Origin: a virus | IMG/VR virus record: IMGVR_UViG_3300038678_000102 | Location: 1 to 44,245 of that record | DNA length: 44,245 nt | Direction: 5' to 3' (one strand) | In this document: piece by piece, positions 1-44,245 of the stretch | How the letters are laid out: every line of letters starts with the position of its first letter | Position numbering within the stretch: position 1 is the first letter of the stretch | The notes under the pieces: generated by a model | Told to the model about the DNA's origin: nothing | What the model saw: the letters and a program-made list of their open reading frames with translations, nothing else | The model's database searches: none | Program-made: the position numbers and the translations under genes

Positions 1-120
1 AAGGAAATCTTAAAAGATGATGAGTTTTACTCTGCCGAGAACCCCTCTGGCTTTCCTGAGTATTGGATTGGTAGGATTGACCAACTGGACTTTAGCCTGG
101 GTTGGCTAGAGGAGGCTTAA
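1..120 (+). CDS. 3' end of a gene cut by the window edge
   Basis: Frame 1 is open from the first base and ends at TAA 118-120, giving the last 39 residues (ends LGWLEEA) of a protein whose start lies outside the window. The tail is acidic and rich in aromatic residues, with no recognisable motif. A GAGG ribosome binding site for the next gene is embedded in its last codons, so the two are probably translationally coupled. Confidence 0.6.
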   Translation, partial: KEILKDDEFYSAENPSGFPEYWIGRIDQLDFSLGWLEEA

Positions 121-294
121 GTGAAAAATTATGATGTCAGGGGAATTATTAGGGCAACTAAGAAAGCCCTCTATCAAGAGTGTTATGAAATATATCGTGG
201 GGCGAAGAAAGAGATGGAGGAAGAACCACTTGCCTATGAAGATTGGCTTATTTTAGAAAAAGACGCAAAAAAGGGAGGCTCAAATGAACGATAA
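121..294 (+). CDS. small hypothetical protein (57 aa, GTG start)
   Basis: A GTG start follows directly on the upstream stop, with GGAGG placed about 6 bases before it. The product is a charged, helix-prone 57-residue protein with a Lys/Glu-rich middle and no cysteine pairs or membrane segment. I do not recognise it. Its last codons contain the GGAGG that serves the mini-gene at 284. Confidence 0.6.
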   Translation: MKNYDVRGIIRATKKALYQECYEIYRGAKKEMEEEPLAYEDWLILEKDAKKGGSNER

Positions 295-334
295 GGATTG
301 CCCGAAAATCGCGGCAAGTAAGGAGATAATATGA
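284..334 (+). CDS. 16-aa mini-ORF spanning a repeat hairpin
   Basis: ATG at 284 is preceded by GGGAGG at good spacing and reads 16 codons to TGA 332-334, overlapping the next start (TATGA). Most of its body is the stem-loop formed by the two arms of the gene-boundary motif at 298-317. It may be a leader peptide for the 331 gene, or translation may be incidental. A similar case occurs at 1852. Confidence 0.35.
   Translation: MNDKDCPKIAASKEII
298..317 (+). repeat. stem-loop of facing TTGCCCGA and TCGCGGCAA arms
   Basis: TTGCCCGA is followed after AAA by its near-complement TCGCGGCAA (one bulged C). This is the one place in the window where both arms of the boundary motif sit face to face as a compact hairpin, just before the ribosome binding site of the 331 gene. 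Confidence 0.5.
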
Positions 335-540
335 TAAGAACAAAAGACCTTGAAGAATTCATTAAAGATGGCAACTTTGATGTAGGCTATGGTGAGTTAC
401 CCCGATGTGATATTAAGGACATTAAAGGTTTATATCAAGAGTATTGTGCTGAAATCGTAGCAAGGTTGCGGGCATATGATAAGTTAAAAGAGAGTATAGA
501 GAAGTTATGCCGCGATCTGTCTAACGGGATAGATAAATAA
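331..540 (+). CDS. hypothetical protein with repeat-encoded C-terminus SNGIDK
   Basis: A 69-residue soluble, helix-rich protein with a good ribosome binding site (AAGGAG, 7 bases before ATG). No known domain is recognised. The last residues, SNGIDK, come directly from the dyad repeat at 520-533 plus the following AAA codon, so the C-terminus looks supplied by the boundary element rather than by the gene's own core. It is followed by AAAGGAG and the 553 gene. Confidence 0.75.
   Translation: MIRTKDLEEFIKDGNFDVGYGELPRCDIKDIKGLYQEYCAEIVARLRAYDKLKESIEKLCRDLSNGIDK
520..533. repeat. dyad repeat site 1 (TCTAACGGGATAGA)
   Basis: Exact TCTA-N6-TAGA site at the end of the 331 gene, preceded by a degenerate TGCCGCGA arm. 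It is read in frame as S-N-G-I-D. Confidence 0.8.
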
Positions 541-552
541 AAGGAGAATAAG

Positions 553-741
553 ATGGGAACATTTAGTGAATGGGTAAGATGTAACCAATGTAAAAAGATA
601 TTTTTATATCAAGTAAACATACCAATGAGGGGAGACGTTTGCCCCCGATGTCTGCACCCCGAACAATTCGAAGGTATGCCTTACGATTTAAATGACGAAT
701 GGCTAGAAAAAATATTTAAATTAAAAAACAAAGGAGAATAA
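553..741 (+). CDS. small zinc-ribbon protein
   Basis: A 62-residue protein with CNQC (residues 10-13) and CPRC (about 30-33), the two knuckles of a single zinc ribbon, then an acidic C-terminal helix. The ribosome binding site is AAAAGGAG. It is one of many single-zinc-ribbon proteins in this arm. Function unknown; such proteins commonly bind nucleic acid or partner proteins, but nothing here specifies a target. Confidence 0.8.
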   Translation: MGTFSEWVRCNQCKKIFLYQVNIPMRGDVCPRCLHPEQFEGMPYDLNDEWLEKIFKLKNKGE

Positions 742-743
742 TA

Positions 744-902
744 ATGAAACAAATTGATGTTTATCAACGATTATTAGAGGCATTGTCAAAAATCAAGGAC
801 AAACATTCTGGGACGGAAAGATACATCACCCTGGAATACTATATCCATAAGCTTGTTGACGATTTAAAGAAAGATATAAATCGGGGCAATAAGAATGAAT
901 AA
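744..902 (+). CDS. small hypothetical protein (52 aa)
   Basis: ATG at 744 follows AAAGGAG and the preceding stop by two bases. The 52-residue product is helical and charged, with a Tyr-rich middle. The C-terminal INRGNKNE is encoded by the AAATCGGGGCAA boundary motif. It overlaps the next start by 8 bases. Not recognised. Confidence 0.7.
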   Translation: MKQIDVYQRLLEALSKIKDKHSGTERYITLEYYIHKLVDDLKKDINRGNKNE

Positions 903-1083
903 AGACGATATAGCTCAAGGAATGGCAGAGATATTCTTCTATAACTGTAGTAGATGCGGACAGGGTAATCTTAGTAGGGATGAAGTACATGCCACGAAAT
1001 CGGGGTATATCTGCCTAAGGTGTCTAGAGAAAGATTGTCTTGCCGAGACACTCGGCTCGGTGTCTAACGGGGTAGATAAATGA
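895..1083 (+). CDS. small zinc-ribbon protein ending SNGVDK
   Basis: A 62-residue protein with CSRC and CLRC knuckles (residues about 18-21 and 40-43). Its stop TGA overlaps the next ATG (ATGA). The last six residues derive from the dyad repeat at 1063. Just before this, CCGAG-ACA-CTCGG (1042-1054) could form a small hairpin in the coding sequence. There is no strong ribosome binding site; the GGGG of the upstream boundary motif is about 10 bases from the ATG and may substitute. Confidence 0.75.
   Translation: MNKDDIAQGMAEIFFYNCSRCGQGNLSRDEVHATKSGYICLRCLEKDCLAETLGSVSNGVDK
1063..1076. repeat. dyad repeat site 2 (TCTAACGGGGTAGA)
   Basis: Exact TCTA-N6-TAGA site at the end of the 895 gene and immediately before the 1080 start; full flanks are TG and TA. 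Confidence 0.8.
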
Positions 1084-1277
1084 GTTTTTGGAACGGGATG
1101 GCATATATGTCTAATGCGACTAAAAGGTGTGCTATGTACGAAGAAGAAAGACCACTATACGAAAACATGTGCGAATGCTCAACAAAAAGGGGGGACGCAT
1201 GTAAGAATTTTGGGTATATTTGGAGAGGCAAGATGTATTGTTATGCCCACTGTAAAACTAAAAATCGGGGCAAGTAG
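1080..1277 (+). CDS. Cys/His-rich small protein
   Basis: A 65-residue protein with an ATGA overlap to the upstream gene. A CxC, a later Cys and a terminal YCYAHC (residues about 31-58) resemble the C..G..C...yC..H zinc knuckle seen in many small phage proteins. It ends NRGK, encoded by the boundary motif at 1262-1277. Other longer open frames across this span are shadows or overextended. Confidence 0.7.
   Translation: MSFWNGMAYMSNATKRCAMYEEERPLYENMCECSTKRGDACKNFGYIWRGKMYCYAHCKTKNRGK
1262..1277 (+). repeat. gene-end motif AAATCGGGGCAAGTAG
   Basis: Encodes the C-terminal NRGK and the stop of the 1080 gene. Identical in form to copies at 3397, 6184, 7398, 11632 and 15579 apart from one G and the base before the stop. 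Confidence 0.75.
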
Positions 1278-1278
1278 A

Positions 1279-1488
1279 ATGAACCTTGGTAAGTGGGAAG
1301 TCTTATTCTGGATGCCCCCGTCTGCTTGGTGTCTTAATTGGGGGTACTATCCTTCTGCCCGCGATCCTGCGTTCTTCTTTGTAAATATCGGAGCAATAGA
1401 AATAAGACATTTCGGGGCATATAATAAGAAGAAAGTATGTAAGAGATGTGGGCAGGAGATGCCCGCGTCTAATGGAGGAGACAAATGA
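1279..1488 (+). CDS. hypothetical protein with C-terminal CxxC
   Basis: I start this gene at ATG 1279, one base after the upstream stop; the frame is open further upstream to 1114, but that part lies wholly within the 1080 gene. The 69-residue product is Trp/Phe-rich and ends with a CKRC pair and the repeat-derived SNGGDK. It overlaps the next ATG by four bases (ATGA). Confidence 0.65.
   Translation: MNLGKWEVLFWMPPSAWCLNWGYYPSARDPAFFFVNIGAIEIRHFGAYNKKKVCKRCGQEMPASNGGDK
1460..1487 (+). repeat. degenerate boundary cassette (TGCCCGCG + TCTAATGGAGGAGACA)
   Basis: TGCCCGCG is followed by a diverged dyad in which the right half has become GGAGGAG, so the same sequence is both boundary repeat and ribosome binding site for the 1485 gene. 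It shows how the element can merge with translation signals. Confidence 0.55.
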
Positions 1489-1850
1489 TTATTTTCAAAA
1501 AGTTTGGCAAAACAATCAAGATTCGTAATGACCATTGGAAAAGGTTAAGGGCAAGGTATAACCATGAAAATGCAGTTTTGGATGCCAAAGAGGGTTATTA
1601 TAAGATAAGAAGACATTGCCCCTTCTGTAATCTATACCTAGGCTGTACTGGTTGTCCATTTGATGAGTTTGAAGAAGAATATGGCTGTCTTTCATTCTTT
1701 GAGCAACTCTTTCGGGGTGGGACAAGATTTGACCACGGATTGATTGACATGGTTACTTGGGATGAATGGGAGGATAAAAAAGCTCGGAAGCAATTAAGCA
1801 GACTTCAAAAAATGATGGACAAAATCGAGGCATCACAAAAGGAGGTATAA
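1485..1850 (+). CDS. Cys-rich hypothetical protein
   Basis: A 121-residue protein with a basic N-terminal half, a CPFC...CTGC cluster (residues about 46-57), a further GC near 67, and a Lys-rich helical C-terminus. Four to five cysteines in a short span suggest metal binding. No family is recognised. It is followed by AAAGGAGGT for the mini-ORF at 1852. Confidence 0.75.
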   Translation: MIIFKKFGKTIKIRNDHWKRLRARYNHENAVLDAKEGYYKIRRHCPFCNLYLGCTGCPFDEFEEEYGCLSFFEQLFRGGTRFDHGLIDMVTWDEWEDKKARKQLSRLQKMMDKIEASQKEV

Positions 1851-1851
1851 C

Positions 1852-1896
1852 ATGTTTTCTATATCTGCCCGCGAAAATGGAGGCAAGAATGATTGA
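1852..1896 (+). CDS. 14-aa mini-ORF with a very strong ribosome binding site
   Basis: ATG at 1852 lies behind AAAGGAGGTATAAC, one of the best ribosome binding sites in this arm, yet the frame closes after 14 codons. Its body contains TGCCCGCGAAAATGGAGG, the boundary arm followed by the ribosome binding site of the next gene, and its end overlaps that gene's ATG. It could be a leader peptide coupling translation into 1889. Confidence 0.4.
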   Translation: MFSISARENGGKND

Positions 1897-2083
1897 ATTA
1901 AGGAACAAAATTGAAATTGGTAGTTTAGTAAATGTCCATTTTGTCCATTCAGACTCTATATTCAGAGCTAGGGTTGCCTACACCCCCCAAGCCACGGGAG
2001 ATAGTTGGCATTTAATTAAGGGTACTGATGAGGTTTTTTATGTACAGATATTTGAGAGAATGGATTTAATCAAGGAGGTATAA
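1889..2083 (+). CDS. hypothetical protein (64 aa)
   Basis: I chose ATG 1889, five bases after GGAGG, over the in-frame ATG at 1877, which would precede that site. The product is a beta-rich, soluble 64-residue protein without cysteines. Not recognised. It is followed directly by a single-TM gene whose ATG is one base after its stop. Confidence 0.65.
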   Translation: MIELRNKIEIGSLVNVHFVHSDSIFRARVAYTPQATGDSWHLIKGTDEVFYVQIFERMDLIKEV

Positions 2084-2182
2084 ATGTTTTATGAATCATG
2101 GGGTTTTTGGCTTATTATCGGTCTTGTAATAGGGGGGTGTTTTGGATTTATTGCCGCGAAATCTAACAGGTTAGACAAATGA
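2084..2182 (+). CDS. 32-aa single-TM peptide ending SNRLDK
   Basis: AAGGAGGTATAA precedes ATG 2084. The frame encodes a hydrophobic segment (residues about 6-25, with GLVIGGCFGF) followed by AAKSNRLDK, all of the tail coming from the TTGCCGCGA arm and the dyad at 2162. The stop overlaps the next ATG. It is probably a membrane microprotein of unknown role. Confidence 0.6.
   Translation: MFYESWGFWLIIGLVIGGCFGFIAAKSNRLDK
2162..2175. repeat. dyad repeat site 3 (TCTAACAGGTTAGA, perfect inner dyad)
   Basis: TCTAAC-AG-GTTAGA is fully self-complementary in its six-base arms. It is preceded by TTGCCGCGAAA and followed by CAAATG, so it is the best complete copy of the cassette. Confidence 0.85.
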
Positions 2183-2361
2183 AAAACCTAATAAATAAAT
2201 GTAAATATCAGTTCCGCCTAGAAGGAAAGTGGGGACAACAAACCCTTGCGGTGGATATTTATTACAAAAAGAAATGGATTGCTAAATTCAATTGGTGCAG
2301 AGGAGTTAATTGCGTAAAAGAGTTTGATGTATCATATAATAGAATTTACAAAAGGAGATAA
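2179..2361 (+). CDS. hypothetical protein (60 aa)
   Basis: The start is inside the boundary cassette (GACAAATGA). The product is a basic, aromatic 60-residue protein with three cysteines that are not in CxxC pairs. Not recognised. The stop is followed at once by the GTG start of the 2363 gene, whose AAAGGAG lies in this gene's last codons. Confidence 0.65.
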   Translation: MKNLINKCKYQFRLEGKWGQQTLAVDIYYKKKWIAKFNWCRGVNCVKEFDVSYNRIYKRR

Positions 2362-2362
2362 T

Positions 2363-2554
2363 GTGATAATTAACAGTAAGTCATCGCTAATTAAGCTCCT
2401 TGAAACATGTAGGGACTCGCATAAACTGTGGACTCGAAAAGCCAGGAGGAATAGACATCAATCATTGGGAAGTCAAGCTTGGAATATAAAGGTGATTAAG
2501 GAATATCAAGATGCGATAAATTTTATAAAAAATAATTTAAGGAGGCAAACATGA
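2363..2554 (+). CDS. hypothetical basic protein (63 aa, GTG start)
   Basis: I start at GTG 2363, after AAAGGAGATAAT; ATG 2361 is followed at once by a stop, and the upstream extension to 2324 overlaps the previous gene. The product is Arg/Lys-rich (KARRNRHQS) and helical, possibly nucleic-acid binding. Its stop overlaps the next ATG. Confidence 0.6.
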   Translation: MIINSKSSLIKLLETCRDSHKLWTRKARRNRHQSLGSQAWNIKVIKEYQDAINFIKNNLRRQT

Positions 2555-2682
2555 TAGGAAAATTAGCAATTATCTTATGGGTTTTATTTACCGTCGGGGG
2601 TATCGTGTATTACAAGCTCATTAAAAAGCGGTGGCAAAAAGGCAACCAATTCATCTATCGCGGTAGACAGAGGGAGAAATGA
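2551..2682 (+). CDS. 43-aa single-TM protein
   Basis: ATG 2551 overlaps the previous stop (ATGA) and follows AAGGAGGC. The N-terminal hydrophobic helix (residues 4-21) is followed by a strongly basic cytoplasmic-type tail (KKRWQKG...RGRQREK). The tail is partly encoded by the dyad at 2654, read in a different frame from usual. Role unknown. Confidence 0.65.
   Translation: MIGKLAIILWVLFTVGGIVYYKLIKKRWQKGNQFIYRGRQREK
2654..2667. repeat. dyad repeat site 4 (TCTATCGCGGTAGA)
   Basis: Exact TCTA-N6-TAGA copy in the 3' end of the 2551 gene, 12 bases before the 2679 start. Confidence 0.7.
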
Positions 2683-2993
2683 AGAAAGAGGAACTTTTAG
2701 AATGGTTTAAAAGACAGAAATGGTTCATTAAGGGCATTCTTAACGAATCACATCGCTCTGAATCGTGGGTAGAATCAGACGAACAAGCCTACATGGAAAT
2801 CGCGGCAATCATAAAGAACCAACCTACTATCACCAAGAGAGACATTGAGTGTTGGGCTGACGAGGCGAAGGAGCAGGTTACATCACATAGAGACTGGGCA
2901 TACATAGGAGATACCATGAAAGAGATGCTCGAAGATATAGATGTTACTATTCGCCCCGAAAAGTCTACTGTAGTAGATAAAGAGGAAAAATGA
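2679..2993 (+). CDS. hypothetical acidic protein (104 aa)
   Basis: A 104-residue, strongly helical, Trp- and Glu-rich protein. No motif is recognised. It ends STVVDKEEK, encoded by the dyad at 2964, and overlaps the next gene by an ATGA. The ribosome binding site is AGGGAG. It forms a pair with the similarly sized helical protein at 2990. Confidence 0.75.
   Translation: MKKEELLEWFKRQKWFIKGILNESHRSESWVESDEQAYMEIAAIIKNQPTITKRDIECWADEAKEQVTSHRDWAYIGDTMKEMLEDIDVTIRPEKSTVVDKEEK
2964..2977. repeat. dyad repeat site 5 (TCTACTGTAGTAGA)
   Basis: TCTACTGTAGTAGA is a near-perfect palindrome, preceded by CGCCCCGAAAAG and placed at the end of the 2679 gene. Confidence 0.8.
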
Positions 2994-3412
2994 GTGAGTT
3001 AAATAAAAAAGAGCTTCTAGATATTTTGGATTGTTTCAAGAATGTCTATTGTGAGGTTTGTAAGGATATGCCACCCATAAAATTCAATTTTACATCGAAG
3101 GAAGAATTAACAGAGGATGCTCAACGAGCCTACCAGCAAATAAAAAAGATGATACAGAAGCTACATAAGAAGAGGGGGTTAACGGGAATGGCAGGTGAAA
3201 TATTCAATGAAGCACACAAAAATCAGCTAGAAGTCACCGAGGAGTGGATAGAGGAGAAGGCGTGGAAGTTGAGGGATTTAATAGCCTACATTATTAAACC
3301 TTCTCAAGAAGTGAGCCAGGAAGAAGGTGAGAATAAACTCATCAACTTCATCCGTTCACTCGTGAGAGAATCATCTATCACGGTAGACCCCCACAGAAAT
3401 CGGGGCAAGTAA
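2990..3412 (+). CDS. hypothetical helical protein ending NRGK
   Basis: A 140-residue, Lys/Glu-rich, predominantly helical protein with a CEVC pair near the N-terminus (residues about 21-24). No family is recognised. Two repeat elements write its C-terminus: the dyad at 3374 (read SSITVD) and the gene-end motif at 3397-3412 (NRGK, stop). Confidence 0.75.
   Translation: MSELNKKELLDILDCFKNVYCEVCKDMPPIKFNFTSKEELTEDAQRAYQQIKKMIQKLHKKRGLTGMAGEIFNEAHKNQLEVTEEWIEEKAWKLRDLIAYIIKPSQEVSQEEGENKLINFIRSLVRESSITVDPHRNRGK
3374..3387. repeat. dyad repeat site 6 (TCTATCACGGTAGA)
   Basis: Exact copy inside the last codons of the 2990 gene, ten bases upstream of a gene-end motif. Confidence 0.7.
3397..3412 (+). 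repeat. gene-end motif AAATCGGGGCAAGTAA
   Basis: Supplies the NRGK C-terminus and TAA stop of the 2990 gene. Confidence 0.7.
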
Positions 3413-3425
3413 ATAACCCCACACT

Positions 3426-3596
3426 ATGAGAAAGGTTTTAGCGACGTTAAAGAATATTAAGTATTATCTTAATATTCTTATACATTATATTGTCAGTCAA
3501 ACACGAGGCACACTCATCGAAGGTTTTTATAGATGCCGTCGGTGTCTCTCCTTTTGCCTTGGTGGGTGTGTCTTTTTATTTGCCACGAAAATCTAA
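3426..3596 (+). CDS. possible small Cys-rich protein
   Basis: An open frame of 56 codons from ATG 3426 to a TAA inside the dyad at 3592. It has a hydrophobic, Tyr/Ile-rich first half and a CRRC..CxxxC cluster. There is no ribosome binding site before the ATG and the composition differs from its neighbours, so this 200-base span may instead be an untranslated stretch. Low confidence. Confidence 0.3.
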   Translation: MRKVLATLKNIKYYLNILIHYIVSQTRGTLIEGFYRCRRCLSFCLGGCVFLFATKI

Positions 3597-3605
3597 CACA
3601 TTAGA
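3592..3605. repeat. dyad repeat site 7 (TCTAACACATTAGA)
   Basis: Exact copy preceded by TTGCCACGAAAA and followed by GAGAGG, the ribosome binding region of the 3618 gene. Confidence 0.8.
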
Positions 3606-3617
3606 CGAGAGGTAAAG

Positions 3618-3815
3618 ATGAATAGGGAAAAAAGCATTATCTGTTTTTGGCAAAATGAGAAGAAGTATAAGGAAAATATCCCAGAATTGTGTAAGTCTTG
3701 TCATATTTTTCTTCCCACAGAGGGATGGTGTAAAGACTTAACCTATGAAGAAGGTGCTTTTTACTGCTCCAACCAAAGAGAGGACCAATGGATAATCAAG
3801 GGGAGGCTAGGATAG
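3618..3815 (+). CDS. Cys-containing hypothetical protein
   Basis: A 65-residue protein with four Cys residues (CKSC and two singles, residues about 25-50) plus one near the N-terminus, of the CxxC...C...C type seen in several neighbours. The ribosome binding site is GAGGTAAAG. Its last 11 bases overlap the 5' acceptor strand of the tRNA-like fold at 3805. Confidence 0.7.
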   Translation: MNREKSIICFWQNEKKYKENIPELCKSCHIFLPTEGWCKDLTYEEGAFYCSNQREDQWIIKGRLG

Positions 3816-3890
3816 TCTTGGCTAAGACGAACACTGTCCGAAGTACAAGGATAGCACAAGCTTGGGGTTCGATTCCTCATCGCCTAGCCT
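3805..3890 (+). tRNA. tRNA-like cloverleaf (anticodon uncertain, possibly GTA)
   Basis: A perfect 7-bp acceptor stem pairs 3805-3811 with 3883-3889. The D-arm-like stem is GTCTT/AAGAC (3815-3828), the anticodon-type stem CTGTCC/GGATAG (3834-3854), and the T arm has the classical TTCGATT loop (3863-3879). Oddities: the anticodon loop is nine bases (GAAGTACAA) and lacks the usual T33; three extra bases (TCG) sit between T stem and acceptor; the D loop is very short; CCA is not encoded. It could be a degenerate or atypical phage tRNA, or a tRNA mimic. Confidence 0.45.
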
Positions 3891-3924
3891 TCTTCTTGAA
3901 ATCGCGGGTAAATAAAGAAAGTTC

Positions 3925-3953
3925 TTTACAACATAGTAGGTAGGGAGTAAGAT
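3925..3953 (+). promoter_or_regulatory. candidate sigma70 promoter TTTACA-17-TAAGAT
   Basis: TTTACA (3925-3930) and TAAGAT (3948-3953) are separated by exactly 17 bases. The predicted start of transcription, near 3960, abuts the boundary arm and dyad at 3961-3984, an operator-like arrangement for the downstream SSB-nuclease gene group. Confidence 0.45.
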
Positions 3954-3970
3954 TAGTACATGCCCGCGAA

Positions 3971-3984
3971 TCTAGCGGGTTAGA
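3971..3984. repeat. dyad repeat site 8 (TCTAGCGGGTTAGA), operator-like position
   Basis: TCTAGC-GG-GTTAGA sits just downstream of the candidate promoter and is preceded by TGCCCGCGAA. A protein bound here would block initiation or early elongation. Confidence 0.75.
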
Positions 3985-3999
3985 CACAAGGAGGTTTAT

Positions 4000-4194
4000 A
4001 TGAAATACCGAAAGAAACCAATAGTGATTAATGCGCATCGCCTAACCAAACCAATGACAGTTAAAACATTAGAGGGTGTGATGACGGGGAACATTGGAGA
4101 TTGGTTAATAATTGGCGAAAAAGGAGAAGAATACTTTTGTGAAGATGATATTTTTAAAATAACTTATGAGGAGATAAAAGATGCCCAAGTATAG
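4000..4194 (+). CDS. phage protein of the MKYRKKPxVI family
   Basis: A 64-residue protein opening MKYRKKPIVI, then TLEGVMTGNIGDWLIIGEKGE and a C-terminal DIFKITYE. This layout (basic start, GDWII..G..GE.Y, DIF..TYE) is a very common small phage family of unknown function, usually a beta-rich fold. It has a strong AAGGAGG site and overlaps the SSB-like gene by 14 bases, so the two are probably co-translated. Confidence 0.75.
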   Translation: MKYRKKPIVINAHRLTKPMTVKTLEGVMTGNIGDWLIIGEKGEEYFCEDDIFKITYEEIKDAQV

Positions 4195-4804
4195 ATTTCA
4201 AGGTAAGATAAAAGCTATTACGTTTAAAGATGCCCGCGTTTCTGTCCTACTGGAAGATACCACATTTCTCTCTAACGACGGAGACTGGGAACAATGGACA
4301 GATTGGGAACTGATTAAGTCGGGCAAATACAAAAAGGGTGAAGTGTGGGTGAGTGCTTTTGAACAGAGTGCCCCCGAAGTGTTCCAAGCATGTAAAATGA
4401 TAGAAAAAGGCTCAGAAGTAGAGGTGGATATATTCAAGACAGAGAAAGGATTTTTAAATATCAATAATATCCGAATGGGAGTGCCCGATAAAGATATAAA
4501 TGAGGATTTGAAATCACCAGAACCCCCAGAAGAACCACAACCACCATGGCCTCCAGGAGCTACTACAGAACCCTCATCCGACCAACGACCACCCGATAGC
4601 CCCGAAGCTCAGGATGAGAGAACATCTACTGCGTTAGACAATGTCGCGGTAAGCAGAGAAGTCCTCATTATTAGACAAACATGTATTAAGGCTGCGAGTG
4701 CTGCCGTAAATGGCACACCCATAGATATGACAGTAAAGGGAAATAAAGAACTGGTCGTGGCGATAGCAAGAAGGCTTGAGAAATACGTACTGGAGGGAAA
4801 ATGA
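4181..4804 (+). CDS. putative ssDNA-binding (OB-fold-like) protein with Pro-rich linker
   Basis: A 207-residue protein. Residues 1-105 are beta-rich and resemble an OB-type core (GKIKAI..., VSVLLED, VEVDIFKTEKGFLNINNI). Residues about 112-145 form a Pro/Glu/Ser linker (PEPPEEPQPPWPP), and the last 60 residues form a helical domain. The next recognisable gene is a RecB/Cas4-like nuclease, consistent with a recombination or replication role. The linker is in the middle, unlike bacterial SSB, whose acidic tip is terminal. Family assignment is inferred. Confidence 0.4.
   Translation: MPKYRFQGKIKAITFKDARVSVLLEDTTFLSNDGDWEQWTDWELIKSGKYKKGEVWVSAFEQSAPEVFQACKMIEKGSEVEVDIFKTEKGFLNINNIRMGVPDKDINEDLKSPEPPEEPQPPWPPGATTEPSSDQRPPDSPEAQDERTSTALDNVAVSREVLIIRQTCIKAASAAVNGTPIDMTVKGNKELVVAIARRLEKYVLEGK
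4625..4638. repeat. dyad repeat site 9 (TCTACTGCGTTAGA), inside a gene
   Basis: An exact copy within the linker-to-C-domain boundary of the SSB-like gene, read S-T-A-L-D-N, followed by TGTCGCGGTAAG, which resembles the gene-end arm. Confidence 0.7.
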
Positions 4805-4962
4805 AAGAAGTGTGCGGAGATTGTAAGTTTTATTACAATAAATCTTTTCCTGCTTCATGTACTTATTTCGGGAGTAAAGTTCTTAGTAAAAAAGAATGGT
4901 GTCCTGCTTTTTATCCATTAAGGGGATACGGCATGCCTCAGGAAACGGCGGCAAGTAAGTGA
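4801..4962 (+). CDS. small Cys-rich protein (CxxC...C...C)
   Basis: ATG 4801 overlaps the upstream stop. The 53-residue product has CGDC at residues 5-8, then single Cys at about 20 and 34 with an aromatic-rich spacer, the same layout as the 10917 protein. It ends AASK, encoded by the gene-end motif variant GGCGGCAAGTAAG. It is probably a zinc-binding microprotein of unknown role. Confidence 0.7.
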   Translation: MKEVCGDCKFYYNKSFPASCTYFGSKVLSKKEWCPAFYPLRGYGMPQETAASK

Positions 4963-5585
4963 AATCTAAAGCCAAACAGAGATACCACAATGAGTCGGGC
5001 AAGATTATTGTCGGCACAACTACAGTTACGGGACTACTTGCAAAACCCCCACTCTACAACTGGTATTGGAATCTCGGTAGGGATGGGATAAACCACAGGA
5101 AACACTTAGACCACCTTGCCGAGATTGGTACGTTAATGCACTCTATGATATTCCACTACCTGAAAGACGAAACGATTGATACTGGGGACTACTCACAGAA
5201 TCAAATTGCGTCGGCAATGAATGGCTTTGAATTATTCCGAAAATGGGGGAAACAACACAAGCTCGAACCAATCCTCTTAGAAGAACAATTGGTATCTGAA
5301 AAATGGGAGTACGGTGGCACTCCTGATTTCTATGGATTGGTTGATGGGGAAAAGACACTCTTGGATTTTAAATCATCGGGAGTTTACAGTGACCAGTTTA
5401 TTCAGTTGGCGGCATATAAAAACCTATTAGAAGAGCAGGGACACAAGGTAGATAACTGTTGGGTGTTGGTATTACCGACGGATAAGGAGCTTAAAGAAGC
5501 CCAGAGAGAGGACGTGAGTGACCATTGGGAAACATTCACTCATTTACTTGAGGTTTATAGATTACTTAAAAAGATTGGAAGATGA
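4959..5585 (+). CDS. PD-(D/E)XK exonuclease (Cas4/RecB-like)
   Basis: A 208-residue nuclease. The motifs are in order: His61 in GTLMH, GGTPD with Asp123, LDFKS giving Asp136-x-Lys138, and QLAAY (149-153). These are the H, D, DxK and QxxxY signatures of RecB/Cas4-family nucleases. It starts at GTG overlapping the previous stop (GTGA). A role in DNA end processing for recombination, or in host DNA degradation, follows from the family. It lies beside the SSB-like gene. Confidence 0.85.
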   Translation: MKSKAKQRYHNESGKIIVGTTTVTGLLAKPPLYNWYWNLGRDGINHRKHLDHLAEIGTLMHSMIFHYLKDETIDTGDYSQNQIASAMNGFELFRKWGKQHKLEPILLEEQLVSEKWEYGGTPDFYGLVDGEKTLLDFKSSGVYSDQFIQLAAYKNLLEEQGHKVDNCWVLVLPTDKELKEAQREDVSDHWETFTHLLEVYRLLKKIGR

Positions 5586-5866
5586 ACGAAGAAGAGAAGG
5601 GACTAATTAAACAGTGGTGCGAAGCGTGTGAGAGAGAGTATGGTGAGAAATGCCACGAATGTCCTCTGTGGGGCTTGGTTTACGGCCTAGAGAAGCACTA
5701 CACCAAAGGCTGGACTATGGCACAGGCTTTTAGGTGTTACATGAGGATGGCGCCGTCACCAGCGCGGGCAAGACAAATAATGGAAGATACTATAGGGATG
5801 CCACTTGATGTGGCAAAAATGCTTTTAAGGGAGATTGAAGACTATGAGGAATGCCACGATGTCTAA
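5582..5866 (+). CDS. hypothetical Cys-rich helical protein
   Basis: A 94-residue protein with CEAC, CHEC and further Cys near both ends and a helical Met/Arg-rich centre. The ATGA overlap with the nuclease gene suggests it is co-translated with it. Its C-terminus ends at a TAA inside the dyad at 5862 (GATGTCTAA). No family is recognised; metal binding is likely. Confidence 0.7.
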   Translation: MNEEEKGLIKQWCEACEREYGEKCHECPLWGLVYGLEKHYTKGWTMAQAFRCYMRMAPSPARARQIMEDTIGMPLDVAKMLLREIEDYEECHDV

Positions 5867-5875
5867 CGGGATAGA
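5862..5875. repeat. dyad repeat site 10 (TCTAACGGGATAGA)
   Basis: Identical core to site 1. The TAA inside the dyad is the stop codon of the 5582 gene; GGAG for the next gene follows. Confidence 0.8.
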
Positions 5876-5887
5876 TAGGAGATTAAG

Positions 5888-6055
5888 ATGATTGAATTAG
5901 AAAGTAAGTGCCACAAAAAACCAGTAGAACAAATTTCTATATTGGAACGGGATTGTGAATGGGGAGAAAGAAGAACACGATATTACTTTTATATCTGTTC
6001 TGAATGTGGAAAACCCACCGAAGTAATGCAAGAACGGGAATTTTATGGACAATGA
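5888..6055 (+). CDS. small protein with CxxC pair
   Basis: ATG 5888 after TAGGAGATTAAG. The 55-residue product has single Cys at 8 and 23 and a CSEC pair at 37-40, then an acidic tail. It fits a split zinc knuckle. Its stop TGA overlaps the ATG of the TM gene at 6052. Confidence 0.65.
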   Translation: MIELESKCHKKPVEQISILERDCEWGERRTRYYFYICSECGKPTEVMQEREFYGQ

Positions 6056-6198
6056 ACAGTAAGGAATGGGTTGAAACCATGATGGGCGTAATTGCGCTAT
6101 TAACTTTGGTGTTCTTTTTTCCAAGTGGGGTGTTTTGGATAGCTTATTTTCTAATTAGGTTTCCTGAAAAATACGATAAGAATAAATCGGGCAAATAG
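6052..6198 (+). CDS. 48-aa TM protein ending KSGK
   Basis: I start at ATG 6052 (ATGA overlap) rather than at the upstream extension from 6004. A hydrophobic segment (residues about 10-34) is followed by a charged tail ending NKSGK, encoded by the gene-end motif. Small phage inner-membrane proteins of this type are common; the function is not evident. Confidence 0.65.
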   Translation: MNSKEWVETMMGVIALLTLVFFFPSGVFWIAYFLIRFPEKYDKNKSGK

Positions 6199-6216
6199 CA
6201 TATCTAACGCGATAGA
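6184..6216 (+). repeat. composite boundary: gene-end motif followed by dyad site 11
   Basis: AAATCGGGCAAATAG (6184-6198) ends one gene, and after four bases TCTAACGCGATAGA (6203-6216) leads into the next start (CAAATG). This is the cleanest example of the two motifs side by side in a fully intergenic setting. Confidence 0.85.
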
Positions 6217-6219
6217 CAA

Positions 6220-6384
6220 ATGACAAAATGGGAATTATTAGATTGGTTAGACACGAGTTTTATGGATTTTTGTGTGTTATTAAAATTAAAGAATCCGAAT
6301 TTTAAATGGGGGAAAGAGGACGAAATAGCATATGGGCAAATTGTAGATATCCTACTAAAAGAAAAATCGCGGGCAAATAAATGA
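6220..6384 (+). CDS. small hypothetical protein (54 aa)
   Basis: ATG is the end of dyad site 11 (GACAAATG). The 54-residue product is Leu/Lys/Trp-rich and helical; the C-terminal EKSRANK comes from AAATCGCGGGCAAATAA. There is no separate ribosome binding site, which suggests the boundary element or coupling supports initiation. Not recognised. Confidence 0.65.
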   Translation: MTKWELLDWLDTSFMDFCVLLKLKNPNFKWGKEDEIAYGQIVDILLKEKSRANK

Positions 6385-7076
6385 ATAAAGAAGATAAGGC
6401 TGACTACGCCCATGACCTGTATCGGGAAATTGTAGATACAATACCCGAAGAAACACTAAGAGTCTTTAAACTCGGGCATCTATTCAAGCGTATAAGAGAC
6501 GAAAAGTTATACAAGCACCTCGATTCTGAGTGTGATAATTTTGGTCAGTTCTGCGCCGACCCTAAAGTCGGTTATCAACGTGCCACCATCTACGCATACA
6601 TCGAAATCTGGGAAAAGTATATAGAAGAACTGCACCTAAACATGGATACCTTATGGGAGATTACATACTCAAGATTACGGAAAATCATGCCGTATGTGAG
6701 CAAAGACCCCGATGAGTGGCTAAGTCGGGCAGGAAGTTGGAGTAATAAGGATTTGATTAACGCAATACGCAAAGAAAAAGGTCGCCAGCCTATGTCAGAA
6801 CCAAAGGAGGTGCAACGGGGCATAAATAAAAAATATGTAGATTATGTGGGAGAACACGGTTGTATTTTGCATGAAAAGAGGAAAAGCGAAAAAGCGCATT
6901 TTCCGCGCACTAAAAAGGCTGGCGGTCTTTCTGTTATTCCCCTATGTACTGAATGCCATATTGGAGAACTGCACGGCATTGGGGTGAATAGTTTTCTTTG
7001 TCTTTATAAGAACCAGATTTTTGAGTATTTTTATGATTTAATAGATAAGTTATATGAGGAAATTACCACGAAATAG
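6381..7076 (+). CDS. HNH-like/DUF968-type protein with N-terminal helical domain
   Basis: A 231-residue protein. The first ~130 residues are helical and resemble DNA-binding or partition-type regions. The C-terminal region has Cys161, His164, His173 (AHFPRTK), then PLCTECH (189-193) and ELHG (198). This Cys/His layout resembles HNH nucleases of the DUF968 kind, used by phages in recombination or DNA processing. The start overlaps the previous stop (ATGA). Confidence 0.6.
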   Translation: MNKEDKADYAHDLYREIVDTIPEETLRVFKLGHLFKRIRDEKLYKHLDSECDNFGQFCADPKVGYQRATIYAYIEIWEKYIEELHLNMDTLWEITYSRLRKIMPYVSKDPDEWLSRAGSWSNKDLINAIRKEKGRQPMSEPKEVQRGINKKYVDYVGEHGCILHEKRKSEKAHFPRTKKAGGLSVIPLCTECHIGELHGIGVNSFLCLYKNQIFEYFYDLIDKLYEEITTK

Positions 7077-7086
7077 GAGGTAAAAT

Positions 7087-7248
7087 ATGAAAGATTTAAA
7101 AATTTATTATGAATCAGATTTACAGGTAGATTCTGCTATCGAGAAGGAGTTCAATAAAATTGCAAAAAGACTCGACCTTAAATTTCAAGGTTCGGGTTTT
7201 AATCTTAAAACAGGAATCAGGGATATTCATTATAAAAGAGAAAGTTAA
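7087..7248 (+). CDS. small hypothetical protein (53 aa)
   Basis: ATG 7087 after AGGAGGTAAAAT. A 53-residue mixed alpha/beta protein with a pattern (YYESD...IEKEFNKIAKRLDLKF.GSG.N..TG.RDI.Y) that looks like a compact phage family, though I cannot name it. The stop TAA shares its final A with the next ATG (TAATG). Confidence 0.7.
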   Translation: MKDLKIYYESDLQVDSAIEKEFNKIAKRLDLKFQGSGFNLKTGIRDIHYKRES

Positions 7249-7412
7249 TGTCTAACGAGATAGATAGGGAAGAGCTTATAAATCACATGACTACATGGTA
7301 TGACAATATGGATTGGGGCGTAGATGAGGAAACTGGCATCCCATTTATGGCTAATAAAGACCATGAGCGGGCATATAAACAAATTGTGGCACTTATAAAA
7401 TCGGGCAAATAG
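7248..7412 (+). CDS. small protein with both ends encoded by repeats (MSNEID...KSGK)
   Basis: A 54-residue acidic protein. The dyad at 7251 lies immediately after the ATG and gives MSNEIDR; the gene-end motif gives KSGK and the stop. So both termini are written by boundary elements around an aromatic, acidic core. Coupled by TAATG to the upstream gene. Not recognised. Confidence 0.7.
   Translation: MSNEIDREELINHMTTWYDNMDWGVDEETGIPFMANKDHERAYKQIVALIKSGK
7251..7264. repeat. dyad repeat site 12 (TCTAACGAGATAGA)
   Basis: Directly after the start codon of the 7248 gene, read S-N-E-I-D. Confidence 0.8.
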
Positions 7413-7431
7413 AAGTGTCTAACCAGATAGA
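7398..7431 (+). repeat. composite boundary: gene-end motif and dyad site 13
   Basis: AAATCGGGCAAATAG (7398-7412), then TCTAACCAGATAGA (7418-7431) starting just inside the next gene. It matches the 6184 composite but with the start codon placed before the dyad. Confidence 0.8.
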
Positions 7432-7627
7432 CTCAAGAGAAGTTAATGGTTGGTGGCAGTGTGATATATGCCGTCGGCAATTTGAAAACAGCATAAACAG
7501 CCTTATCTATAATATCGGGGGGTACTCTGAGATGATTTGCGAAAAGTGTTACAACAGGGGCACTATCTGGAGCATACGGGAAGCATGGCGATACAAGTGT
7601 TTGACCAAAAAGGGCGATGACTATTGA
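7415..7627 (+). CDS. small zinc-ribbon protein (MSNQID N-terminus)
   Basis: GTG 7415 is two bases after the previous stop. The 70-residue product begins with repeat-encoded SNQID, then has CDIC and CEKC knuckles (residues about 16-19 and 42-45) and a later Cys. A single zinc ribbon is likely. The stop overlaps the TTG start of the ATPase gene. Confidence 0.7.
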   Translation: MSNQIDSREVNGWWQCDICRRQFENSINSLIYNIGGYSEMICEKCYNRGTIWSIREAWRYKCLTKKGDDY

Positions 7628-8589
7628 AACTATCGCAAGAGGCTCTAGGCAAGATACGTGTCGCGGCAAAACTGGGCAAAGACAAAGATATACAAGAGGC
7701 AGTAGATGAGGCTCTGGATGAAATCAATGCTAAGCGACCATGGAAGAAAGAGGTCGAGGATTGGATTACTGTTAGCGAGAGTTATTGGAGTGTTAGGGAC
7801 ATATATAATGAGTTAGGAGCTGTTAGCAAGAATGATAAGAGTTCTATCAGGTTTGCGATTAATTTCTTCAAAAACGCTGGTCTTATTGAGTCGTGGAAGA
7901 AGAGAAGATATGGTTATTATAGACGCATCGAGAGTGAGATTATTGATATTGACTGGGAGAATGCCGACGAAACCCCATTGGAGATTAGATTGCCTTTAGA
8001 GTTGGATAAGATGGTTAATCTATACAATGGAGATATATTTGTTATTGCAGGAGAGTCTAACGCGGGTAAATCAGCCATGTGTTTAAACATCGTAGAGCTT
8101 AATATGCCCGAATGGGACTGCCATTATTTTTCCTCTGAATTAGGTGGCCCGAAACTCAAGAAGCGTATTTCTAAGTTTAACACCCCGATAGAATTATGGA
8201 GGATGCCCGCGCATCAACGACATGACAACTATCACGATGCGTTGTTCCCTGACGCTTTAAATATAATAGACTTTTTAATGATAACAGATGAACACTGGAA
8301 GGTGGGGAATAAGATTAAAGACATACACATCTCTCTCAAGGAGACGGGTGGTATAGCCATCATAGCCCTACAGAAGGACGAGAATAAGAAGTTTGGTAGG
8401 GGTGGTGATGCCTCTAGGGAACTGGCGAGTCTATACATAACCCTCTCTAATTCTGGTTGGGCAAAAATAATAAAACTCAAAGACTATAAGACAGAACTCA
8501 ACCCTAACGGGGAGATATGTAACTATGACTTGGTGGACGGTAGCTATTTTGAACAAAAGAGTCCTTGGCATCGCCCAGAAAAACAATGA
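7624..8589 (+). CDS. RecA/DnaB-like P-loop ATPase, putative replicative helicase or loader
   Basis: A 321-residue protein starting at TTG (overlap ATTGA). The N-terminal ~110 residues contain a winged-helix-like region (SVRDIYNELG...IRFAINFFKNAGLI). The P-loop GESNAGKS is at 143-150, followed by a RecA-type core with IIALQKDENKKFGRGG and SRELASLYITLS (about 238-265), as in DnaB-like and RepA-like ATPases. It is shorter than DnaB and lacks a primase-binding domain. Likely acts at the phage replication fork; the polymerase is not in the window. Confidence 0.7.
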   Translation: MKLSQEALGKIRVAAKLGKDKDIQEAVDEALDEINAKRPWKKEVEDWITVSESYWSVRDIYNELGAVSKNDKSSIRFAINFFKNAGLIESWKKRRYGYYRRIESEIIDIDWENADETPLEIRLPLELDKMVNLYNGDIFVIAGESNAGKSAMCLNIVELNMPEWDCHYFSSELGGPKLKKRISKFNTPIELWRMPAHQRHDNYHDALFPDALNIIDFLMITDEHWKVGNKIKDIHISLKETGGIAIIALQKDENKKFGRGGDASRELASLYITLSNSGWAKIIKLKDYKTELNPNGEICNYDLVDGSYFEQKSPWHRPEKQ

Positions 8590-8601
8590 TAGGAGGTAAA
8601 G

Positions 8602-8829
8602 ATGATATCATGGTATGAGTTAGTGTATAGGCTATGCCCCAAGAGGTATGAGTGGTGTATAGGGTTTAAGAATAAAAGTGGATTCACGGAGTATTTAAGA
8701 TTACCTGCAAGAAAGATAAGGGGCATAAAAGAATGGTGGGAAGAGGGTGGTAAAGAGGTCTTTTGTAGGTGGCGAGTGGTGGTTATTGATATTACGGAAA
8801 ACCAACAATTAGGAGGAATAAATGTATAA
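8602..8829 (+). CDS. hypothetical protein (75 aa)
   Basis: ATG 8602 behind AGGAGGTAAAG. A basic, Trp-rich 75-residue protein with a beta-strand-rich C-terminus (VFCRWRVVVIDIT). Three Cys are not paired. It is followed by an overlapping gene at 8822 whose AGGAGG is in its last codons. Not recognised. Confidence 0.7.
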   Translation: MISWYELVYRLCPKRYEWCIGFKNKSGFTEYLRLPARKIRGIKEWWEEGGKEVFCRWRVVVIDITENQQLGGINV

Positions 8830-9046
8830 ATTACAAAAAAAACCCGACAAAGAATTTAAAACCCAAACTGGGATTATGCGCCCAGTTGCTACGTTGAAGG
8901 ATGAATATGGAGGAATAAGCCATGTTGCTATTGATGACCATTGCTATGTTTTGTTTAATGGTTCTGAAGACAGGTCGTTTGCTTCGGTTAAGCATTGGTA
9001 TCGAGAAGCTGTCGGAGCATTAAGGAAATTACCATTACCAAAATAG
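8822..9046 (+). CDS. hypothetical protein (74 aa)
   Basis: ATG 8822 after TTAGGAGGAATAA. A soluble, mixed 74-residue protein with a central strand-rich segment (ISHVAIDDHCYVLFNGS). No motif is recognised. Its stop is inside the 9046-9079 repeat. Confidence 0.7.
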   Translation: MYKLQKKPDKEFKTQTGIMRPVATLKDEYGGISHVAIDDHCYVLFNGSEDRSFASVKHWYREAVGALRKLPLPK

Positions 9047-9079
9047 TGTCGGATAATATGCATTATGTCAACTAGGAGG
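9046..9079 (+). repeat. intergenic repeat copy A (GTGTCG-ATAA..TTATGTC..ACTAGGAGG)
   Basis: Shares GTGTCG-n-ATAA, a 5-7 base spacer, then ATTATGTC-n-ACTAGGAGG with copy B at 9538. The ATAAT/ATTAT arms are self-complementary. It carries the ribosome binding site of the 9085 gene. Confidence 0.65.
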
Positions 9080-9084
9080 TAAAG

Positions 9085-9321
9085 ATGCCTGATTTTGGAA
9101 TGACGGTTGGAGATTTAAAACGCTTGATTAAGGATTTCCCCGATGATGCAAAAGTTTATTATCATAGAATTGAAGATGTTTATTTCAAGAAACATGGATG
9201 GGATAAAACTACTATAGAAATAATAAACGGAGATACTTCTTATCAGGGTGAATATGTTTGGCTTCAAGGATGTTTATTTATTAAGAAAAAAAACATTTTA
9301 TATTTGAGTGCTCATTATTAA
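9085..9321 (+). CDS. small phage protein of the GDLKxLIKDFPDDAxV type
   Basis: A 78-residue protein beginning with MTVGDLKRLIKDFPDDAKVYY, a pattern common in small phage and bacterial proteins of unknown function (a helix-strand start, then a beta-rich tail). Strong AGGAGGTAAAG site inside repeat copy A. The hydrophobic C-terminus (LFIKKKNILYLSAHY) is not a typical TM helix. Confidence 0.7.
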   Translation: MPDFGMTVGDLKRLIKDFPDDAKVYYHRIEDVYFKKHGWDKTTIEIINGDTSYQGEYVWLQGCLFIKKKNILYLSAHY

Positions 9322-9331
9322 GGAGGTTATT

Positions 9332-9535
9332 ATGGCACATGCACAAACTTGTCCTATTTGTAATGGACGAGGAAAAATTAAAGACCCAGACCACGATAAA
9401 CAGGCTACGGCTTCACCGTCAATGGTAACCTGTCATGGTTGTGGTGGGAAAGGTTGGGTAGAAGTAGCGACTACATATCCATATCAACCCCCCTATGAAA
9501 TTAAATGGGGTAAGAACAAATTTAGCATCGGATAA
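9332..9535 (+). CDS. DnaJ-type zinc-finger microprotein
   Basis: Start chosen at ATG 9332, behind AAGGAGGTTATT, not the upstream in-frame codon at 9308. The 67-residue protein has CPICNGRG (7-14) and CHGCGGKG (about 34-41), two CxxCxGxG knuckles as in the DnaJ cysteine-rich domain. No J domain is present. It may be a chaperone-like or RNA-binding adaptor; the function is open. Compare the 36628 protein in the virion arm. Confidence 0.75.
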   Translation: MAHAQTCPICNGRGKIKDPDHDKQATASPSMVTCHGCGGKGWVEVATTYPYQPPYEIKWGKNKFSIG

Positions 9536-9537
9536 CA

Positions 9538-9572
9538 GTGTCGCATAAAGAAGGATTATGTCTACTAGGAGG
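9538..9572 (+). repeat. intergenic repeat copy B
   Basis: GTGTCG-C-ATAA, a spacer, then ATTATGTC-T-ACTAGGAGG. It matches copy A over most of 35 bases and again ends in the ribosome binding site of the downstream gene. Confidence 0.65.
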
Positions 9573-9580
9573 AGGTTTAG

Positions 9581-9982
9581 ATGAAATTCACCAAAGAAGA
9601 AATAAGCCTGTGTAAGCAGGTAGCGGAGAAGCATAGGAAGGAGGTTGAATCTGGAGATTGGGTTTGGGTTAGGAAATATCATAACTACTTTTTGGTAATC
9701 ATTGCTCTTGTTAATAGAGTACAAATTTCAAATGAAGGGTGGTTTGATATAACTGGCGTCATCCCCCTCTGGACTATATCCGACTGCTTGGGGTTTTTGA
9801 AGTCTAGGAGTTTCTACGGAAGCATATCGGATGTAGGAAGTTATTATGAAACATATTATAAAAAAATGATTATCGGGGAAAATGATGAAGATAAATCAAT
9901 AAAAGTATATAGCGGAATTGTCAAGACCCCCCTCGAAGCATGTCTGAAAGTCGTCTTAGTCGTGCTTGAGGAGGGGAAATGA
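9581..9982 (+). CDS. hypothetical phage protein (133 aa)
   Basis: A 133-residue protein with a charged N-terminal helix (KFTKEEISLCKQVAEKHRKEVESGDWV), a central PLWTISDCLGFLK segment and a hydrophobic C-terminal helix (EACLKVVLVVLEEGK). The layout looks like a conserved phage family of unknown function. It overlaps the phosphoesterase gene by an ATGA. Confidence 0.7.
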   Translation: MKFTKEEISLCKQVAEKHRKEVESGDWVWVRKYHNYFLVIIALVNRVQISNEGWFDITGVIPLWTISDCLGFLKSRSFYGSISDVGSYYETYYKKMIIGENDEDKSIKVYSGIVKTPLEACLKVVLVVLEEGK

Positions 9983-10920
9983 CCTACTCACACGGTTTTA
10001 ATTGGGATACCTGCCCGCAGGCAATCGAGACATTAAAGAACCTAACCCTAGAGGGGTATACGACTAGAGAAATAGTCCCTATTCTTAGTAATGTCTTTAA
10101 TCATTTGTTTACTTATAAATCAGTAGAGGGTGCCCGCTTACGGTTTGGGTGTACTAAGTTTTTAGTTGCCCGCGACACCTCTATCAAGCTCTACGAGTGC
10201 CTCAAACTACCGCTGGGAGACTATCTTATCACCTGTGACTACCACTCGCCCTACCACAGTGAAGTGTGGATTAATAGAGCCCTGATGATTGCCGAGATTC
10301 TAGGACTCAAAAAACACATCATCGCGGGCGACCTTTTTGACATGGACTTTGCCAAGCACTGGCCTAAAAAGGAGGGCGAGGAGTCTACTGAGTTAGACAT
10401 GACCATAGAGAAGTGTGGGTCTGTGCTGAACATGCTTCGGTACTTTGACGAGACGGTACTGATTCGGGGCAACCATGAGGATCGTATTACACGCATGACA
10501 GAAGCCCGCATACAGGCGAGGCATATCATCGAGTTAATAAGTAAAGAGATTTGGGATAAACAATTCAAATATAGTTACTATGACAAATTGTACATTGGTA
10601 AGGATTGGTTGGTGGTACACCCTAAGAGTTATTCCCAGTTAAGTGGTAGTACCGCGATTAGGCTGGCAGAGAAGTTCCACCGACATATCCTGAATGCCCA
10701 TGGACACTTTATCGCCTTAAGATACGATAGAAGCGGGAAACACATGGGGATAGATATGGGTGGGCTTTTCGAACTATCTAAGACTGCGTATTTGAATTTA
10801 ACTACTACTACCCATCCATTCTGGTCAAATGGTTTCGCTGTGTTGAAGAATAACCACATATATTTATTCAGCAACCAGACAGACTGGGAATACTGGGGAA
10901 AACAATGGGGGAAAAAATGA
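9979..10920 (+). CDS. calcineurin-like metallophosphoesterase with N-terminal HTH-like region
   Basis: A 313-residue enzyme. Residues 1-65 look like a helix-turn-helix region (TLEGYTTREIVPILSN...KSVEGARLR). The catalytic part has all five motifs: DYH (87-89), GDLFD (117-121), GNHE (164-167), VVHPKS (His214) and GHGH-type NAHGH (239-243). Family members cleave phosphodiesters or phosphomonoesters with two metals. Its place among DNA genes suggests a nucleic-acid substrate, not proven. A dyad copy lies inside the gene (EESTELD, 134-140). Confidence 0.88.
   Translation: MTYSHGFNWDTCPQAIETLKNLTLEGYTTREIVPILSNVFNHLFTYKSVEGARLRFGCTKFLVARDTSIKLYECLKLPLGDYLITCDYHSPYHSEVWINRALMIAEILGLKKHIIAGDLFDMDFAKHWPKKEGEESTELDMTIEKCGSVLNMLRYFDETVLIRGNHEDRITRMTEARIQARHIIELISKEIWDKQFKYSYYDKLYIGKDWLVVHPKSYSQLSGSTAIRLAEKFHRHILNAHGHFIALRYDRSGKHMGIDMGGLFELSKTAYLNLTTTTHPFWSNGFAVLKNNHIYLFSNQTDWEYWGKQWGKK
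10384..10397. repeat. dyad repeat site 14 (TCTACTGAGTTAGA), inside the phosphoesterase gene
   Basis: An exact copy read in frame as S-T-E-L-D in a loop between catalytic motifs. Confidence 0.7.
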
Positions 10921-11099
10921 AAGTTTATTGTAAAGATTGTAAATGGAATTATCCCGCATGGATAAACCGATGTTTCAGTATTAGTGGCTTAGAGCCTGAA
11001 CCAGGTAGGGTCTATCCTCACGAAAAAATATATGAATCTGCCAACAATAATAATAATTGTCCGAGATATGACCGTAAATGGTGGAAGGTGTGGAGATGA
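10917..11099 (+). CDS. small Cys-rich protein (CKDCKWN...C...C)
   Basis: Start at ATG 10917 (ATGA overlap, GGGGGAA upstream) rather than 10905. The 60-residue product has CKDC at 5-8 and single Cys near 19 and 48, like the 4801 protein, with an Asn run (ANNNNN) and a basic end. Likely zinc binding. Confidence 0.7.
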   Translation: MKVYCKDCKWNYPAWINRCFSISGLEPEPGRVYPHEKIYESANNNNNCPRYDRKWWKVWR

Positions 11100-11335
11100 A
11101 GAAACAATTACTTACTATTATCCTTATACTTTTCTTACTGGTGAGTTGGGTGGTTATCATAGACCTTACCCGCGACCTTAAAGACACGTCGAATGCTCTA
11201 AAAATTGCCGAGGATTTTCTAGACGAAACAAGAGATGAAATCGACAGAATGTCTAACGTGATAGACAAGTATATTAAAGAAAAAAATCGGGGCAATGAAT
11301 GGAACGAAGAAGCCATCCCCGAACATAGGAGGTGA
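11096..11335 (+). CDS. membrane-anchored coiled-coil protein (79 aa)
   Basis: Start at ATG 11096 (overlap with the previous stop; GGTGTGGAG upstream). An N-terminal hydrophobic anchor (residues about 4-21) is followed by a heptad-like helix (DLKDTSNALKIAEDFLDETRDEI). In the tail are both repeat signatures: MSNVIDK from dyad site 15 and NRGNE from an AAATCGGGGCAA motif. Topology suggests a small inner-membrane protein with a long soluble helix; function unknown. Confidence 0.7.
   Translation: MKKQLLTIILILFLLVSWVVIIDLTRDLKDTSNALKIAEDFLDETRDEIDRMSNVIDKYIKEKNRGNEWNEEAIPEHRR
11252..11265. repeat. dyad repeat site 15 (TCTAACGTGATAGA)
   Basis: Inside the 11096 gene, read S-N-V-I-D, and followed 18 bases later by AAATCGGGGCAA (11284). 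A complete boundary pair is present although no gene ends there. Confidence 0.8.
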
Positions 11336-11337
11336 GG

Positions 11338-11646
11338 ATGAGAAAGATAAGAGAGATAACATCGGAAAAAGAGAATTTCCGCTTAGAGCCATTTGCTCCA
11401 AATGCTGTAATAGTTAAACGTGACCCGATTGAACCAGAGCCGATTGGAACGATTGTTTTGTTGCCATTCAAAATAACTGGATATGATAAAGATTGTGATG
11501 GCTCATTAATGGCACGTTTAGCAAACATCGAGTTGGATAGCCTTGAAGAGACTGGGTGGGAAGAATCAAACATTGGTCTTTATCCCGAGGATGGATTTGT
11601 TGTCACTGAAAAAGAATTAGAGGAACTTATAAAATCGGGCAAATGA
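11338..11646 (+). CDS. hypothetical protein (102 aa) ending KSGK
   Basis: Start at ATG 11338 behind AGGAGGTGAGG; the GTG at 11332 would overlap that site. The product is beta-rich with a GYDKDCDGSLMARLANIE stretch followed by a WEESNIGLYPEDG turn, which looks like a conserved small-protein family, not one I can name. The C-terminal IKSGK is repeat-encoded (11632-11646). Confidence 0.7.
   Translation: MRKIREITSEKENFRLEPFAPNAVIVKRDPIEPEPIGTIVLLPFKITGYDKDCDGSLMARLANIELDSLEETGWEESNIGLYPEDGFVVTEKELEELIKSGK
11632..11646 (+). repeat. gene-end motif AAATCGGGCAAATGA
   Basis: Gives KSGK and a TGA stop that overlaps the next ATG, so the motif works with TAG, TAA or TGA stops. Confidence 0.75.
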
Positions 11647-11948
11647 ATTGTACCTGTGGTAATAAGGTAGGTAAGCACACCATACTAAAGCTCTGTGATG
11701 ACTGTTATATTGCCCGCAAACGGGTGTACCTTAAGCAGTACCGTGCACTAAACACCACTAAAGCAATACCACAGTGGCAATCAAGGGGTGTACATAGTTT
11801 AGAATGGATGGTCTGCTGTAGAACTGACTGCGATAGGAAATTTCGCCGCCAACCGTGGCAACACGAGAAATATACCATGTGCCCCAGACACAAAGAGCTT
11901 CTTTCGGGCAGGTCGGGGGCAGTAAGGTGGTTGGAGAGGAGAGCTTAG
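11643..11948 (+). CDS. zinc-finger protein, basic (101 aa)
   Basis: N-terminal CTCG plus CDDC (residues 3-6 and 18-21) forms one knuckle; a second set (CCRTDC and CPRH, about 58-83) forms another. It is strongly basic throughout (RKRVYLKQYR, RKFRRQPW), so nucleic-acid binding is likely. ATGA overlap with the previous gene. Confidence 0.7.
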   Translation: MNCTCGNKVGKHTILKLCDDCYIARKRVYLKQYRALNTTKAIPQWQSRGVHSLEWMVCCRTDCDRKFRRQPWQHEKYTMCPRHKELLSGRSGAVRWLERRA

Positions 11949-12137
11949 ATGCCCCAGTATATGATAAGGTGCAAGAATTGTGGTTTCGGGCAAGACCTAA
12001 TCTTAACTTCTTACGCAGACTATGATAGGATAGTATCCATGATGCCGTGTGAAGAATGTGGGAAGTGTGATTGGTCTAAATTGCCGACGACGGCGAATTT
12101 AAAAAGAGATGGGACATACTCATGGAGGGAGAAATGA
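11949..12137 (+). CDS. zinc-ribbon protein (FmdB-like layout)
   Basis: A 62-residue protein, MPQYMIRCKNCG...MPCEECGKCDW: the short N-terminal strand followed by CxxC, about 26 residues, then CxxC resembles FmdB-type regulators. It abuts the previous stop. The last codons carry GGAGGGAG for the next gene. Confidence 0.7.
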   Translation: MPQYMIRCKNCGFGQDLILTSYADYDRIVSMMPCEECGKCDWSKLPTTANLKRDGTYSWREK

Positions 12138-12313
12138 AAACCAAGGAACTAATCGAACAACTATGGTTATTCTATGATAGGGCAGTTTACTATGCCTTCA
12201 TGACCAACTTAAATTATTACAGGGGAATGATGGATGAAGTTGTGAAGAGATTAGAGCAGTACGAAAAAATGAAAGAGGGCATGGAATCGGGGCAAAACAA
12301 GAATGAAGTTTGA
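12134..12313 (+). CDS. small helical hypothetical protein (59 aa)
   Basis: ATG 12134 overlaps the upstream stop and follows GGAGGGAGAA; the codon at 12122 is inside the previous gene. A helical, Tyr/Met-rich 59-residue protein. Its ESGQNKNEV end arises from an ATCGGGGCAA motif read in a different frame. Not recognised. Confidence 0.65.
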   Translation: MKTKELIEQLWLFYDRAVYYAFMTNLNYYRGMMDEVVKRLEQYEKMKEGMESGQNKNEV

Positions 12314-12536
12314 TGACGTATTAGAGGGTGGTATGTTAAACTTCCCTCACAAGGCGATTATGGTCGCATGTTGTACTTGCGGTTTGTCTCATATGTTTGT
12401 TTTTATGGCGGATGATGGTGAGCCATGTCTTAAAGTTTACCGCGATGATGAGGCGACCGAGGCGGTGCGGGCAGACATGAGTTCGCGGCAAATAGAGGCA
12501 GTAATAAAAGAATTCCAAAAACTAAAGGAGAAATAA
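12303..12536 (+). CDS. hypothetical protein with CCTC (77 aa)
   Basis: A 77-residue protein with a CCTCG segment at 23-27 followed by a strand-rich part and a C-terminal helix (SSRQIEAVIKEFQKLKEK). The TCGCGGCAAATAG motif occurs internally. No known family; a soluble globular fold is likely. The final A of its stop is the first base of the next ATG (TAATG). Confidence 0.7.
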   Translation: MKFDDVLEGGMLNFPHKAIMVACCTCGLSHMFVFMADDGEPCLKVYRDDEATEAVRADMSSRQIEAVIKEFQKLKEK

Positions 12537-12904
12537 TGGATACTTCAGAACTTTATATTAAGATGTCAGATTGCCCCGAGATTCAGGGGGAGTGGACAAT
12601 TCCACCATACGACCATGATTTTTGCTGGAATGACGAATACAAGTTTTTAACTTATGGCAGAGATATTAAGGGGAAAGATGTGGATGAGTATATCTGGCTT
12701 CCCCGTCAAGACCAGATTCAGGAAATGATGCCCGAATGTAAGTGTCCATGTTGCCTGATAGTTCATCTTAATAAGTTTGTCGCAGATAATATTGATGGAT
12801 TTGCCGACAGGGGGATAGATTCCATGGAACAATACTGGCTTGCTTTTTATATGTCAGAAAAGCATCAGAAATTTTGGGGCAAGGATGGATGGGAAGATGT
12901 CTAA
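12536..12904 (+). CDS. phage protein with KMSDCPEIQ/LPRQDQIQ motifs (122 aa)
   Basis: A 122-residue acidic, Trp-rich protein. The sequence KMSDCPEIQGEW near the start and the segment WLPRQDQIQEM (about 54-64) followed by CKCPCC form a pattern I associate with a widespread phage family of unknown function. The stop TAA lies within dyad site 16. Confidence 0.7.
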   Translation: MDTSELYIKMSDCPEIQGEWTIPPYDHDFCWNDEYKFLTYGRDIKGKDVDEYIWLPRQDQIQEMMPECKCPCCLIVHLNKFVADNIDGFADRGIDSMEQYWLAFYMSEKHQKFWGKDGWEDV

Positions 12905-12913
12905 CATGATAGA
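12900..12913. repeat. dyad repeat site 16 (TCTAACATGATAGA), upstream of the HTH gene
   Basis: Full flanks TG...TA. It lies 13 bases upstream of the start of the XRE-type gene at 12926, a position compatible with autoregulation. Confidence 0.8.
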
Positions 12914-12925
12914 TAAGGAGGAAAC

Positions 12926-13324
12926 GTGGACACACCAGAAGTAACAAGAGTTAAGACCCTCTATAATTACATCTGTAATAGGGCACACGAAGAGGAGAGC
13001 TTAGAAATTACCGTTAGTCCCAATGAAACCTGTAAGCGGGTACGAATAATAGAAGAGCTAGAGAAATTAACTGGGAGGGAATTTAAAAATACAAAAGAAT
13101 TTCATCACCACGTGTCTGATTTTTTAATGAAAAACGGGCATCTCGGTAGTTCATTGAAAGAGTGTAGGAAAAGGAAGGGCATGAGCCAGCGTTTACTAGC
13201 TTTTAAATTGGGCGTAAGTCAACAGTATGTAGCGAAGATGGAAAGCGGGAGTAAACCACTGATTCCAAAGGCATTAGATTTTATTGAGAAAAATAATTAC
13301 ACAAAAAACAAAGAAAACCCATAG
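12926..13324 (+). CDS. XRE/Cro-type helix-turn-helix DNA-binding protein
   Basis: A 132-residue protein with a GTG start after AAGGAGGAAAC. The first ~70 residues are a charged helical domain I cannot name. Residues 77-121 are a Cro/C1-type HTH (LKECRKRKGMSQRLLAFKLGVSQQYVAKMESG), with the usual Ser-Gln at the second helix and recognition helix SQQYVAKME. It is the only such regulator in the window and a candidate binder of the dyad repeats. It could instead be an antitoxin-like or Cro-like protein. Confidence 0.8.
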   Translation: MDTPEVTRVKTLYNYICNRAHEEESLEITVSPNETCKRVRIIEELEKLTGREFKNTKEFHHHVSDFLMKNGHLGSSLKECRKRKGMSQRLLAFKLGVSQQYVAKMESGSKPLIPKALDFIEKNNYTKNKENP

Positions 13325-13338
13325 GATTGTATTCGTAA

Positions 13339-13410
13339 GTGAAAAAGGGTGTGAAAATGACACTGAAAACAAATAACTTAGAGTGGGTAAAAAGGGGGGT
13401 CAGTGAATGA
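13339..13410 (+). CDS. possible 23-aa leader ORF before the resolvase gene
   Basis: GTG 13339 opens a short frame closing at TGA 13408-13410, which overlaps the next ATG (ATGA). It has no clear ribosome binding site, but it contains the AAAAGGGGGG used by the downstream gene. It may be a coupling leader or simply the gap between the HTH and resolvase genes. Confidence 0.25.
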   Translation: MKKGVKMTLKTNNLEWVKRGVSE

Positions 13411-13748
13411 TAGATTCGCGTTCTAGTGGGAAGGCAGCGGAACGCAGGGTAGCCAAGGATATGAAAGGTCAAAGGATGGGTATAATGGGAATGGATGATG
13501 TGCGTGTACCGCCAAAAGATGGACTTGGGATTTCCTTTGAAGTAAAGACACGCAAGAAATTGCCCACAAGTATCAAAAGGTGGTTCAGGCAGGCTGAATT
13601 AAACATACACGGGAAGAACATCCCCGTATTGGTGATGAAAGAGAAGGAGACCAAGTGGAAGGATGCTTTTATTATGCTAAAGTATTCCCATTTCTTAAAA
13701 TATATGATTTACTTCTACAAGGAGGTAAAAGATGCCACGAAAATCTGA
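13407..13748 (+). CDS. Holliday-junction-resolvase-like PD-(D/E)XK nuclease
   Basis: A 113-residue protein. GKAAERRVAKDM carries the first-helix Glu12; the Asp-rich MDDVRVPPKDGLG loop (29-41) precedes FEVKTRK with Glu45-x-Lys47; RQAE (61-64) follows. This is the order and size of archaeal/phage Hjc-type and related small endonucleases. It probably resolves branched DNA before packaging. A strong ribosome binding site for the next gene lies in its last codons. Confidence 0.7.
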   Translation: MIDSRSSGKAAERRVAKDMKGQRMGIMGMDDVRVPPKDGLGISFEVKTRKKLPTSIKRWFRQAELNIHGKNIPVLVMKEKETKWKDAFIMLKYSHFLKYMIYFYKEVKDATKI

Positions 13749-13842
13749 CAAAGATAAACTTATAATTAAACATGAGAAAAAGATACAAAAACTCTTAAAG
13801 CAGTGGTTAAAAGAAATGGAGAGAGAATGGAGGCATAAATGA
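13732..13842 (+). CDS. 36-aa basic helical peptide
   Basis: ATG 13732 behind AAGGAGGTAAAAG, overlapping the resolvase gene by 17 bases. The peptide starts MPRKSDKDK, encoded by a diverged cassette (TGCCACGAAAATCTGACAAAG), then forms a Lys-rich amphipathic helix. Its stop overlaps the next ATG. The strong ribosome binding site supports translation. Confidence 0.6.
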   Translation: MPRKSDKDKLIIKHEKKIQKLLKQWLKEMEREWRHK

Positions 13843-14075
13843 ACTACATCTATAATCAACTCAACCTAAAGGAACACATTACTTGCCCGAATTGTGAAAA
13901 ACTCATGGTGAAGCGTATGTCTACTGAGATAGACAATGTGATTGATGGATTGCCCGCGAAAGAGTGGCACTGGTTTTGCTGTTGTGGCACAAAAGAAACT
14001 GGCGGTATGCTAAAGGGTATGCCCGAAACTGACTGGGTAAAAAGGGAATGGGAAAGGGTGAATAATATAAAATGA
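13839..14075 (+). CDS. zinc-ribbon protein (78 aa)
   Basis: CPNC at 16-19 and CCCG at 47-50 make a single ribbon; Trp-rich elsewhere. Dyad site 17 lies within the gene and is read MSTEIDN between the two knuckles, suggesting insertion into a tolerant loop. ATGA overlaps on both sides. Confidence 0.7.
   Translation: MNYIYNQLNLKEHITCPNCEKLMVKRMSTEIDNVIDGLPAKEWHWFCCCGTKETGGMLKGMPETDWVKREWERVNNIK
13920..13933. repeat. dyad repeat site 17 (TCTACTGAGATAGA), internal
   Basis: Inside the 13839 zinc-ribbon gene; a TTGCCCGCGAAAG arm follows 18 bases later (13951), so both motif types are internal here. Confidence 0.75.
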
Positions 14076-14224
14076 CAGAAAGAAAAATAACAGCAGAATT
14101 CGTAGAAAAATGGGCACAGAAAGTTAAAAAAGAATTGGAAGACATAGAACATATTTGTGACCATACAATAGCAGATTGTTTATTTTGGATGTTCAGGGAA
14201 TTGAAGATGTGGAGCAATAAATGA
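14072..14224 (+). CDS. small helical hypothetical protein (50 aa)
   Basis: ATG 14072 overlaps the previous stop; its TGA overlaps the next ATG. A 50-residue, Lys/Glu/Trp helical protein, no motif. The tight two-sided overlap argues that it is real. Confidence 0.65.
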   Translation: MTERKITAEFVEKWAQKVKKELEDIEHICDHTIADCLFWMFRELKMWSNK

Positions 14225-14580
14225 AAAAAACAACAGTCGGTAAATACACAGGCTATGCAGAGTTTACCCCGCGACGGGCGGGTGTCTTTGTTTTTAAGTT
14301 GGAAAAGTATCTAAAGATAGCAAGGGTATATAAGGTTAAGTCAGGAAAAGAGAAAGGCGAGGCAAAGATGCAGAGTCATCGGCATAACGCAGTAGAGAGG
14401 AGGATTCATAGGTCAAACGATTGGCTCTCTATTGCCCCCGACCTTATCCTACCGCTGATTAAGATTCTCCAAGAACAATACGTAGAGTTAGTCGGTGAGG
14501 AAGTGCCCGAGGTCGCGGCATTTGAAAAGGTGAGTGAGGATAAGGAGTTGACCGATGCGATTAAGAAGATTGGGTTGTAA
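14221..14580 (+). CDS. hypothetical protein (119 aa)
   Basis: A 119-residue basic-then-acidic protein; a beta-rich start, a HRHNAVERRIHRSNDW stretch, then helices. No family recognised. The internal TCGCGGCATTTGAAAAGG near its end again resembles the boundary arm. Confidence 0.7.
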   Translation: MKKTTVGKYTGYAEFTPRRAGVFVFKLEKYLKIARVYKVKSGKEKGEAKMQSHRHNAVERRIHRSNDWLSIAPDLILPLIKILQEQYVELVGEEVPEVAAFEKVSEDKELTDAIKKIGL

Positions 14581-14581
14581 A

Positions 14582-14737
14582 ATGAAAAACCTTTTAAAGG
14601 CGGTGCTTTTAGGTTTTATGTGGATAGCATTTATGTACTTGACGAAAGAAGTTTTATCCACATGGGCGTGGTATTTTTTCCTTGTTTCTGGACTTGTGTT
14701 TTTCAATATTCTTTTTCAATTCCCAGACGGGAGATAA
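14582..14737 (+). CDS. 51-aa protein with two hydrophobic helices
   Basis: ATG 14582 two bases after the previous stop. Two hydrophobic stretches (about 3-20 and 27-44) separated by a short charged turn; holin-like in size but located among early genes, so a general membrane role is as likely. The ribosome binding site is weak. Confidence 0.6.
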   Translation: MKNLLKAVLLGFMWIAFMYLTKEVLSTWAWYFFLVSGLVFFNILFQFPDGR

Positions 14738-14739
14738 AA

Positions 14740-15063
14740 ATGAGAAACATTTTCAAGTTCAAGGGAATAAAGAAGGAGTTGCGGGTGAATTTCTTATATC
14801 GCAAACAACTCATAGCCGAGAAAAACAAAACATGGGAATGCAGATTATATGGGGATATTGATGGGTGGTTGGGGGTTTATGATATACTTGATAACAGAGT
14901 AGTAGTATTTAAGGACATTCCAATTTGGAGACGGGGATTTGTGCTTATTCATGAGTTGGCTCATTATTTCATTGCTCATTTTTCTCACCATTGTTATGTA
15001 GTCAAGCGGAATATTTATTTTGATTGTTTGTGTCAAAATATAAAACGTAATTTTAGGAAGTAA
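14740..15063 (+). CDS. small HExxH zincin-like metallopeptidase
   Basis: I start at ATG 14740 after GGGAGATAAAA; the longer frame from 14620 overlaps the TM gene. The 107-residue product carries VLIHELAHYFIAH (HELAH at 71-75), the zinc-binding HExxH of zincins, with a downstream His-rich FSHH. The size and layout resemble ImmA/IrrE-like or SprT-like minimal peptidases. Substrate unknown; an ImmA-like role in cleaving a repressor is one possibility, inferred only. Confidence 0.65.
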   Translation: MRNIFKFKGIKKELRVNFLYRKQLIAEKNKTWECRLYGDIDGWLGVYDILDNRVVVFKDIPIWRRGFVLIHELAHYFIAHFSHHCYVVKRNIYFDCLCQNIKRNFRK

Positions 15064-15149
15064 AAATGGAGAGAACCACAAAACCTTTTCCTGGTGGGAA
15101 TCTTAGGAATTGGAACTTGGTCGCTCATATATTAGAAAAGGAGGTAAAG

Positions 15150-15365
15150 ATGAAACATGCTTGCTCTGGATTAAAAAAGTATAAGATGGCGAACCTTTCT
15201 AAACACCCGCATTATCTTGATTCTTCCCTGCAAGATGCGCCTGAAAGGGATGGGGTGTTATTGACGGTTCGTTATGTGAATCTGGAGGATCAGACAAAGT
15301 TGGGATGGGGGATGAGGTTTGATTATTGCCCCGCATGTGGGGAGTACTTAGGGAGTAAACAATAG
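15150..15365 (+). CDS. zinc-binding small protein, paralogue of the 43926 gene
   Basis: Start at ATG 15150 behind AAAGGAGGTAAAG, supported by alignment with the paralogue. Shared segments: PHYLDS-LQ, DGV-LTV-Y-N, LGWGMRF/FGWGMRF and CPACGE. An N-terminal Cys plus the C-terminal CPAC suggests one metal site. A copy of the same family sits at the far end of the window on the other strand. Confidence 0.75.
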   Translation: MKHACSGLKKYKMANLSKHPHYLDSSLQDAPERDGVLLTVRYVNLEDQTKLGWGMRFDYCPACGEYLGSKQ

Positions 15366-15374
15366 GGGGTAAAA

Positions 15375-15593
15375 ATGGACATTAAAAAATTAGAAGAAAG
15401 GATAGTTGACCTTGAGAGAAAGGTGTCGGGGTATAATGATCTTGTAATCTCAATATGGAGTGAAGAATATTGTAGGAGTTGCTATTTACCCGTAGCCGAA
15501 GTAATCAAGAAGCTAGCAGACAAAATGGGAGTCGAGTTGAGGGAATCTCACGAAAAGGTGAAAATGACTCCAGTGAAAAAATCGGGCAAGTAG
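15375..15593 (+). CDS. coiled-coil small protein ending KSGK (last plus-strand gene)
   Basis: A 72-residue protein with an N-terminal heptad helix (IKKLEERIVDLERKV), a CRSC pair and an amphipathic C-terminal helix; the final KSGK is from the gene-end motif. It ends exactly where the minus-strand terminase gene ends. Confidence 0.7.
   Translation: MDIKKLEERIVDLERKVSGYNDLVISIWSEEYCRSCYLPVAEVIKKLADKMGVELRESHEKVKMTPVKKSGK
15579..15593 (+). repeat. gene-end motif AAATCGGGCAAGTAG at the arm junction
   Basis: The last plus-strand copy; its TAG is directly adjacent to the terminase stop on the opposite strand. Confidence 0.7.
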
Positions 15594-17177
15594 CTAATAC
15601 CCACTCACCAATGAGCGTCCCGCTTGAGTGTCTTCCATTACATGCTTCGGGCGTGTAGTCCCCCTCTCTTTCCTCGACATGTGATACTTAAACAGCTTGC
15701 CGAGGCAATCAATTAAATCATTAGTCAACCCACCAGGGTAGTCTCTATACTCTGATATAAGGTCTTTCATGCCCTGGTTTATGTATATCTCTCCGTTGTA
15801 AAAGGAGTTTATCAAAGATTGTATATCCGAGTCCTTGGCATCTTTCTTCACATCTCTTTCAAGGGGTGAGATGCTGATATGTGTCCCTCGTCTTCTTCTT
15901 GCTTCTTTTATATCCTCATAAATATAGTTCTGCGCCGCGACTGTCTCTATCTCCCACTTCCTTGGCCTCCACTCCTTGTCGGCGGCAAATATAACATCTA
16001 TAAACTTCTCTGGTTCTTTTATCCTATTGGCTTCTGTGTATACTACGAATTTCTTATAAGAGTCCTTCGCCTGACCACCTATAAGAAGAGCATTGCGAGA
16101 ACCGCGCTTTGACCTGACCTCGGCGAATGCACCTGGGTCTATAATCCCATACAATTTAATGTCAGACAAGGGGAATATCTCTTCTGTGTCTTCCATCTTA
16201 TCATCGAGGCAAATAACATACAATCCCTTATCTCTCTTATCGAACCTGAAATACTTGAGCCACTTGGAGTCAAATTTATGGAGACTTGTTGCCTCTTCTG
16301 GCTGGCAGGCATGTTGTGTCCAGTATACAAATGGTTTTTTAATCTTTAGGTCTTCATAATAACTTGTCGGGAATAAAGGGAAGTTGGATTCTCCGTGTTC
16401 TACGTTGGGATTCTGAATCCACCTAAAATTTTCCTTATCCTTTAAGTTTATATTCTTCTGGCAAGGAGAAACTAACCACTTGTATTCTGGAAATTCTCTT
16501 CTAATATAGTCATATATATCTCCCGAGCCCCATGGAGAACCTGTAATCTTAATCCTACTCCCATTTATTTTCTCATAGTCTGGCTCTACCAAAAGTTCAG
16601 AAAGGTTATCAATCCAGTCAAAAGCATCTGTCATAATAATCTCAGACTCAATAGCTGCCTGTCCGATTATGTCGTCTAAATGAATAGTAGTGAAATGCCC
16701 TCCCTGGGCAGCACCCCTGATCCCCAACACTTGGACACTAGGAGAAGTATATAACCCCTTCTTGGGTAGCTCGATAGCAGTGGCTTTCCATGGGTTGTTC
16801 TTCGTCCACATGTTATCAATATATCTGAGCTTATCTTCGTATACTTTTCGCAGTAGTTTGTTCTGCATGAGTTGTAACTTTACCCATTTCAATATGTCTG
16901 TTCCCAGCCGCTCTTTTTCTGTACCTATTAGTTGTCTCTCTTCTGGGTCTTGGAGGTATGTGAAAATTATATCCCACCCAGTAAGGACGACGGTTTTTCT
17001 CTGTCCCCGTGCCATACCAGCACCGATACGCTTATTAAGGGGGTCTTGCCACGCATCACAGAAAACTTTGTGGATTTCCTTGATGATATCTCTGCCCTGG
17101 TTTACAGACCCACCAATGATGCGCACAAAATGATAGAAGGATTTATCACAAAGGTAACGAACCTGATTAAGATTCAT
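15594..17177 (-). CDS. terL: terminase large subunit
   Basis: A 527-residue packaging motor. The ATPase part has a Walker A-like MARGQRKT (55-62), Walker B IHLDD (about 166-169) and the coupling motif ITGSPW (211-216). The nuclease part begins at YGIIDPGA (Asp347) and ends with a DLIDCLGKLFKY helix. The Walker A has Arg where most relatives have the second Gly of GxGKT. It is last in the late operon, 11 bases overlapping the presumed small subunit, as in T7-type gene order. Confidence 0.9.
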   Translation of the reverse strand: MNLNQVRYLCDKSFYHFVRIIGGSVNQGRDIIKEIHKVFCDAWQDPLNKRIGAGMARGQRKTVVLTGWDIIFTYLQDPEERQLIGTEKERLGTDILKWVKLQLMQNKLLRKVYEDKLRYIDNMWTKNNPWKATAIELPKKGLYTSPSVQVLGIRGAAQGGHFTTIHLDDIIGQAAIESEIIMTDAFDWIDNLSELLVEPDYEKINGSRIKITGSPWGSGDIYDYIRREFPEYKWLVSPCQKNINLKDKENFRWIQNPNVEHGESNFPLFPTSYYEDLKIKKPFVYWTQHACQPEEATSLHKFDSKWLKYFRFDKRDKGLYVICLDDKMEDTEEIFPLSDIKLYGIIDPGAFAEVRSKRGSRNALLIGGQAKDSYKKFVVYTEANRIKEPEKFIDVIFAADKEWRPRKWEIETVAAQNYIYEDIKEARRRRGTHISISPLERDVKKDAKDSDIQSLINSFYNGEIYINQGMKDLISEYRDYPGGLTNDLIDCLGKLFKYHMSRKERGTTRPKHVMEDTQAGRSLVSGY

Positions 17178-17463
17178 CTTTTAATAGGGTGTCTACCTCT
17201 GCTTTTTCGGAAGGGGTGAGTTCTTTTTCTTTCTTTGTGAGAGTTTGTTTTGTCCCACTCTCTATTTTTTCTGGGGTTAAGGCACCCATCATTCTCGCTA
17301 GAGTCTTGGATGCATCCACTATTTCTTTTCCCTTAGCGTCGGGGTCATCTACTATTCGCTCAAGCCGCGCTCTTAATTTTTCCATAATTCTCTTACAGTG
17401 CTTTCTTCTGAATTCATTTATTGTTTCTTGTTGTATTTTGTCTTCAGGTTTTGATTTTGTCAT
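17167..17463 (-). CDS. putative terminase small subunit
   Basis: A 98-residue, highly charged, helical protein directly upstream of TerL with an 11-base overlap. The layout is a basic helical N-terminal half (KRIMEKLRARLERIV) that could bind DNA and a Lys/Glu-rich C-terminus. Assignment rests on position and size; no small-terminase motif is obvious. Confidence 0.45.
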   Translation of the reverse strand: MTKSKPEDKIQQETINEFRRKHCKRIMEKLRARLERIVDDPDAKGKEIVDASKTLARMMGALTPEKIESGTKQTLTKKEKELTPSEKAEVDTLLKDES

Positions 17464-17479
17464 CGTACTATATAAAGAC

Positions 17480-17629
17480 CTATCGTGCTATTAAAAGTAC
17501 CAAGCCAAACACAATAGTCAGTAGCCCTGAAATAATAATCCAGAGTAGCTTGTCTACCTTCTTCCGAAGATGGCAAAAATCATTCTTAATGAAGTCTTTT
17601 AATACTTGATACACATCGTCTGCGTTCAT
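17480..17629 (-). CDS. XhlA-like small holin/haemolysin-type protein
   Basis: A 49-residue protein. Residues 1-28 form a charged helix (DDVYQVLKDFIKNDFCHLRKKVDKLL), followed by one C-terminal TM helix (about 29-48, WIIISGLLTIVFGLVLLIAR). This head-then-TM pattern is that of XhlA-type phage proteins, which associate with holins. It lies in the lysis-gene cluster between the spanin-like gene and TerS. Confidence 0.55.
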   Translation of the reverse strand: MNADDVYQVLKDFIKNDFCHLRKKVDKLLWIIISGLLTIVFGLVLLIAR

Positions 17630-17630
17630 G

Positions 17631-18227
17631 TTATTTCCTTAATAGAGAGTAAAGTACGACTCCCGCCATCGCCACTACAATCCCTGTCTTTAGCTTAGAT
17701 GTGAGCTTGAGTCGCCGATTTATATTTTCAAGTTCTTTGACTTGTTTAATGTGGATATCAATTAATGGGAGAGTTGACTCATACATATCTTTGTACTTTA
17801 AAGAGATTACTACCTGTGCCTCGTATTTCTCATTGAGGTTAAAAATAACACTGTCTTTGTCTACCCCGATAGACTTACAGAGCGTGAAAGCCTCGACCAA
17901 CTTATCATACTGAGCCTGACACTCTTCGAGGTCTGCGAAGTCCCTCTTTAGTTCCCCGAGTTCTTCTTCCTTGTCGGCAAGGTCTGCATCCTTCACCTCG
18001 ATTATGCCGTGCAGGTAGGTTAGCTTTTTTGATAAGATGCCGATTTCATCATTCTGCTCGTCTATGGCTTGGATTGATTTCTCGACGACTGCCCTCGAGA
18101 TTTCATAGTAAGTTTGATACTCACCCTTGAGCTTATTGTACTTTGCGGTATCCCCGCAGTTATCAAGTCCAAGGAAGACTACTGCGACAATAAGTAACCC
18201 GATTACTGCGACATATTTGATGTTCAT
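17631..18227 (-). CDS. spanin-like coiled-coil protein with TM at both ends
   Basis: A 198-residue protein. A hydrophobic N-terminus (5-20) is followed by Cys24 (GLDNCGD), then a long coiled coil (about 30-165) and a C-terminal TM helix (about 180-194) ending LLRK. N-terminal lipid-type anchor plus C-terminal TM is the architecture of a one-piece u-spanin, though the lipobox is poor. It could be an Rz-like or other envelope protein. The start overlaps the JAMM-like gene (ATGA). It contains an internal dyad copy (CKSIGVDKD). Confidence 0.5.
   Translation of the reverse strand: MNIKYVAVIGLLIVAVVFLGLDNCGDTAKYNKLKGEYQTYYEISRAVVEKSIQAIDEQNDEIGILSKKLTYLHGIIEVKDADLADKEEELGELKRDFADLEECQAQYDKLVEAFTLCKSIGVDKDSVIFNLNEKYEAQVVISLKYKDMYESTLPLIDIHIKQVKELENINRRLKLTSKLKTGIVVAMAGVVLYSLLRK
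17860..17873. repeat. dyad repeat site 18 (TCTACCCCGATAGA), inside the spanin-like gene
   Basis: Read on the minus strand as S-I-G-V-D within the coiled coil. One of only four copies in the right arm. Confidence 0.7.
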
Positions 18228-18661
18228 CGTAACCTCTCGGCTAATTCATAGATGGATTTGGTTCTATAGACATAGATATAAAACTTGCCGTCGAATCCCA
18301 TGCCCCTGAATAATCTATATATAACAATATCACTATTGGAAAAGTAAGCCCTCTTTGTATGGTTGTGGATAATTACTATGACATCGGAAATATCATACCC
18401 GTTTTGTTTAAACTCTTTCACCAGTGTCGGCAAGACAAAGCTAACCTTATTTTCATGGTTGGAAGTTACTTTAAATAACCTCATGTCGTTCATTAAAAAA
18501 TACATGACTTCTATGGGTTCTGTGAATCTATTTTCAAAGATGCCATACATTATCTTATCTTCACTTTTGATTGAATTATAGTTCGGGGCACCTGTCCAAC
18601 ACAGTAGACACAGGGCTATAATTAATAGCCACCTAGCTTTAACTCCCCTCCGTTTTCTCAT
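18224..18661 (-). CDS. exported JAMM/RadC-like metalloprotease candidate
   Basis: A 145-residue protein. Basic start plus hydrophobic helix (11-22) as a signal or anchor, then a domain with IIHNHTKRAYFSNSD: His99, His101, Ser108, Asp111. JAMM/MPN enzymes use HxH-x7-SxxD; here the spacer is one shorter. Glu51 before the first strand could be the catalytic acid. Its place among holin- and spanin-like genes suggests an envelope or lysis role, which is inference. Confidence 0.5.
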   Translation of the reverse strand: MRKRRGVKARWLLIIALCLLCWTGAPNYNSIKSEDKIMYGIFENRFTEPIEVMYFLMNDMRLFKVTSNHENKVSFVLPTLVKEFKQNGYDISDVIVIIHNHTKRAYFSNSDIVIYRLFRGMGFDGKFYIYVYRTKSIYELAERLR

Positions 18662-18845
18662 TATTAAATCTTTTGTCCTTCTGAATCAAGCGTTTCCCTG
18701 TGTAAGCCGTGAGCCCGACTGTTAGCCACATAGCGTATATGTCGAACTTGGCATCGGGAAATTTCGCGGTAAGTATAAAGGCACCACTAAGTAAAACAGC
18801 CCAAATGATAAAGGCTACACCTGTTCTTATTTTTGATTTTTTCAA
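18639..18845 (-). CDS. holin-like protein with two TM helices
   Basis: A 68-residue protein: short basic start, TM1 (about 8-27), a turn with charged residues, TM2 (about 36-52), then a strongly charged tail (KRLIQKDKRFNNEKTEGS). This is the layout of class II holins. It overlaps the JAMM-like gene by 23 bases and the 780-residue virion gene by 4. A holin role is supported by the neighbourhood, not proven. Confidence 0.55.
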   Translation of the reverse strand: MKKSKIRTGVAFIIWAVLLSGAFILTAKFPDAKFDIYAMWLTVGLTAYTGKRLIQKDKRFNNEKTEGS

Positions 18846-21184
18846 TAGACAACTCCTTCCTTTTCTTTTGCCTTATAGGTTTGTAATCCCGTGCCGAAAA
18901 AACCCAGAGTAGCCAGCGGTAGTAATTCTGGGTCTTCCTTGGCCAAGTCTATTACGTCCTGCATAACCATTGGCACAAACCGCTTGCCGATTTCCTCTGG
19001 TATATCAAATGGGCCACCGAAGGCACTTCGTCCACGGTATATACCGACGGCGAAAGATGCTACGGGGGCTAGTTTATATTCTAACCCTCTACCTAAAATC
19101 TCTCCCCTAGATATGGGCTTATAGCCTTCCCCAGTTTTAGTAACTTTCCCTGTTGTTGTGCTTATCATTTCGCCCGTAATAAACTGCACTGCTGTTCTTA
19201 TGTATTGTTGGAAACCACCCATGATGTCAATACGGGTGTCCCCAATTGTAATCTTACCAGCGTCGGCACTACGCATATTAGTTTCTACCTCAGCACCAGC
19301 TAACTTAGCTAACGCTAAAACAGTTGTGGTCATCCCAGCGAATGCGAATAAGGATTGTAATGCTTGCTTCCTGACAAATGGGTCTAACTTCACATAAAAC
19401 TTAGGGTTAAGTAAACTCATTCTGGAACTCATTAACCGAGGCGAGAACAAAACCGTATTAAGTTCGACGGCAGCCTTTTCAAATACTTTCGGGAGATTGC
19501 CGCGTCCACTACCAGCATTAACAAAATTAATAATACCATCTACGAGTTTAGGGTCTTTCCATGGGTTTCGCCCAGTCTTCTCGGCTGATTTTATTAGGTG
19601 GTCAAACACATCTGCTCTTAGTTTATTTGCGAAGCCAGTATATGCTCGGTTTGATGCCTTAACCCCAAGGCCAACGACAGGTATTTTTTCTGCTAATGCT
19701 GCCCCCATGAACGCTTCTTCTCTTAAACTAAGGGCGGCATCCATCTCTGTAAGCGCCAGTTCCCTTTGTCCGCCACCACGCTTCATTAATTTATAAGTTG
19801 GGCGATTAACTATGTCTTCATTTAATGCCTTGAACGCTTTTTTGCTCCCGAACAACTTGAATTGCCTGAGAAAAGCAGCCCCAAATTCCTTGGGGAAACG
19901 AGCCATAAGAAATACTCCTTGCCTGAGACCAAAGGATAAATCATATGATGCCATAAGAGCACGGGGGACATTTGCCCCCTCTAGTAGTCCAGCCTTAACT
20001 TTATCCCATGTAGCACGCTTACTTAGTATGGTCTGGACAAGTTCTTTTGGGTAAACCTTATTGAGTAACGCTAATTCACTTGCGGTTGGTATTACACCGC
20101 CCTTTTCTCCGAGTAATTTAGCAAGTCCCTCTCCCGCCGAGATTTTATCTATCCCTACCACTGCTCGACTATCGATAATTTGGTTAAATAATGACTCGAC
20201 GTCTGCCTGTGTCAAATTCTGTACGATAGGTTCAATTTCAACCCTTCGCATTTTACCCTTCAATTCTCCCTTTGCGGCCTCAAATCCTTTTCTTCCCCTG
20301 ACTTTCTCAAGTGCCTCAAGTGCTTTCGGAAACCTCTCTCCACGCACCTCTGTATATAAAGCTTCTTGTTGTTTCCTGATTACCTTCGCTGGCTTGAGGG
20401 CGTTTATAATCTTTTGTGCTGGGGTTAGTGGTTCTACTTTCCCAAGTGGTAGCTCTAATTGTTCGGGAAGTGCTGGTTTTATTTTTGCTTTTTGTTTTTT
20501 AGTTAAAATACTTTCGGGAATTGAATCTATAGCCTTAGCCATATCCTGTTTAAGTACAGGCTTACCCGCTTTTGTTTTGGCCCTTATCTTCCCCCCTGCT
20601 GCTCCTACTATTGAAAGAACAAAAAGACCAACACCAGCAGGGTTGTCTTTCACTTCCTTTACTGGGTCTACTGCAAGTGCAATCCCGATTTTCGGCAAGA
20701 ACGCCGCAAACTCGAATCCCATCTTCCCTACTTCTTTCCCTATAATACCAGCTACCTTGGCGGGAGACGGTCTCTCTTCTCCCACTGCTCCCCTCATAGC
20801 AGCTAATCTCTCTTCTTCCTCTTCTTGTATCCCTGGCATACCAGTTACAGCTTGGAGAAAATGAGACACACCTTTACTAAGGTTTTTACCAGCCTCTATC
20901 CAGTATTTCTTGGTTCTCATGGGTTCTATATATTTGTCAGTAGATATGTCATAACTTCTTTTGGCAGCTTTATAGGCTAACCCACCAATTAGTTCCTTCT
21001 TCCAATCACCAGGCTTAGTGGGTGGTTTTATAGGAGTGGGTTCTTCTTTAACTGGCATAGTAGGTGACGGTGGTTTATCGGGAATTTTTTCATACCCAGG
21101 CGGAGATAGTATTCGAGGTGTAGCGAGGGGTTTCTTTTTTTCTTCTATTTCCTCGTAGCCTGGGGGAGCTTGTAATCCGTTCAT
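18842..21184 (-). CDS. large internal virion/ejection protein candidate
   Basis: A 780-residue protein. The N-terminus has two APPGYEE/SPPGYEK repeats in a Pro-rich tail (1-55). It continues with hydrophobic and amphipathic helices (MGFEFAAFLPKIGIALAVDP, AGVGLFVLSIVGAAGG, SLFAFAGMTTTVLALAKLAGA). No enzyme motif is evident. In T7-type order this position is occupied by internal core proteins that are ejected into the envelope. It is the longest gene here, with no tape-measure coiled coil, supporting a short-tailed virion. Confidence 0.5.
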   Translation of the reverse strand: MNGLQAPPGYEEIEEKKKPLATPRILSPPGYEKIPDKPPSPTMPVKEEPTPIKPPTKPGDWKKELIGGLAYKAAKRSYDISTDKYIEPMRTKKYWIEAGKNLSKGVSHFLQAVTGMPGIQEEEEERLAAMRGAVGEERPSPAKVAGIIGKEVGKMGFEFAAFLPKIGIALAVDPVKEVKDNPAGVGLFVLSIVGAAGGKIRAKTKAGKPVLKQDMAKAIDSIPESILTKKQKAKIKPALPEQLELPLGKVEPLTPAQKIINALKPAKVIRKQQEALYTEVRGERFPKALEALEKVRGRKGFEAAKGELKGKMRRVEIEPIVQNLTQADVESLFNQIIDSRAVVGIDKISAGEGLAKLLGEKGGVIPTASELALLNKVYPKELVQTILSKRATWDKVKAGLLEGANVPRALMASYDLSFGLRQGVFLMARFPKEFGAAFLRQFKLFGSKKAFKALNEDIVNRPTYKLMKRGGGQRELALTEMDAALSLREEAFMGAALAEKIPVVGLGVKASNRAYTGFANKLRADVFDHLIKSAEKTGRNPWKDPKLVDGIINFVNAGSGRGNLPKVFEKAAVELNTVLFSPRLMSSRMSLLNPKFYVKLDPFVRKQALQSLFAFAGMTTTVLALAKLAGAEVETNMRSADAGKITIGDTRIDIMGGFQQYIRTAVQFITGEMISTTTGKVTKTGEGYKPISRGEILGRGLEYKLAPVASFAVGIYRGRSAFGGPFDIPEEIGKRFVPMVMQDVIDLAKEDPELLPLATLGFFGTGLQTYKAKEKEGVVY

Positions 21185-22008
21185 TCTTTAATCCATTTAC
21201 CGCCTTTTAATATAAACCAATCTAATTTGCCTGTTTTTTTATTTCTGAATTGCTTTCGTGTAGGAGCCCGAAGAGCTTGAGGAGTTGATTCTAGTTCTTT
21301 AGCCCAAGAAGCCTTGATGTCTTCTACTGTTTTTCCACTTCTTACACTACCGATGTTTCCTATAATTTTCTTTAGAGCACTTTCCTGTCTCTTACTAAGG
21401 GGTGCTCCACTCTCCATAAAAGATTCCATCTTACTTAATAAATTAAGTGCATCCTCCACATTTTTTGCCTCATCCATGAATGCTTTTTTTCTTTCTGGCA
21501 TTATCCCAGATTCAAGCTCTGATTGACTGGGTCTTGACCTTTGATTTAATGTTGTTCTTTCTTTTCCTAATCGTATCAGCGCACTTTTTAATAAATTTCG
21601 GTGCCTTCCATATGCATCTGCTCTTGCCGTATCTTCTTCTAGCTTTTTCTCTGGTTTGGCACGCCACTCATCTAGTTTATTTGCTATGAGACCAAAGTCT
21701 AGTTTTTCATATGGTACATCACCCTGTCCTGTAGCCCACATCGCTTCCTGTACCCTTGAGGGTATTGAGCGTGGTTTGGGTCGTTGCCACTGTTCAGTCT
21801 GTGCCTGTCTATATGCCCCTAATGATTCCTGTTTTTTTTCCTCCATGCCCCGCTGCCACGTCTGCTGTTGTTGCTGTTGTTGCATCTGTTTCTTCATCAT
21901 CATGTTCTGCATAAACTCTCTCGCAAGACCCGATATGTCGGGATACTTACTGTAAGGATTGTACCCTGGGCTACCCTGTGGCCCTTGCATGTATCTTCCA
22001 TATGCCAT
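21181..22008 (-). CDS. Met/Gln-rich virion protein
   Basis: A 275-residue protein. Gly/Tyr/Pro-rich start, then a polar run of Met and Gln (KKQMQQQQQQQ, residues about 38-50), then charged helices. AGGAGGATAAG precedes the ATG. It overlaps the large downstream gene by four bases. Low-complexity Met/Gln composition links it to the 22018 and 22885 genes as a set of internal virion proteins. Confidence 0.5.
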   Translation of the reverse strand: MAYGRYMQGPQGSPGYNPYSKYPDISGLAREFMQNMMMKKQMQQQQQQQTWQRGMEEKKQESLGAYRQAQTEQWQRPKPRSIPSRVQEAMWATGQGDVPYEKLDFGLIANKLDEWRAKPEKKLEEDTARADAYGRHRNLLKSALIRLGKERTTLNQRSRPSQSELESGIMPERKKAFMDEAKNVEDALNLLSKMESFMESGAPLSKRQESALKKIIGNIGSVRSGKTVEDIKASWAKELESTPQALRAPTRKQFRNKKTGKLDWFILKGGKWIKE

Positions 22009-22017
22009 CTTATCCTC

Positions 22018-22695
22018 CTATCGAAGACCAAATGTAAGCTCTGAACCTTCCATTAACTGGGGCAATTTACTTGCCGCAGCACCAGCGGGATTAATTAACC
22101 ATGGTGCTATACTTGCACCCGCACCTAGCATCTGACTAAAAGGACTCTGCTGATACTGCTGCGGCATCTGTCCGAACTGTCCATAAGGAAAATTCATTCC
22201 ATACTGTAACCAAGGACTTTGCTCGGGAGTCATTCTTTGAAATTCTTGCTGCATCGGGTACATTGCCTGTATCTGCTGTCGCTGGTACTCTCCGCCCATT
22301 CCTAACATTCTTTCGCCCACTTCCATCGGCAACCTAGCATAATCACCACCTGCTCCCCATAGGTTTTGGGCAGAACTCATCTGTCGTTGCTTGGCGGCTT
22401 CTTGAGCACCCATGCCTAGTTCCCAGTAGCGCGGCATGATACTCGCAGTAGTCTCAGCCCCTATACGCCCTAACTGTTGTCCCAGGGGCGTGCTATAACG
22501 CATACCACCTAAACCGAACTGCTCAGCGGCTTCTTTCCCCGCTCTTGTTATATGTTGCCCCGCGGCTTCTTGCTGGGATTTCCACCATGGACTTATATCA
22601 GTGGGCATACCCGTTTCAAGCATCTTCGACCAGAAATCACTTGCCTCACCCCACTGACTTGGATATGGAAATTGGTTAAAATCTATCATCGTCAT
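22018..22695 (-). CDS. Gly/Gln/Met-rich internal virion protein
   Basis: A 225-residue protein: WWKSQQEAAGQHITRAGKEAAEQ-type amphipathic helix at 38-62, then a Gly/Met/Gln-rich region and a C-terminal hydrophobic stretch (GAGASIAPWLINPAGAAASKLP). Such proteins occur beside the ejection proteins of podoviruses. The start overlaps the 22692 gene (ATGA). Function inferred from composition and location. Confidence 0.5.
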   Translation of the reverse strand: MTMIDFNQFPYPSQWGEASDFWSKMLETGMPTDISPWWKSQQEAAGQHITRAGKEAAEQFGLGGMRYSTPLGQQLGRIGAETTASIMPRYWELGMGAQEAAKQRQMSSAQNLWGAGGDYARLPMEVGERMLGMGGEYQRQQIQAMYPMQQEFQRMTPEQSPWLQYGMNFPYGQFGQMPQQYQQSPFSQMLGAGASIAPWLINPAGAAASKLPQLMEGSELTFGLR

Positions 22696-22901
22696 TTCTC
22701 CAAATACTTAGAGAAAGCTGTCTTCAGCCTGTCTCTGTTTATGTTATTTTTTATCTTATTATATTTTTCCGTAGATTCCGTGAACAATGTCTTTATCTCA
22801 GCCTTCGGTGTCCTAAAGAACCGATTATACATGGTCTGGGTTGGATTTTTAGGAAACCGATTATCGAATCTGTGCTTAAACTCTTTAAGCTGGTGTCGCA
22901 T
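22692..22901 (-). CDS. small basic protein (69 aa)
   Basis: Start at ATG 22901, six bases after GTGGAA; the frame continues upstream to 23009 but that part overlaps the 22885 gene. The product is Arg/Lys/Phe-rich (HRFDNRFPKNPTQTMYNRFFRTPK) and helical. It could bind DNA or a virion partner. Not recognised. Confidence 0.6.
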   Translation of the reverse strand: MRHQLKEFKHRFDNRFPKNPTQTMYNRFFRTPKAEIKTLFTESTEKYNKIKNNINRDRLKTAFSKYLEK

Positions 22902-23214
22902 ACTTTCCACGCGGCATAGTAGGCGCAGCCTGTTGTTGCTGACCGTATATTGACTGGTAGAAATCCATCGGGTTAAACTGCTGGGGTTGCCACGGCATCC
23001 CTCCACCATACATCTGATTCAGGTATTGCATCGGCCCCTGCCCGAAACTCGGCATCTGATAAGCACCCATCATTGCCCCGAATAAGTCTTGCGGCATTGG
23101 TGTTGCCCCTTGTCGCATTCCTCCCCTAATTTGCCCCGCAGTTTGTTGTCCTAATTGTTCAGCCCATGGCGATACCATAGACTGCATATCCATTGGTTGT
23201 CCCTGACAGCACAT
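22885..23214 (-). CDS. Met/Gln/Gly/Pro-rich small virion protein
   Basis: A 109-residue low-complexity protein (GGGMPWQPQQFNPMDF, YGQQQQAAP), with CC at 2-3. Start after GGAGGAATAG. Similar composition to the two downstream virion genes. Likely an internal virion or unstructured linker protein. Confidence 0.5.
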   Translation of the reverse strand: MCCQGQPMDMQSMVSPWAEQLGQQTAGQIRGGMRQGATPMPQDLFGAMMGAYQMPSFGQGPMQYLNQMYGGGMPWQPQQFNPMDFYQSIYGQQQQAAPTMPRGKYATPA

Positions 23215-23730
23215 CTATTCCTCCATTCCTAATAGAAAGTTATCATAAAATTTATCGTTAAATTTAAAGTCCTTATCTCTAATGCCCTCGACCTTAAATC
23301 CACACATCTTTGCGACACGCACAATTCTAGGATCGGGCGACTCCGCTGAAATTCTTTTTAGCTGTAGTTCTTTCATGTAAAGTTTCAGTAAGCTATTCGT
23401 TTCTCTTGCAAAATCTCTGCCCCAAAAATCCTTATCGAATATTTTTAACATTATGTCGCATTTGTGCCGAGGTATAATATTCGTCAAACCCAGTAATGCT
23501 TGAAATTTCCCCACCTCGTAGAAGATACTAAATGAGTAGTAGAAATAAAAATTCATAGACTTATAAATGCTTTCATACGTTCTGAATTGGTCATCCAGAT
23601 TTAAGAACCCATTCATAAGTTCATGTGCTATTTTTTTATCCTTCTTCTCGGTACGCTGTAAGACCTGGAATAAAGGTGAGGGTTTCTCGAACTTGCGCCA
23701 GTCTATTTTCTTAAAGTCGAATTCTACCAT
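23215..23730 (-). CDS. GNAT-acetyltransferase-like phage protein
   Basis: A 171-residue protein. Its C-terminal part (RIVRVAKMCGFKVEGIRDKDFKFNDKFYDNFLLG) is the typical end of a GNAT fold, where an (A/S)...LGF..EG signature precedes the last strands. The N-terminal half carries a conserved core but no clear acetyl-CoA Q/RxxGxG loop, so catalysis is doubtful. Placed at the head of the internal virion genes; a structural role is possible. Confidence 0.5.
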   Translation of the reverse strand: MVEFDFKKIDWRKFEKPSPLFQVLQRTEKKDKKIAHELMNGFLNLDDQFRTYESIYKSMNFYFYYSFSIFYEVGKFQALLGLTNIIPRHKCDIMLKIFDKDFWGRDFARETNSLLKLYMKELQLKRISAESPDPRIVRVAKMCGFKVEGIRDKDFKFNDKFYDNFLLGMEE

Positions 23731-24188
23731 TCGTTACCTCGATAAAGTTTCTTACTATAACTTGGGCTTATACGGTATCCCGTGTCGATGTGGATAAAGC
23801 TTTGCCCCTTGTATAAATAAGTCTGCCAGCCCAGTCTCAAGTCGGGGCAAAATCTTTTTATAAACTTCACTAAACTTTTAGTTTCTTCTTCATCGGAACA
23901 ATCAAGGTCTAGTGCTAATCCAAAATTATGAACAGAAATGATTGCCGATGTCATGTCCTGGTCAAAAAGCTCCTTTTGTTTTTTGAGACACCTGTACCCA
24001 CTTGAGATGTTTATGGGTCTGCCCCATTTCTCACGAATTGTTTTGAAACTATCAAAAAGTTCCCTATAAAGATACGGAGGACTGTCTACCCTGCCGCCGC
24101 CGTTATAGTAAAATTCGGGCGGAAGTCTCGAGCAGCAATGACACTCGTACTCCTTATATGCTATGAATGGTGCGATGTTTTTTTTCAT
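23724..24188 (-). CDS. M15-family peptidase endolysin
   Basis: A 154-residue protein. SSGYRC (63-67) precedes SVHNFGLALDLD with His87 and Asp94, and FIHID with His133; these are the zinc ligands of M15 D,D/L-Ala-D-Glu-type peptidoglycan peptidases. A CHCC cluster lies near the N-terminus (17-19). No signal peptide, so release probably needs a holin. It sits between the tailspike and GNAT-like gene, away from the holin-like group. Confidence 0.85.
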   Translation of the reverse strand: MKKNIAPFIAYKEYECHCCSRLPPEFYYNGGGRVDSPPYLYRELFDSFKTIREKWGRPINISSGYRCLKKQKELFDQDMTSAIISVHNFGLALDLDCSDEEETKSLVKFIKRFCPDLRLGWQTYLYKGQSFIHIDTGYRISPSYSKKLYRGNEW

Positions 24189-26206
24189 TTCTTAATTACC
24201 TTTACATATACCGTAAACGCATCCCCACTATTTATGTCTGATGCCCCGCCAGTATTATTAAAAAGTGATACACTAACAGTATTAGTTCCAGAAACTACGG
24301 CAGAAAGACCCAAATCTTCAGTATCAACACTTAGAGAAGCAACTGCGAAATCTCCCAAAGCTGCACCCGTTACAGTTACTTCTTTTTCTGCTTCGGCACT
24401 ATCGGCAATTTCGCCTGGGTCCCATGTATCAGAAGCATCTCGCTCACCTTCTATCCAGCCAGTATAAACTGTGCCAACATGATTTGTAATTGCTGCTGCT
24501 GTTTGAGAATTAATTTTAAAATTATTTCCCAACCTGACATTATAGGCATCTAGCTGACTTGTTGTAGCCATTATTTTCTCTACATGGTTATCAGAGATAT
24601 ATTCAATAATAGATACTGTGCCAATAAATGTGCCTATCCCTAAATTTGCGTGGTCTGCAACTACATTATTTCTTATGGTTAATCCTTTATTATCGGCAGT
24701 AGAGTATGTTGCTGCATCAACTTCTCTTACGTGGATAGGGGAATCTCCAATAACAGTCTGGTCTCCCTCTTGCCCACAAGATAAATGGTTATCTGCTATA
24801 TCTCTATTTATGGAATCCACAATGTCTATAATCTTAGTGTATGTTGTTTTCAAAGAATGGTGCATCCTACAGCTTTTTACCTTAATGCCATCTGTGCCAC
24901 CTAATGCTTGAATGACGAAATTCTCCCCGTATAGATGGTGTAATTCAATATTCTTATTAGCCGTATCCCATGTTGTTCCTTCGCCCAGTTGTCCGTTTTT
25001 CCATATTTCAATAAGCCCAACGCTCTCCCCAGAAGGCACAAAAATACCAATATCTTTAAAAGTTATATTTGAATTTCCATCTCTAACCAAAATGGCGTTA
25101 TGCCCATCTGCCCCAGGGTCACTTCCTACATTCATCCGAATCGTAGAATTTGAGAAGATAATATTATTACATTCAAATAAAGCAGTTAAGCCCCCACCAC
25201 CTGCATTTGTAAGAACATTTCCGTCAGCAACACAATCATCGCACCCCTCAAAATCTACGCCCACATCGGTAGTATCTTCAACTATATTATTATTTAACTG
25301 AGAATTTAACGCATTGCACATCCAAACACCCGAGAAGGTGTGTTTGGTAATATTTTCGTTCAACTGGATATTTCGGCACCACTTAGTATTTCCACTGGCA
25401 GATGTCCTTGCCTCATTGTGGGGTGCCCCACCATAGGCCCATACAACATGCTCAAAATATTCTGCGTAATTTCTATTTGCCCGTGAGTCTTTACAATAAA
25501 GAAGAGTAATAAAACTTACGCTGTTGTCGTTGGACATGGGGACAAGACTTGAATCTCCATATCCCCTATTATCATTGGCGAAAATGTTATATGAGATACT
25601 CTCAGAAGCAAGTGAATCATCATAATTGTAAGTGAAACTCCCCGCGGGTGAGGCATGAAGCAAGCCCATTTCATGGGTAGTATTATTATGAACGCTTATA
25701 TTATACGATTGGGCCTTTACCTTAATTGCCACAACTTTATTAGCATCTCCCACGAAAGTTAAATTACTTATTTCTATATCGTGTTTCCCGTCTATGTCAA
25801 AAATTGCATTCGGTGTTGTTCTATTAAGAGTACCGCCAGTACAAGTAATTTTTGTATAATCCCCACTCCCGCATAACCTCAGGTGAGATATAAGATCAAC
25901 ATTAGTGGGGGTAGACATATTATAATCTCCAGGTGGCAAAAAAACAGTCCCGCCAGTTGAAGACAGTGAATCAATTGCTGCTTTAATCGCAACGGTATCA
26001 TTTGTAGAGCCATCACCCTTTGCTCCGTATGTTCTTACATCAATCCACGGAACATTATCTAATTTTAACTGGTCAAAATCTTCTATCCTCTCTGACTGTT
26101 CTTCCTGTAATGCCGCGTAAAGTCTCTTGAGGTATTCCTTTATCTCGGGAACTCCCTGTAAGTCCTCGGGATATGGTAAGTCTCTAATTCTTTCTACTGG
26201 ACTCAT
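24185..26206 (-). CDS. tailspike/tail fibre with pectate-lyase-type beta-helix
   Basis: Start at ATG 26206 (ATGA overlap with the upstream gene); the open frame extends to 26257 but inside the neighbour. A 673-residue protein. A short N-terminal helical adaptor (1-50, KEYLKRLYAALQEEQSERIED) is followed by WIDVRTYGAKGDGSTNDTVAI (54-74), the entry of a pectate-lyase-3 right-handed beta-helix, with many parallel-strand repeats up to ~560 and a C-terminal beta domain (about 595-673). Likely binds and cleaves host surface polysaccharide. Confidence 0.8.
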   Translation of the reverse strand: MSPVERIRDLPYPEDLQGVPEIKEYLKRLYAALQEEQSERIEDFDQLKLDNVPWIDVRTYGAKGDGSTNDTVAIKAAIDSLSSTGGTVFLPPGDYNMSTPTNVDLISHLRLCGSGDYTKITCTGGTLNRTTPNAIFDIDGKHDIEISNLTFVGDANKVVAIKVKAQSYNISVHNNTTHEMGLLHASPAGSFTYNYDDSLASESISYNIFANDNRGYGDSSLVPMSNDNSVSFITLLYCKDSRANRNYAEYFEHVVWAYGGAPHNEARTSASGNTKWCRNIQLNENITKHTFSGVWMCNALNSQLNNNIVEDTTDVGVDFEGCDDCVADGNVLTNAGGGGLTALFECNNIIFSNSTIRMNVGSDPGADGHNAILVRDGNSNITFKDIGIFVPSGESVGLIEIWKNGQLGEGTTWDTANKNIELHHLYGENFVIQALGGTDGIKVKSCRMHHSLKTTYTKIIDIVDSINRDIADNHLSCGQEGDQTVIGDSPIHVREVDAATYSTADNKGLTIRNNVVADHANLGIGTFIGTVSIIEYISDNHVEKIMATTSQLDAYNVRLGNNFKINSQTAAAITNHVGTVYTGWIEGERDASDTWDPGEIADSAEAEKEVTVTGAALGDFAVASLSVDTEDLGLSAVVSGTNTVSVSLFNNTGGASDINSGDAFTVYVKVIKK

Positions 26207-27408
26207 GATTCGAAGTAATCGCCTCCTATGCTGTAAAATACCTCTAGCCCTGCCCACTGGAACTCATCTGAGGTAGAGACACTTCGGACAGAGAATTTAA
26301 ATATCTGCCCCGTTTTCGTGAAGTGAAAGTCTTTTGTTTTTCCCTTGTTGCTTCCTGTCCCAATGTTTTTTGTTTCGGTAGTCCAGTTTGCCCCGCCGTC
26401 CGTACTAACCCTCACATCAATAAGAGCACCTGCACTTTTATCCATATAGTGAAGCCTCACAAACTCTACTGTTTTAAATTTATCTGAGTTTTGGATGTCT
26501 TGCTCGGCAAAGTCTGTTTCCTTACTTTCCCACTGTGCTGTAATAGCTGTTCCCCCATCACTCTTATAAAAACCACTGTATTCATAAACCTTCCCGTCCG
26601 CCGTAGCCACGTAATAAGCATAGTTTGTTATTATGTCTGTTGCGTCTGCGACATAATCTGTCACATATACTGTATCAGTTATGGTATCCGAAACAGTCGA
26701 ACCAGTTGCGTAATCGGTTACAGATTCGCTTGTTTTAATTTCGTCAGTTATAGCATCTGCAAAACATCCAGCATTGTCGGTATTAGAATAAACTGCCGTT
26801 TCGCCCGTTACAAAAAGAACTAACCTGAAGTTATATAAGATATTAGGAACAATATCTTCGACATTATAAGATGTGGTACTACCGCTTAATCCAGACTCAT
26901 AAGTAATCCACCCCGCACCCTTATCATATTGGATATCAATTTCACTATAAGTGTCGGAATTATCCCAAGCTAAGCCGATGGTACTTACACCAGAATAAAG
27001 TATCTTTTTTACACTTACATCATCAATAGTCCCATTAAAATCTGAATCTGCCTGGAATTTGAGGTTTCCCGTTCCTGTGACAGTAATATAATCCTCGTAT
27101 GTTCCATCTGCCCCCCTTGCAGTTCCATCAACTCCACCAATTTGGGGGGTTACTGTTCCCGCTACCCAGTTTGAAAGCGTGTATCTTAAGAAGTAGTTCT
27201 CGGTTGCAACCGCTGAAATACCTTGTTCTAAATCAACCCCAGTAGATTGGCTTCCATCGCAATCAGCCTCATGATTTGAACCATCATAAGCCCATCCCCC
27301 ACCATCCTGTCCATATGTCCAAGTCCCAGACGTAGAGAAGTTACCATTGCTTACTTTTTCTGCACCAAAGGGTGTAACGGCTAAGTTGCTTACTGGAGTT
27401 ATTGCCAT
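26203..27408 (-). CDS. virion/tail protein with carbohydrate-binding and FnIII-like regions
   Basis: A 401-residue protein. Residues about 20-130 form a jelly-roll-like carbohydrate-binding region (EKVSNGNFSTSGTWTYG). Residues about 140-205 resemble a fibronectin III domain. A Thr/Asp/Val-rich stretch with VTDY and TDT repeats (229-262) and a beta-rich C-terminus (QWESKETDF) follow. It sits between the nozzle-like protein and the tailspike, so is probably part of the tail hub or fibre. Confidence 0.5.
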   Translation of the reverse strand: MAITPVSNLAVTPFGAEKVSNGNFSTSGTWTYGQDGGGWAYDGSNHEADCDGSQSTGVDLEQGISAVATENYFLRYTLSNWVAGTVTPQIGGVDGTARGADGTYEDYITVTGTGNLKFQADSDFNGTIDDVSVKKILYSGVSTIGLAWDNSDTYSEIDIQYDKGAGWITYESGLSGSTTSYNVEDIVPNILYNFRLVLFVTGETAVYSNTDNAGCFADAITDEIKTSESVTDYATGSTVSDTITDTVYVTDYVADATDIITNYAYYVATADGKVYEYSGFYKSDGGTAITAQWESKETDFAEQDIQNSDKFKTVEFVRLHYMDKSAGALIDVRVSTDGGANWTTETKNIGTGSNKGKTKDFHFTKTGQIFKFSVRSVSTSDEFQWAGLEVFYSIGGDYFES

Positions 27409-27409
27409 T

Positions 27410-28789
27410 TTAGATTGCTCCTTTTCCGCCCGTAATGAGGTCTACGGCGAAGCTATAGACACTCCATTCTCTCAATTTATAATCGTAAGCAAAACACAAG
27501 TCGCCCTCAGAAGTAGATGCCAGCCAGCAAAGCTCGTTTGTTATATTATTTTCAAACCCATAAACTGTTTTTATGTCATCCAAATTAACAATGTTAAAAA
27601 ACTTATCTCGTATTTTTTCCCCGATAGAAACGGGATAATCGCCCTCGATAATATAAAAGTCGTTTCTTCCGATGAAAGCATTGGTTCCCATGAAGTCAAT
27701 TGTACTATACGGTGCTACCAGACCGATACCACGCCGTTCTCTCGTTTGGGGGATACTTATGGGGGCTACTGCATCACCAGTCCTGTGACCAAATGCTATG
27801 GAGTCAGACTTATAAATAACAAGACTTGCACCCACTACACCCAAACCCGTGATAAAGTCTTTTGTTTCGATTAATATCCCAGAACCTGCGGTACTATCTG
27901 TCCAATCACTAGAGTCACCTTCTTTTGACCAGATGATTCCCAGGGGGTCGCGAGTAGAACCATAGTCAGCAAGAAATACTCTATTGGCATACGGTATGCC
28001 ACACCTTGCTTTTACGGCATAGGTACTATCGAGGTCTTCGGCATAATCAGCACCATCCCAGTATTTAACATTATCTCCGCCACTTCCAAAGATGAATCTA
28101 TCATGAGCAATCATCCAAAAATATCTTTCGTTGGCGGGAACCTTGAATGTTTTGCGGATTAAAGCATTTCTTGGGTCACCTACCCATGTATTAGAAGCAG
28201 CACTTTTTGTCCCCGCATAAGTTGTTTTCAAGGTAAGTGCAGTTTCCGCAACTGATTCAATCACCATCCAGAACGATTCATCCTCATCATCATTGGTGAG
28301 GGGTTCTCTACTCGGGTAGTCAAAATCACCACTCTCATTAAGAATGAAGTAGTCGCCAGCAGCGACACCATCTGTTGAAAAAGTTGTGCCAGTTGCGGTT
28401 ACCGTATCATCTACAATGCCCGTTATTGCATCATCATAAGTTCCCATCTCGGTAATATATTTGAATGTTTCATCAGTTCCCGTTTTTTTCTGGCATAAAT
28501 CACCGACGATAGTATCGGCTGTAGTGTTTCCCGTAGTATCAACATAATCTCTAGTCAGATACAGTGTACTCCTTGTCCCACTTTTAATCGTGTAGAGAAC
28601 AACCGCCTGAACCTCAACCCCAGTACCCAAGTTCCTGTCATATGTGTTGTACCCCCAGCGTTTCTGTGCACTACGTTGTGACACCTTGAAATTTTTAGCC
28701 CCCCACTGGGCAAAACCAAATGGGGCATTCAATGACGCTTGACTTAGGTCAAGTCCATGTTGCAATGGGCGGATCATAAAACGTGACAT
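27410..28789 (-). CDS. tail nozzle/stabilisation-like beta-propeller protein
   Basis: A 459-residue beta-rich protein. It opens with a conserved-looking MIRPLQHGLDLSQ..LNAPFGFAQWG..NF segment and has repeated blades (DRFIFGSGGDNVKYWDG, SLVIYKSDSIAFGHRTG, NAFIGRNDFYIIEGD). This resembles the P22 gp10-like and T7 gp12-like tail proteins that close the podovirus tail. The adaptor gene lies two genes upstream. One-base TAATG overlap with the upstream gene. Confidence 0.6.
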   Translation of the reverse strand: MSRFMIRPLQHGLDLSQASLNAPFGFAQWGAKNFKVSQRSAQKRWGYNTYDRNLGTGVEVQAVVLYTIKSGTRSTLYLTRDYVDTTGNTTADTIVGDLCQKKTGTDETFKYITEMGTYDDAITGIVDDTVTATGTTFSTDGVAAGDYFILNESGDFDYPSREPLTNDDEDESFWMVIESVAETALTLKTTYAGTKSAASNTWVGDPRNALIRKTFKVPANERYFWMIAHDRFIFGSGGDNVKYWDGADYAEDLDSTYAVKARCGIPYANRVFLADYGSTRDPLGIIWSKEGDSSDWTDSTAGSGILIETKDFITGLGVVGASLVIYKSDSIAFGHRTGDAVAPISIPQTRERRGIGLVAPYSTIDFMGTNAFIGRNDFYIIEGDYPVSIGEKIRDKFFNIVNLDDIKTVYGFENNITNELCWLASTSEGDLCFAYDYKLREWSVYSFAVDLITGGKGAI

Positions 28790-29175
28790 TACTCTCTCGC
28801 AAATATAGTTTTGTGAGTCAAAGTATAGCTCGAACCATTCACAACATCTTTCGGGGTTGCGAGAACAGTCCTACCTCCCAAGTCACCAGTAGACGATGCG
28901 TTTATTATCCCAACTTCCTTTATCGTATAAGTCCCCGTTACCGTGAATGTTTTAACAAATTGTACGGTGTCATTAGTTACATTTGTAGTTGTTCTTGTCG
29001 CAGTTACAGCTACTCTTTGAAGCCCAGAATCATCTATCTCGGTTCCAAGCGTTGTATCTGCGGCAGCAAATGCTGTGTCGCTAGTTCCCGTCATTACATA
29101 TGCCATCTTTAAGGGAGTCGATACCCCACCCCATAAATTTGCCATTTCCGCCAGTCCTGCATTCGGGATTCCCAT
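28789..29175 (-). CDS. small tail/structural protein (128 aa)
   Basis: A 128-residue Thr/Val-rich beta protein with YTIKEVGIINAS...RTVLATPKDVVNGSSYTLTHKTIF, the sort of sequence found in tail-fibre or fibre-attachment proteins. It sits between adaptor and nozzle genes, with a good GGAGGATTAATT site. Structural by context. Confidence 0.5.
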   Translation of the reverse strand: MGIPNAGLAEMANLWGGVSTPLKMAYVMTGTSDTAFAAADTTLGTEIDDSGLQRVAVTATRTTTNVTNDTVQFVKTFTVTGTYTIKEVGIINASSTGDLGGRTVLATPKDVVNGSSYTLTHKTIFARE

Positions 29176-29177
29176 AA

Positions 29178-29381
29178 TTAATCCTCCGTTGTCTCTTCCA
29201 GAATTAACTCTCCGTTTAAGGTTGGAGTAAACTCTGGATAAGTAGTTTTTATAAAATCTAAGGTTGCCCCGACTATATCTTTATCGTGTTGAGAATCGAA
29301 ACTACCCAAAAATCTTGCAACCTCAGAATTGAAATATACCTGCTCTATTATAACTTGTTTTATCTTAAACTTAGTAGCCAT
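29178..29381 (-). CDS. small hypothetical protein (67 aa)
   Basis: A 67-residue protein, basic strand at the N-terminus then an acidic helical C-terminus. It overlaps the adaptor gene by 11 bases. A joining protein between adaptor and tail genes is possible; nothing specific is visible. Confidence 0.55.
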   Translation of the reverse strand: MATKFKIKQVIIEQVYFNSEVARFLGSFDSQHDKDIVGATLDFIKTTYPEFTPTLNGELILEETTED

Positions 29382-30054
29382 GTTTTTGAGTGTGTTGGGT
29401 TGATGGTGTTAGTCGGTCTCTTGTGTACCTTTGCTGCCGCTCCTGCATACCCATTAAGTCTTGTATTGTTAATATAAACTCATCTCTCCATTCTTTGGCT
29501 TTCTCAAAATCACGCTTATACATAAACCCACGTATAATGGCGAACATCAAAATAGGTTCATCCCACTCTGCCCCGATTACCGTAGTCTGAGAACCAGTCA
29601 GTTCAGCGATGCGTTTCCTGTAGTAGACCGTGAAATTATATTCATCATCGAGGGTTGGGTAGAGATAGAGCTTACTGCCATATGGAGTCCAGAAGTTTGG
29701 TTCTGCCTCGCTATCTGCGTCTGCTCTGCCCGTTTGCTCAACATACCAGCCATGGTCTCTGTATTCTAACATGTTGTCGTTGGTCATATCCCAGACTGTA
29801 TGCACGAATATACTGTCAGGTGGTTTTGTTATATAAGCATCTCCATCATTGCCCGTTTCTGTAGTTGTAGTGTCGAGTTCGGGGAAACTAAACGTCTTCG
29901 GTACTTTAAACTTCCAGAACTTGTTGCGTGAAGTAACAGACCTATATGCCGTATTTATCCACTTCCCTTCCATTGAGTTCACATCTGCGGCAGCAAGACC
30001 ACCCAATGCCCAGAGTAGTTCTGATTTGAATAATGTAAAAATTTTATCTCCCAT
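29371..30054 (-). CDS. head-tail adaptor (tail tubular protein A-like)
   Basis: A 227-residue protein. Helical N-terminus (LLWALGGLAAADVNSMEGKWINTAYRSV), then PPDSIFVHTVWD, LEYRDHGWYVEQTGRADADSEAEPNFW and YYRKRIAEL, and a helical C-terminus. This series of motifs is typical of podovirus adaptors that join portal to nozzle. Followed in the operon by small genes and the nozzle-like gene. Confidence 0.7.
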   Translation of the reverse strand: MGDKIFTLFKSELLWALGGLAAADVNSMEGKWINTAYRSVTSRNKFWKFKVPKTFSFPELDTTTTETGNDGDAYITKPPDSIFVHTVWDMTNDNMLEYRDHGWYVEQTGRADADSEAEPNFWTPYGSKLYLYPTLDDEYNFTVYYRKRIAELTGSQTTVIGAEWDEPILMFAIIRGFMYKRDFEKAKEWRDEFILTIQDLMGMQERQQRYTRDRLTPSTQHTQKHGY

Positions 30055-30056
30055 AA

Positions 30057-30287
30057 TTACACCTTTCTTTTCTTGAATCCATAAATTCTCTTGAAGGAAG
30101 TTTCACTTATATTGTGCATCCGAGATACTCGTTTCTTCTGGGTTTCGCTTAGTTTCGGTGCCCACTTTTTAGGGTTCTGATGATAGGTAGCTGGAAGATA
30201 ACCCAATCTTGACCGATAAGTACTTGCCCCTCCAGTTCTTCTTACCCGCACTCCTAATGCACGACTATACTTAGCTTTTTTAGCCAT
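30057..30287 (-). CDS. small very basic protein (76 aa)
   Basis: A 76-residue Arg/Lys-rich protein (VRVRRTGGASTYRSRLGYL, KKRVSRMHNI...KRIYGFKKRKV) preceding the adaptor gene, with AGGAGATAAC before the ATG and dyad site 19 just upstream. Possibly DNA-binding or a capsid-interior protein. Not recognised. Confidence 0.6.
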   Translation of the reverse strand: MAKKAKYSRALGVRVRRTGGASTYRSRLGYLPATYHQNPKKWAPKLSETQKKRVSRMHNISETSFKRIYGFKKRKV

Positions 30288-30298
30288 GTTATCTCCTG

Positions 30299-30312
30299 TC
30301 TAACCCGATAGA
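30299..30312. repeat. dyad repeat site 19 (TCTAACCCGATAGA), late arm
   Basis: In the minus-strand direction the order is TTACCACGATG, TCTATCGGGTTAGA, CAGGAG, ATG of the 30057 gene, the same arrangement as plus-strand cassettes. It therefore tracks the direction of transcription. Confidence 0.8.
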
Positions 30313-30323
30313 CATCGTGGTAA

Positions 30324-31394
30324 TTAAGTTATCATTATTACTTGGGGTATCCACGTTACAGGGGTCTCGGTTGTCTCAGCCCCCCAAGTAAGTTCATTGT
30401 CACCTTCATTGATATTATAATATTCAAATTTAAGCCAATCTTCTGACCTGGCAACATCCGATATGCGAACTTCATCAACTACCCCATCCAGGTAATCATT
30501 AGAATTTATATATCGACCCAAGAAATTCTGGTCAACACTTACGGGAACACGTGATGTTGCATTGGTTCCCTTGCCTCCCATATTTAAATAAACAGCCCTA
30601 TTATTAGCAGCAACTTCTCTGGCAACCCAATATTCCCATACACCAGCAGTTACTTCGGTTGAAGTGTTTGCTGCTGAATAACCACCACTTTGTTTAACGC
30701 TAAATTGAACATATTCGGCTCCATCATCATCAAGTGCCCTGAGATGCCAATAATCATTTACAGAAGCACCAATAAAAAAAACCATCATTTCATCACCAAA
30801 AGCGAAGGGTAGCTGGTCTAAATTTACCCAGGCAGAAATCGTCATTGGTGCAGCAGTAACAAGTGCAGTGGCCGTATAGCCATAATCTGAACTTCCATCA
30901 AGATGCTGTCCTTTATATATTTTTCCAGTATCTTGATTGGGAAGCGTTCCTTGAGATGTTAATGTATTGCTATTACCTGAACTATCAAGAATATCCCCTG
31001 CGCTCTCATTCAGGTGATAAACACCCTTAAAATTAGCATCCCAAACATCGGCAGCACTTTCACCATCTACCGTCCCATCACCATCGTTATAATAAATATA
31101 AAGGTCTGTTCCAGAAGCATTATTGAGAACCCAGCCATCGGCAGACACCCAAAAATCTCCAGTTGCGGTACCCGTTGTTACATTAAAATATTCACGCTCA
31201 TATTTCAAGAGAGTTGTTCCATCTGTTTTCGTAAAGCGTATATCATATCCATTTGTTGAATCTGATACATGACCGCCAATATCATTATCGGCAGTAATAT
31301 CAACATACAAAGGAAACCAAGTTAAATCAGAATCTATATTTGCGTACTGGACAGTTATCTTTTTGCGATAATTCCAGCCACTCAACCACCCCAT
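30324..31394 (-). CDS. DUF2341 + LamG-lectin fibre protein
   Basis: A 356-residue protein. Residues 1-105 match the DUF2341 pattern (GWNYRKKITVQ, FPLYVDI, YDIRFTKTDGTTLLKYERE, LYIYYN). Residues about 115-320 form a LamG/concanavalin-type lectin (FKGVYHLNES, TISAWVNL, LDGVVDEVRISDVARS). A carbohydrate-binding tail fibre or decoration is the likely role. It is unusual to find this pair in a phage structural block. Confidence 0.75.
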   Translation of the reverse strand: MGWLSGWNYRKKITVQYANIDSDLTWFPLYVDITADNDIGGHVSDSTNGYDIRFTKTDGTTLLKYEREYFNVTTGTATGDFWVSADGWVLNNASGTDLYIYYNDGDGTVDGESAADVWDANFKGVYHLNESAGDILDSSGNSNTLTSQGTLPNQDTGKIYKGQHLDGSSDYGYTATALVTAAPMTISAWVNLDQLPFAFGDEMMVFFIGASVNDYWHLRALDDDGAEYVQFSVKQSGGYSAANTSTEVTAGVWEYWVAREVAANNRAVYLNMGGKGTNATSRVPVSVDQNFLGRYINSNDYLDGVVDEVRISDVARSEDWLKFEYYNINEGDNELTWGAETTETPVTWIPQVIMIT

Positions 31395-31404
31395 TTATTT
31401 CTCC

Positions 31405-33186
31405 TTATACTCCAACAGTTGTTACGGCAAATGTGCAAGTAACACTTAATCCATTAGGTGCTGTTCCCGAATGAATGGCATCCACGTCGATATAAATCTG
31501 GTCGCCTTCACTTATATCATCATTATCAGCCTCTACGACTCCATCAGAAGCAAAATACTCAGCCGAAAGTGTAACCTTAGTCCCAAGCATATCTACATCA
31601 CTACCTGCCCGTCTTCTTCTAATCTGGATGTCAGTTGTATTCGTGACTCCCTGGGAGTAAACCGAGGCCACAACATCTACTAAACTCATGGTGTCCATTT
31701 CGGCGGGTACAGTGAAGGCTACTTTGCCATCTGCCACCGTGACAGCATCATCGTGTTCATGCACGGCAATACAAAAGGCTTTTTTTCCATAGTTTGAACC
31801 CTCTAACGCATCGGGAGTAATTGTGCGACCCGTATCTGTTCCTGTATTTACTTCAGAGGCATCAGCAAGTTCTGATTTCCCCGCTAAAGATGTAGTTGCA
31901 GCAGAAACCAGGTCTGTTACATCAGTATCTACTGAAAGAACCCCTGAATCTGCTCGGATTAGCCCCGTAAGAGCAGTGGGGATTGTAACCGTCCCAGTAG
32001 CAGTCAATACCCCCGTAGAAAGCGACAATGACGTTATTGCACCAAGTTTATCCCACGAATACTGAGTCGGGGCTAACTGTTGCATTGAGGTTGCTGTCGG
32101 GCTAGTCCCAGCCGTTCTTGTTCTTTCTATCTTTATCCAATATTTACTCGCTTCCCCATTTACCGTATCGGTTGCCCAAGTCGCCAAAGATGCTGCCGTG
32201 TACCTCACACTCCCATCCTGAGTTGCACCATCCGTATCATCGGCAGGAAAAAATTCAGTGTAGTTTGAACTACCCGTAGAAAAGTAGAACTTAAGGTGCA
32301 TGTTTTTTGTTGCCACGACTGAAAATATAAACTTTATTTCCGAAAATGTATTAGCATGACCTACATAAAGTAAGTCATCTTTATCATCCCAAATGCTTAC
32401 AGTTCCAGTTGTAACGTCAACCCACGTTGGGCCATCATTGTCGTATTCCCAAATCTTATCGGCATTTGCAAATGTACCTATCTCTTGATGTAGGACATGT
32501 ATGCCTTCATGTGTGCCCAGTGCTGCGATATCAATACTTCCAGAACCAGAACGCTTAATATCTATACCGTGTAAATCACCACCAGTAGAGCCAGCAGTGG
32601 CGAGAATTACATCTATTGCGGTATATTCTTCTGCTGCCACAGCTGATGTGGCATCCAAGTCAACATGAATTTCCCCATCAGCATGGAGGGCATGGTTTCC
32701 ACTAAGAATAGATGGAGATTCTGCGTGTATGCAGTCTATGTGTGGATTATTTGTTAGACTTATACCACTTAAATCAACGTGTATCCCGTGAATATCAGCC
32801 CCCAATGCACTTGGGTCTAAATTTTCTCCACCAATATGTATTCCATCCCACTCGGCATCTACGGTATCTAGCGCAGCACTTGGGGTTATATCTATGACAT
32901 CGCCAGTACCAGTAAAGCCTGGATTAAGGTCAATAAGCAACGCAGTAGACATGGTTATGTCTAATTCACCAGTTAAATTCAAACCAGCGAGAGTAGGAAT
33001 TGCACTCGATGCCAAACCTAGGGTTACATAGTCACCGCCATCTGCGTAGCTGAAATCGGAACTAACTCTTAATACACCATCACTTGAAGCTGCACCCAAG
33101 TATCCAGGCGTGGCGGCAGAGTCTATCCCTACCTGTTCATCCGCACTTCCTTCTCTATTGTGTAAATTAAATGTTTCGTTAGCCAT
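31405..33186 (-). CDS. tail fibre protein
   Basis: A 593-residue Ser/Thr/Asp/Gly-rich protein. The middle holds repeated short beta strands of the HGIHV/GIHIGG kind (about 95-245), a fold typical of trimeric fibres. ASEVNTGTDTGRTITPDAL (about 462-480) resembles the A.E...GTD..R.ITP motif of tail fibres. The C-terminal part (500-593) is a beta-rich head region. It is the largest fibre in the window. Confidence 0.7.
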   Translation of the reverse strand: MANETFNLHNREGSADEQVGIDSAATPGYLGAASSDGVLRVSSDFSYADGGDYVTLGLASSAIPTLAGLNLTGELDITMSTALLIDLNPGFTGTGDVIDITPSAALDTVDAEWDGIHIGGENLDPSALGADIHGIHVDLSGISLTNNPHIDCIHAESPSILSGNHALHADGEIHVDLDATSAVAAEEYTAIDVILATAGSTGGDLHGIDIKRSGSGSIDIAALGTHEGIHVLHQEIGTFANADKIWEYDNDGPTWVDVTTGTVSIWDDKDDLLYVGHANTFSEIKFIFSVVATKNMHLKFYFSTGSSNYTEFFPADDTDGATQDGSVRYTAASLATWATDTVNGEASKYWIKIERTRTAGTSPTATSMQQLAPTQYSWDKLGAITSLSLSTGVLTATGTVTIPTALTGLIRADSGVLSVDTDVTDLVSAATTSLAGKSELADASEVNTGTDTGRTITPDALEGSNYGKKAFCIAVHEHDDAVTVADGKVAFTVPAEMDTMSLVDVVASVYSQGVTNTTDIQIRRRRAGSDVDMLGTKVTLSAEYFASDGVVEADNDDISEGDQIYIDVDAIHSGTAPNGLSVTCTFAVTTVGV

Positions 33187-33197
33187 TTTAAAATATC

Positions 33198-33341
33198 CTA
33201 TTTTTTTTCTTCTTTTATCGGTCTATCCAGAAGTTGCATTATTTCCACAACTACTGGGGCTTCACCACCCTTGATGTCTACCCTTGCTAAAAGCCTTAAA
33301 ATGTTATCTCTTACATTCTTGGGAATTTCATATTTTGCCAT
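33198..33341 (-). CDS. small hypothetical protein (47 aa)
   Basis: ATG 33341 after GAGGATATTTTG shares one base with the upstream stop (TGATG). A 47-residue protein, helix then strand, with a charged end (DRPIKEEKK). Not recognised. Confidence 0.6.
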   Translation of the reverse strand: MAKYEIPKNVRDNILRLLARVDIKGGEAPVVVEIMQLLDRPIKEEKK

Positions 33342-33505
33342 CAAAATATCCTCATATTAAGTATTTTCCATATTGCTTTTAATAATCTTTTAAACCAGTG
33401 TTCTTTCTCAACTGGTCTTTCCTCGACTATATCAAATGTCGGGCAGTACATAATCTCGCCAAAGGGTCTTTTCTTCTGGTTACGGTTATACAGCGTGAGG
33501 GGCAT
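33341..33505 (-). CDS. small basic protein (54 aa)
   Basis: ATG 33505 overlaps the previous stop by one base (TAATG). The 54-residue product is basic and aromatic, with a C-terminal amphipathic helix (HWFKRLLKAIWKIL). Its stop shares a base with the next ATG. No family. Confidence 0.6.
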   Translation of the reverse strand: MPLTLYNRNQKKRPFGEIMYCPTFDIVEERPVEKEHWFKRLLKAIWKILNMRIF

Positions 33506-33828
33506 TAGCGTTCTTTGATGCCCACGTTTACCGAAAAGGTGAACGAACCACTAACAGTGTAATAAAGTGCCATTTTCTCACCTATCGCATATTCAATATA
33601 TCCAACATCTACCCCCGTAGCATTTTTCTGGTCAAAGGTAGCGAGCGTGTGCCATTTAGTACTAAGTGAGTCGTATATCTTGATGGTTAAATCTAATGTT
33701 CCACTTGCCGCCGTTATGTCTAAATAAATTGTTGCCTCTTTGCCGTGCTTAGTTATGACAGGAGTTGCCGAAGTATTGCTACTCGACGATGCCGTACCGC
33801 TGTATAATTTCTGTATATATGAAATCAT
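33505..33828 (-). CDS. small beta-rich structural protein (107 aa)
   Basis: A 107-residue protein with strands alternating between TIYLDITAASGTLDLTIKIYD and YYTVSGSFTFSVNVGIKER, a pattern of small virion beta-sandwich proteins (head-tail or fibre accessory). It starts directly after the upstream stop. Structural by composition and context. Confidence 0.55.
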   Translation of the reverse strand: MISYIQKLYSGTASSSSNTSATPVITKHGKEATIYLDITAASGTLDLTIKIYDSLSTKWHTLATFDQKNATGVDVGYIEYAIGEKMALYYTVSGSFTFSVNVGIKER

Positions 33829-34014
33829 CTATACCCTCGTAACATTTTTTAGCTCTATTCCAACCTTCTTGAGTTTGCCCATAATTTCTGATGCCAACTG
33901 TTCGAAGTGAACTACCCTCTTGTCGAGTAGGTTGTGTTTCTTTTCAATCCCCTCAACCCATTCTACGATACTTTTAAGGGGTTCGGTAAGCCTAACCGTT
34001 TTGGGATCATACAT
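33829..34014 (-). CDS. small helical protein (61 aa)
   Basis: I start at ATG 34014 (after GGGGGGCGG), 39 bases inside the longer frame, which would need a TTG start within the GroES-like gene. The product has coiled-coil-like helices (LKSIVEWVEGIEKKHNLLDKRVVHFEQL). Not recognised. Confidence 0.6.
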   Translation of the reverse strand: MYDPKTVRLTEPLKSIVEWVEGIEKKHNLLDKRVVHFEQLASEIMGKLKKVGIELKNVTRV

Positions 34015-34330
34015 ATCCGCCCCCCACTTTTGTAGTAATATTATGTTCGACAATTATTCTGTGTAATGATGATTTTGTAAAGGTCTCTTCTACTTGAAGA
34101 TGCGTCCCTTCGTGATAAGGGATAAGTATTGTATCCCCCTCTTTTAGTTCCTCAACATCCTTGCCAACTGCGATAACCATGGCTTTCTCGGTGTATTCTC
34201 TATGTTGCTCTGGCATTTCAATTAAACCCAATTTCTTAATTCTGGGCAGAATATAGATATAAACATTGTTTCTAAGGGGCTCTATATCCTTTAAAACTTT
34301 TTCCTTTATCTCATCTGGTATTACTGGCAT
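34007..34330 (-). CDS. GroES/Cpn10-like co-chaperonin
   Basis: A 107-residue protein with the 10-kDa chaperonin layout: NVYIYILPRIKKLGLIEMPEQ (mobile-loop region), then KAMVIAVGKDVEELKEGDTILIPYHEGTHL (the V.avG......vk.GD.Vl....gt pattern) and a last strand RIIVEHNITTKV. Length is close to GroES. Phages use such proteins with GroEL to fold the capsid protein (T4 gp31). The mobile loop sequence is divergent, so function is probable, not certain. Confidence 0.6.
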   Translation of the reverse strand: MPVIPDEIKEKVLKDIEPLRNNVYIYILPRIKKLGLIEMPEQHREYTEKAMVIAVGKDVEELKEGDTILIPYHEGTHLQVEETFTKSSLHRIIVEHNITTKVGGGYV

Positions 34331-34602
34331 TATACAATCCCCTTTTCTGGTAATTCCCGATCATGGTCGGGTTCGTCCCAAGGCTCGTCATCTGCGTCCT
34401 TTTTACTGAAACGCCATGTGTAGTGACTGAGACAAAACCAAATTCCATCTCTCTCAACCATTAAATTCTCTGGATACTGTCTGCCATACCAATTCGTCTG
34501 CTCGGTATCTTCATCTGTTTCCGACCAATTTCCGCCGCATAAATGACATGCCCTAAATTTCTCCCCGATATAATCTCTGGGGTTGAAGCGCATATATTTC
34601 AT
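34330..34602 (-). CDS. zinc-binding small protein (90 aa)
   Basis: A 90-residue protein with CHLC (19-22) and CLSH (about 57-60), a likely zinc site, between a basic N-terminus and a very acidic Pro/Asp-rich C-terminus (DADDEPWDEPDHDREL). No family. Confidence 0.65.
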   Translation of the reverse strand: MKYMRFNPRDYIGEKFRACHLCGGNWSETDEDTEQTNWYGRQYPENLMVERDGIWFCLSHYTWRFSKKDADDEPWDEPDHDRELPEKGIV

Positions 34603-34604
34603 GA

Positions 34605-35153
34605 TTAGGTATAGATATAAACGTAAGCTCCGCCACTTATGGTCTCAACTGATAAATTCGGAAGGGAAAATCCATTACCGAAATCAAAGGGTATAGTATC
34701 CTTGGTGTTCCCAAATGCCTTCAGAAAATCATAACTTGTGTACGTTTTCCATTCATAATTATAACTGGAATCTTCATCAGTCCAAGGGTCATCCCATACA
34801 ACCACAACGGTATTTGTCCCAGCAGTTTTTACTAAAGCTGGCACATTAACATTCGCTGACGTTCCCGTGCTTCGGGTAATCTCAAACACAGAACCATCAA
34901 CAACAGCAGAGGGCAAAATTGTCCCACCAGATATTGTCAAGGTATCAGTACTACTAATTGCACCCGTCTCAGTTTCATCATAAGTAGAATCACTACCAAG
35001 TGCAATCTCAGATGCAACATCGAAATACGTGAGTAACACTTGGTCACCAGTATTATTCGGGACAAAGACAACCTTTTTAACTACCACGGGGCCAACTTTC
35101 AACAACCCCGCTGTATCGCATTTCCATATTCTCCCATAAGTTGAATTACTCAT
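34605..35153 (-). CDS. beta-rich structural protein (182 aa)
   Basis: A 182-residue protein, Thr/Val/Ser-rich, with strands throughout and VVVVWDDPW and AYVYIYT toward the end; no enzymatic motif. Context suggests a head or fibre component. Start overlaps the zinc-ribbon gene by eight bases, with GGAGAAAATA before the ATG. Confidence 0.5.
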   Translation of the reverse strand: MSNSTYGRIWKCDTAGLLKVGPVVVKKVVFVPNNTGDQVLLTYFDVASEIALGSDSTYDETETGAISSTDTLTISGGTILPSAVVDGSVFEITRSTGTSANVNVPALVKTAGTNTVVVVWDDPWTDEDSSYNYEWKTYTSYDFLKAFGNTKDTIPFDFGNGFSLPNLSVETISGGAYVYIYT

Positions 35154-35346
35154 TATTTTCTCCTATTCTTTGCCCACACGATGGGCAATGTTCGACGTAA
35201 AGATAAAACCAAATGCCCGTAGGCTCTTTAGCTTTTTTTATAAAATACTTCTTTGAATAAAAATCCATAGCAGGCAACCTGTCTCCTGGTTTGTTAATAA
35301 GCCCATCCGCCACCGCCATCTTGAACTTGTTACAACAGTATTTCAC
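35146..35346 (-). CDS. zinc-binding small protein (66 aa)
   Basis: GTG 35346 overlaps the previous stop (GTGA). A CC near the start and CPSCG toward the end (54-58) make one zinc site; the middle is basic and aromatic (FYSKKYFIKKAKEP). The IWFYLYVEHCPSCGQ end resembles the CPACG-type family at 15150 and 43926. Confidence 0.6.
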   Translation of the reverse strand: MKYCCNKFKMAVADGLINKPGDRLPAMDFYSKKYFIKKAKEPTGIWFYLYVEHCPSCGQRIGENNE

Positions 35347-35972
35347 TTTTTTTCGTCTGGAGCTGCCTCAACCGTTACTGCCCTGGTCACTATATGTCCA
35401 AAAACCAAATTCGTATCACACCAAACATCAATACCCTTTTTCTTACAATTAGCATAAAACTGGACATCCTCACCTGGATAACGTGCAAGTTTTGAATTCC
35501 ATCGCATTGTAAAACATGGTAAATTGAGCTTTTCAAACACTTCGGGTTTCATCATCACGCCACCCATTCCCATGGCATCTACCCTAATTACACCATGACC
35601 TGGTACAACCTTTCTTGGTAACATAATTCCATCATTGTGAAGAAAATCCCACACATTTACTGCACCAGTCATGCTATGGGGAGTCAATCCGCCCACAACT
35701 GACTTATCCGTATCTATGTGTTTCATTAGAACTTCGGGAGTATCCTCTGGGTAAAGTTGGTCTGCATCAATCCATAATATGTAATCTGGTTTATGTCGTC
35801 GGGCTGCTAGAACCAATGCATCTCGCATTGTATCCATGTAACAGCTAGAATGAGTAATGAGCATTAAATCGTATTTACCATACGCATAATAATTCATTTT
35901 ATTCCAACTATGGAAAAACAAAGATGGAATATAATCCCAAGAAAGTGGGATACATGCAACTATACGTTTCAT
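35343..35972 (-). CDS. GT-A-type glycosyltransferase-like protein, copy 1
   Basis: A 209-residue protein. CIPLSWDYIPSLFFHSW opens it; YILWIDADQLYPEDTPE gives the DxD motif (Asp69-Ala-Asp71) that holds the metal-nucleotide sugar. The later block KSVVGGLTPH...GVIRVDAMGMGGVMM and DVWCDTNLVFGHIVT matches the tandem paralogue. Probably glycosylates a virion or cell-surface component. Confidence 0.75.
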   Translation of the reverse strand: MKRIVACIPLSWDYIPSLFFHSWNKMNYYAYGKYDLMLITHSSCYMDTMRDALVLAARRHKPDYILWIDADQLYPEDTPEVLMKHIDTDKSVVGGLTPHSMTGAVNVWDFLHNDGIMLPRKVVPGHGVIRVDAMGMGGVMMKPEVFEKLNLPCFTMRWNSKLARYPGEDVQFYANCKKKGIDVWCDTNLVFGHIVTRAVTVEAAPDEKK

Positions 35973-36622
35973 GAAGCCTCCTTGATGCTTATCGGATGAG
36001 TTATGATGTGGTCAAAAGCTAAATTTGTATCACACCACACATCTATATGAAACTTCTTACAGTTGACATAAAATTTAGTATCCTCACCAGGTCGCTCTTT
36101 TATCTTCGGATTCCACTGTGTTTTAAACCAGGGATAATCCATGTCTTTAAGAACCTTCGGAGTCATCATGATTCCACCAAATCCCATCGCATCTACCTTA
36201 ATCACTCCCTGTCCCAGCTTAACATCTTTTCTTCTCTTAATTATCCCCTCGGGATTAGTTATGTTATACACCAGGGGTATCTGAGTACCCTTGCCTGGCG
36301 TTAATCCCCCAACTACAGATTTCCCACTGTCAATGTGCTTCATTAAGGTTTCAGGTGTTTTTTGGGGATAAAACTGGTCTGCGTCCAAAAATAAGATGTA
36401 ATCAGGATTGTATTCCATGGCAGACTTTCCTAGATTATCTCGCATTTCGTCTAGGTAGCAGTTGTTGCCGAAAAGCAACCTCATTTCGTAACGCCCCATA
36501 GAATAGGCGTGCATCAGATACCAACTAAGGAAGAAATACTTGGGGATGAACTCCCATGAGAGAGGTATACAACACGCTATTTCTGGGCGTTTTCGGGTAG
36601 ATTTCCCTATTTCATGAATCAT
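35969..36622 (-). CDS. GT-A-type glycosyltransferase-like protein, copy 2
   Basis: A 217-residue paralogue of the 35343 protein: CCIPLSWEFIPKYFFLSW, ILFLDADQFYP (DxD at 80-82), LMKHIDSGKSVVGGLTP, VIKVDAMGFGGIMM and HIDVWCDTNLAFDHIIT all correspond. Tandem duplication followed by divergence. The genes overlap by four bases. Not a pseudogene: the DxD and conserved blocks are intact. Confidence 0.75.
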   Translation of the reverse strand: MIHEIGKSTRKRPEIACCIPLSWEFIPKYFFLSWYLMHAYSMGRYEMRLLFGNNCYLDEMRDNLGKSAMEYNPDYILFLDADQFYPQKTPETLMKHIDSGKSVVGGLTPGKGTQIPLVYNITNPEGIIKRRKDVKLGQGVIKVDAMGFGGIMMTPKVLKDMDYPWFKTQWNPKIKERPGEDTKFYVNCKKFHIDVWCDTNLAFDHIITHPISIKEAS

Positions 36623-36627
36623 TGATA

Positions 36628-36837
36628 CTATGGTTGTTTTAATTTCCCAATATTTCTCTCACCATCGCCAGAACAGCTGGGACAAACACTCTGCCCCTGT
36701 CCTATCGTACCAGTTCCTCCGCAAGGGCCACAAATTCCCACGCTTTGAAATTGAAGTGCGCTTACTTTGTCATCAACCTCATCAATTTTTCCCATTGCAT
36801 CGTCTATTTTATCCATAACATCATCTATTGTTGCCAT
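36628..36837 (-). CDS. coiled-coil + DnaJ-type zinc-finger microprotein
   Basis: A 69-residue protein. The first 28 residues form a heptad helix (IDDVMDKIDDAMGKIDEVDDKVSAL), followed by CGPCGGTG and CPSCSGDG (about 36-59), two CxxCxGxG-type knuckles as in DnaJ. Between sulfotransferase and glycosyltransferases; perhaps an assembly or chaperone adaptor. Compare 9332. Confidence 0.7.
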   Translation of the reverse strand: MATIDDVMDKIDDAMGKIDEVDDKVSALQFQSVGICGPCGGTGTIGQGQSVCPSCSGDGERNIGKLKQP

Positions 36838-36847
36838 TTATTTCTCC

Positions 36848-37432
36848 TTAAGATTGCCTAGCATTTAAACGAATACCTGCTTTAATAACGGGATTTTTTA
36901 TTCCCAAAAACACAAGCATTTCTCGCACGCCACCTTTGTCATTTAAGGCCATGTCCATGTCCATGATTTTGAAATATTCTGGATATTGACCCTGCCATCG
37001 CTCAGTAATCTTACAATAATCATCCCACATTAAGCCTACTGCATCTTTGGGGTGTGCATCGTATCTTGGGTACATTCTAAAGCGTTCATCGGTTGGGTGA
37101 ACATTGAGTCCACTAGTAAATTTCCACATGGACTCGACGACCTCTTGCCTATCTCGTTTCAGGCAGATAAATTTTGTTTCGGGTACTTTTTCAAGTAATC
37201 TCTCAATATAGTTAACCCAATAAAAACCAACATCTCCTATAACATCCGTATCGTAGGGCCACTTTCCAAATAAGAGTCTACCCATATTCCATGCCCAAAT
37301 TTCCTTATCAAATTCCCAGGGCATAGAACAAAACTCATGCGTGACTGAAGCTCCTTCTTGCAAGTTGAGTAAATGTGCCAAGGAAGCTGTTCCACACCTT
37401 CCACTCCCCAAACCTATTATCAACCTACCCAT
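36848..37432 (-). CDS. sulfotransferase-family protein
   Basis: Start at ATG 37432 behind AAGGAGAAT; the longer frame to 37480 lacks such a site. A 194-residue protein. GLGSGRCGTASLAHLL (7-22) is the PAPS-binding P-loop of sulfotransferases; FICLKRDRQEVVESMWKF (about 87-104) corresponds to the 3'-phosphate-binding region. It probably transfers sulfate from PAPS to a sugar or protein. Next to two glycosyltransferases, so surface-glycan decoration is a reasonable inference. Confidence 0.75.
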   Translation of the reverse strand: MGRLIIGLGSGRCGTASLAHLLNLQEGASVTHEFCSMPWEFDKEIWAWNMGRLLFGKWPYDTDVIGDVGFYWVNYIERLLEKVPETKFICLKRDRQEVVESMWKFTSGLNVHPTDERFRMYPRYDAHPKDAVGLMWDDYCKITERWQGQYPEYFKIMDMDMALNDKGGVREMLVFLGIKNPVIKAGIRLNARQS

Positions 37433-37495
37433 ATTCTCCTTGTGAAAGTAGGAGAGAAGCTGAGGCCTCTCCCCTATCAAAATCTATTCTAGCAC

Positions 37496-38467
37496 TTAGG
37501 TAGTAGGTATAACCGCACGTCCAGCAACCGTAGTAGTCCCAGCGCCCGTGCCGTTCCACGCCACAGCCAACCCAGGCCATCCTGCCCCTGAACCAGCTAT
37601 ATTGGTAATTCCAAATGTTGAACAATTCAAAAAGCAATATTGACCAGATGAATCAGTTGTCTGAGCAGCAAGTAAATCTGTCATTTTAGTTGCGTGACCA
37701 GTTGAATGTGATACAAACATACAGTCCTTCCAAAACTGAGAGCCGATCGCCTTATTGGTTTTAACGTAAATCATCGTTGGTGTTGCAGCATCAATGTGGC
37801 AATAGAAAAGGCAATTTTCAAATGTAGCTCGGTATGTCCCAGTATAAAACTCTACAAGAGAACCAGCAGCACTACGGAAAACAGACGTCGAACCAAAAAC
37901 GCAATTTCTGAAAGTATTTCCACCACTACCGAGTTGAATGAGCCTAGCTGTCGCCAAATCTGCAACAGAATTATCACATGGCCCTTCAATCCAACAGTTC
38001 TCGAATAAATTACCAGCACCACTTATCCTAACAGCAGTAAGGTTAGCCGCCTGAGTGCCTACCCCATGCTGAATGTGTAGATTCTGGAAAATATTATCAG
38101 ACCCAGTAACGTTAAGCATAGCATTAATGCTCAACGCAGAAGTGTGGGTAATTTTACAATTATTAGCCCAACGTGAACCACTGTGCATACCAATCAAATG
38201 TGTATTACTGTTGGCCCAAGTAACCGCTGCTGTCAATGTGTGAGTTTCTGGTGTAACAAAAACAACGTCATTTCGTCCAGACGTTGTTGCCGCATATGCT
38301 GCTGCAAGCGTAGAGTGCATCTTTGTAAGGTCTTTGGTTTCACTCATCTTTGCGTATGGTGCAGCACTTGAGCTGGAATATACCCACTCTATATTTTGAG
38401 GTTGTAAGACTTCCATTCCAACAGGAACTCCACCCATATGTGTTAACATATCAGGTACATCACTCAT
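37496..38467 (-). CDS. right-handed beta-helix protein next to the major capsid gene
   Basis: A 323-residue protein. It begins with a short linker (MSDVPDMLTHMGGVPVGMEVLQPQ) and continues with parallel-beta-helix repeats (NIFQNLHIQHGVG, NLFENCWIEGPC, NTFRNCVFGS, ATFENCLFYC, FWKDCMFVS), with regularly spaced Asn/Phe/Cys ladder residues. The fold suggests a capsid decoration or surface spike placed right after the capsid gene. Confidence 0.65.
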   Translation of the reverse strand: MSDVPDMLTHMGGVPVGMEVLQPQNIEWVYSSSSAAPYAKMSETKDLTKMHSTLAAAYAATTSGRNDVVFVTPETHTLTAAVTWANSNTHLIGMHSGSRWANNCKITHTSALSINAMLNVTGSDNIFQNLHIQHGVGTQAANLTAVRISGAGNLFENCWIEGPCDNSVADLATARLIQLGSGGNTFRNCVFGSTSVFRSAAGSLVEFYTGTYRATFENCLFYCHIDAATPTMIYVKTNKAIGSQFWKDCMFVSHSTGHATKMTDLLAAQTTDSSGQYCFLNCSTFGITNIAGSGAGWPGLAVAWNGTGAGTTTVAGRAVIPTT

Positions 38468-38491
38468 ATTTTTCCTCCATTAAATTTTGTA

Positions 38492-38508
38492 AAGGGAGCC
38501 ACTCCCTT
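38492..38508 (-). terminator. stem-loop after the capsid gene (AAGGGAG-TGG-CTCCCTT)
   Basis: A 7-bp perfect stem with a 3-base loop about 60 bases after the capsid stop, between capsid and beta-helix genes. It is not followed by a clean run of T, so it may be an attenuator or mRNA-stabilising hairpin rather than a full terminator. Confidence 0.5.
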
Positions 38509-38516
38509 CCAAGAAA

Positions 38517-38528
38517 GTCCCTAGGGAC
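38517..38528. repeat. perfect 12-bp palindrome GTCCCTAGGGAC
   Basis: A short self-complementary site in the same capsid/beta-helix gap, just upstream (in transcription) of the hairpin. It may be part of the same RNA structure. Confidence 0.45.
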
Positions 38529-38566
38529 AATATATATAAAAAGCAGCTCCCCAAAATTTCTAGTTT

Positions 38567-39493
38567 TTATGCATCTCCGATGTACGCAAACCTTGGATCT
38601 CCATACCCGTATGTAAAGTACTGCAATGAACTAACTTCCGTATCTCTTGTTCTATCTGGAGCAGGTTTAATAACAACATCGGGGTCATACGAACTATAGA
38701 CAAAGATATCATACTTCGGATGATTCTTTGCCAGTAAACCCCAAGCTGTCGTGCTTGTCAATCTGTGATACACAAATGTTTTTAATCCCCAATCAGGATA
38801 AACGTTTATCGTATTGGACATTTCGCCTTGTTTATTCTCACTTCTGAGAATCTCTCCAGCGGTAACTCTCAGTGAATAATTCACATAGAGAGTATCTGGA
38901 CTAGCCGTGAAGATGTTTGCCTGGTCGTCATACATGTAATCAAAATAATTTAGAGCAGACTCTAGCGAACTTGTGCTGAGTGCTGCATCCAAGTAGTTGT
39001 CATACGTAGTAGCCGAATCATCAAGGCAGACATGTGAGTTACTGGCTAACGGAATGCTTGTTCCATCAAAACCAGTAGCATAAGTCGTAGCTGTAGTATT
39101 ATTCCACAACTTCGCAACCTCAACATCTTTACCTTCGTCCATGTTCATTCTGAGATTCTTAGTCAAAAACTCAAAGAGTCCAATCTTCTCAAACTTTTTC
39201 ATCCTGTCGGTAATCCTATAACCAGTCCCGTAAGATGCCTGTGTGTGATCCATAGGGTCATCAAACTTAGGTTTTTGGATGGGAATATTCTCGCCTTCAG
39301 GAACAGCTTGTGGAAGCGTTAATCCAGCGATTCTACCCCTTCTTTCGTACTCGTCCTTGGTTTTAAGGTCTAAAAACATAGTAGGCCATTCAACCATAGG
39401 TGCTCTATCGGTACTATTAAACCAATCATCAACCAAAGTTTTAAAGACATCTTTATTTGTACTGGTATCCCAATTTGTTCTTAATACGCTCAT
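38567..39493 (-). CDS. major capsid protein (HK97-fold candidate)
   Basis: A 308-residue protein between cement and beta-helix genes, at the expected position after scaffold. It has a long N-terminal arm, a WNNT...FDGTSIPLASNSHVCLDD segment and IFTASPDTLYVNYSLRVTAGEILRSENKQGEMSNTINVYPDWGLKTFVYHRLTSTTAWGLL patterns (spread over about 195-255) as seen in podovirus capsid proteins. Separated from downstream genes by a hairpin, consistent with high expression. Confidence 0.75.
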   Translation of the reverse strand: MSVLRTNWDTSTNKDVFKTLVDDWFNSTDRAPMVEWPTMFLDLKTKDEYERRGRIAGLTLPQAVPEGENIPIQKPKFDDPMDHTQASYGTGYRITDRMKKFEKIGLFEFLTKNLRMNMDEGKDVEVAKLWNNTTATTYATGFDGTSIPLASNSHVCLDDSATTYDNYLDAALSTSSLESALNYFDYMYDDQANIFTASPDTLYVNYSLRVTAGEILRSENKQGEMSNTINVYPDWGLKTFVYHRLTSTTAWGLLAKNHPKYDIFVYSSYDPDVVIKPAPDRTRDTEVSSLQYFTYGYGDPRFAYIGDA

Positions 39494-39508
39494 ATCATTT
39501 TCTCCTTA

Positions 39509-39940
39509 TTATTGACCCACGCCACTCTGCAGTGCGCCAGGAACAAACTTAACAAGAACTTTCCCAACAGCCGTGCCAACTGGTTCAAAAAAATCAATAA
39601 TAACAACTGAATCAGCAGAACCCGTAGCAACTGATTGACCGCCAGCCGTGAGATTTATCCCAGCATCCGTACCTATATGAGTTGTAGTTGAATCTGTTTC
39701 CATCTGCACAATAAAAATATCCTCTGGTGAGATTACATGCACGGGAGTTGAGTTGCCAGTAGTGCCAACGGCATCTGCCAGAGCTACACCAAAAACCGTA
39801 CCATCATTAGAAGCGAGTGCAACATATCCACCAGTCATATAAACTATATCACCATCAGTGAAACTATTAGAAGTTTCAGATTCGGGAAGATGCACTACAT
39901 GGGGATTACCATATGCTAATTGAAATCCTATTGTCGCCAT
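39509..39940 (-). CDS. capsid cement/decoration protein candidate
   Basis: A 143-residue beta-rich, Gly/Val/Thr-rich protein directly upstream of the capsid gene (FTDGDIVYMTGGYVALASNDGTVFGVALAD, then a C-terminal strand region). The profile is that of small structural-cement proteins. A direct repeat of AAATTTAAATG flanks the GGAGG ribosome binding site (39930-39960). Confidence 0.55.
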   Translation of the reverse strand: MATIGFQLAYGNPHVVHLPESETSNSFTDGDIVYMTGGYVALASNDGTVFGVALADAVGTTGNSTPVHVISPEDIFIVQMETDSTTTHIGTDAGINLTAGGQSVATGSADSVVIIDFFEPVGTAVGKVLVKFVPGALQSGVGQ

Positions 39941-39991
39941 TTAAATTTCCTCCATTTAAATTTTTCGCTGGTTTAGGATTAAAAAAGAAGT

Positions 39992-40459
39992 TTACTTCGA
40001 GTCGCCAAAAATTCTCTTCTCTATGTTGACTTCAGCTGCCGCCACACCCTTTTGTCTTATTATCGCTTCGTATTCTCTCCGCTTGGATGATACCGCAAGT
40101 TCCGATCTTTCAATCTCTTCTTTCCGCTTTTGAACATAATCTGCTAGTGGACACTTCATGAGAATCATATCAGTTTGATACACATAATAACCCGCCTGAT
40201 TGACCGCTATTCCCTCGGGCCAATACGGGTCTTTTGCGGTAACTTCCGAATAATTCCACAAGCTTCTCCAACGTTCAATATCACGTGGAGTATTTCTATT
40301 CCATTTGACATAATGCTGTGGGCGAGTAGCAGGGTCTTTCCACGATACATATACCTTGCCGTTAGGCTTGAATCTATATATCCCCTTTTCGGGCCTGGAT
40401 TCCTTTTTGTCAATCTCTGAGCGATTCAAATCTATGAGTTTAATGTCTCTTAATAACAT
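39992..40459 (-). CDS. hypothetical protein between scaffold and cement genes
   Basis: A 155-residue protein, Lys/Arg/Trp-rich, with a central YWPEGIAVNQAGYYVYQTDMILMKCPLADY block and a coiled-coil C-terminus (KRKEEIERSELAVSSKRREYEAII). Possibly a capsid-assembly accessory; no family recognised. One-base TAATG overlap with the scaffold gene. Confidence 0.55.
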   Translation of the reverse strand: MLLRDIKLIDLNRSEIDKKESRPEKGIYRFKPNGKVYVSWKDPATRPQHYVKWNRNTPRDIERWRSLWNYSEVTAKDPYWPEGIAVNQAGYYVYQTDMILMKCPLADYVQKRKEEIERSELAVSSKRREYEAIIRQKGVAAAEVNIEKRIFGDSK

Positions 40460-41316
40460 TATCTACCCTCCCCCTTCTTTGTTTCCTGCACCAACTTATT
40501 AAAATCTTTCTCTTCCATGCCACCCTTTATGGCATGTTCTTTCATTTCTGTGCCAAAATCATCAAGCTCCATTTTGGGAGCTTCTTCTTCTGGCGTTTTT
40601 TCTGCAGCACCAGGTTTTTCAGTCTCTGTAGAAGAAACAGGTATTACCTTGGGTGGGACAACTCTATCCCAGTTTTCATTAGCCATGTGAATCATTCTTG
40701 CCCCGTTTTCCCATGTCTTGGAGTCTCTAAGCTCGTCTATGGTAACATTACCATTCTGATAATACTGCCACATTCCCTTTTCAAGTTGATTCTCGATACC
40801 ACTGAGTAATTCAGGGTTATCTTTCATCGCCTTGCCTCGGCCTGTAGCAAAATTCATACTAGCTCTTTTGTACTCCTGTTCTTTTTCGGTTTTGTCCCTT
40901 GTTTCTCTGTCTTTTTGTAGTTCCCGCTGAATTTCCTGTCGCACCAGAGGAAGTGGATTGTCATAAAACCCCGTAAGGTCAGGTGTTGCCTCACCTTCGG
41001 GTTTCGCCCCACCTTGCTCCGATTTTCTCTGCAAATCTTGAGCCATATTCTGATAGTAAGATGCCGTGTTCTTCATGTCGTCAATTTCCCCTCGGAGTTT
41101 GCCGACCTCGGTTCCCGACCTGTCTCTGTCCTTCTCAGCCTTCTCAAACATCTCGATTACCTGTCCAAGATTCTTATCTTGGAAACGCTCTGGAATGTCA
41201 GAAGGTTCAGGAGCTGGCTCTGCTGTTGGTTCAGGTACACTCCCTAGTTCCTTAACTGGCTTTTTAGGGTCAGGTTCAGGAGCAGGTGCGTTCCCTGGTT
41301 CCTTCTTTGTTGCCAT
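40459..41316 (-). CDS. scaffolding protein candidate
   Basis: A 285-residue acidic, Pro/Glu-rich N-terminus (PAPEPDPKKPVKELGSVPEPTAEPAPEP), coiled coils (IEMFEKAEKDRDRSGTEVGKLRGEIDDMK; LVRQEIQRELQKDRETRDKTEKEQ) and a helical acidic C-terminus. It lies between portal and capsid genes, the normal place of the scaffold. No capsid-protease motif is seen nearby. Confidence 0.65.
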   Translation of the reverse strand: MATKKEPGNAPAPEPDPKKPVKELGSVPEPTAEPAPEPSDIPERFQDKNLGQVIEMFEKAEKDRDRSGTEVGKLRGEIDDMKNTASYYQNMAQDLQRKSEQGGAKPEGEATPDLTGFYDNPLPLVRQEIQRELQKDRETRDKTEKEQEYKRASMNFATGRGKAMKDNPELLSGIENQLEKGMWQYYQNGNVTIDELRDSKTWENGARMIHMANENWDRVVPPKVIPVSSTETEKPGAAEKTPEEEAPKMELDDFGTEMKEHAIKGGMEEKDFNKLVQETKKGEGR

Positions 41317-41330
41317 TAAATGGCCTCCTT

Positions 41331-41344
41331 AGCCCCGTGGGGCT
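41331..41344. repeat. short hairpin AGCCCC-AC-GGGGCT before the scaffold gene
   Basis: A perfect 6-bp stem with a 2-base loop sits just before the AAGGAGG of the scaffold gene. No T-run follows, so it is not a classical terminator; it might affect scaffold translation or mRNA processing. Confidence 0.4.
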
Positions 41345-41349
41345 TATAT

Positions 41350-41604
41350 TTAGCGGTTCGTTGCCCGCTTTTCTTCTCTTACAAAATCAATCAATCTATC
41401 TGGTAAACCCAGAACCTTATCGTAAGCCTGGATTTTACCTTGCTCTAGTTTAGGGTCTTCATAAGTCTCAAGGTTCTTAGAGGCTTTTTTTCTCAAAGCT
41501 AATATTCCCGCAATAAATTCAGACCAAAAGACACCCTTAATCGTAATGTCCCGTTCTTTTTCGACCTTCTCAATATATCTCTCTAGATCAACCACCTTCA
41601 CCAC
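41350..41604 (-). CDS. small helical protein downstream of portal (84 aa)
   Basis: An 84-residue basic/acidic helical protein, overlapping the portal's end. The start is uncertain: several GTG codons (41604, 41601, 41595) are available. It may be an accessory of head assembly; no motif. Confidence 0.55.
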   Translation of the reverse strand: MVKVVDLERYIEKVEKERDITIKGVFWSEFIAGILALRKKASKNLETYEDPKLEQGKIQAYDKVLGLPDRLIDFVREEKRATNR

Positions 41605-43585
41605 CCGCTGGCTTCTTTTCCTGAGCTTGCTGTTGCTGTTGCGCCATCATCATCTTTTTTCTCTGCTCTTCTGGTATCATGTCTATTGACTGTGCTAATG
41701 CTTTTTGAATGTCGATTATCTCGGCAATATCCAACACCAGATCGTCGGCATCCCTTACGTCAAAATCATCAAAAACCCGTGTCAACATCTTAGCACTTAT
41801 CTCGTTAGCCTTTATGAGTAGACGTTTAAAATCACTTGGTACCATCTGGTTTGTTATGAACTGACCCATGCCCGCGATTCCCGTCATATAGTCCTTAAGA
41901 ATCTGATATACGGTCATATTCTTCTCTCGACGTGCATCCTGGTTAATCTCGTCACTTGAAGCAAAAAGCGTAATATTAAAACCATCTCTTATAGCCGTTA
42001 CTGGAAAATCAACCGTTTTTTCCTCAATTACCGCACCTTCCTTCGTACTGTATGTATAAGAAGGTTGATATTGAGCAAATATCTCTAGAAGTTTATAAAA
42101 GAGTTCTACCATGCCGTTTTCTCTTACATTTTCAGCACCATAATTGAATTTTTTATAAGCTTCCCCGAGATGCGCCATCGTTTCTCGGAAAACTGGACGG
42201 TCTGACGTTGGAACACCCATTATATCAGCAGTTACACCGATAGCCTCGTCCATATGCCTGATAGTTCTGTCTTCTTCCATAACCGTCTGTGGTGTAGCGT
42301 CAGAAAACTTGACTTCTCTTAAAACCTTGTCTAAATCATCATCTTCCACAACAATCTCACCTGGTTTCATCCTGTTGCCGATTCTTTTCGCCAGATTACT
42401 ACCTTCTTTTACGAGATACCACGGACAATTTATCTGGGTTAATCTATCAAGGCGTTGATTTACAATCGTATCCAACTGAACCTGGAGATTTTCTAAAATC
42501 GGAAGAATCCCCTTACCATCAAACGAATGTTCAACGGGATAAAAGACAAACTCCTGAAATGGCCTGAACTGTTTAAAGATAGGATTGTATATCGCCCTTA
42601 AAATAGCTCCAGATGGTTCATGAAACACCACCATGATACTATCTTCTTCCCCATCTTCATCTACATCATAATCAAACCAGAGCTCACAGAATTCATGCGG
42701 TTTTTCATACTCTGTTTTTTTGAGTTCCTTACCTTGAAGTTCTGCCCGAGTTTTTTGCCCCTCGCTAGGTTCTGTCGGACTTGTTATGAGGTCGGCTTGT
42801 TCCCTGTCGTATAATCCTTGCCTTATTTTAAGCTCAATCTGTGGCCTCCTGAGCCTAAATCTAAACCCCACCAAATAAGCATCATCCATACTCGTAGCAT
42901 CTGATGAAATAATGAAATCAGCCCTGTCAATCGGGTAAATAGTCGGCCCACGATAAGACGTTTCTATATATTTTACTGCCTTGTCACTTTTTTCACCCGT
43001 ATCATACTTGTGAATACTCGGGTCTGCCACCTCTGCTGGAGTGGCGTATCTATAAACAGCACGTTTTTTCTCTATATGGTCTAGCTTTACTACCCCAGTG
43101 CCAATTTTTGTACACTGAAGCAATGGTGAATTGAGTATTCGTTTTAATTTTATAGTATGTTTCAGGAAATGATTGAACGCCTCTTCTATTTTTTTAGCCC
43201 ACTCGATGAATTCCTTCTTCATCGCCTTGACGATTACAATCTTCTTTCTACTGAATATTGACTCTATAAGGCGAACATGTGCGATGTCAGTTCTTGACCT
43301 CGAAACTGGTACGGCTACATTGGCACAATTCTCAAAAGGAAATGATTTGGGTGGTTTCTTGCCGTCGTATTGTTTCTGCCACCTACTTATGTCTTCCCGA
43401 AGATTGACGGCGTTGTCTTTCTCGACAAGTAGGGTTTCTTTTAGGTGCTGGGAGAGCACATCTCGGAGAATGCCCCCACCTTCCATCTTCCTATCGAGAT
43501 TGACAGGAAGTCCACCCTTAAACCCCGTTAAATCTGATTTAGTAGTTTCTATTTTTTGCTTTTTTGTCGCTTTTTTCGTCGCCAT
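41588..43585 (-). CDS. portal protein
   Basis: A 665-residue protein. Following a Lys-rich tail are ENCANVAVPVSRSRTDIAHVRLIESIF (about 82-108), a wing-like segment and long C-terminal helices (VRENGMVELFYKLLEIFAQYQPSYT; YQILKDYMTGIAGMGQF), ending in a Gln-rich QQQQQAQEKK tail. The length and first-structural-gene position agree with large podovirus portals (P22 gp1 is similar in size). Confidence 0.75.
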   Translation of the reverse strand: MATKKATKKQKIETTKSDLTGFKGGLPVNLDRKMEGGGILRDVLSQHLKETLLVEKDNAVNLREDISRWQKQYDGKKPPKSFPFENCANVAVPVSRSRTDIAHVRLIESIFSRKKIVIVKAMKKEFIEWAKKIEEAFNHFLKHTIKLKRILNSPLLQCTKIGTGVVKLDHIEKKRAVYRYATPAEVADPSIHKYDTGEKSDKAVKYIETSYRGPTIYPIDRADFIISSDATSMDDAYLVGFRFRLRRPQIELKIRQGLYDREQADLITSPTEPSEGQKTRAELQGKELKKTEYEKPHEFCELWFDYDVDEDGEEDSIMVVFHEPSGAILRAIYNPIFKQFRPFQEFVFYPVEHSFDGKGILPILENLQVQLDTIVNQRLDRLTQINCPWYLVKEGSNLAKRIGNRMKPGEIVVEDDDLDKVLREVKFSDATPQTVMEEDRTIRHMDEAIGVTADIMGVPTSDRPVFRETMAHLGEAYKKFNYGAENVRENGMVELFYKLLEIFAQYQPSYTYSTKEGAVIEEKTVDFPVTAIRDGFNITLFASSDEINQDARREKNMTVYQILKDYMTGIAGMGQFITNQMVPSDFKRLLIKANEISAKMLTRVFDDFDVRDADDLVLDIAEIIDIQKALAQSIDMIPEEQRKKMMMAQQQQQAQEKKPAGGEGG

Positions 43586-43588
43586 TTT

Positions 43589-43741
43589 TTATATACTTTC
43601 TTGTCCTTTAGGACATCTTTGTTGGCACTCCTGTCCCAACTTACACGGATAATACTCATTGTCTAACGTGGTAGAATCTGGGCTTTCAGTCCAAGAATCT
43701 GGTTCATAAGATTCGGGCATCTCACAATAAGGGCACTTCAC
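43589..43741 (-). CDS. small Cys-rich protein (50 aa, GTG start)
   Basis: GTG 43741 overlaps the previous stop (GTGA). CPYC at 3-6 and C-x5-C-x3-C near residues 33-43 make a zinc site; the centre (SPDSTTLDNEYY) is partly encoded by dyad site 20. Its stop lies three bases before the portal ATG. Not recognised. Confidence 0.6.
   Translation of the reverse strand: MKCPYCEMPESYEPDSWTESPDSTTLDNEYYPCKLGQECQQRCPKGQESI
43662..43675. repeat. dyad repeat site 20 (TCTAACGTGGTAGA)
   Basis: Inside the 43589 gene, read on the minus strand as S-T-T-L-D. Confidence 0.75.
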
Positions 43742-43923
43742 TTCTTCTTCACTCTCTTGATTAGTTTCTTGCCCCTTGACTCTTTTAGATGTTTGTGTAA
43801 AACGGCCTTGGTCATCTTTGTTCTGCCCTTCTTGCCTTTCTTCTTGCGGGTAAGTTCCGCTCCAAAGAATTTCTGTTGTTTTCTACTTTTTATTGGTGTG
43901 TGTTTCTTATGTTTACAAGGCAT
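43738..43923 (-). CDS. small very basic phage protein (61 aa)
   Basis: A 61-residue Lys/Arg protein: PIKSRKQQKFFGAELTRKKKGK, MTKAVLHKHLKESRGKKLIKRVKKK. The KSRKQQKFFGA start and KEHLKES.GK..KRVKK end look like a small phage family found near portal genes. Role unknown; nucleic-acid binding is plausible. A degenerate boundary cassette lies at its ATG. Confidence 0.65.
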   Translation of the reverse strand: MPCKHKKHTPIKSRKQQKFFGAELTRKKKGKKGRTKMTKAVLHKHLKESRGKKLIKRVKKK

Positions 43924-43925
43924 GT

Positions 43926-44138
43926 CTAACCGCTATTTGCCACGAGTTTTTCACCACACGCAGGACAAAACCTAAATCTCATCCCCCACCCAAAGCTTAT
44001 TCTGTCTTTTTTGTTCATATACATAACAGTTAAATTAACCCCATCTCCGTCGGGGCAAGTCTGTAAAAGGGAATCAAGATAATGTGGGGGCTCGTCATGT
44101 TTCATCATTTCATATTCAGATTTTAAACAAGAGTGCAT
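43926..44138 (-). CDS. zinc-binding small protein, paralogue of the 15150 gene
   Basis: Start at ATG 44138 behind GGGGAG; the extension to 44174 would translate the boundary cassette itself. A 70-residue protein: PHYLDSLLQTCPDGDGVNLTVMYMN and FGWGMRFRFCPACGEK match the 15150 paralogue. The GTGGCAAATAGC at its end is a variant of the gene-end motif. Confidence 0.75.
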   Translation of the reverse strand: MHSCLKSEYEMMKHDEPPHYLDSLLQTCPDGDGVNLTVMYMNKKDRISFGWGMRFRFCPACGEKLVANSG

Positions 44139-44151
44139 GTTTTTCTCCCCG

Positions 44152-44174
44152 TCTAACCTGATAGACGCGGGCAT
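44152..44174 (-). repeat. boundary cassette with dyad site 21 (TGCCCGCG + TCTATCAGGTTAGA)
   Basis: Reads on the minus strand TGCCCGCG-TCTATCAGGTTAGA then GGGGAG and the start of the 43926 gene; the arm and dyad are adjacent, with full flanking symmetry. Confidence 0.8.
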
Positions 44175-44180
44175 AAGCTA

Positions 44181-44245
44181 CTACTTCCCTCGATTTATTA
44201 ATGTAGCTTTGTGATCCCTACTGACAAGGTCAGTCGCCATCCCTG
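44181..44245 (-). CDS. 3' end of a gene cut by the right window edge, ending NRGK
   Basis: The minus strand is open from the window edge to TAG 44183-44181 and ends ATLINRGK. The last codons are the gene-end motif (AAATCGAGGGAAGTAG), so this is likely the C-terminus of a longer product; an internal ATG lies at 44240. It also contains the self-complementary CTGAC-CTT-GTCAG. Confidence 0.5.
   Translation of the reverse strand, partial: GMATDLVSRDHKATLINRGK

Follow-up and report, generated by a model that had tools for sequence, protein, structure and literature searches.

A repeated motif at early gene ends of an uncultivated virus is probably a 5′ leader element of the following gene

Introduction

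Several unrelated proteins encoded in the DNA analysed here end in KSGK or NRGK, and a short repeated motif next to the stop codon writes these tails. Is it the peptide, the gene end or something else that is maintained? The window, that is, the whole stretch of 44,245 nt (IMGVR_UViG_3300038678_000102; virus W), was compared with two relatives, R (terminase 92% identical to that of W at the amino acid level) and V (capsid 42% identical), and these comparisons were decisive for the reading. The same motif is present in W, R and V, three related uncultivated viruses. Many phages carry dozens of tiny early genes, and the regulation of these genes is the gap addressed here.

Results

Conservation lies in the DNA element and not in the peptide

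The motif AAATCGGG(G)CAA was found in eight exact copies on the plus strand of the window, compared with 0.06 expected from dinucleotide shuffles. Its general form, named D1R, is AAATCG-S(0-2)-GGCAA, usually followed by RTAR. A sequence-only reading of this DNA had listed six plus-strand gene ends (1277, 3412, 6198, 7412, 11646 and 15593), and each was found to carry an exact match directly before the stop codon (Table 1). Diverged copies at 4962 (ACGGCGGCAAGTAAGTGA, read as TAASK) and 6384 (AAATCGCGGGCAAATAAATGA, read as KSRANK) were also real. Two further ends did not hold up: the minus-strand end at 44181 reads AAATCGAGGGAAGTAG, a diverged copy that does not match the motif, and the gene ending at 540 closes in a different repeat, TCTAACGGGATAGATAAATAA. 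Exact copies at 878 and 11284, left out of that reading, have no stop directly next to them.

All three frames of the motif are used, giving KSGK, NRGK and KSRANK, and the element is independent of frame. Three sets of orthologues were compared (W2679/R30242/V3860, W7087/R41610 and W9581/R26874/V2467), and proteins ended in KSGK only where the motif was present. The first set shows one protein with different tails: W2679 has a tail coded by another repeat, D2 (STVVDKEEK), R30242 has KSGK and V3860 has neither. W1279 and R29697 carry D1L/D2-like tails, and their V counterpart stops at ELP. Every KSGK or NRGK tail in W and R is written by the motif or a one-base variant of it, and the few tails with unrelated codons lie in late V or in ORFs of another virus, T. 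The RTAR stop was retained in seven copies where it is not the stop of any gene, and copies also occur outside genes. The earlier statement that the DNA element and not the protein is conserved was thus supported. Selection of the C-terminal peptide as a protein signal would fit the lysine-rich tail common to several proteins, but it fails on the different peptides from the three frames, the orthologues that lack the tail along with the motif, the copies outside genes and the uniform DNA origin of the W and R tails. We give it hardly any credence, and the orthologue and frame comparisons rule it out.

Table 1. Positions of the repeated elements in the window. Tails in brackets run up to the stop codon; SD, Shine–Dalgarno sequence.
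Position	Strand	Element	Context	In relative R
306..321	+	D1R (AAATCGCGGCAAGTAAGGAG)	Leader copy, non-coding, before SD and ATG 331	Orthologue leader has AAATTGGGGCAAATAAGGAGG
508..533	+	D1L + D2	End of 331-540, before SD of 553	
878..889	+	D1R	Leader copy, followed after 5 nt by ATG 895; gene 744-902 reads through (NRGNKNE)	
1063..1076	+	D2	Directly before ATG 1080; end of 895-1083 (SNGVDK)	
1262..1277	+	D1R	Leader copy of 1279-1488; end of 1080-1277 (KNRGK)	
2152..2175	+	D1L + D2	Before ATG 2179, without SD	
2654..2667	+	D2	Before SD and ATG 2679	Identical
2964..2977	+	D2	Before SD and ATG 2990; writes tail of 2679-2993	Orthologue ends in KSGK
3397..3412	+	D1R	Upstream of 3426; end of 2990-3412 (RNRGK)	Motif before homologous start
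3581..3605	+	D1L + D2	Before SD and ATG 3618	
3961..3984	+	D1L + D2	Before SD and ATG 4000	
4943..4958	+	D1R, diverged	Leader of gene 4959 (exonuclease, starts with GTG); closes 4801-4962	
5852..5875	+	D1L + D2	Supplies the TAA that stops 5582-5866	Still a site
6184..6198	+	D1R, then D2	Leader of 6220; end of 6004-6198 (NKSGK)	
6203..6216	+	D2	Before ATG 6220	
6364..6384	+	D1R, 2-nt spacer	Leader of 6381; closes 6220-6384 in the third frame	
7251..7264	+	D2	Read as gene start (ATG 7248, MSNEID)	
7398..7412	+	D1R, then D2	Leader of 7415; end of 7248-7412 (IKSGK)	
7418..7431	+	D2	Within gene 7415, at its very start (GTG TCTAAC...)	
9047..9077	+	D3 dyad (TGTCGGATAA..TTATGTCAACT)	Before AGGAGG and ATG 9085	
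9539..9570	+	D3 dyad (TGTCGCATAA..TTATGTCTACT)	Before AGGAGG and ATG 9581	
11284..11295	+	D1R, exact	Inside gene 11096-11335, shortly past intragenic D2 (11252-11265)	
11632..11646	+	D1R	Abuts ATG 11643; end of 11338-11646 (IKSGK)	Non-coding at orthologous start
12284..12295	+	D1R (GAATCGGGGCAA)	7 nt before ATG 12303	
12900..12913	+	D2	End of 12536-12904, before SD and GTG 12926	
15579..15593	+	D1R	Between convergent operons; end of 15375-15593 (KKSGK)	
44152..44165	-	D2	Leader on the late strand that also contains D1L-like TGCCCGCG and a diverged D1R, AAATCGAGGGAAGTAG; ATG follows near 44137	

D1R is inherited with the downstream gene

The motif had been described as a gene-end cassette; instead, its link is to the start codon of the gene that follows, with which it is inherited. 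R orthologues were found for six of the nine downstream genes and for none of the ten upstream genes (Fisher p = 0.003, or p = 0.02 if one weak upstream match with E = 0.006 is counted), and in five of these six R orthologues D1R was retained in the leader. At the terminase end, DNA homology starts at the motif (W15578/R41786) and the preceding genes are non-homologous. The copy at R39188 is purely a leader because the upstream gene stops before it; W reads the same motif as IKSGK.

The position of D1R was also measured relative to starts, which were called by a home-made caller that rewards SD sequences, several D1R starts being entered by hand. D1R ends are most frequent in the 10 nt that precede a start (12 copies, none for D1L), and the next gene usually begins 0-25 nt after the motif. 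Of the 38 extended copies counted across W, R and V, 24 have a called start within 45 nt. D1R either adjoins starts without an SD or stands before one. At coupled junctions the SD was absent from all ten D1R starts, versus 18/55 (p = 7e-5). Five R copies and that of W331 stand before an SD, so D1R does more than merely take the place of an SD. It is distinctly unlikely, in our estimate, that D1R serves for initiation or reinitiation independently of an SD, as a stop-start cassette that can be transferred between genes and is controlled by a dedicated viral or host factor. If it were, ribosomes ending any upstream ORF would restart on the next gene, captured genes would be expressed at once, and their C-termini would be rewritten by the leader on which they landed.

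One copy counts against D1R as a leader: that at 15579 has no downstream gene. On the minus strand it is part of a terminator-like stem with a T tract after the terminase gene of the convergent operon, as would be expected if the motif terminated transcription of the upstream gene or marked the site where its RNA is processed. Nevertheless, no terminator-like site was found on the sense strand at the other copies, no Rfam match was obtained, and the short distance to the next gene also speaks against this explanation, which is very unlikely.

D1 and D2 as putative recognition sites

The D1 word, TGCC-S0-2-CGA, occurs on both strands. About half of the D1 words, and nearly all of the D1L copies, are intragenic on both strands; a role in translation only leaves them unexplained. 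The complement of the motif, TTGCCCGCGA, had been proposed to precede many dyads and to belong with it to one boundary system. It was indeed enriched (3 exact and 12 one-mismatch sites versus 1.14 expected), but the looser TGCC-N0-2-CGA, which has a random rate of 1.2% per position, lay within 6 nt upstream of only 5/17 early-region dyads. The proposal of one boundary system was supported in part: composites of D1L and D2 do exist, but D1L alone was not enriched at gene boundaries. Directly before the D1R copy at 306, D1L (299-305) creates a local inverted repeat.

D2 is a strict palindrome, GTCTA-N6-TAGAC (GTCTANCNNGNTAGAC), of 14-16 bp, with 22 sites in the window versus 0.80 expected and a half-site spacing of exactly 6. 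All six sites that could be aligned with R were retained, with changes at N positions. The palindrome is under selection, but RNA-type covariation is absent: the inner pair 5-10 was paired 14 times versus 17.2 expected. An RNA hairpin was thereby ruled out, and D2 is suggested to be a protein-binding DNA site. Its resemblance to integron attC-like sites (RYYYAAC/GTTRRRY) was also considered, yet the palindrome is far shorter than attC. A search for a candidate binding protein found none; the HTH_3 protein encoded by 12926-13324 has no R orthologue. The AlphaFold model of the 14221-14580 product, the most conserved early protein, had a mean pLDDT of 45, too low for use.

These properties could also mean that D1 and D2 are all DNA sites of a viral silencer or repressor, similar to stoperators, with the start-codon position merely tolerated. 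Both the palindrome without covariation and the enrichment of D1 on both strands, also inside genes, are consistent with it. However, D1 stands at starts in one orientation only and is mutually exclusive with the SD at coupled junctions. Moreover, turnover of D1 sites was not much slower than that of control words: 12 of 25 sites in the early region and 5 of 14 in the late region were retained as sites, and 28% and 19% of the respective controls were identical. We regard such silencer sites as unlikely, though deserving of serious weight.

Element positions and gene shuffling

Gene order is almost wholly reshuffled: of the roughly 35 W junctions that could be tested, only 4 were kept, and an element is found at 21/54 W junctions. 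Genes for a RecB-like exonuclease and for a RusA-like resolvase are present in W. Together with the non-homologous upstream genes whose junction next to terminase falls exactly on the motif, these points would suit mobile or recombinogenic boundary cassettes (cf. T4 PeSLs), used as homologous joints for swapping small genes, with the leader position as a by-product. On the other hand, the elements were no richer at broken than at kept junctions (Fisher p = 0.63 and 0.62, with low power), copies share just 10-16 bp, which is short for homologous recombination, and the intragenic copies are left unexplained. We therefore consider boundary cassettes rather unlikely.

When the collection was scanned for composite or leader patterns, R was recovered along with two other contigs, L023 and L046. 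Both matches were put down to chance, L023 being an unrelated contig and L046 having few D1/D2 sites. Searches of genome contigs for a provirus or host gave no match. The T virus has enriched words of its own, CTACC-N-CGA / TCG-N-GGTAG, mostly intragenic, and U and L050 have only tandem peptide-coding repeats.

Discussion

We conclude that D1R is, in most copies, probably a 5′ leader element of the downstream gene. It belongs with D1L, D2 and D3 to a family of motifs that the three viruses share and that would form a regulon of operators and start-associated leaders. D1R lies directly before SD-less starts, or immediately ahead of an SD, where small early genes with translational coupling are densely packed. 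These genes overlap or abut, so the upstream ORF runs through the leader to a stop in it or beside it, and unrelated proteins in this way gain KSGK, NRGK or KSRANK. D1R, D1L, D2 and D3 would be recognition sites through which one or a few viral (or host) factors jointly regulate a large number of small early genes, D2 serving as a DNA operator and D1R acting at the translation-initiation region.

The closest known counterpart appears to be the SAS/ESAS system of cluster K mycobacteriophages, also made of start-associated leaders and putative operators. There, a short asymmetric repeat stands a few nt before starts, at the SD position, an ESAS inverted repeat lies upstream of about half of the SAS, the inverted repeats show no covariation and are regarded as sites for DNA binding, and the consensus varies by subcluster (PMC3203893). 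The viruses studied here likewise have two repeat types confined to the non-structural half, a repeat a few nt from start codons of non-structural genes in which the stop of the upstream gene may fall, and an associated inverted repeat (D2) without RNA-type covariation. The sequences are unrelated: SAS has GGGATAGGAGCCC at the start codon, whereas D1R leaders read AAATCG-S-GGCAA-RTAR, without AGGAG. SAS are mostly found in long intergenic gaps and D1R in overlapping junctions; D1, unlike SAS, is abundant inside genes on both strands; and D2 is a tight 16-bp palindrome, while the cluster K inverted repeat consists of two 17-bp repeats with a variable spacer.

Regions of gene shuffling in which a repeated cassette precedes many small ORFs are also known from the T4-like PeSL promoter-stem-loops and the TATA-plus-inverted-repeat motif of HGTV-1 (PMC4503421, PMC3950731). 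In contrast to T4 PeSLs, no covarying stem and no stem-loop with terminator function is present here, and a search limited to sigma-70-like promoter sites found no excess (38 versus 43.3 expected in shuffles). The stoperators of cluster A mycobacteriophages are asymmetric sites of 13 bp; most of them share one orientation, and the repressor that binds them is known (PMC6550527). They share with our elements the many dispersed copies of a short site and a motif that differs among related phages, but D2 is palindromic and D1 occurs in both orientations. In T4 RegA-type translational repression, a trans-acting factor works at the initiation regions of many early genes, a possible likeness to D1R.

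On the best reading, the D1R/D2 set is a variant of the known SAS/ESAS-like leader systems with unrelated sequences. The elements stay with the gene start while neighbours are exchanged, and incidentally write the C-terminus of the upstream gene. Shared C-terminal peptides in small phage proteins thus need not be functional, and D1R, D2 and D3 offer a defined set of sites for tracing the factor that may coordinate the small early genes.

Viruses Compared and Gene Calls

The window is an uncultivated tailed-virus contig of 44,245 bp. Its minus strand carries the terminase and an SU10-like portal, while small early genes form an array on the plus strand (1-15,593). It was compared with the related viruses R (IMGVR_UViG_3300037246_001346; amino acid identity 92% for terminase, 91% for capsid and 80% for portal; coordinates refer to the reverse-complemented contig) and V (IMGVR_UViG_3300009528_000007; 42% for capsid, but 67% for the exonuclease of gene 4959), and further with T (capsid 62-63%) and U (capsid 44%). 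Genes were called in this analysis, a few being added by hand, and start calls were biased towards Shine-Dalgarno (SD) sequences.

Features of the window (W) and of compared contigs
Feature	Contig	Coordinates	Remark
Motif directly before the start codon of both orthologues	W/R	895/29348, 4959/31717, 6381/33077, 7415/34202, 11643/39188	
Motif degenerate at orthologous starts	W/R	331/28684	
D3, third leader dyad, TGTCG[CG]ATAA..TTATGTCAACT	W; R; V	9047, 9539; 36445-37750; 4106-4901	before SD and start; common to three viruses
RecB-like exonuclease (phrog_298)	W	4959-5585	early region
RusA-like Holliday junction resolvase (phrog_244)	W	13407-13748	early region
Gene opening with a D1L-plus-D2-like stretch, ATGCCACGAAAATCTGACAAA (MPRKSDK)	W	13732-13842	as if the element had turned coding
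Own dispersed palindrome, TAGGTCCGACATCGGACTTA	L023, unrelated phage (IMGVR_UViG_3300007540_000588)	near 1530, 2660, 3664, 3992, 4408, 4740, 5494	several copies close to gene junctions
Long tandem arrays, 12-bp and 15-bp	L050, a relative	15993-16340 and 14633-14817	
Repeated short-period coding repeats	U (L040), a relative	261-423, 2720-2806, 7733-7877	

The Motif Is Conserved as DNA

The repeated motif D1R (AAATCG-S(0-2)-GGCAA, usually followed by RTAR) was present in 8 exact copies on the plus strand of the window, against 0.06 expected, and in 9 exact copies in R; the longer form AATCG..GG(C/T)AA had 38 copies across the window, R and V. TGCC-N-CGA (D1L, the complement form) and its complement were enriched only at N = 0, 1 or 2, a sharp spacer tolerance, with 25 and 25 sites in the early region of the window against about 1.8 and 1.5 expected. 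About half of the D1 words fall inside genes, with such copies on both strands, and these are only partly accounted for. Throughout the record of T (L029-L031, IMGVR_UViG_3300033149_003293), CTACC-N1-4-CGA / TCG-N-GGTAG was enriched on both strands, mainly within genes, and looks like diverged D1.

The sequence-only reading took the motif for a gene-end cassette writing KSGK or NRGK plus the stop codon. Six exact copies indeed lie at gene ends, while the copy at 44181 is diverged and the gene end at 540 carries a different repeat. Copies with spacers of 0, 1 and 2 write KSGK, NRGK and KSRANK, respectively, and all such tails in the window and R are written by the motif or a one-base variant. 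Among orthologues, W2679-2993 ends in the D2-written STVVDKEEK, R30242-30502 in KSGK and V3860-4021 in neither; W9581, R26874 and V2467 end in EEGK, EEGKSEQNKGMK and EEEK; a KSGK-type tail is present in R41610 and absent from W7087. The same residues in unrelated codons, which by the sequence-only reading would have pointed to selection on the peptide, therefore did not appear in homologues. The stop codon of RTAR-bearing copies is used by no gene in 7 of 20. As judged by these sequence comparisons, the three frames, differing tails and unused stops show selection at the DNA level, upholding the earlier claim that the DNA and not the peptide is conserved.

The Motif Is Associated With the Downstream Gene

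At R39188 the upstream gene stops before the motif, which is thus non-coding there, while at W11643 the upstream gene reads through it and ends in IKSGK*. None of the 10 window genes ending in or running into the motif had a convincing R orthologue (one weak match, E=0.006), compared with 6 of 9 protein-coding downstream genes (p=0.003; 0.02 if the weak match is counted). At the terminase boundary, the DNA common to the window and R starts at the motif, and the genes before it differ; this copy is part of a terminator-like stem on the terminase strand. The proposed gene-end role therefore gave way: the motif goes with the next gene. Its leader position and co-inheritance with the downstream gene are shown by sequence comparison. 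Gene neighbourhoods were kept in only 4 of about 35 cases, so testing for recombination at the elements had almost no power.

In 12 cases the end of D1R fell within the 10 nt preceding a start, and its orientation never varied among them. At coupled junctions, SD was lacking from 10/10 D1R starts and 18/55 other starts, a comparison in which the leaning of the start calls towards SD has to be allowed for. Five R copies and that at W331 lie upstream of an SD, indicating that D1R is a leader element and does not simply replace SD.

Companion Elements

Sites of D2, the strict palindrome GTCTA-N6-TAGAC, numbered 22 in the window, where 0.80 would be expected (consensus of 41 copies, GTCTANCNNGNTAGAC). 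TCTA-N-TAGA was enriched only at N = 6, with 17 early copies in the window and 18 in R, and 0-1 at other spacings. The inner positions of D2 do not covary (14 paired versus 17.2 expected), which favours a putative DNA site of two-fold symmetry, recognised by protein, over an RNA stem. All six window sites alignable to R remain sites, only one being identical. D2 and D1R were enriched at gene boundaries; D1L showed no enrichment there. D1L lay 6 nt or less upstream of D2 in 5/17 window and 3/18 R early copies, far exceeding the random rate of 1%. D3 precedes SDs or starts twice in the window, five times in R and three times in V.

Precedents and Proposed Role

The nearest precedent is the start-associated repeats (SAS/ESAS) of cluster K mycobacteriophages, where a short repeat located where an SD would lie is accompanied by a non-covarying inverted repeat, and for which roles in translation and DNA binding were proposed (PMC3203893). 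The window elements likewise combine a short start-site repeat with a non-covarying inverted repeat. In the archaeal virus HGTV-1, a TATA-plus-inverted-repeat motif precedes most ORFs on one genome side (PMC3950731). The window elements are of a similar kind to these but not a member, because sequence and architecture differ. We infer that leader elements associated with starts, together with operators, form a set through which putative factors would co-regulate many small early genes.
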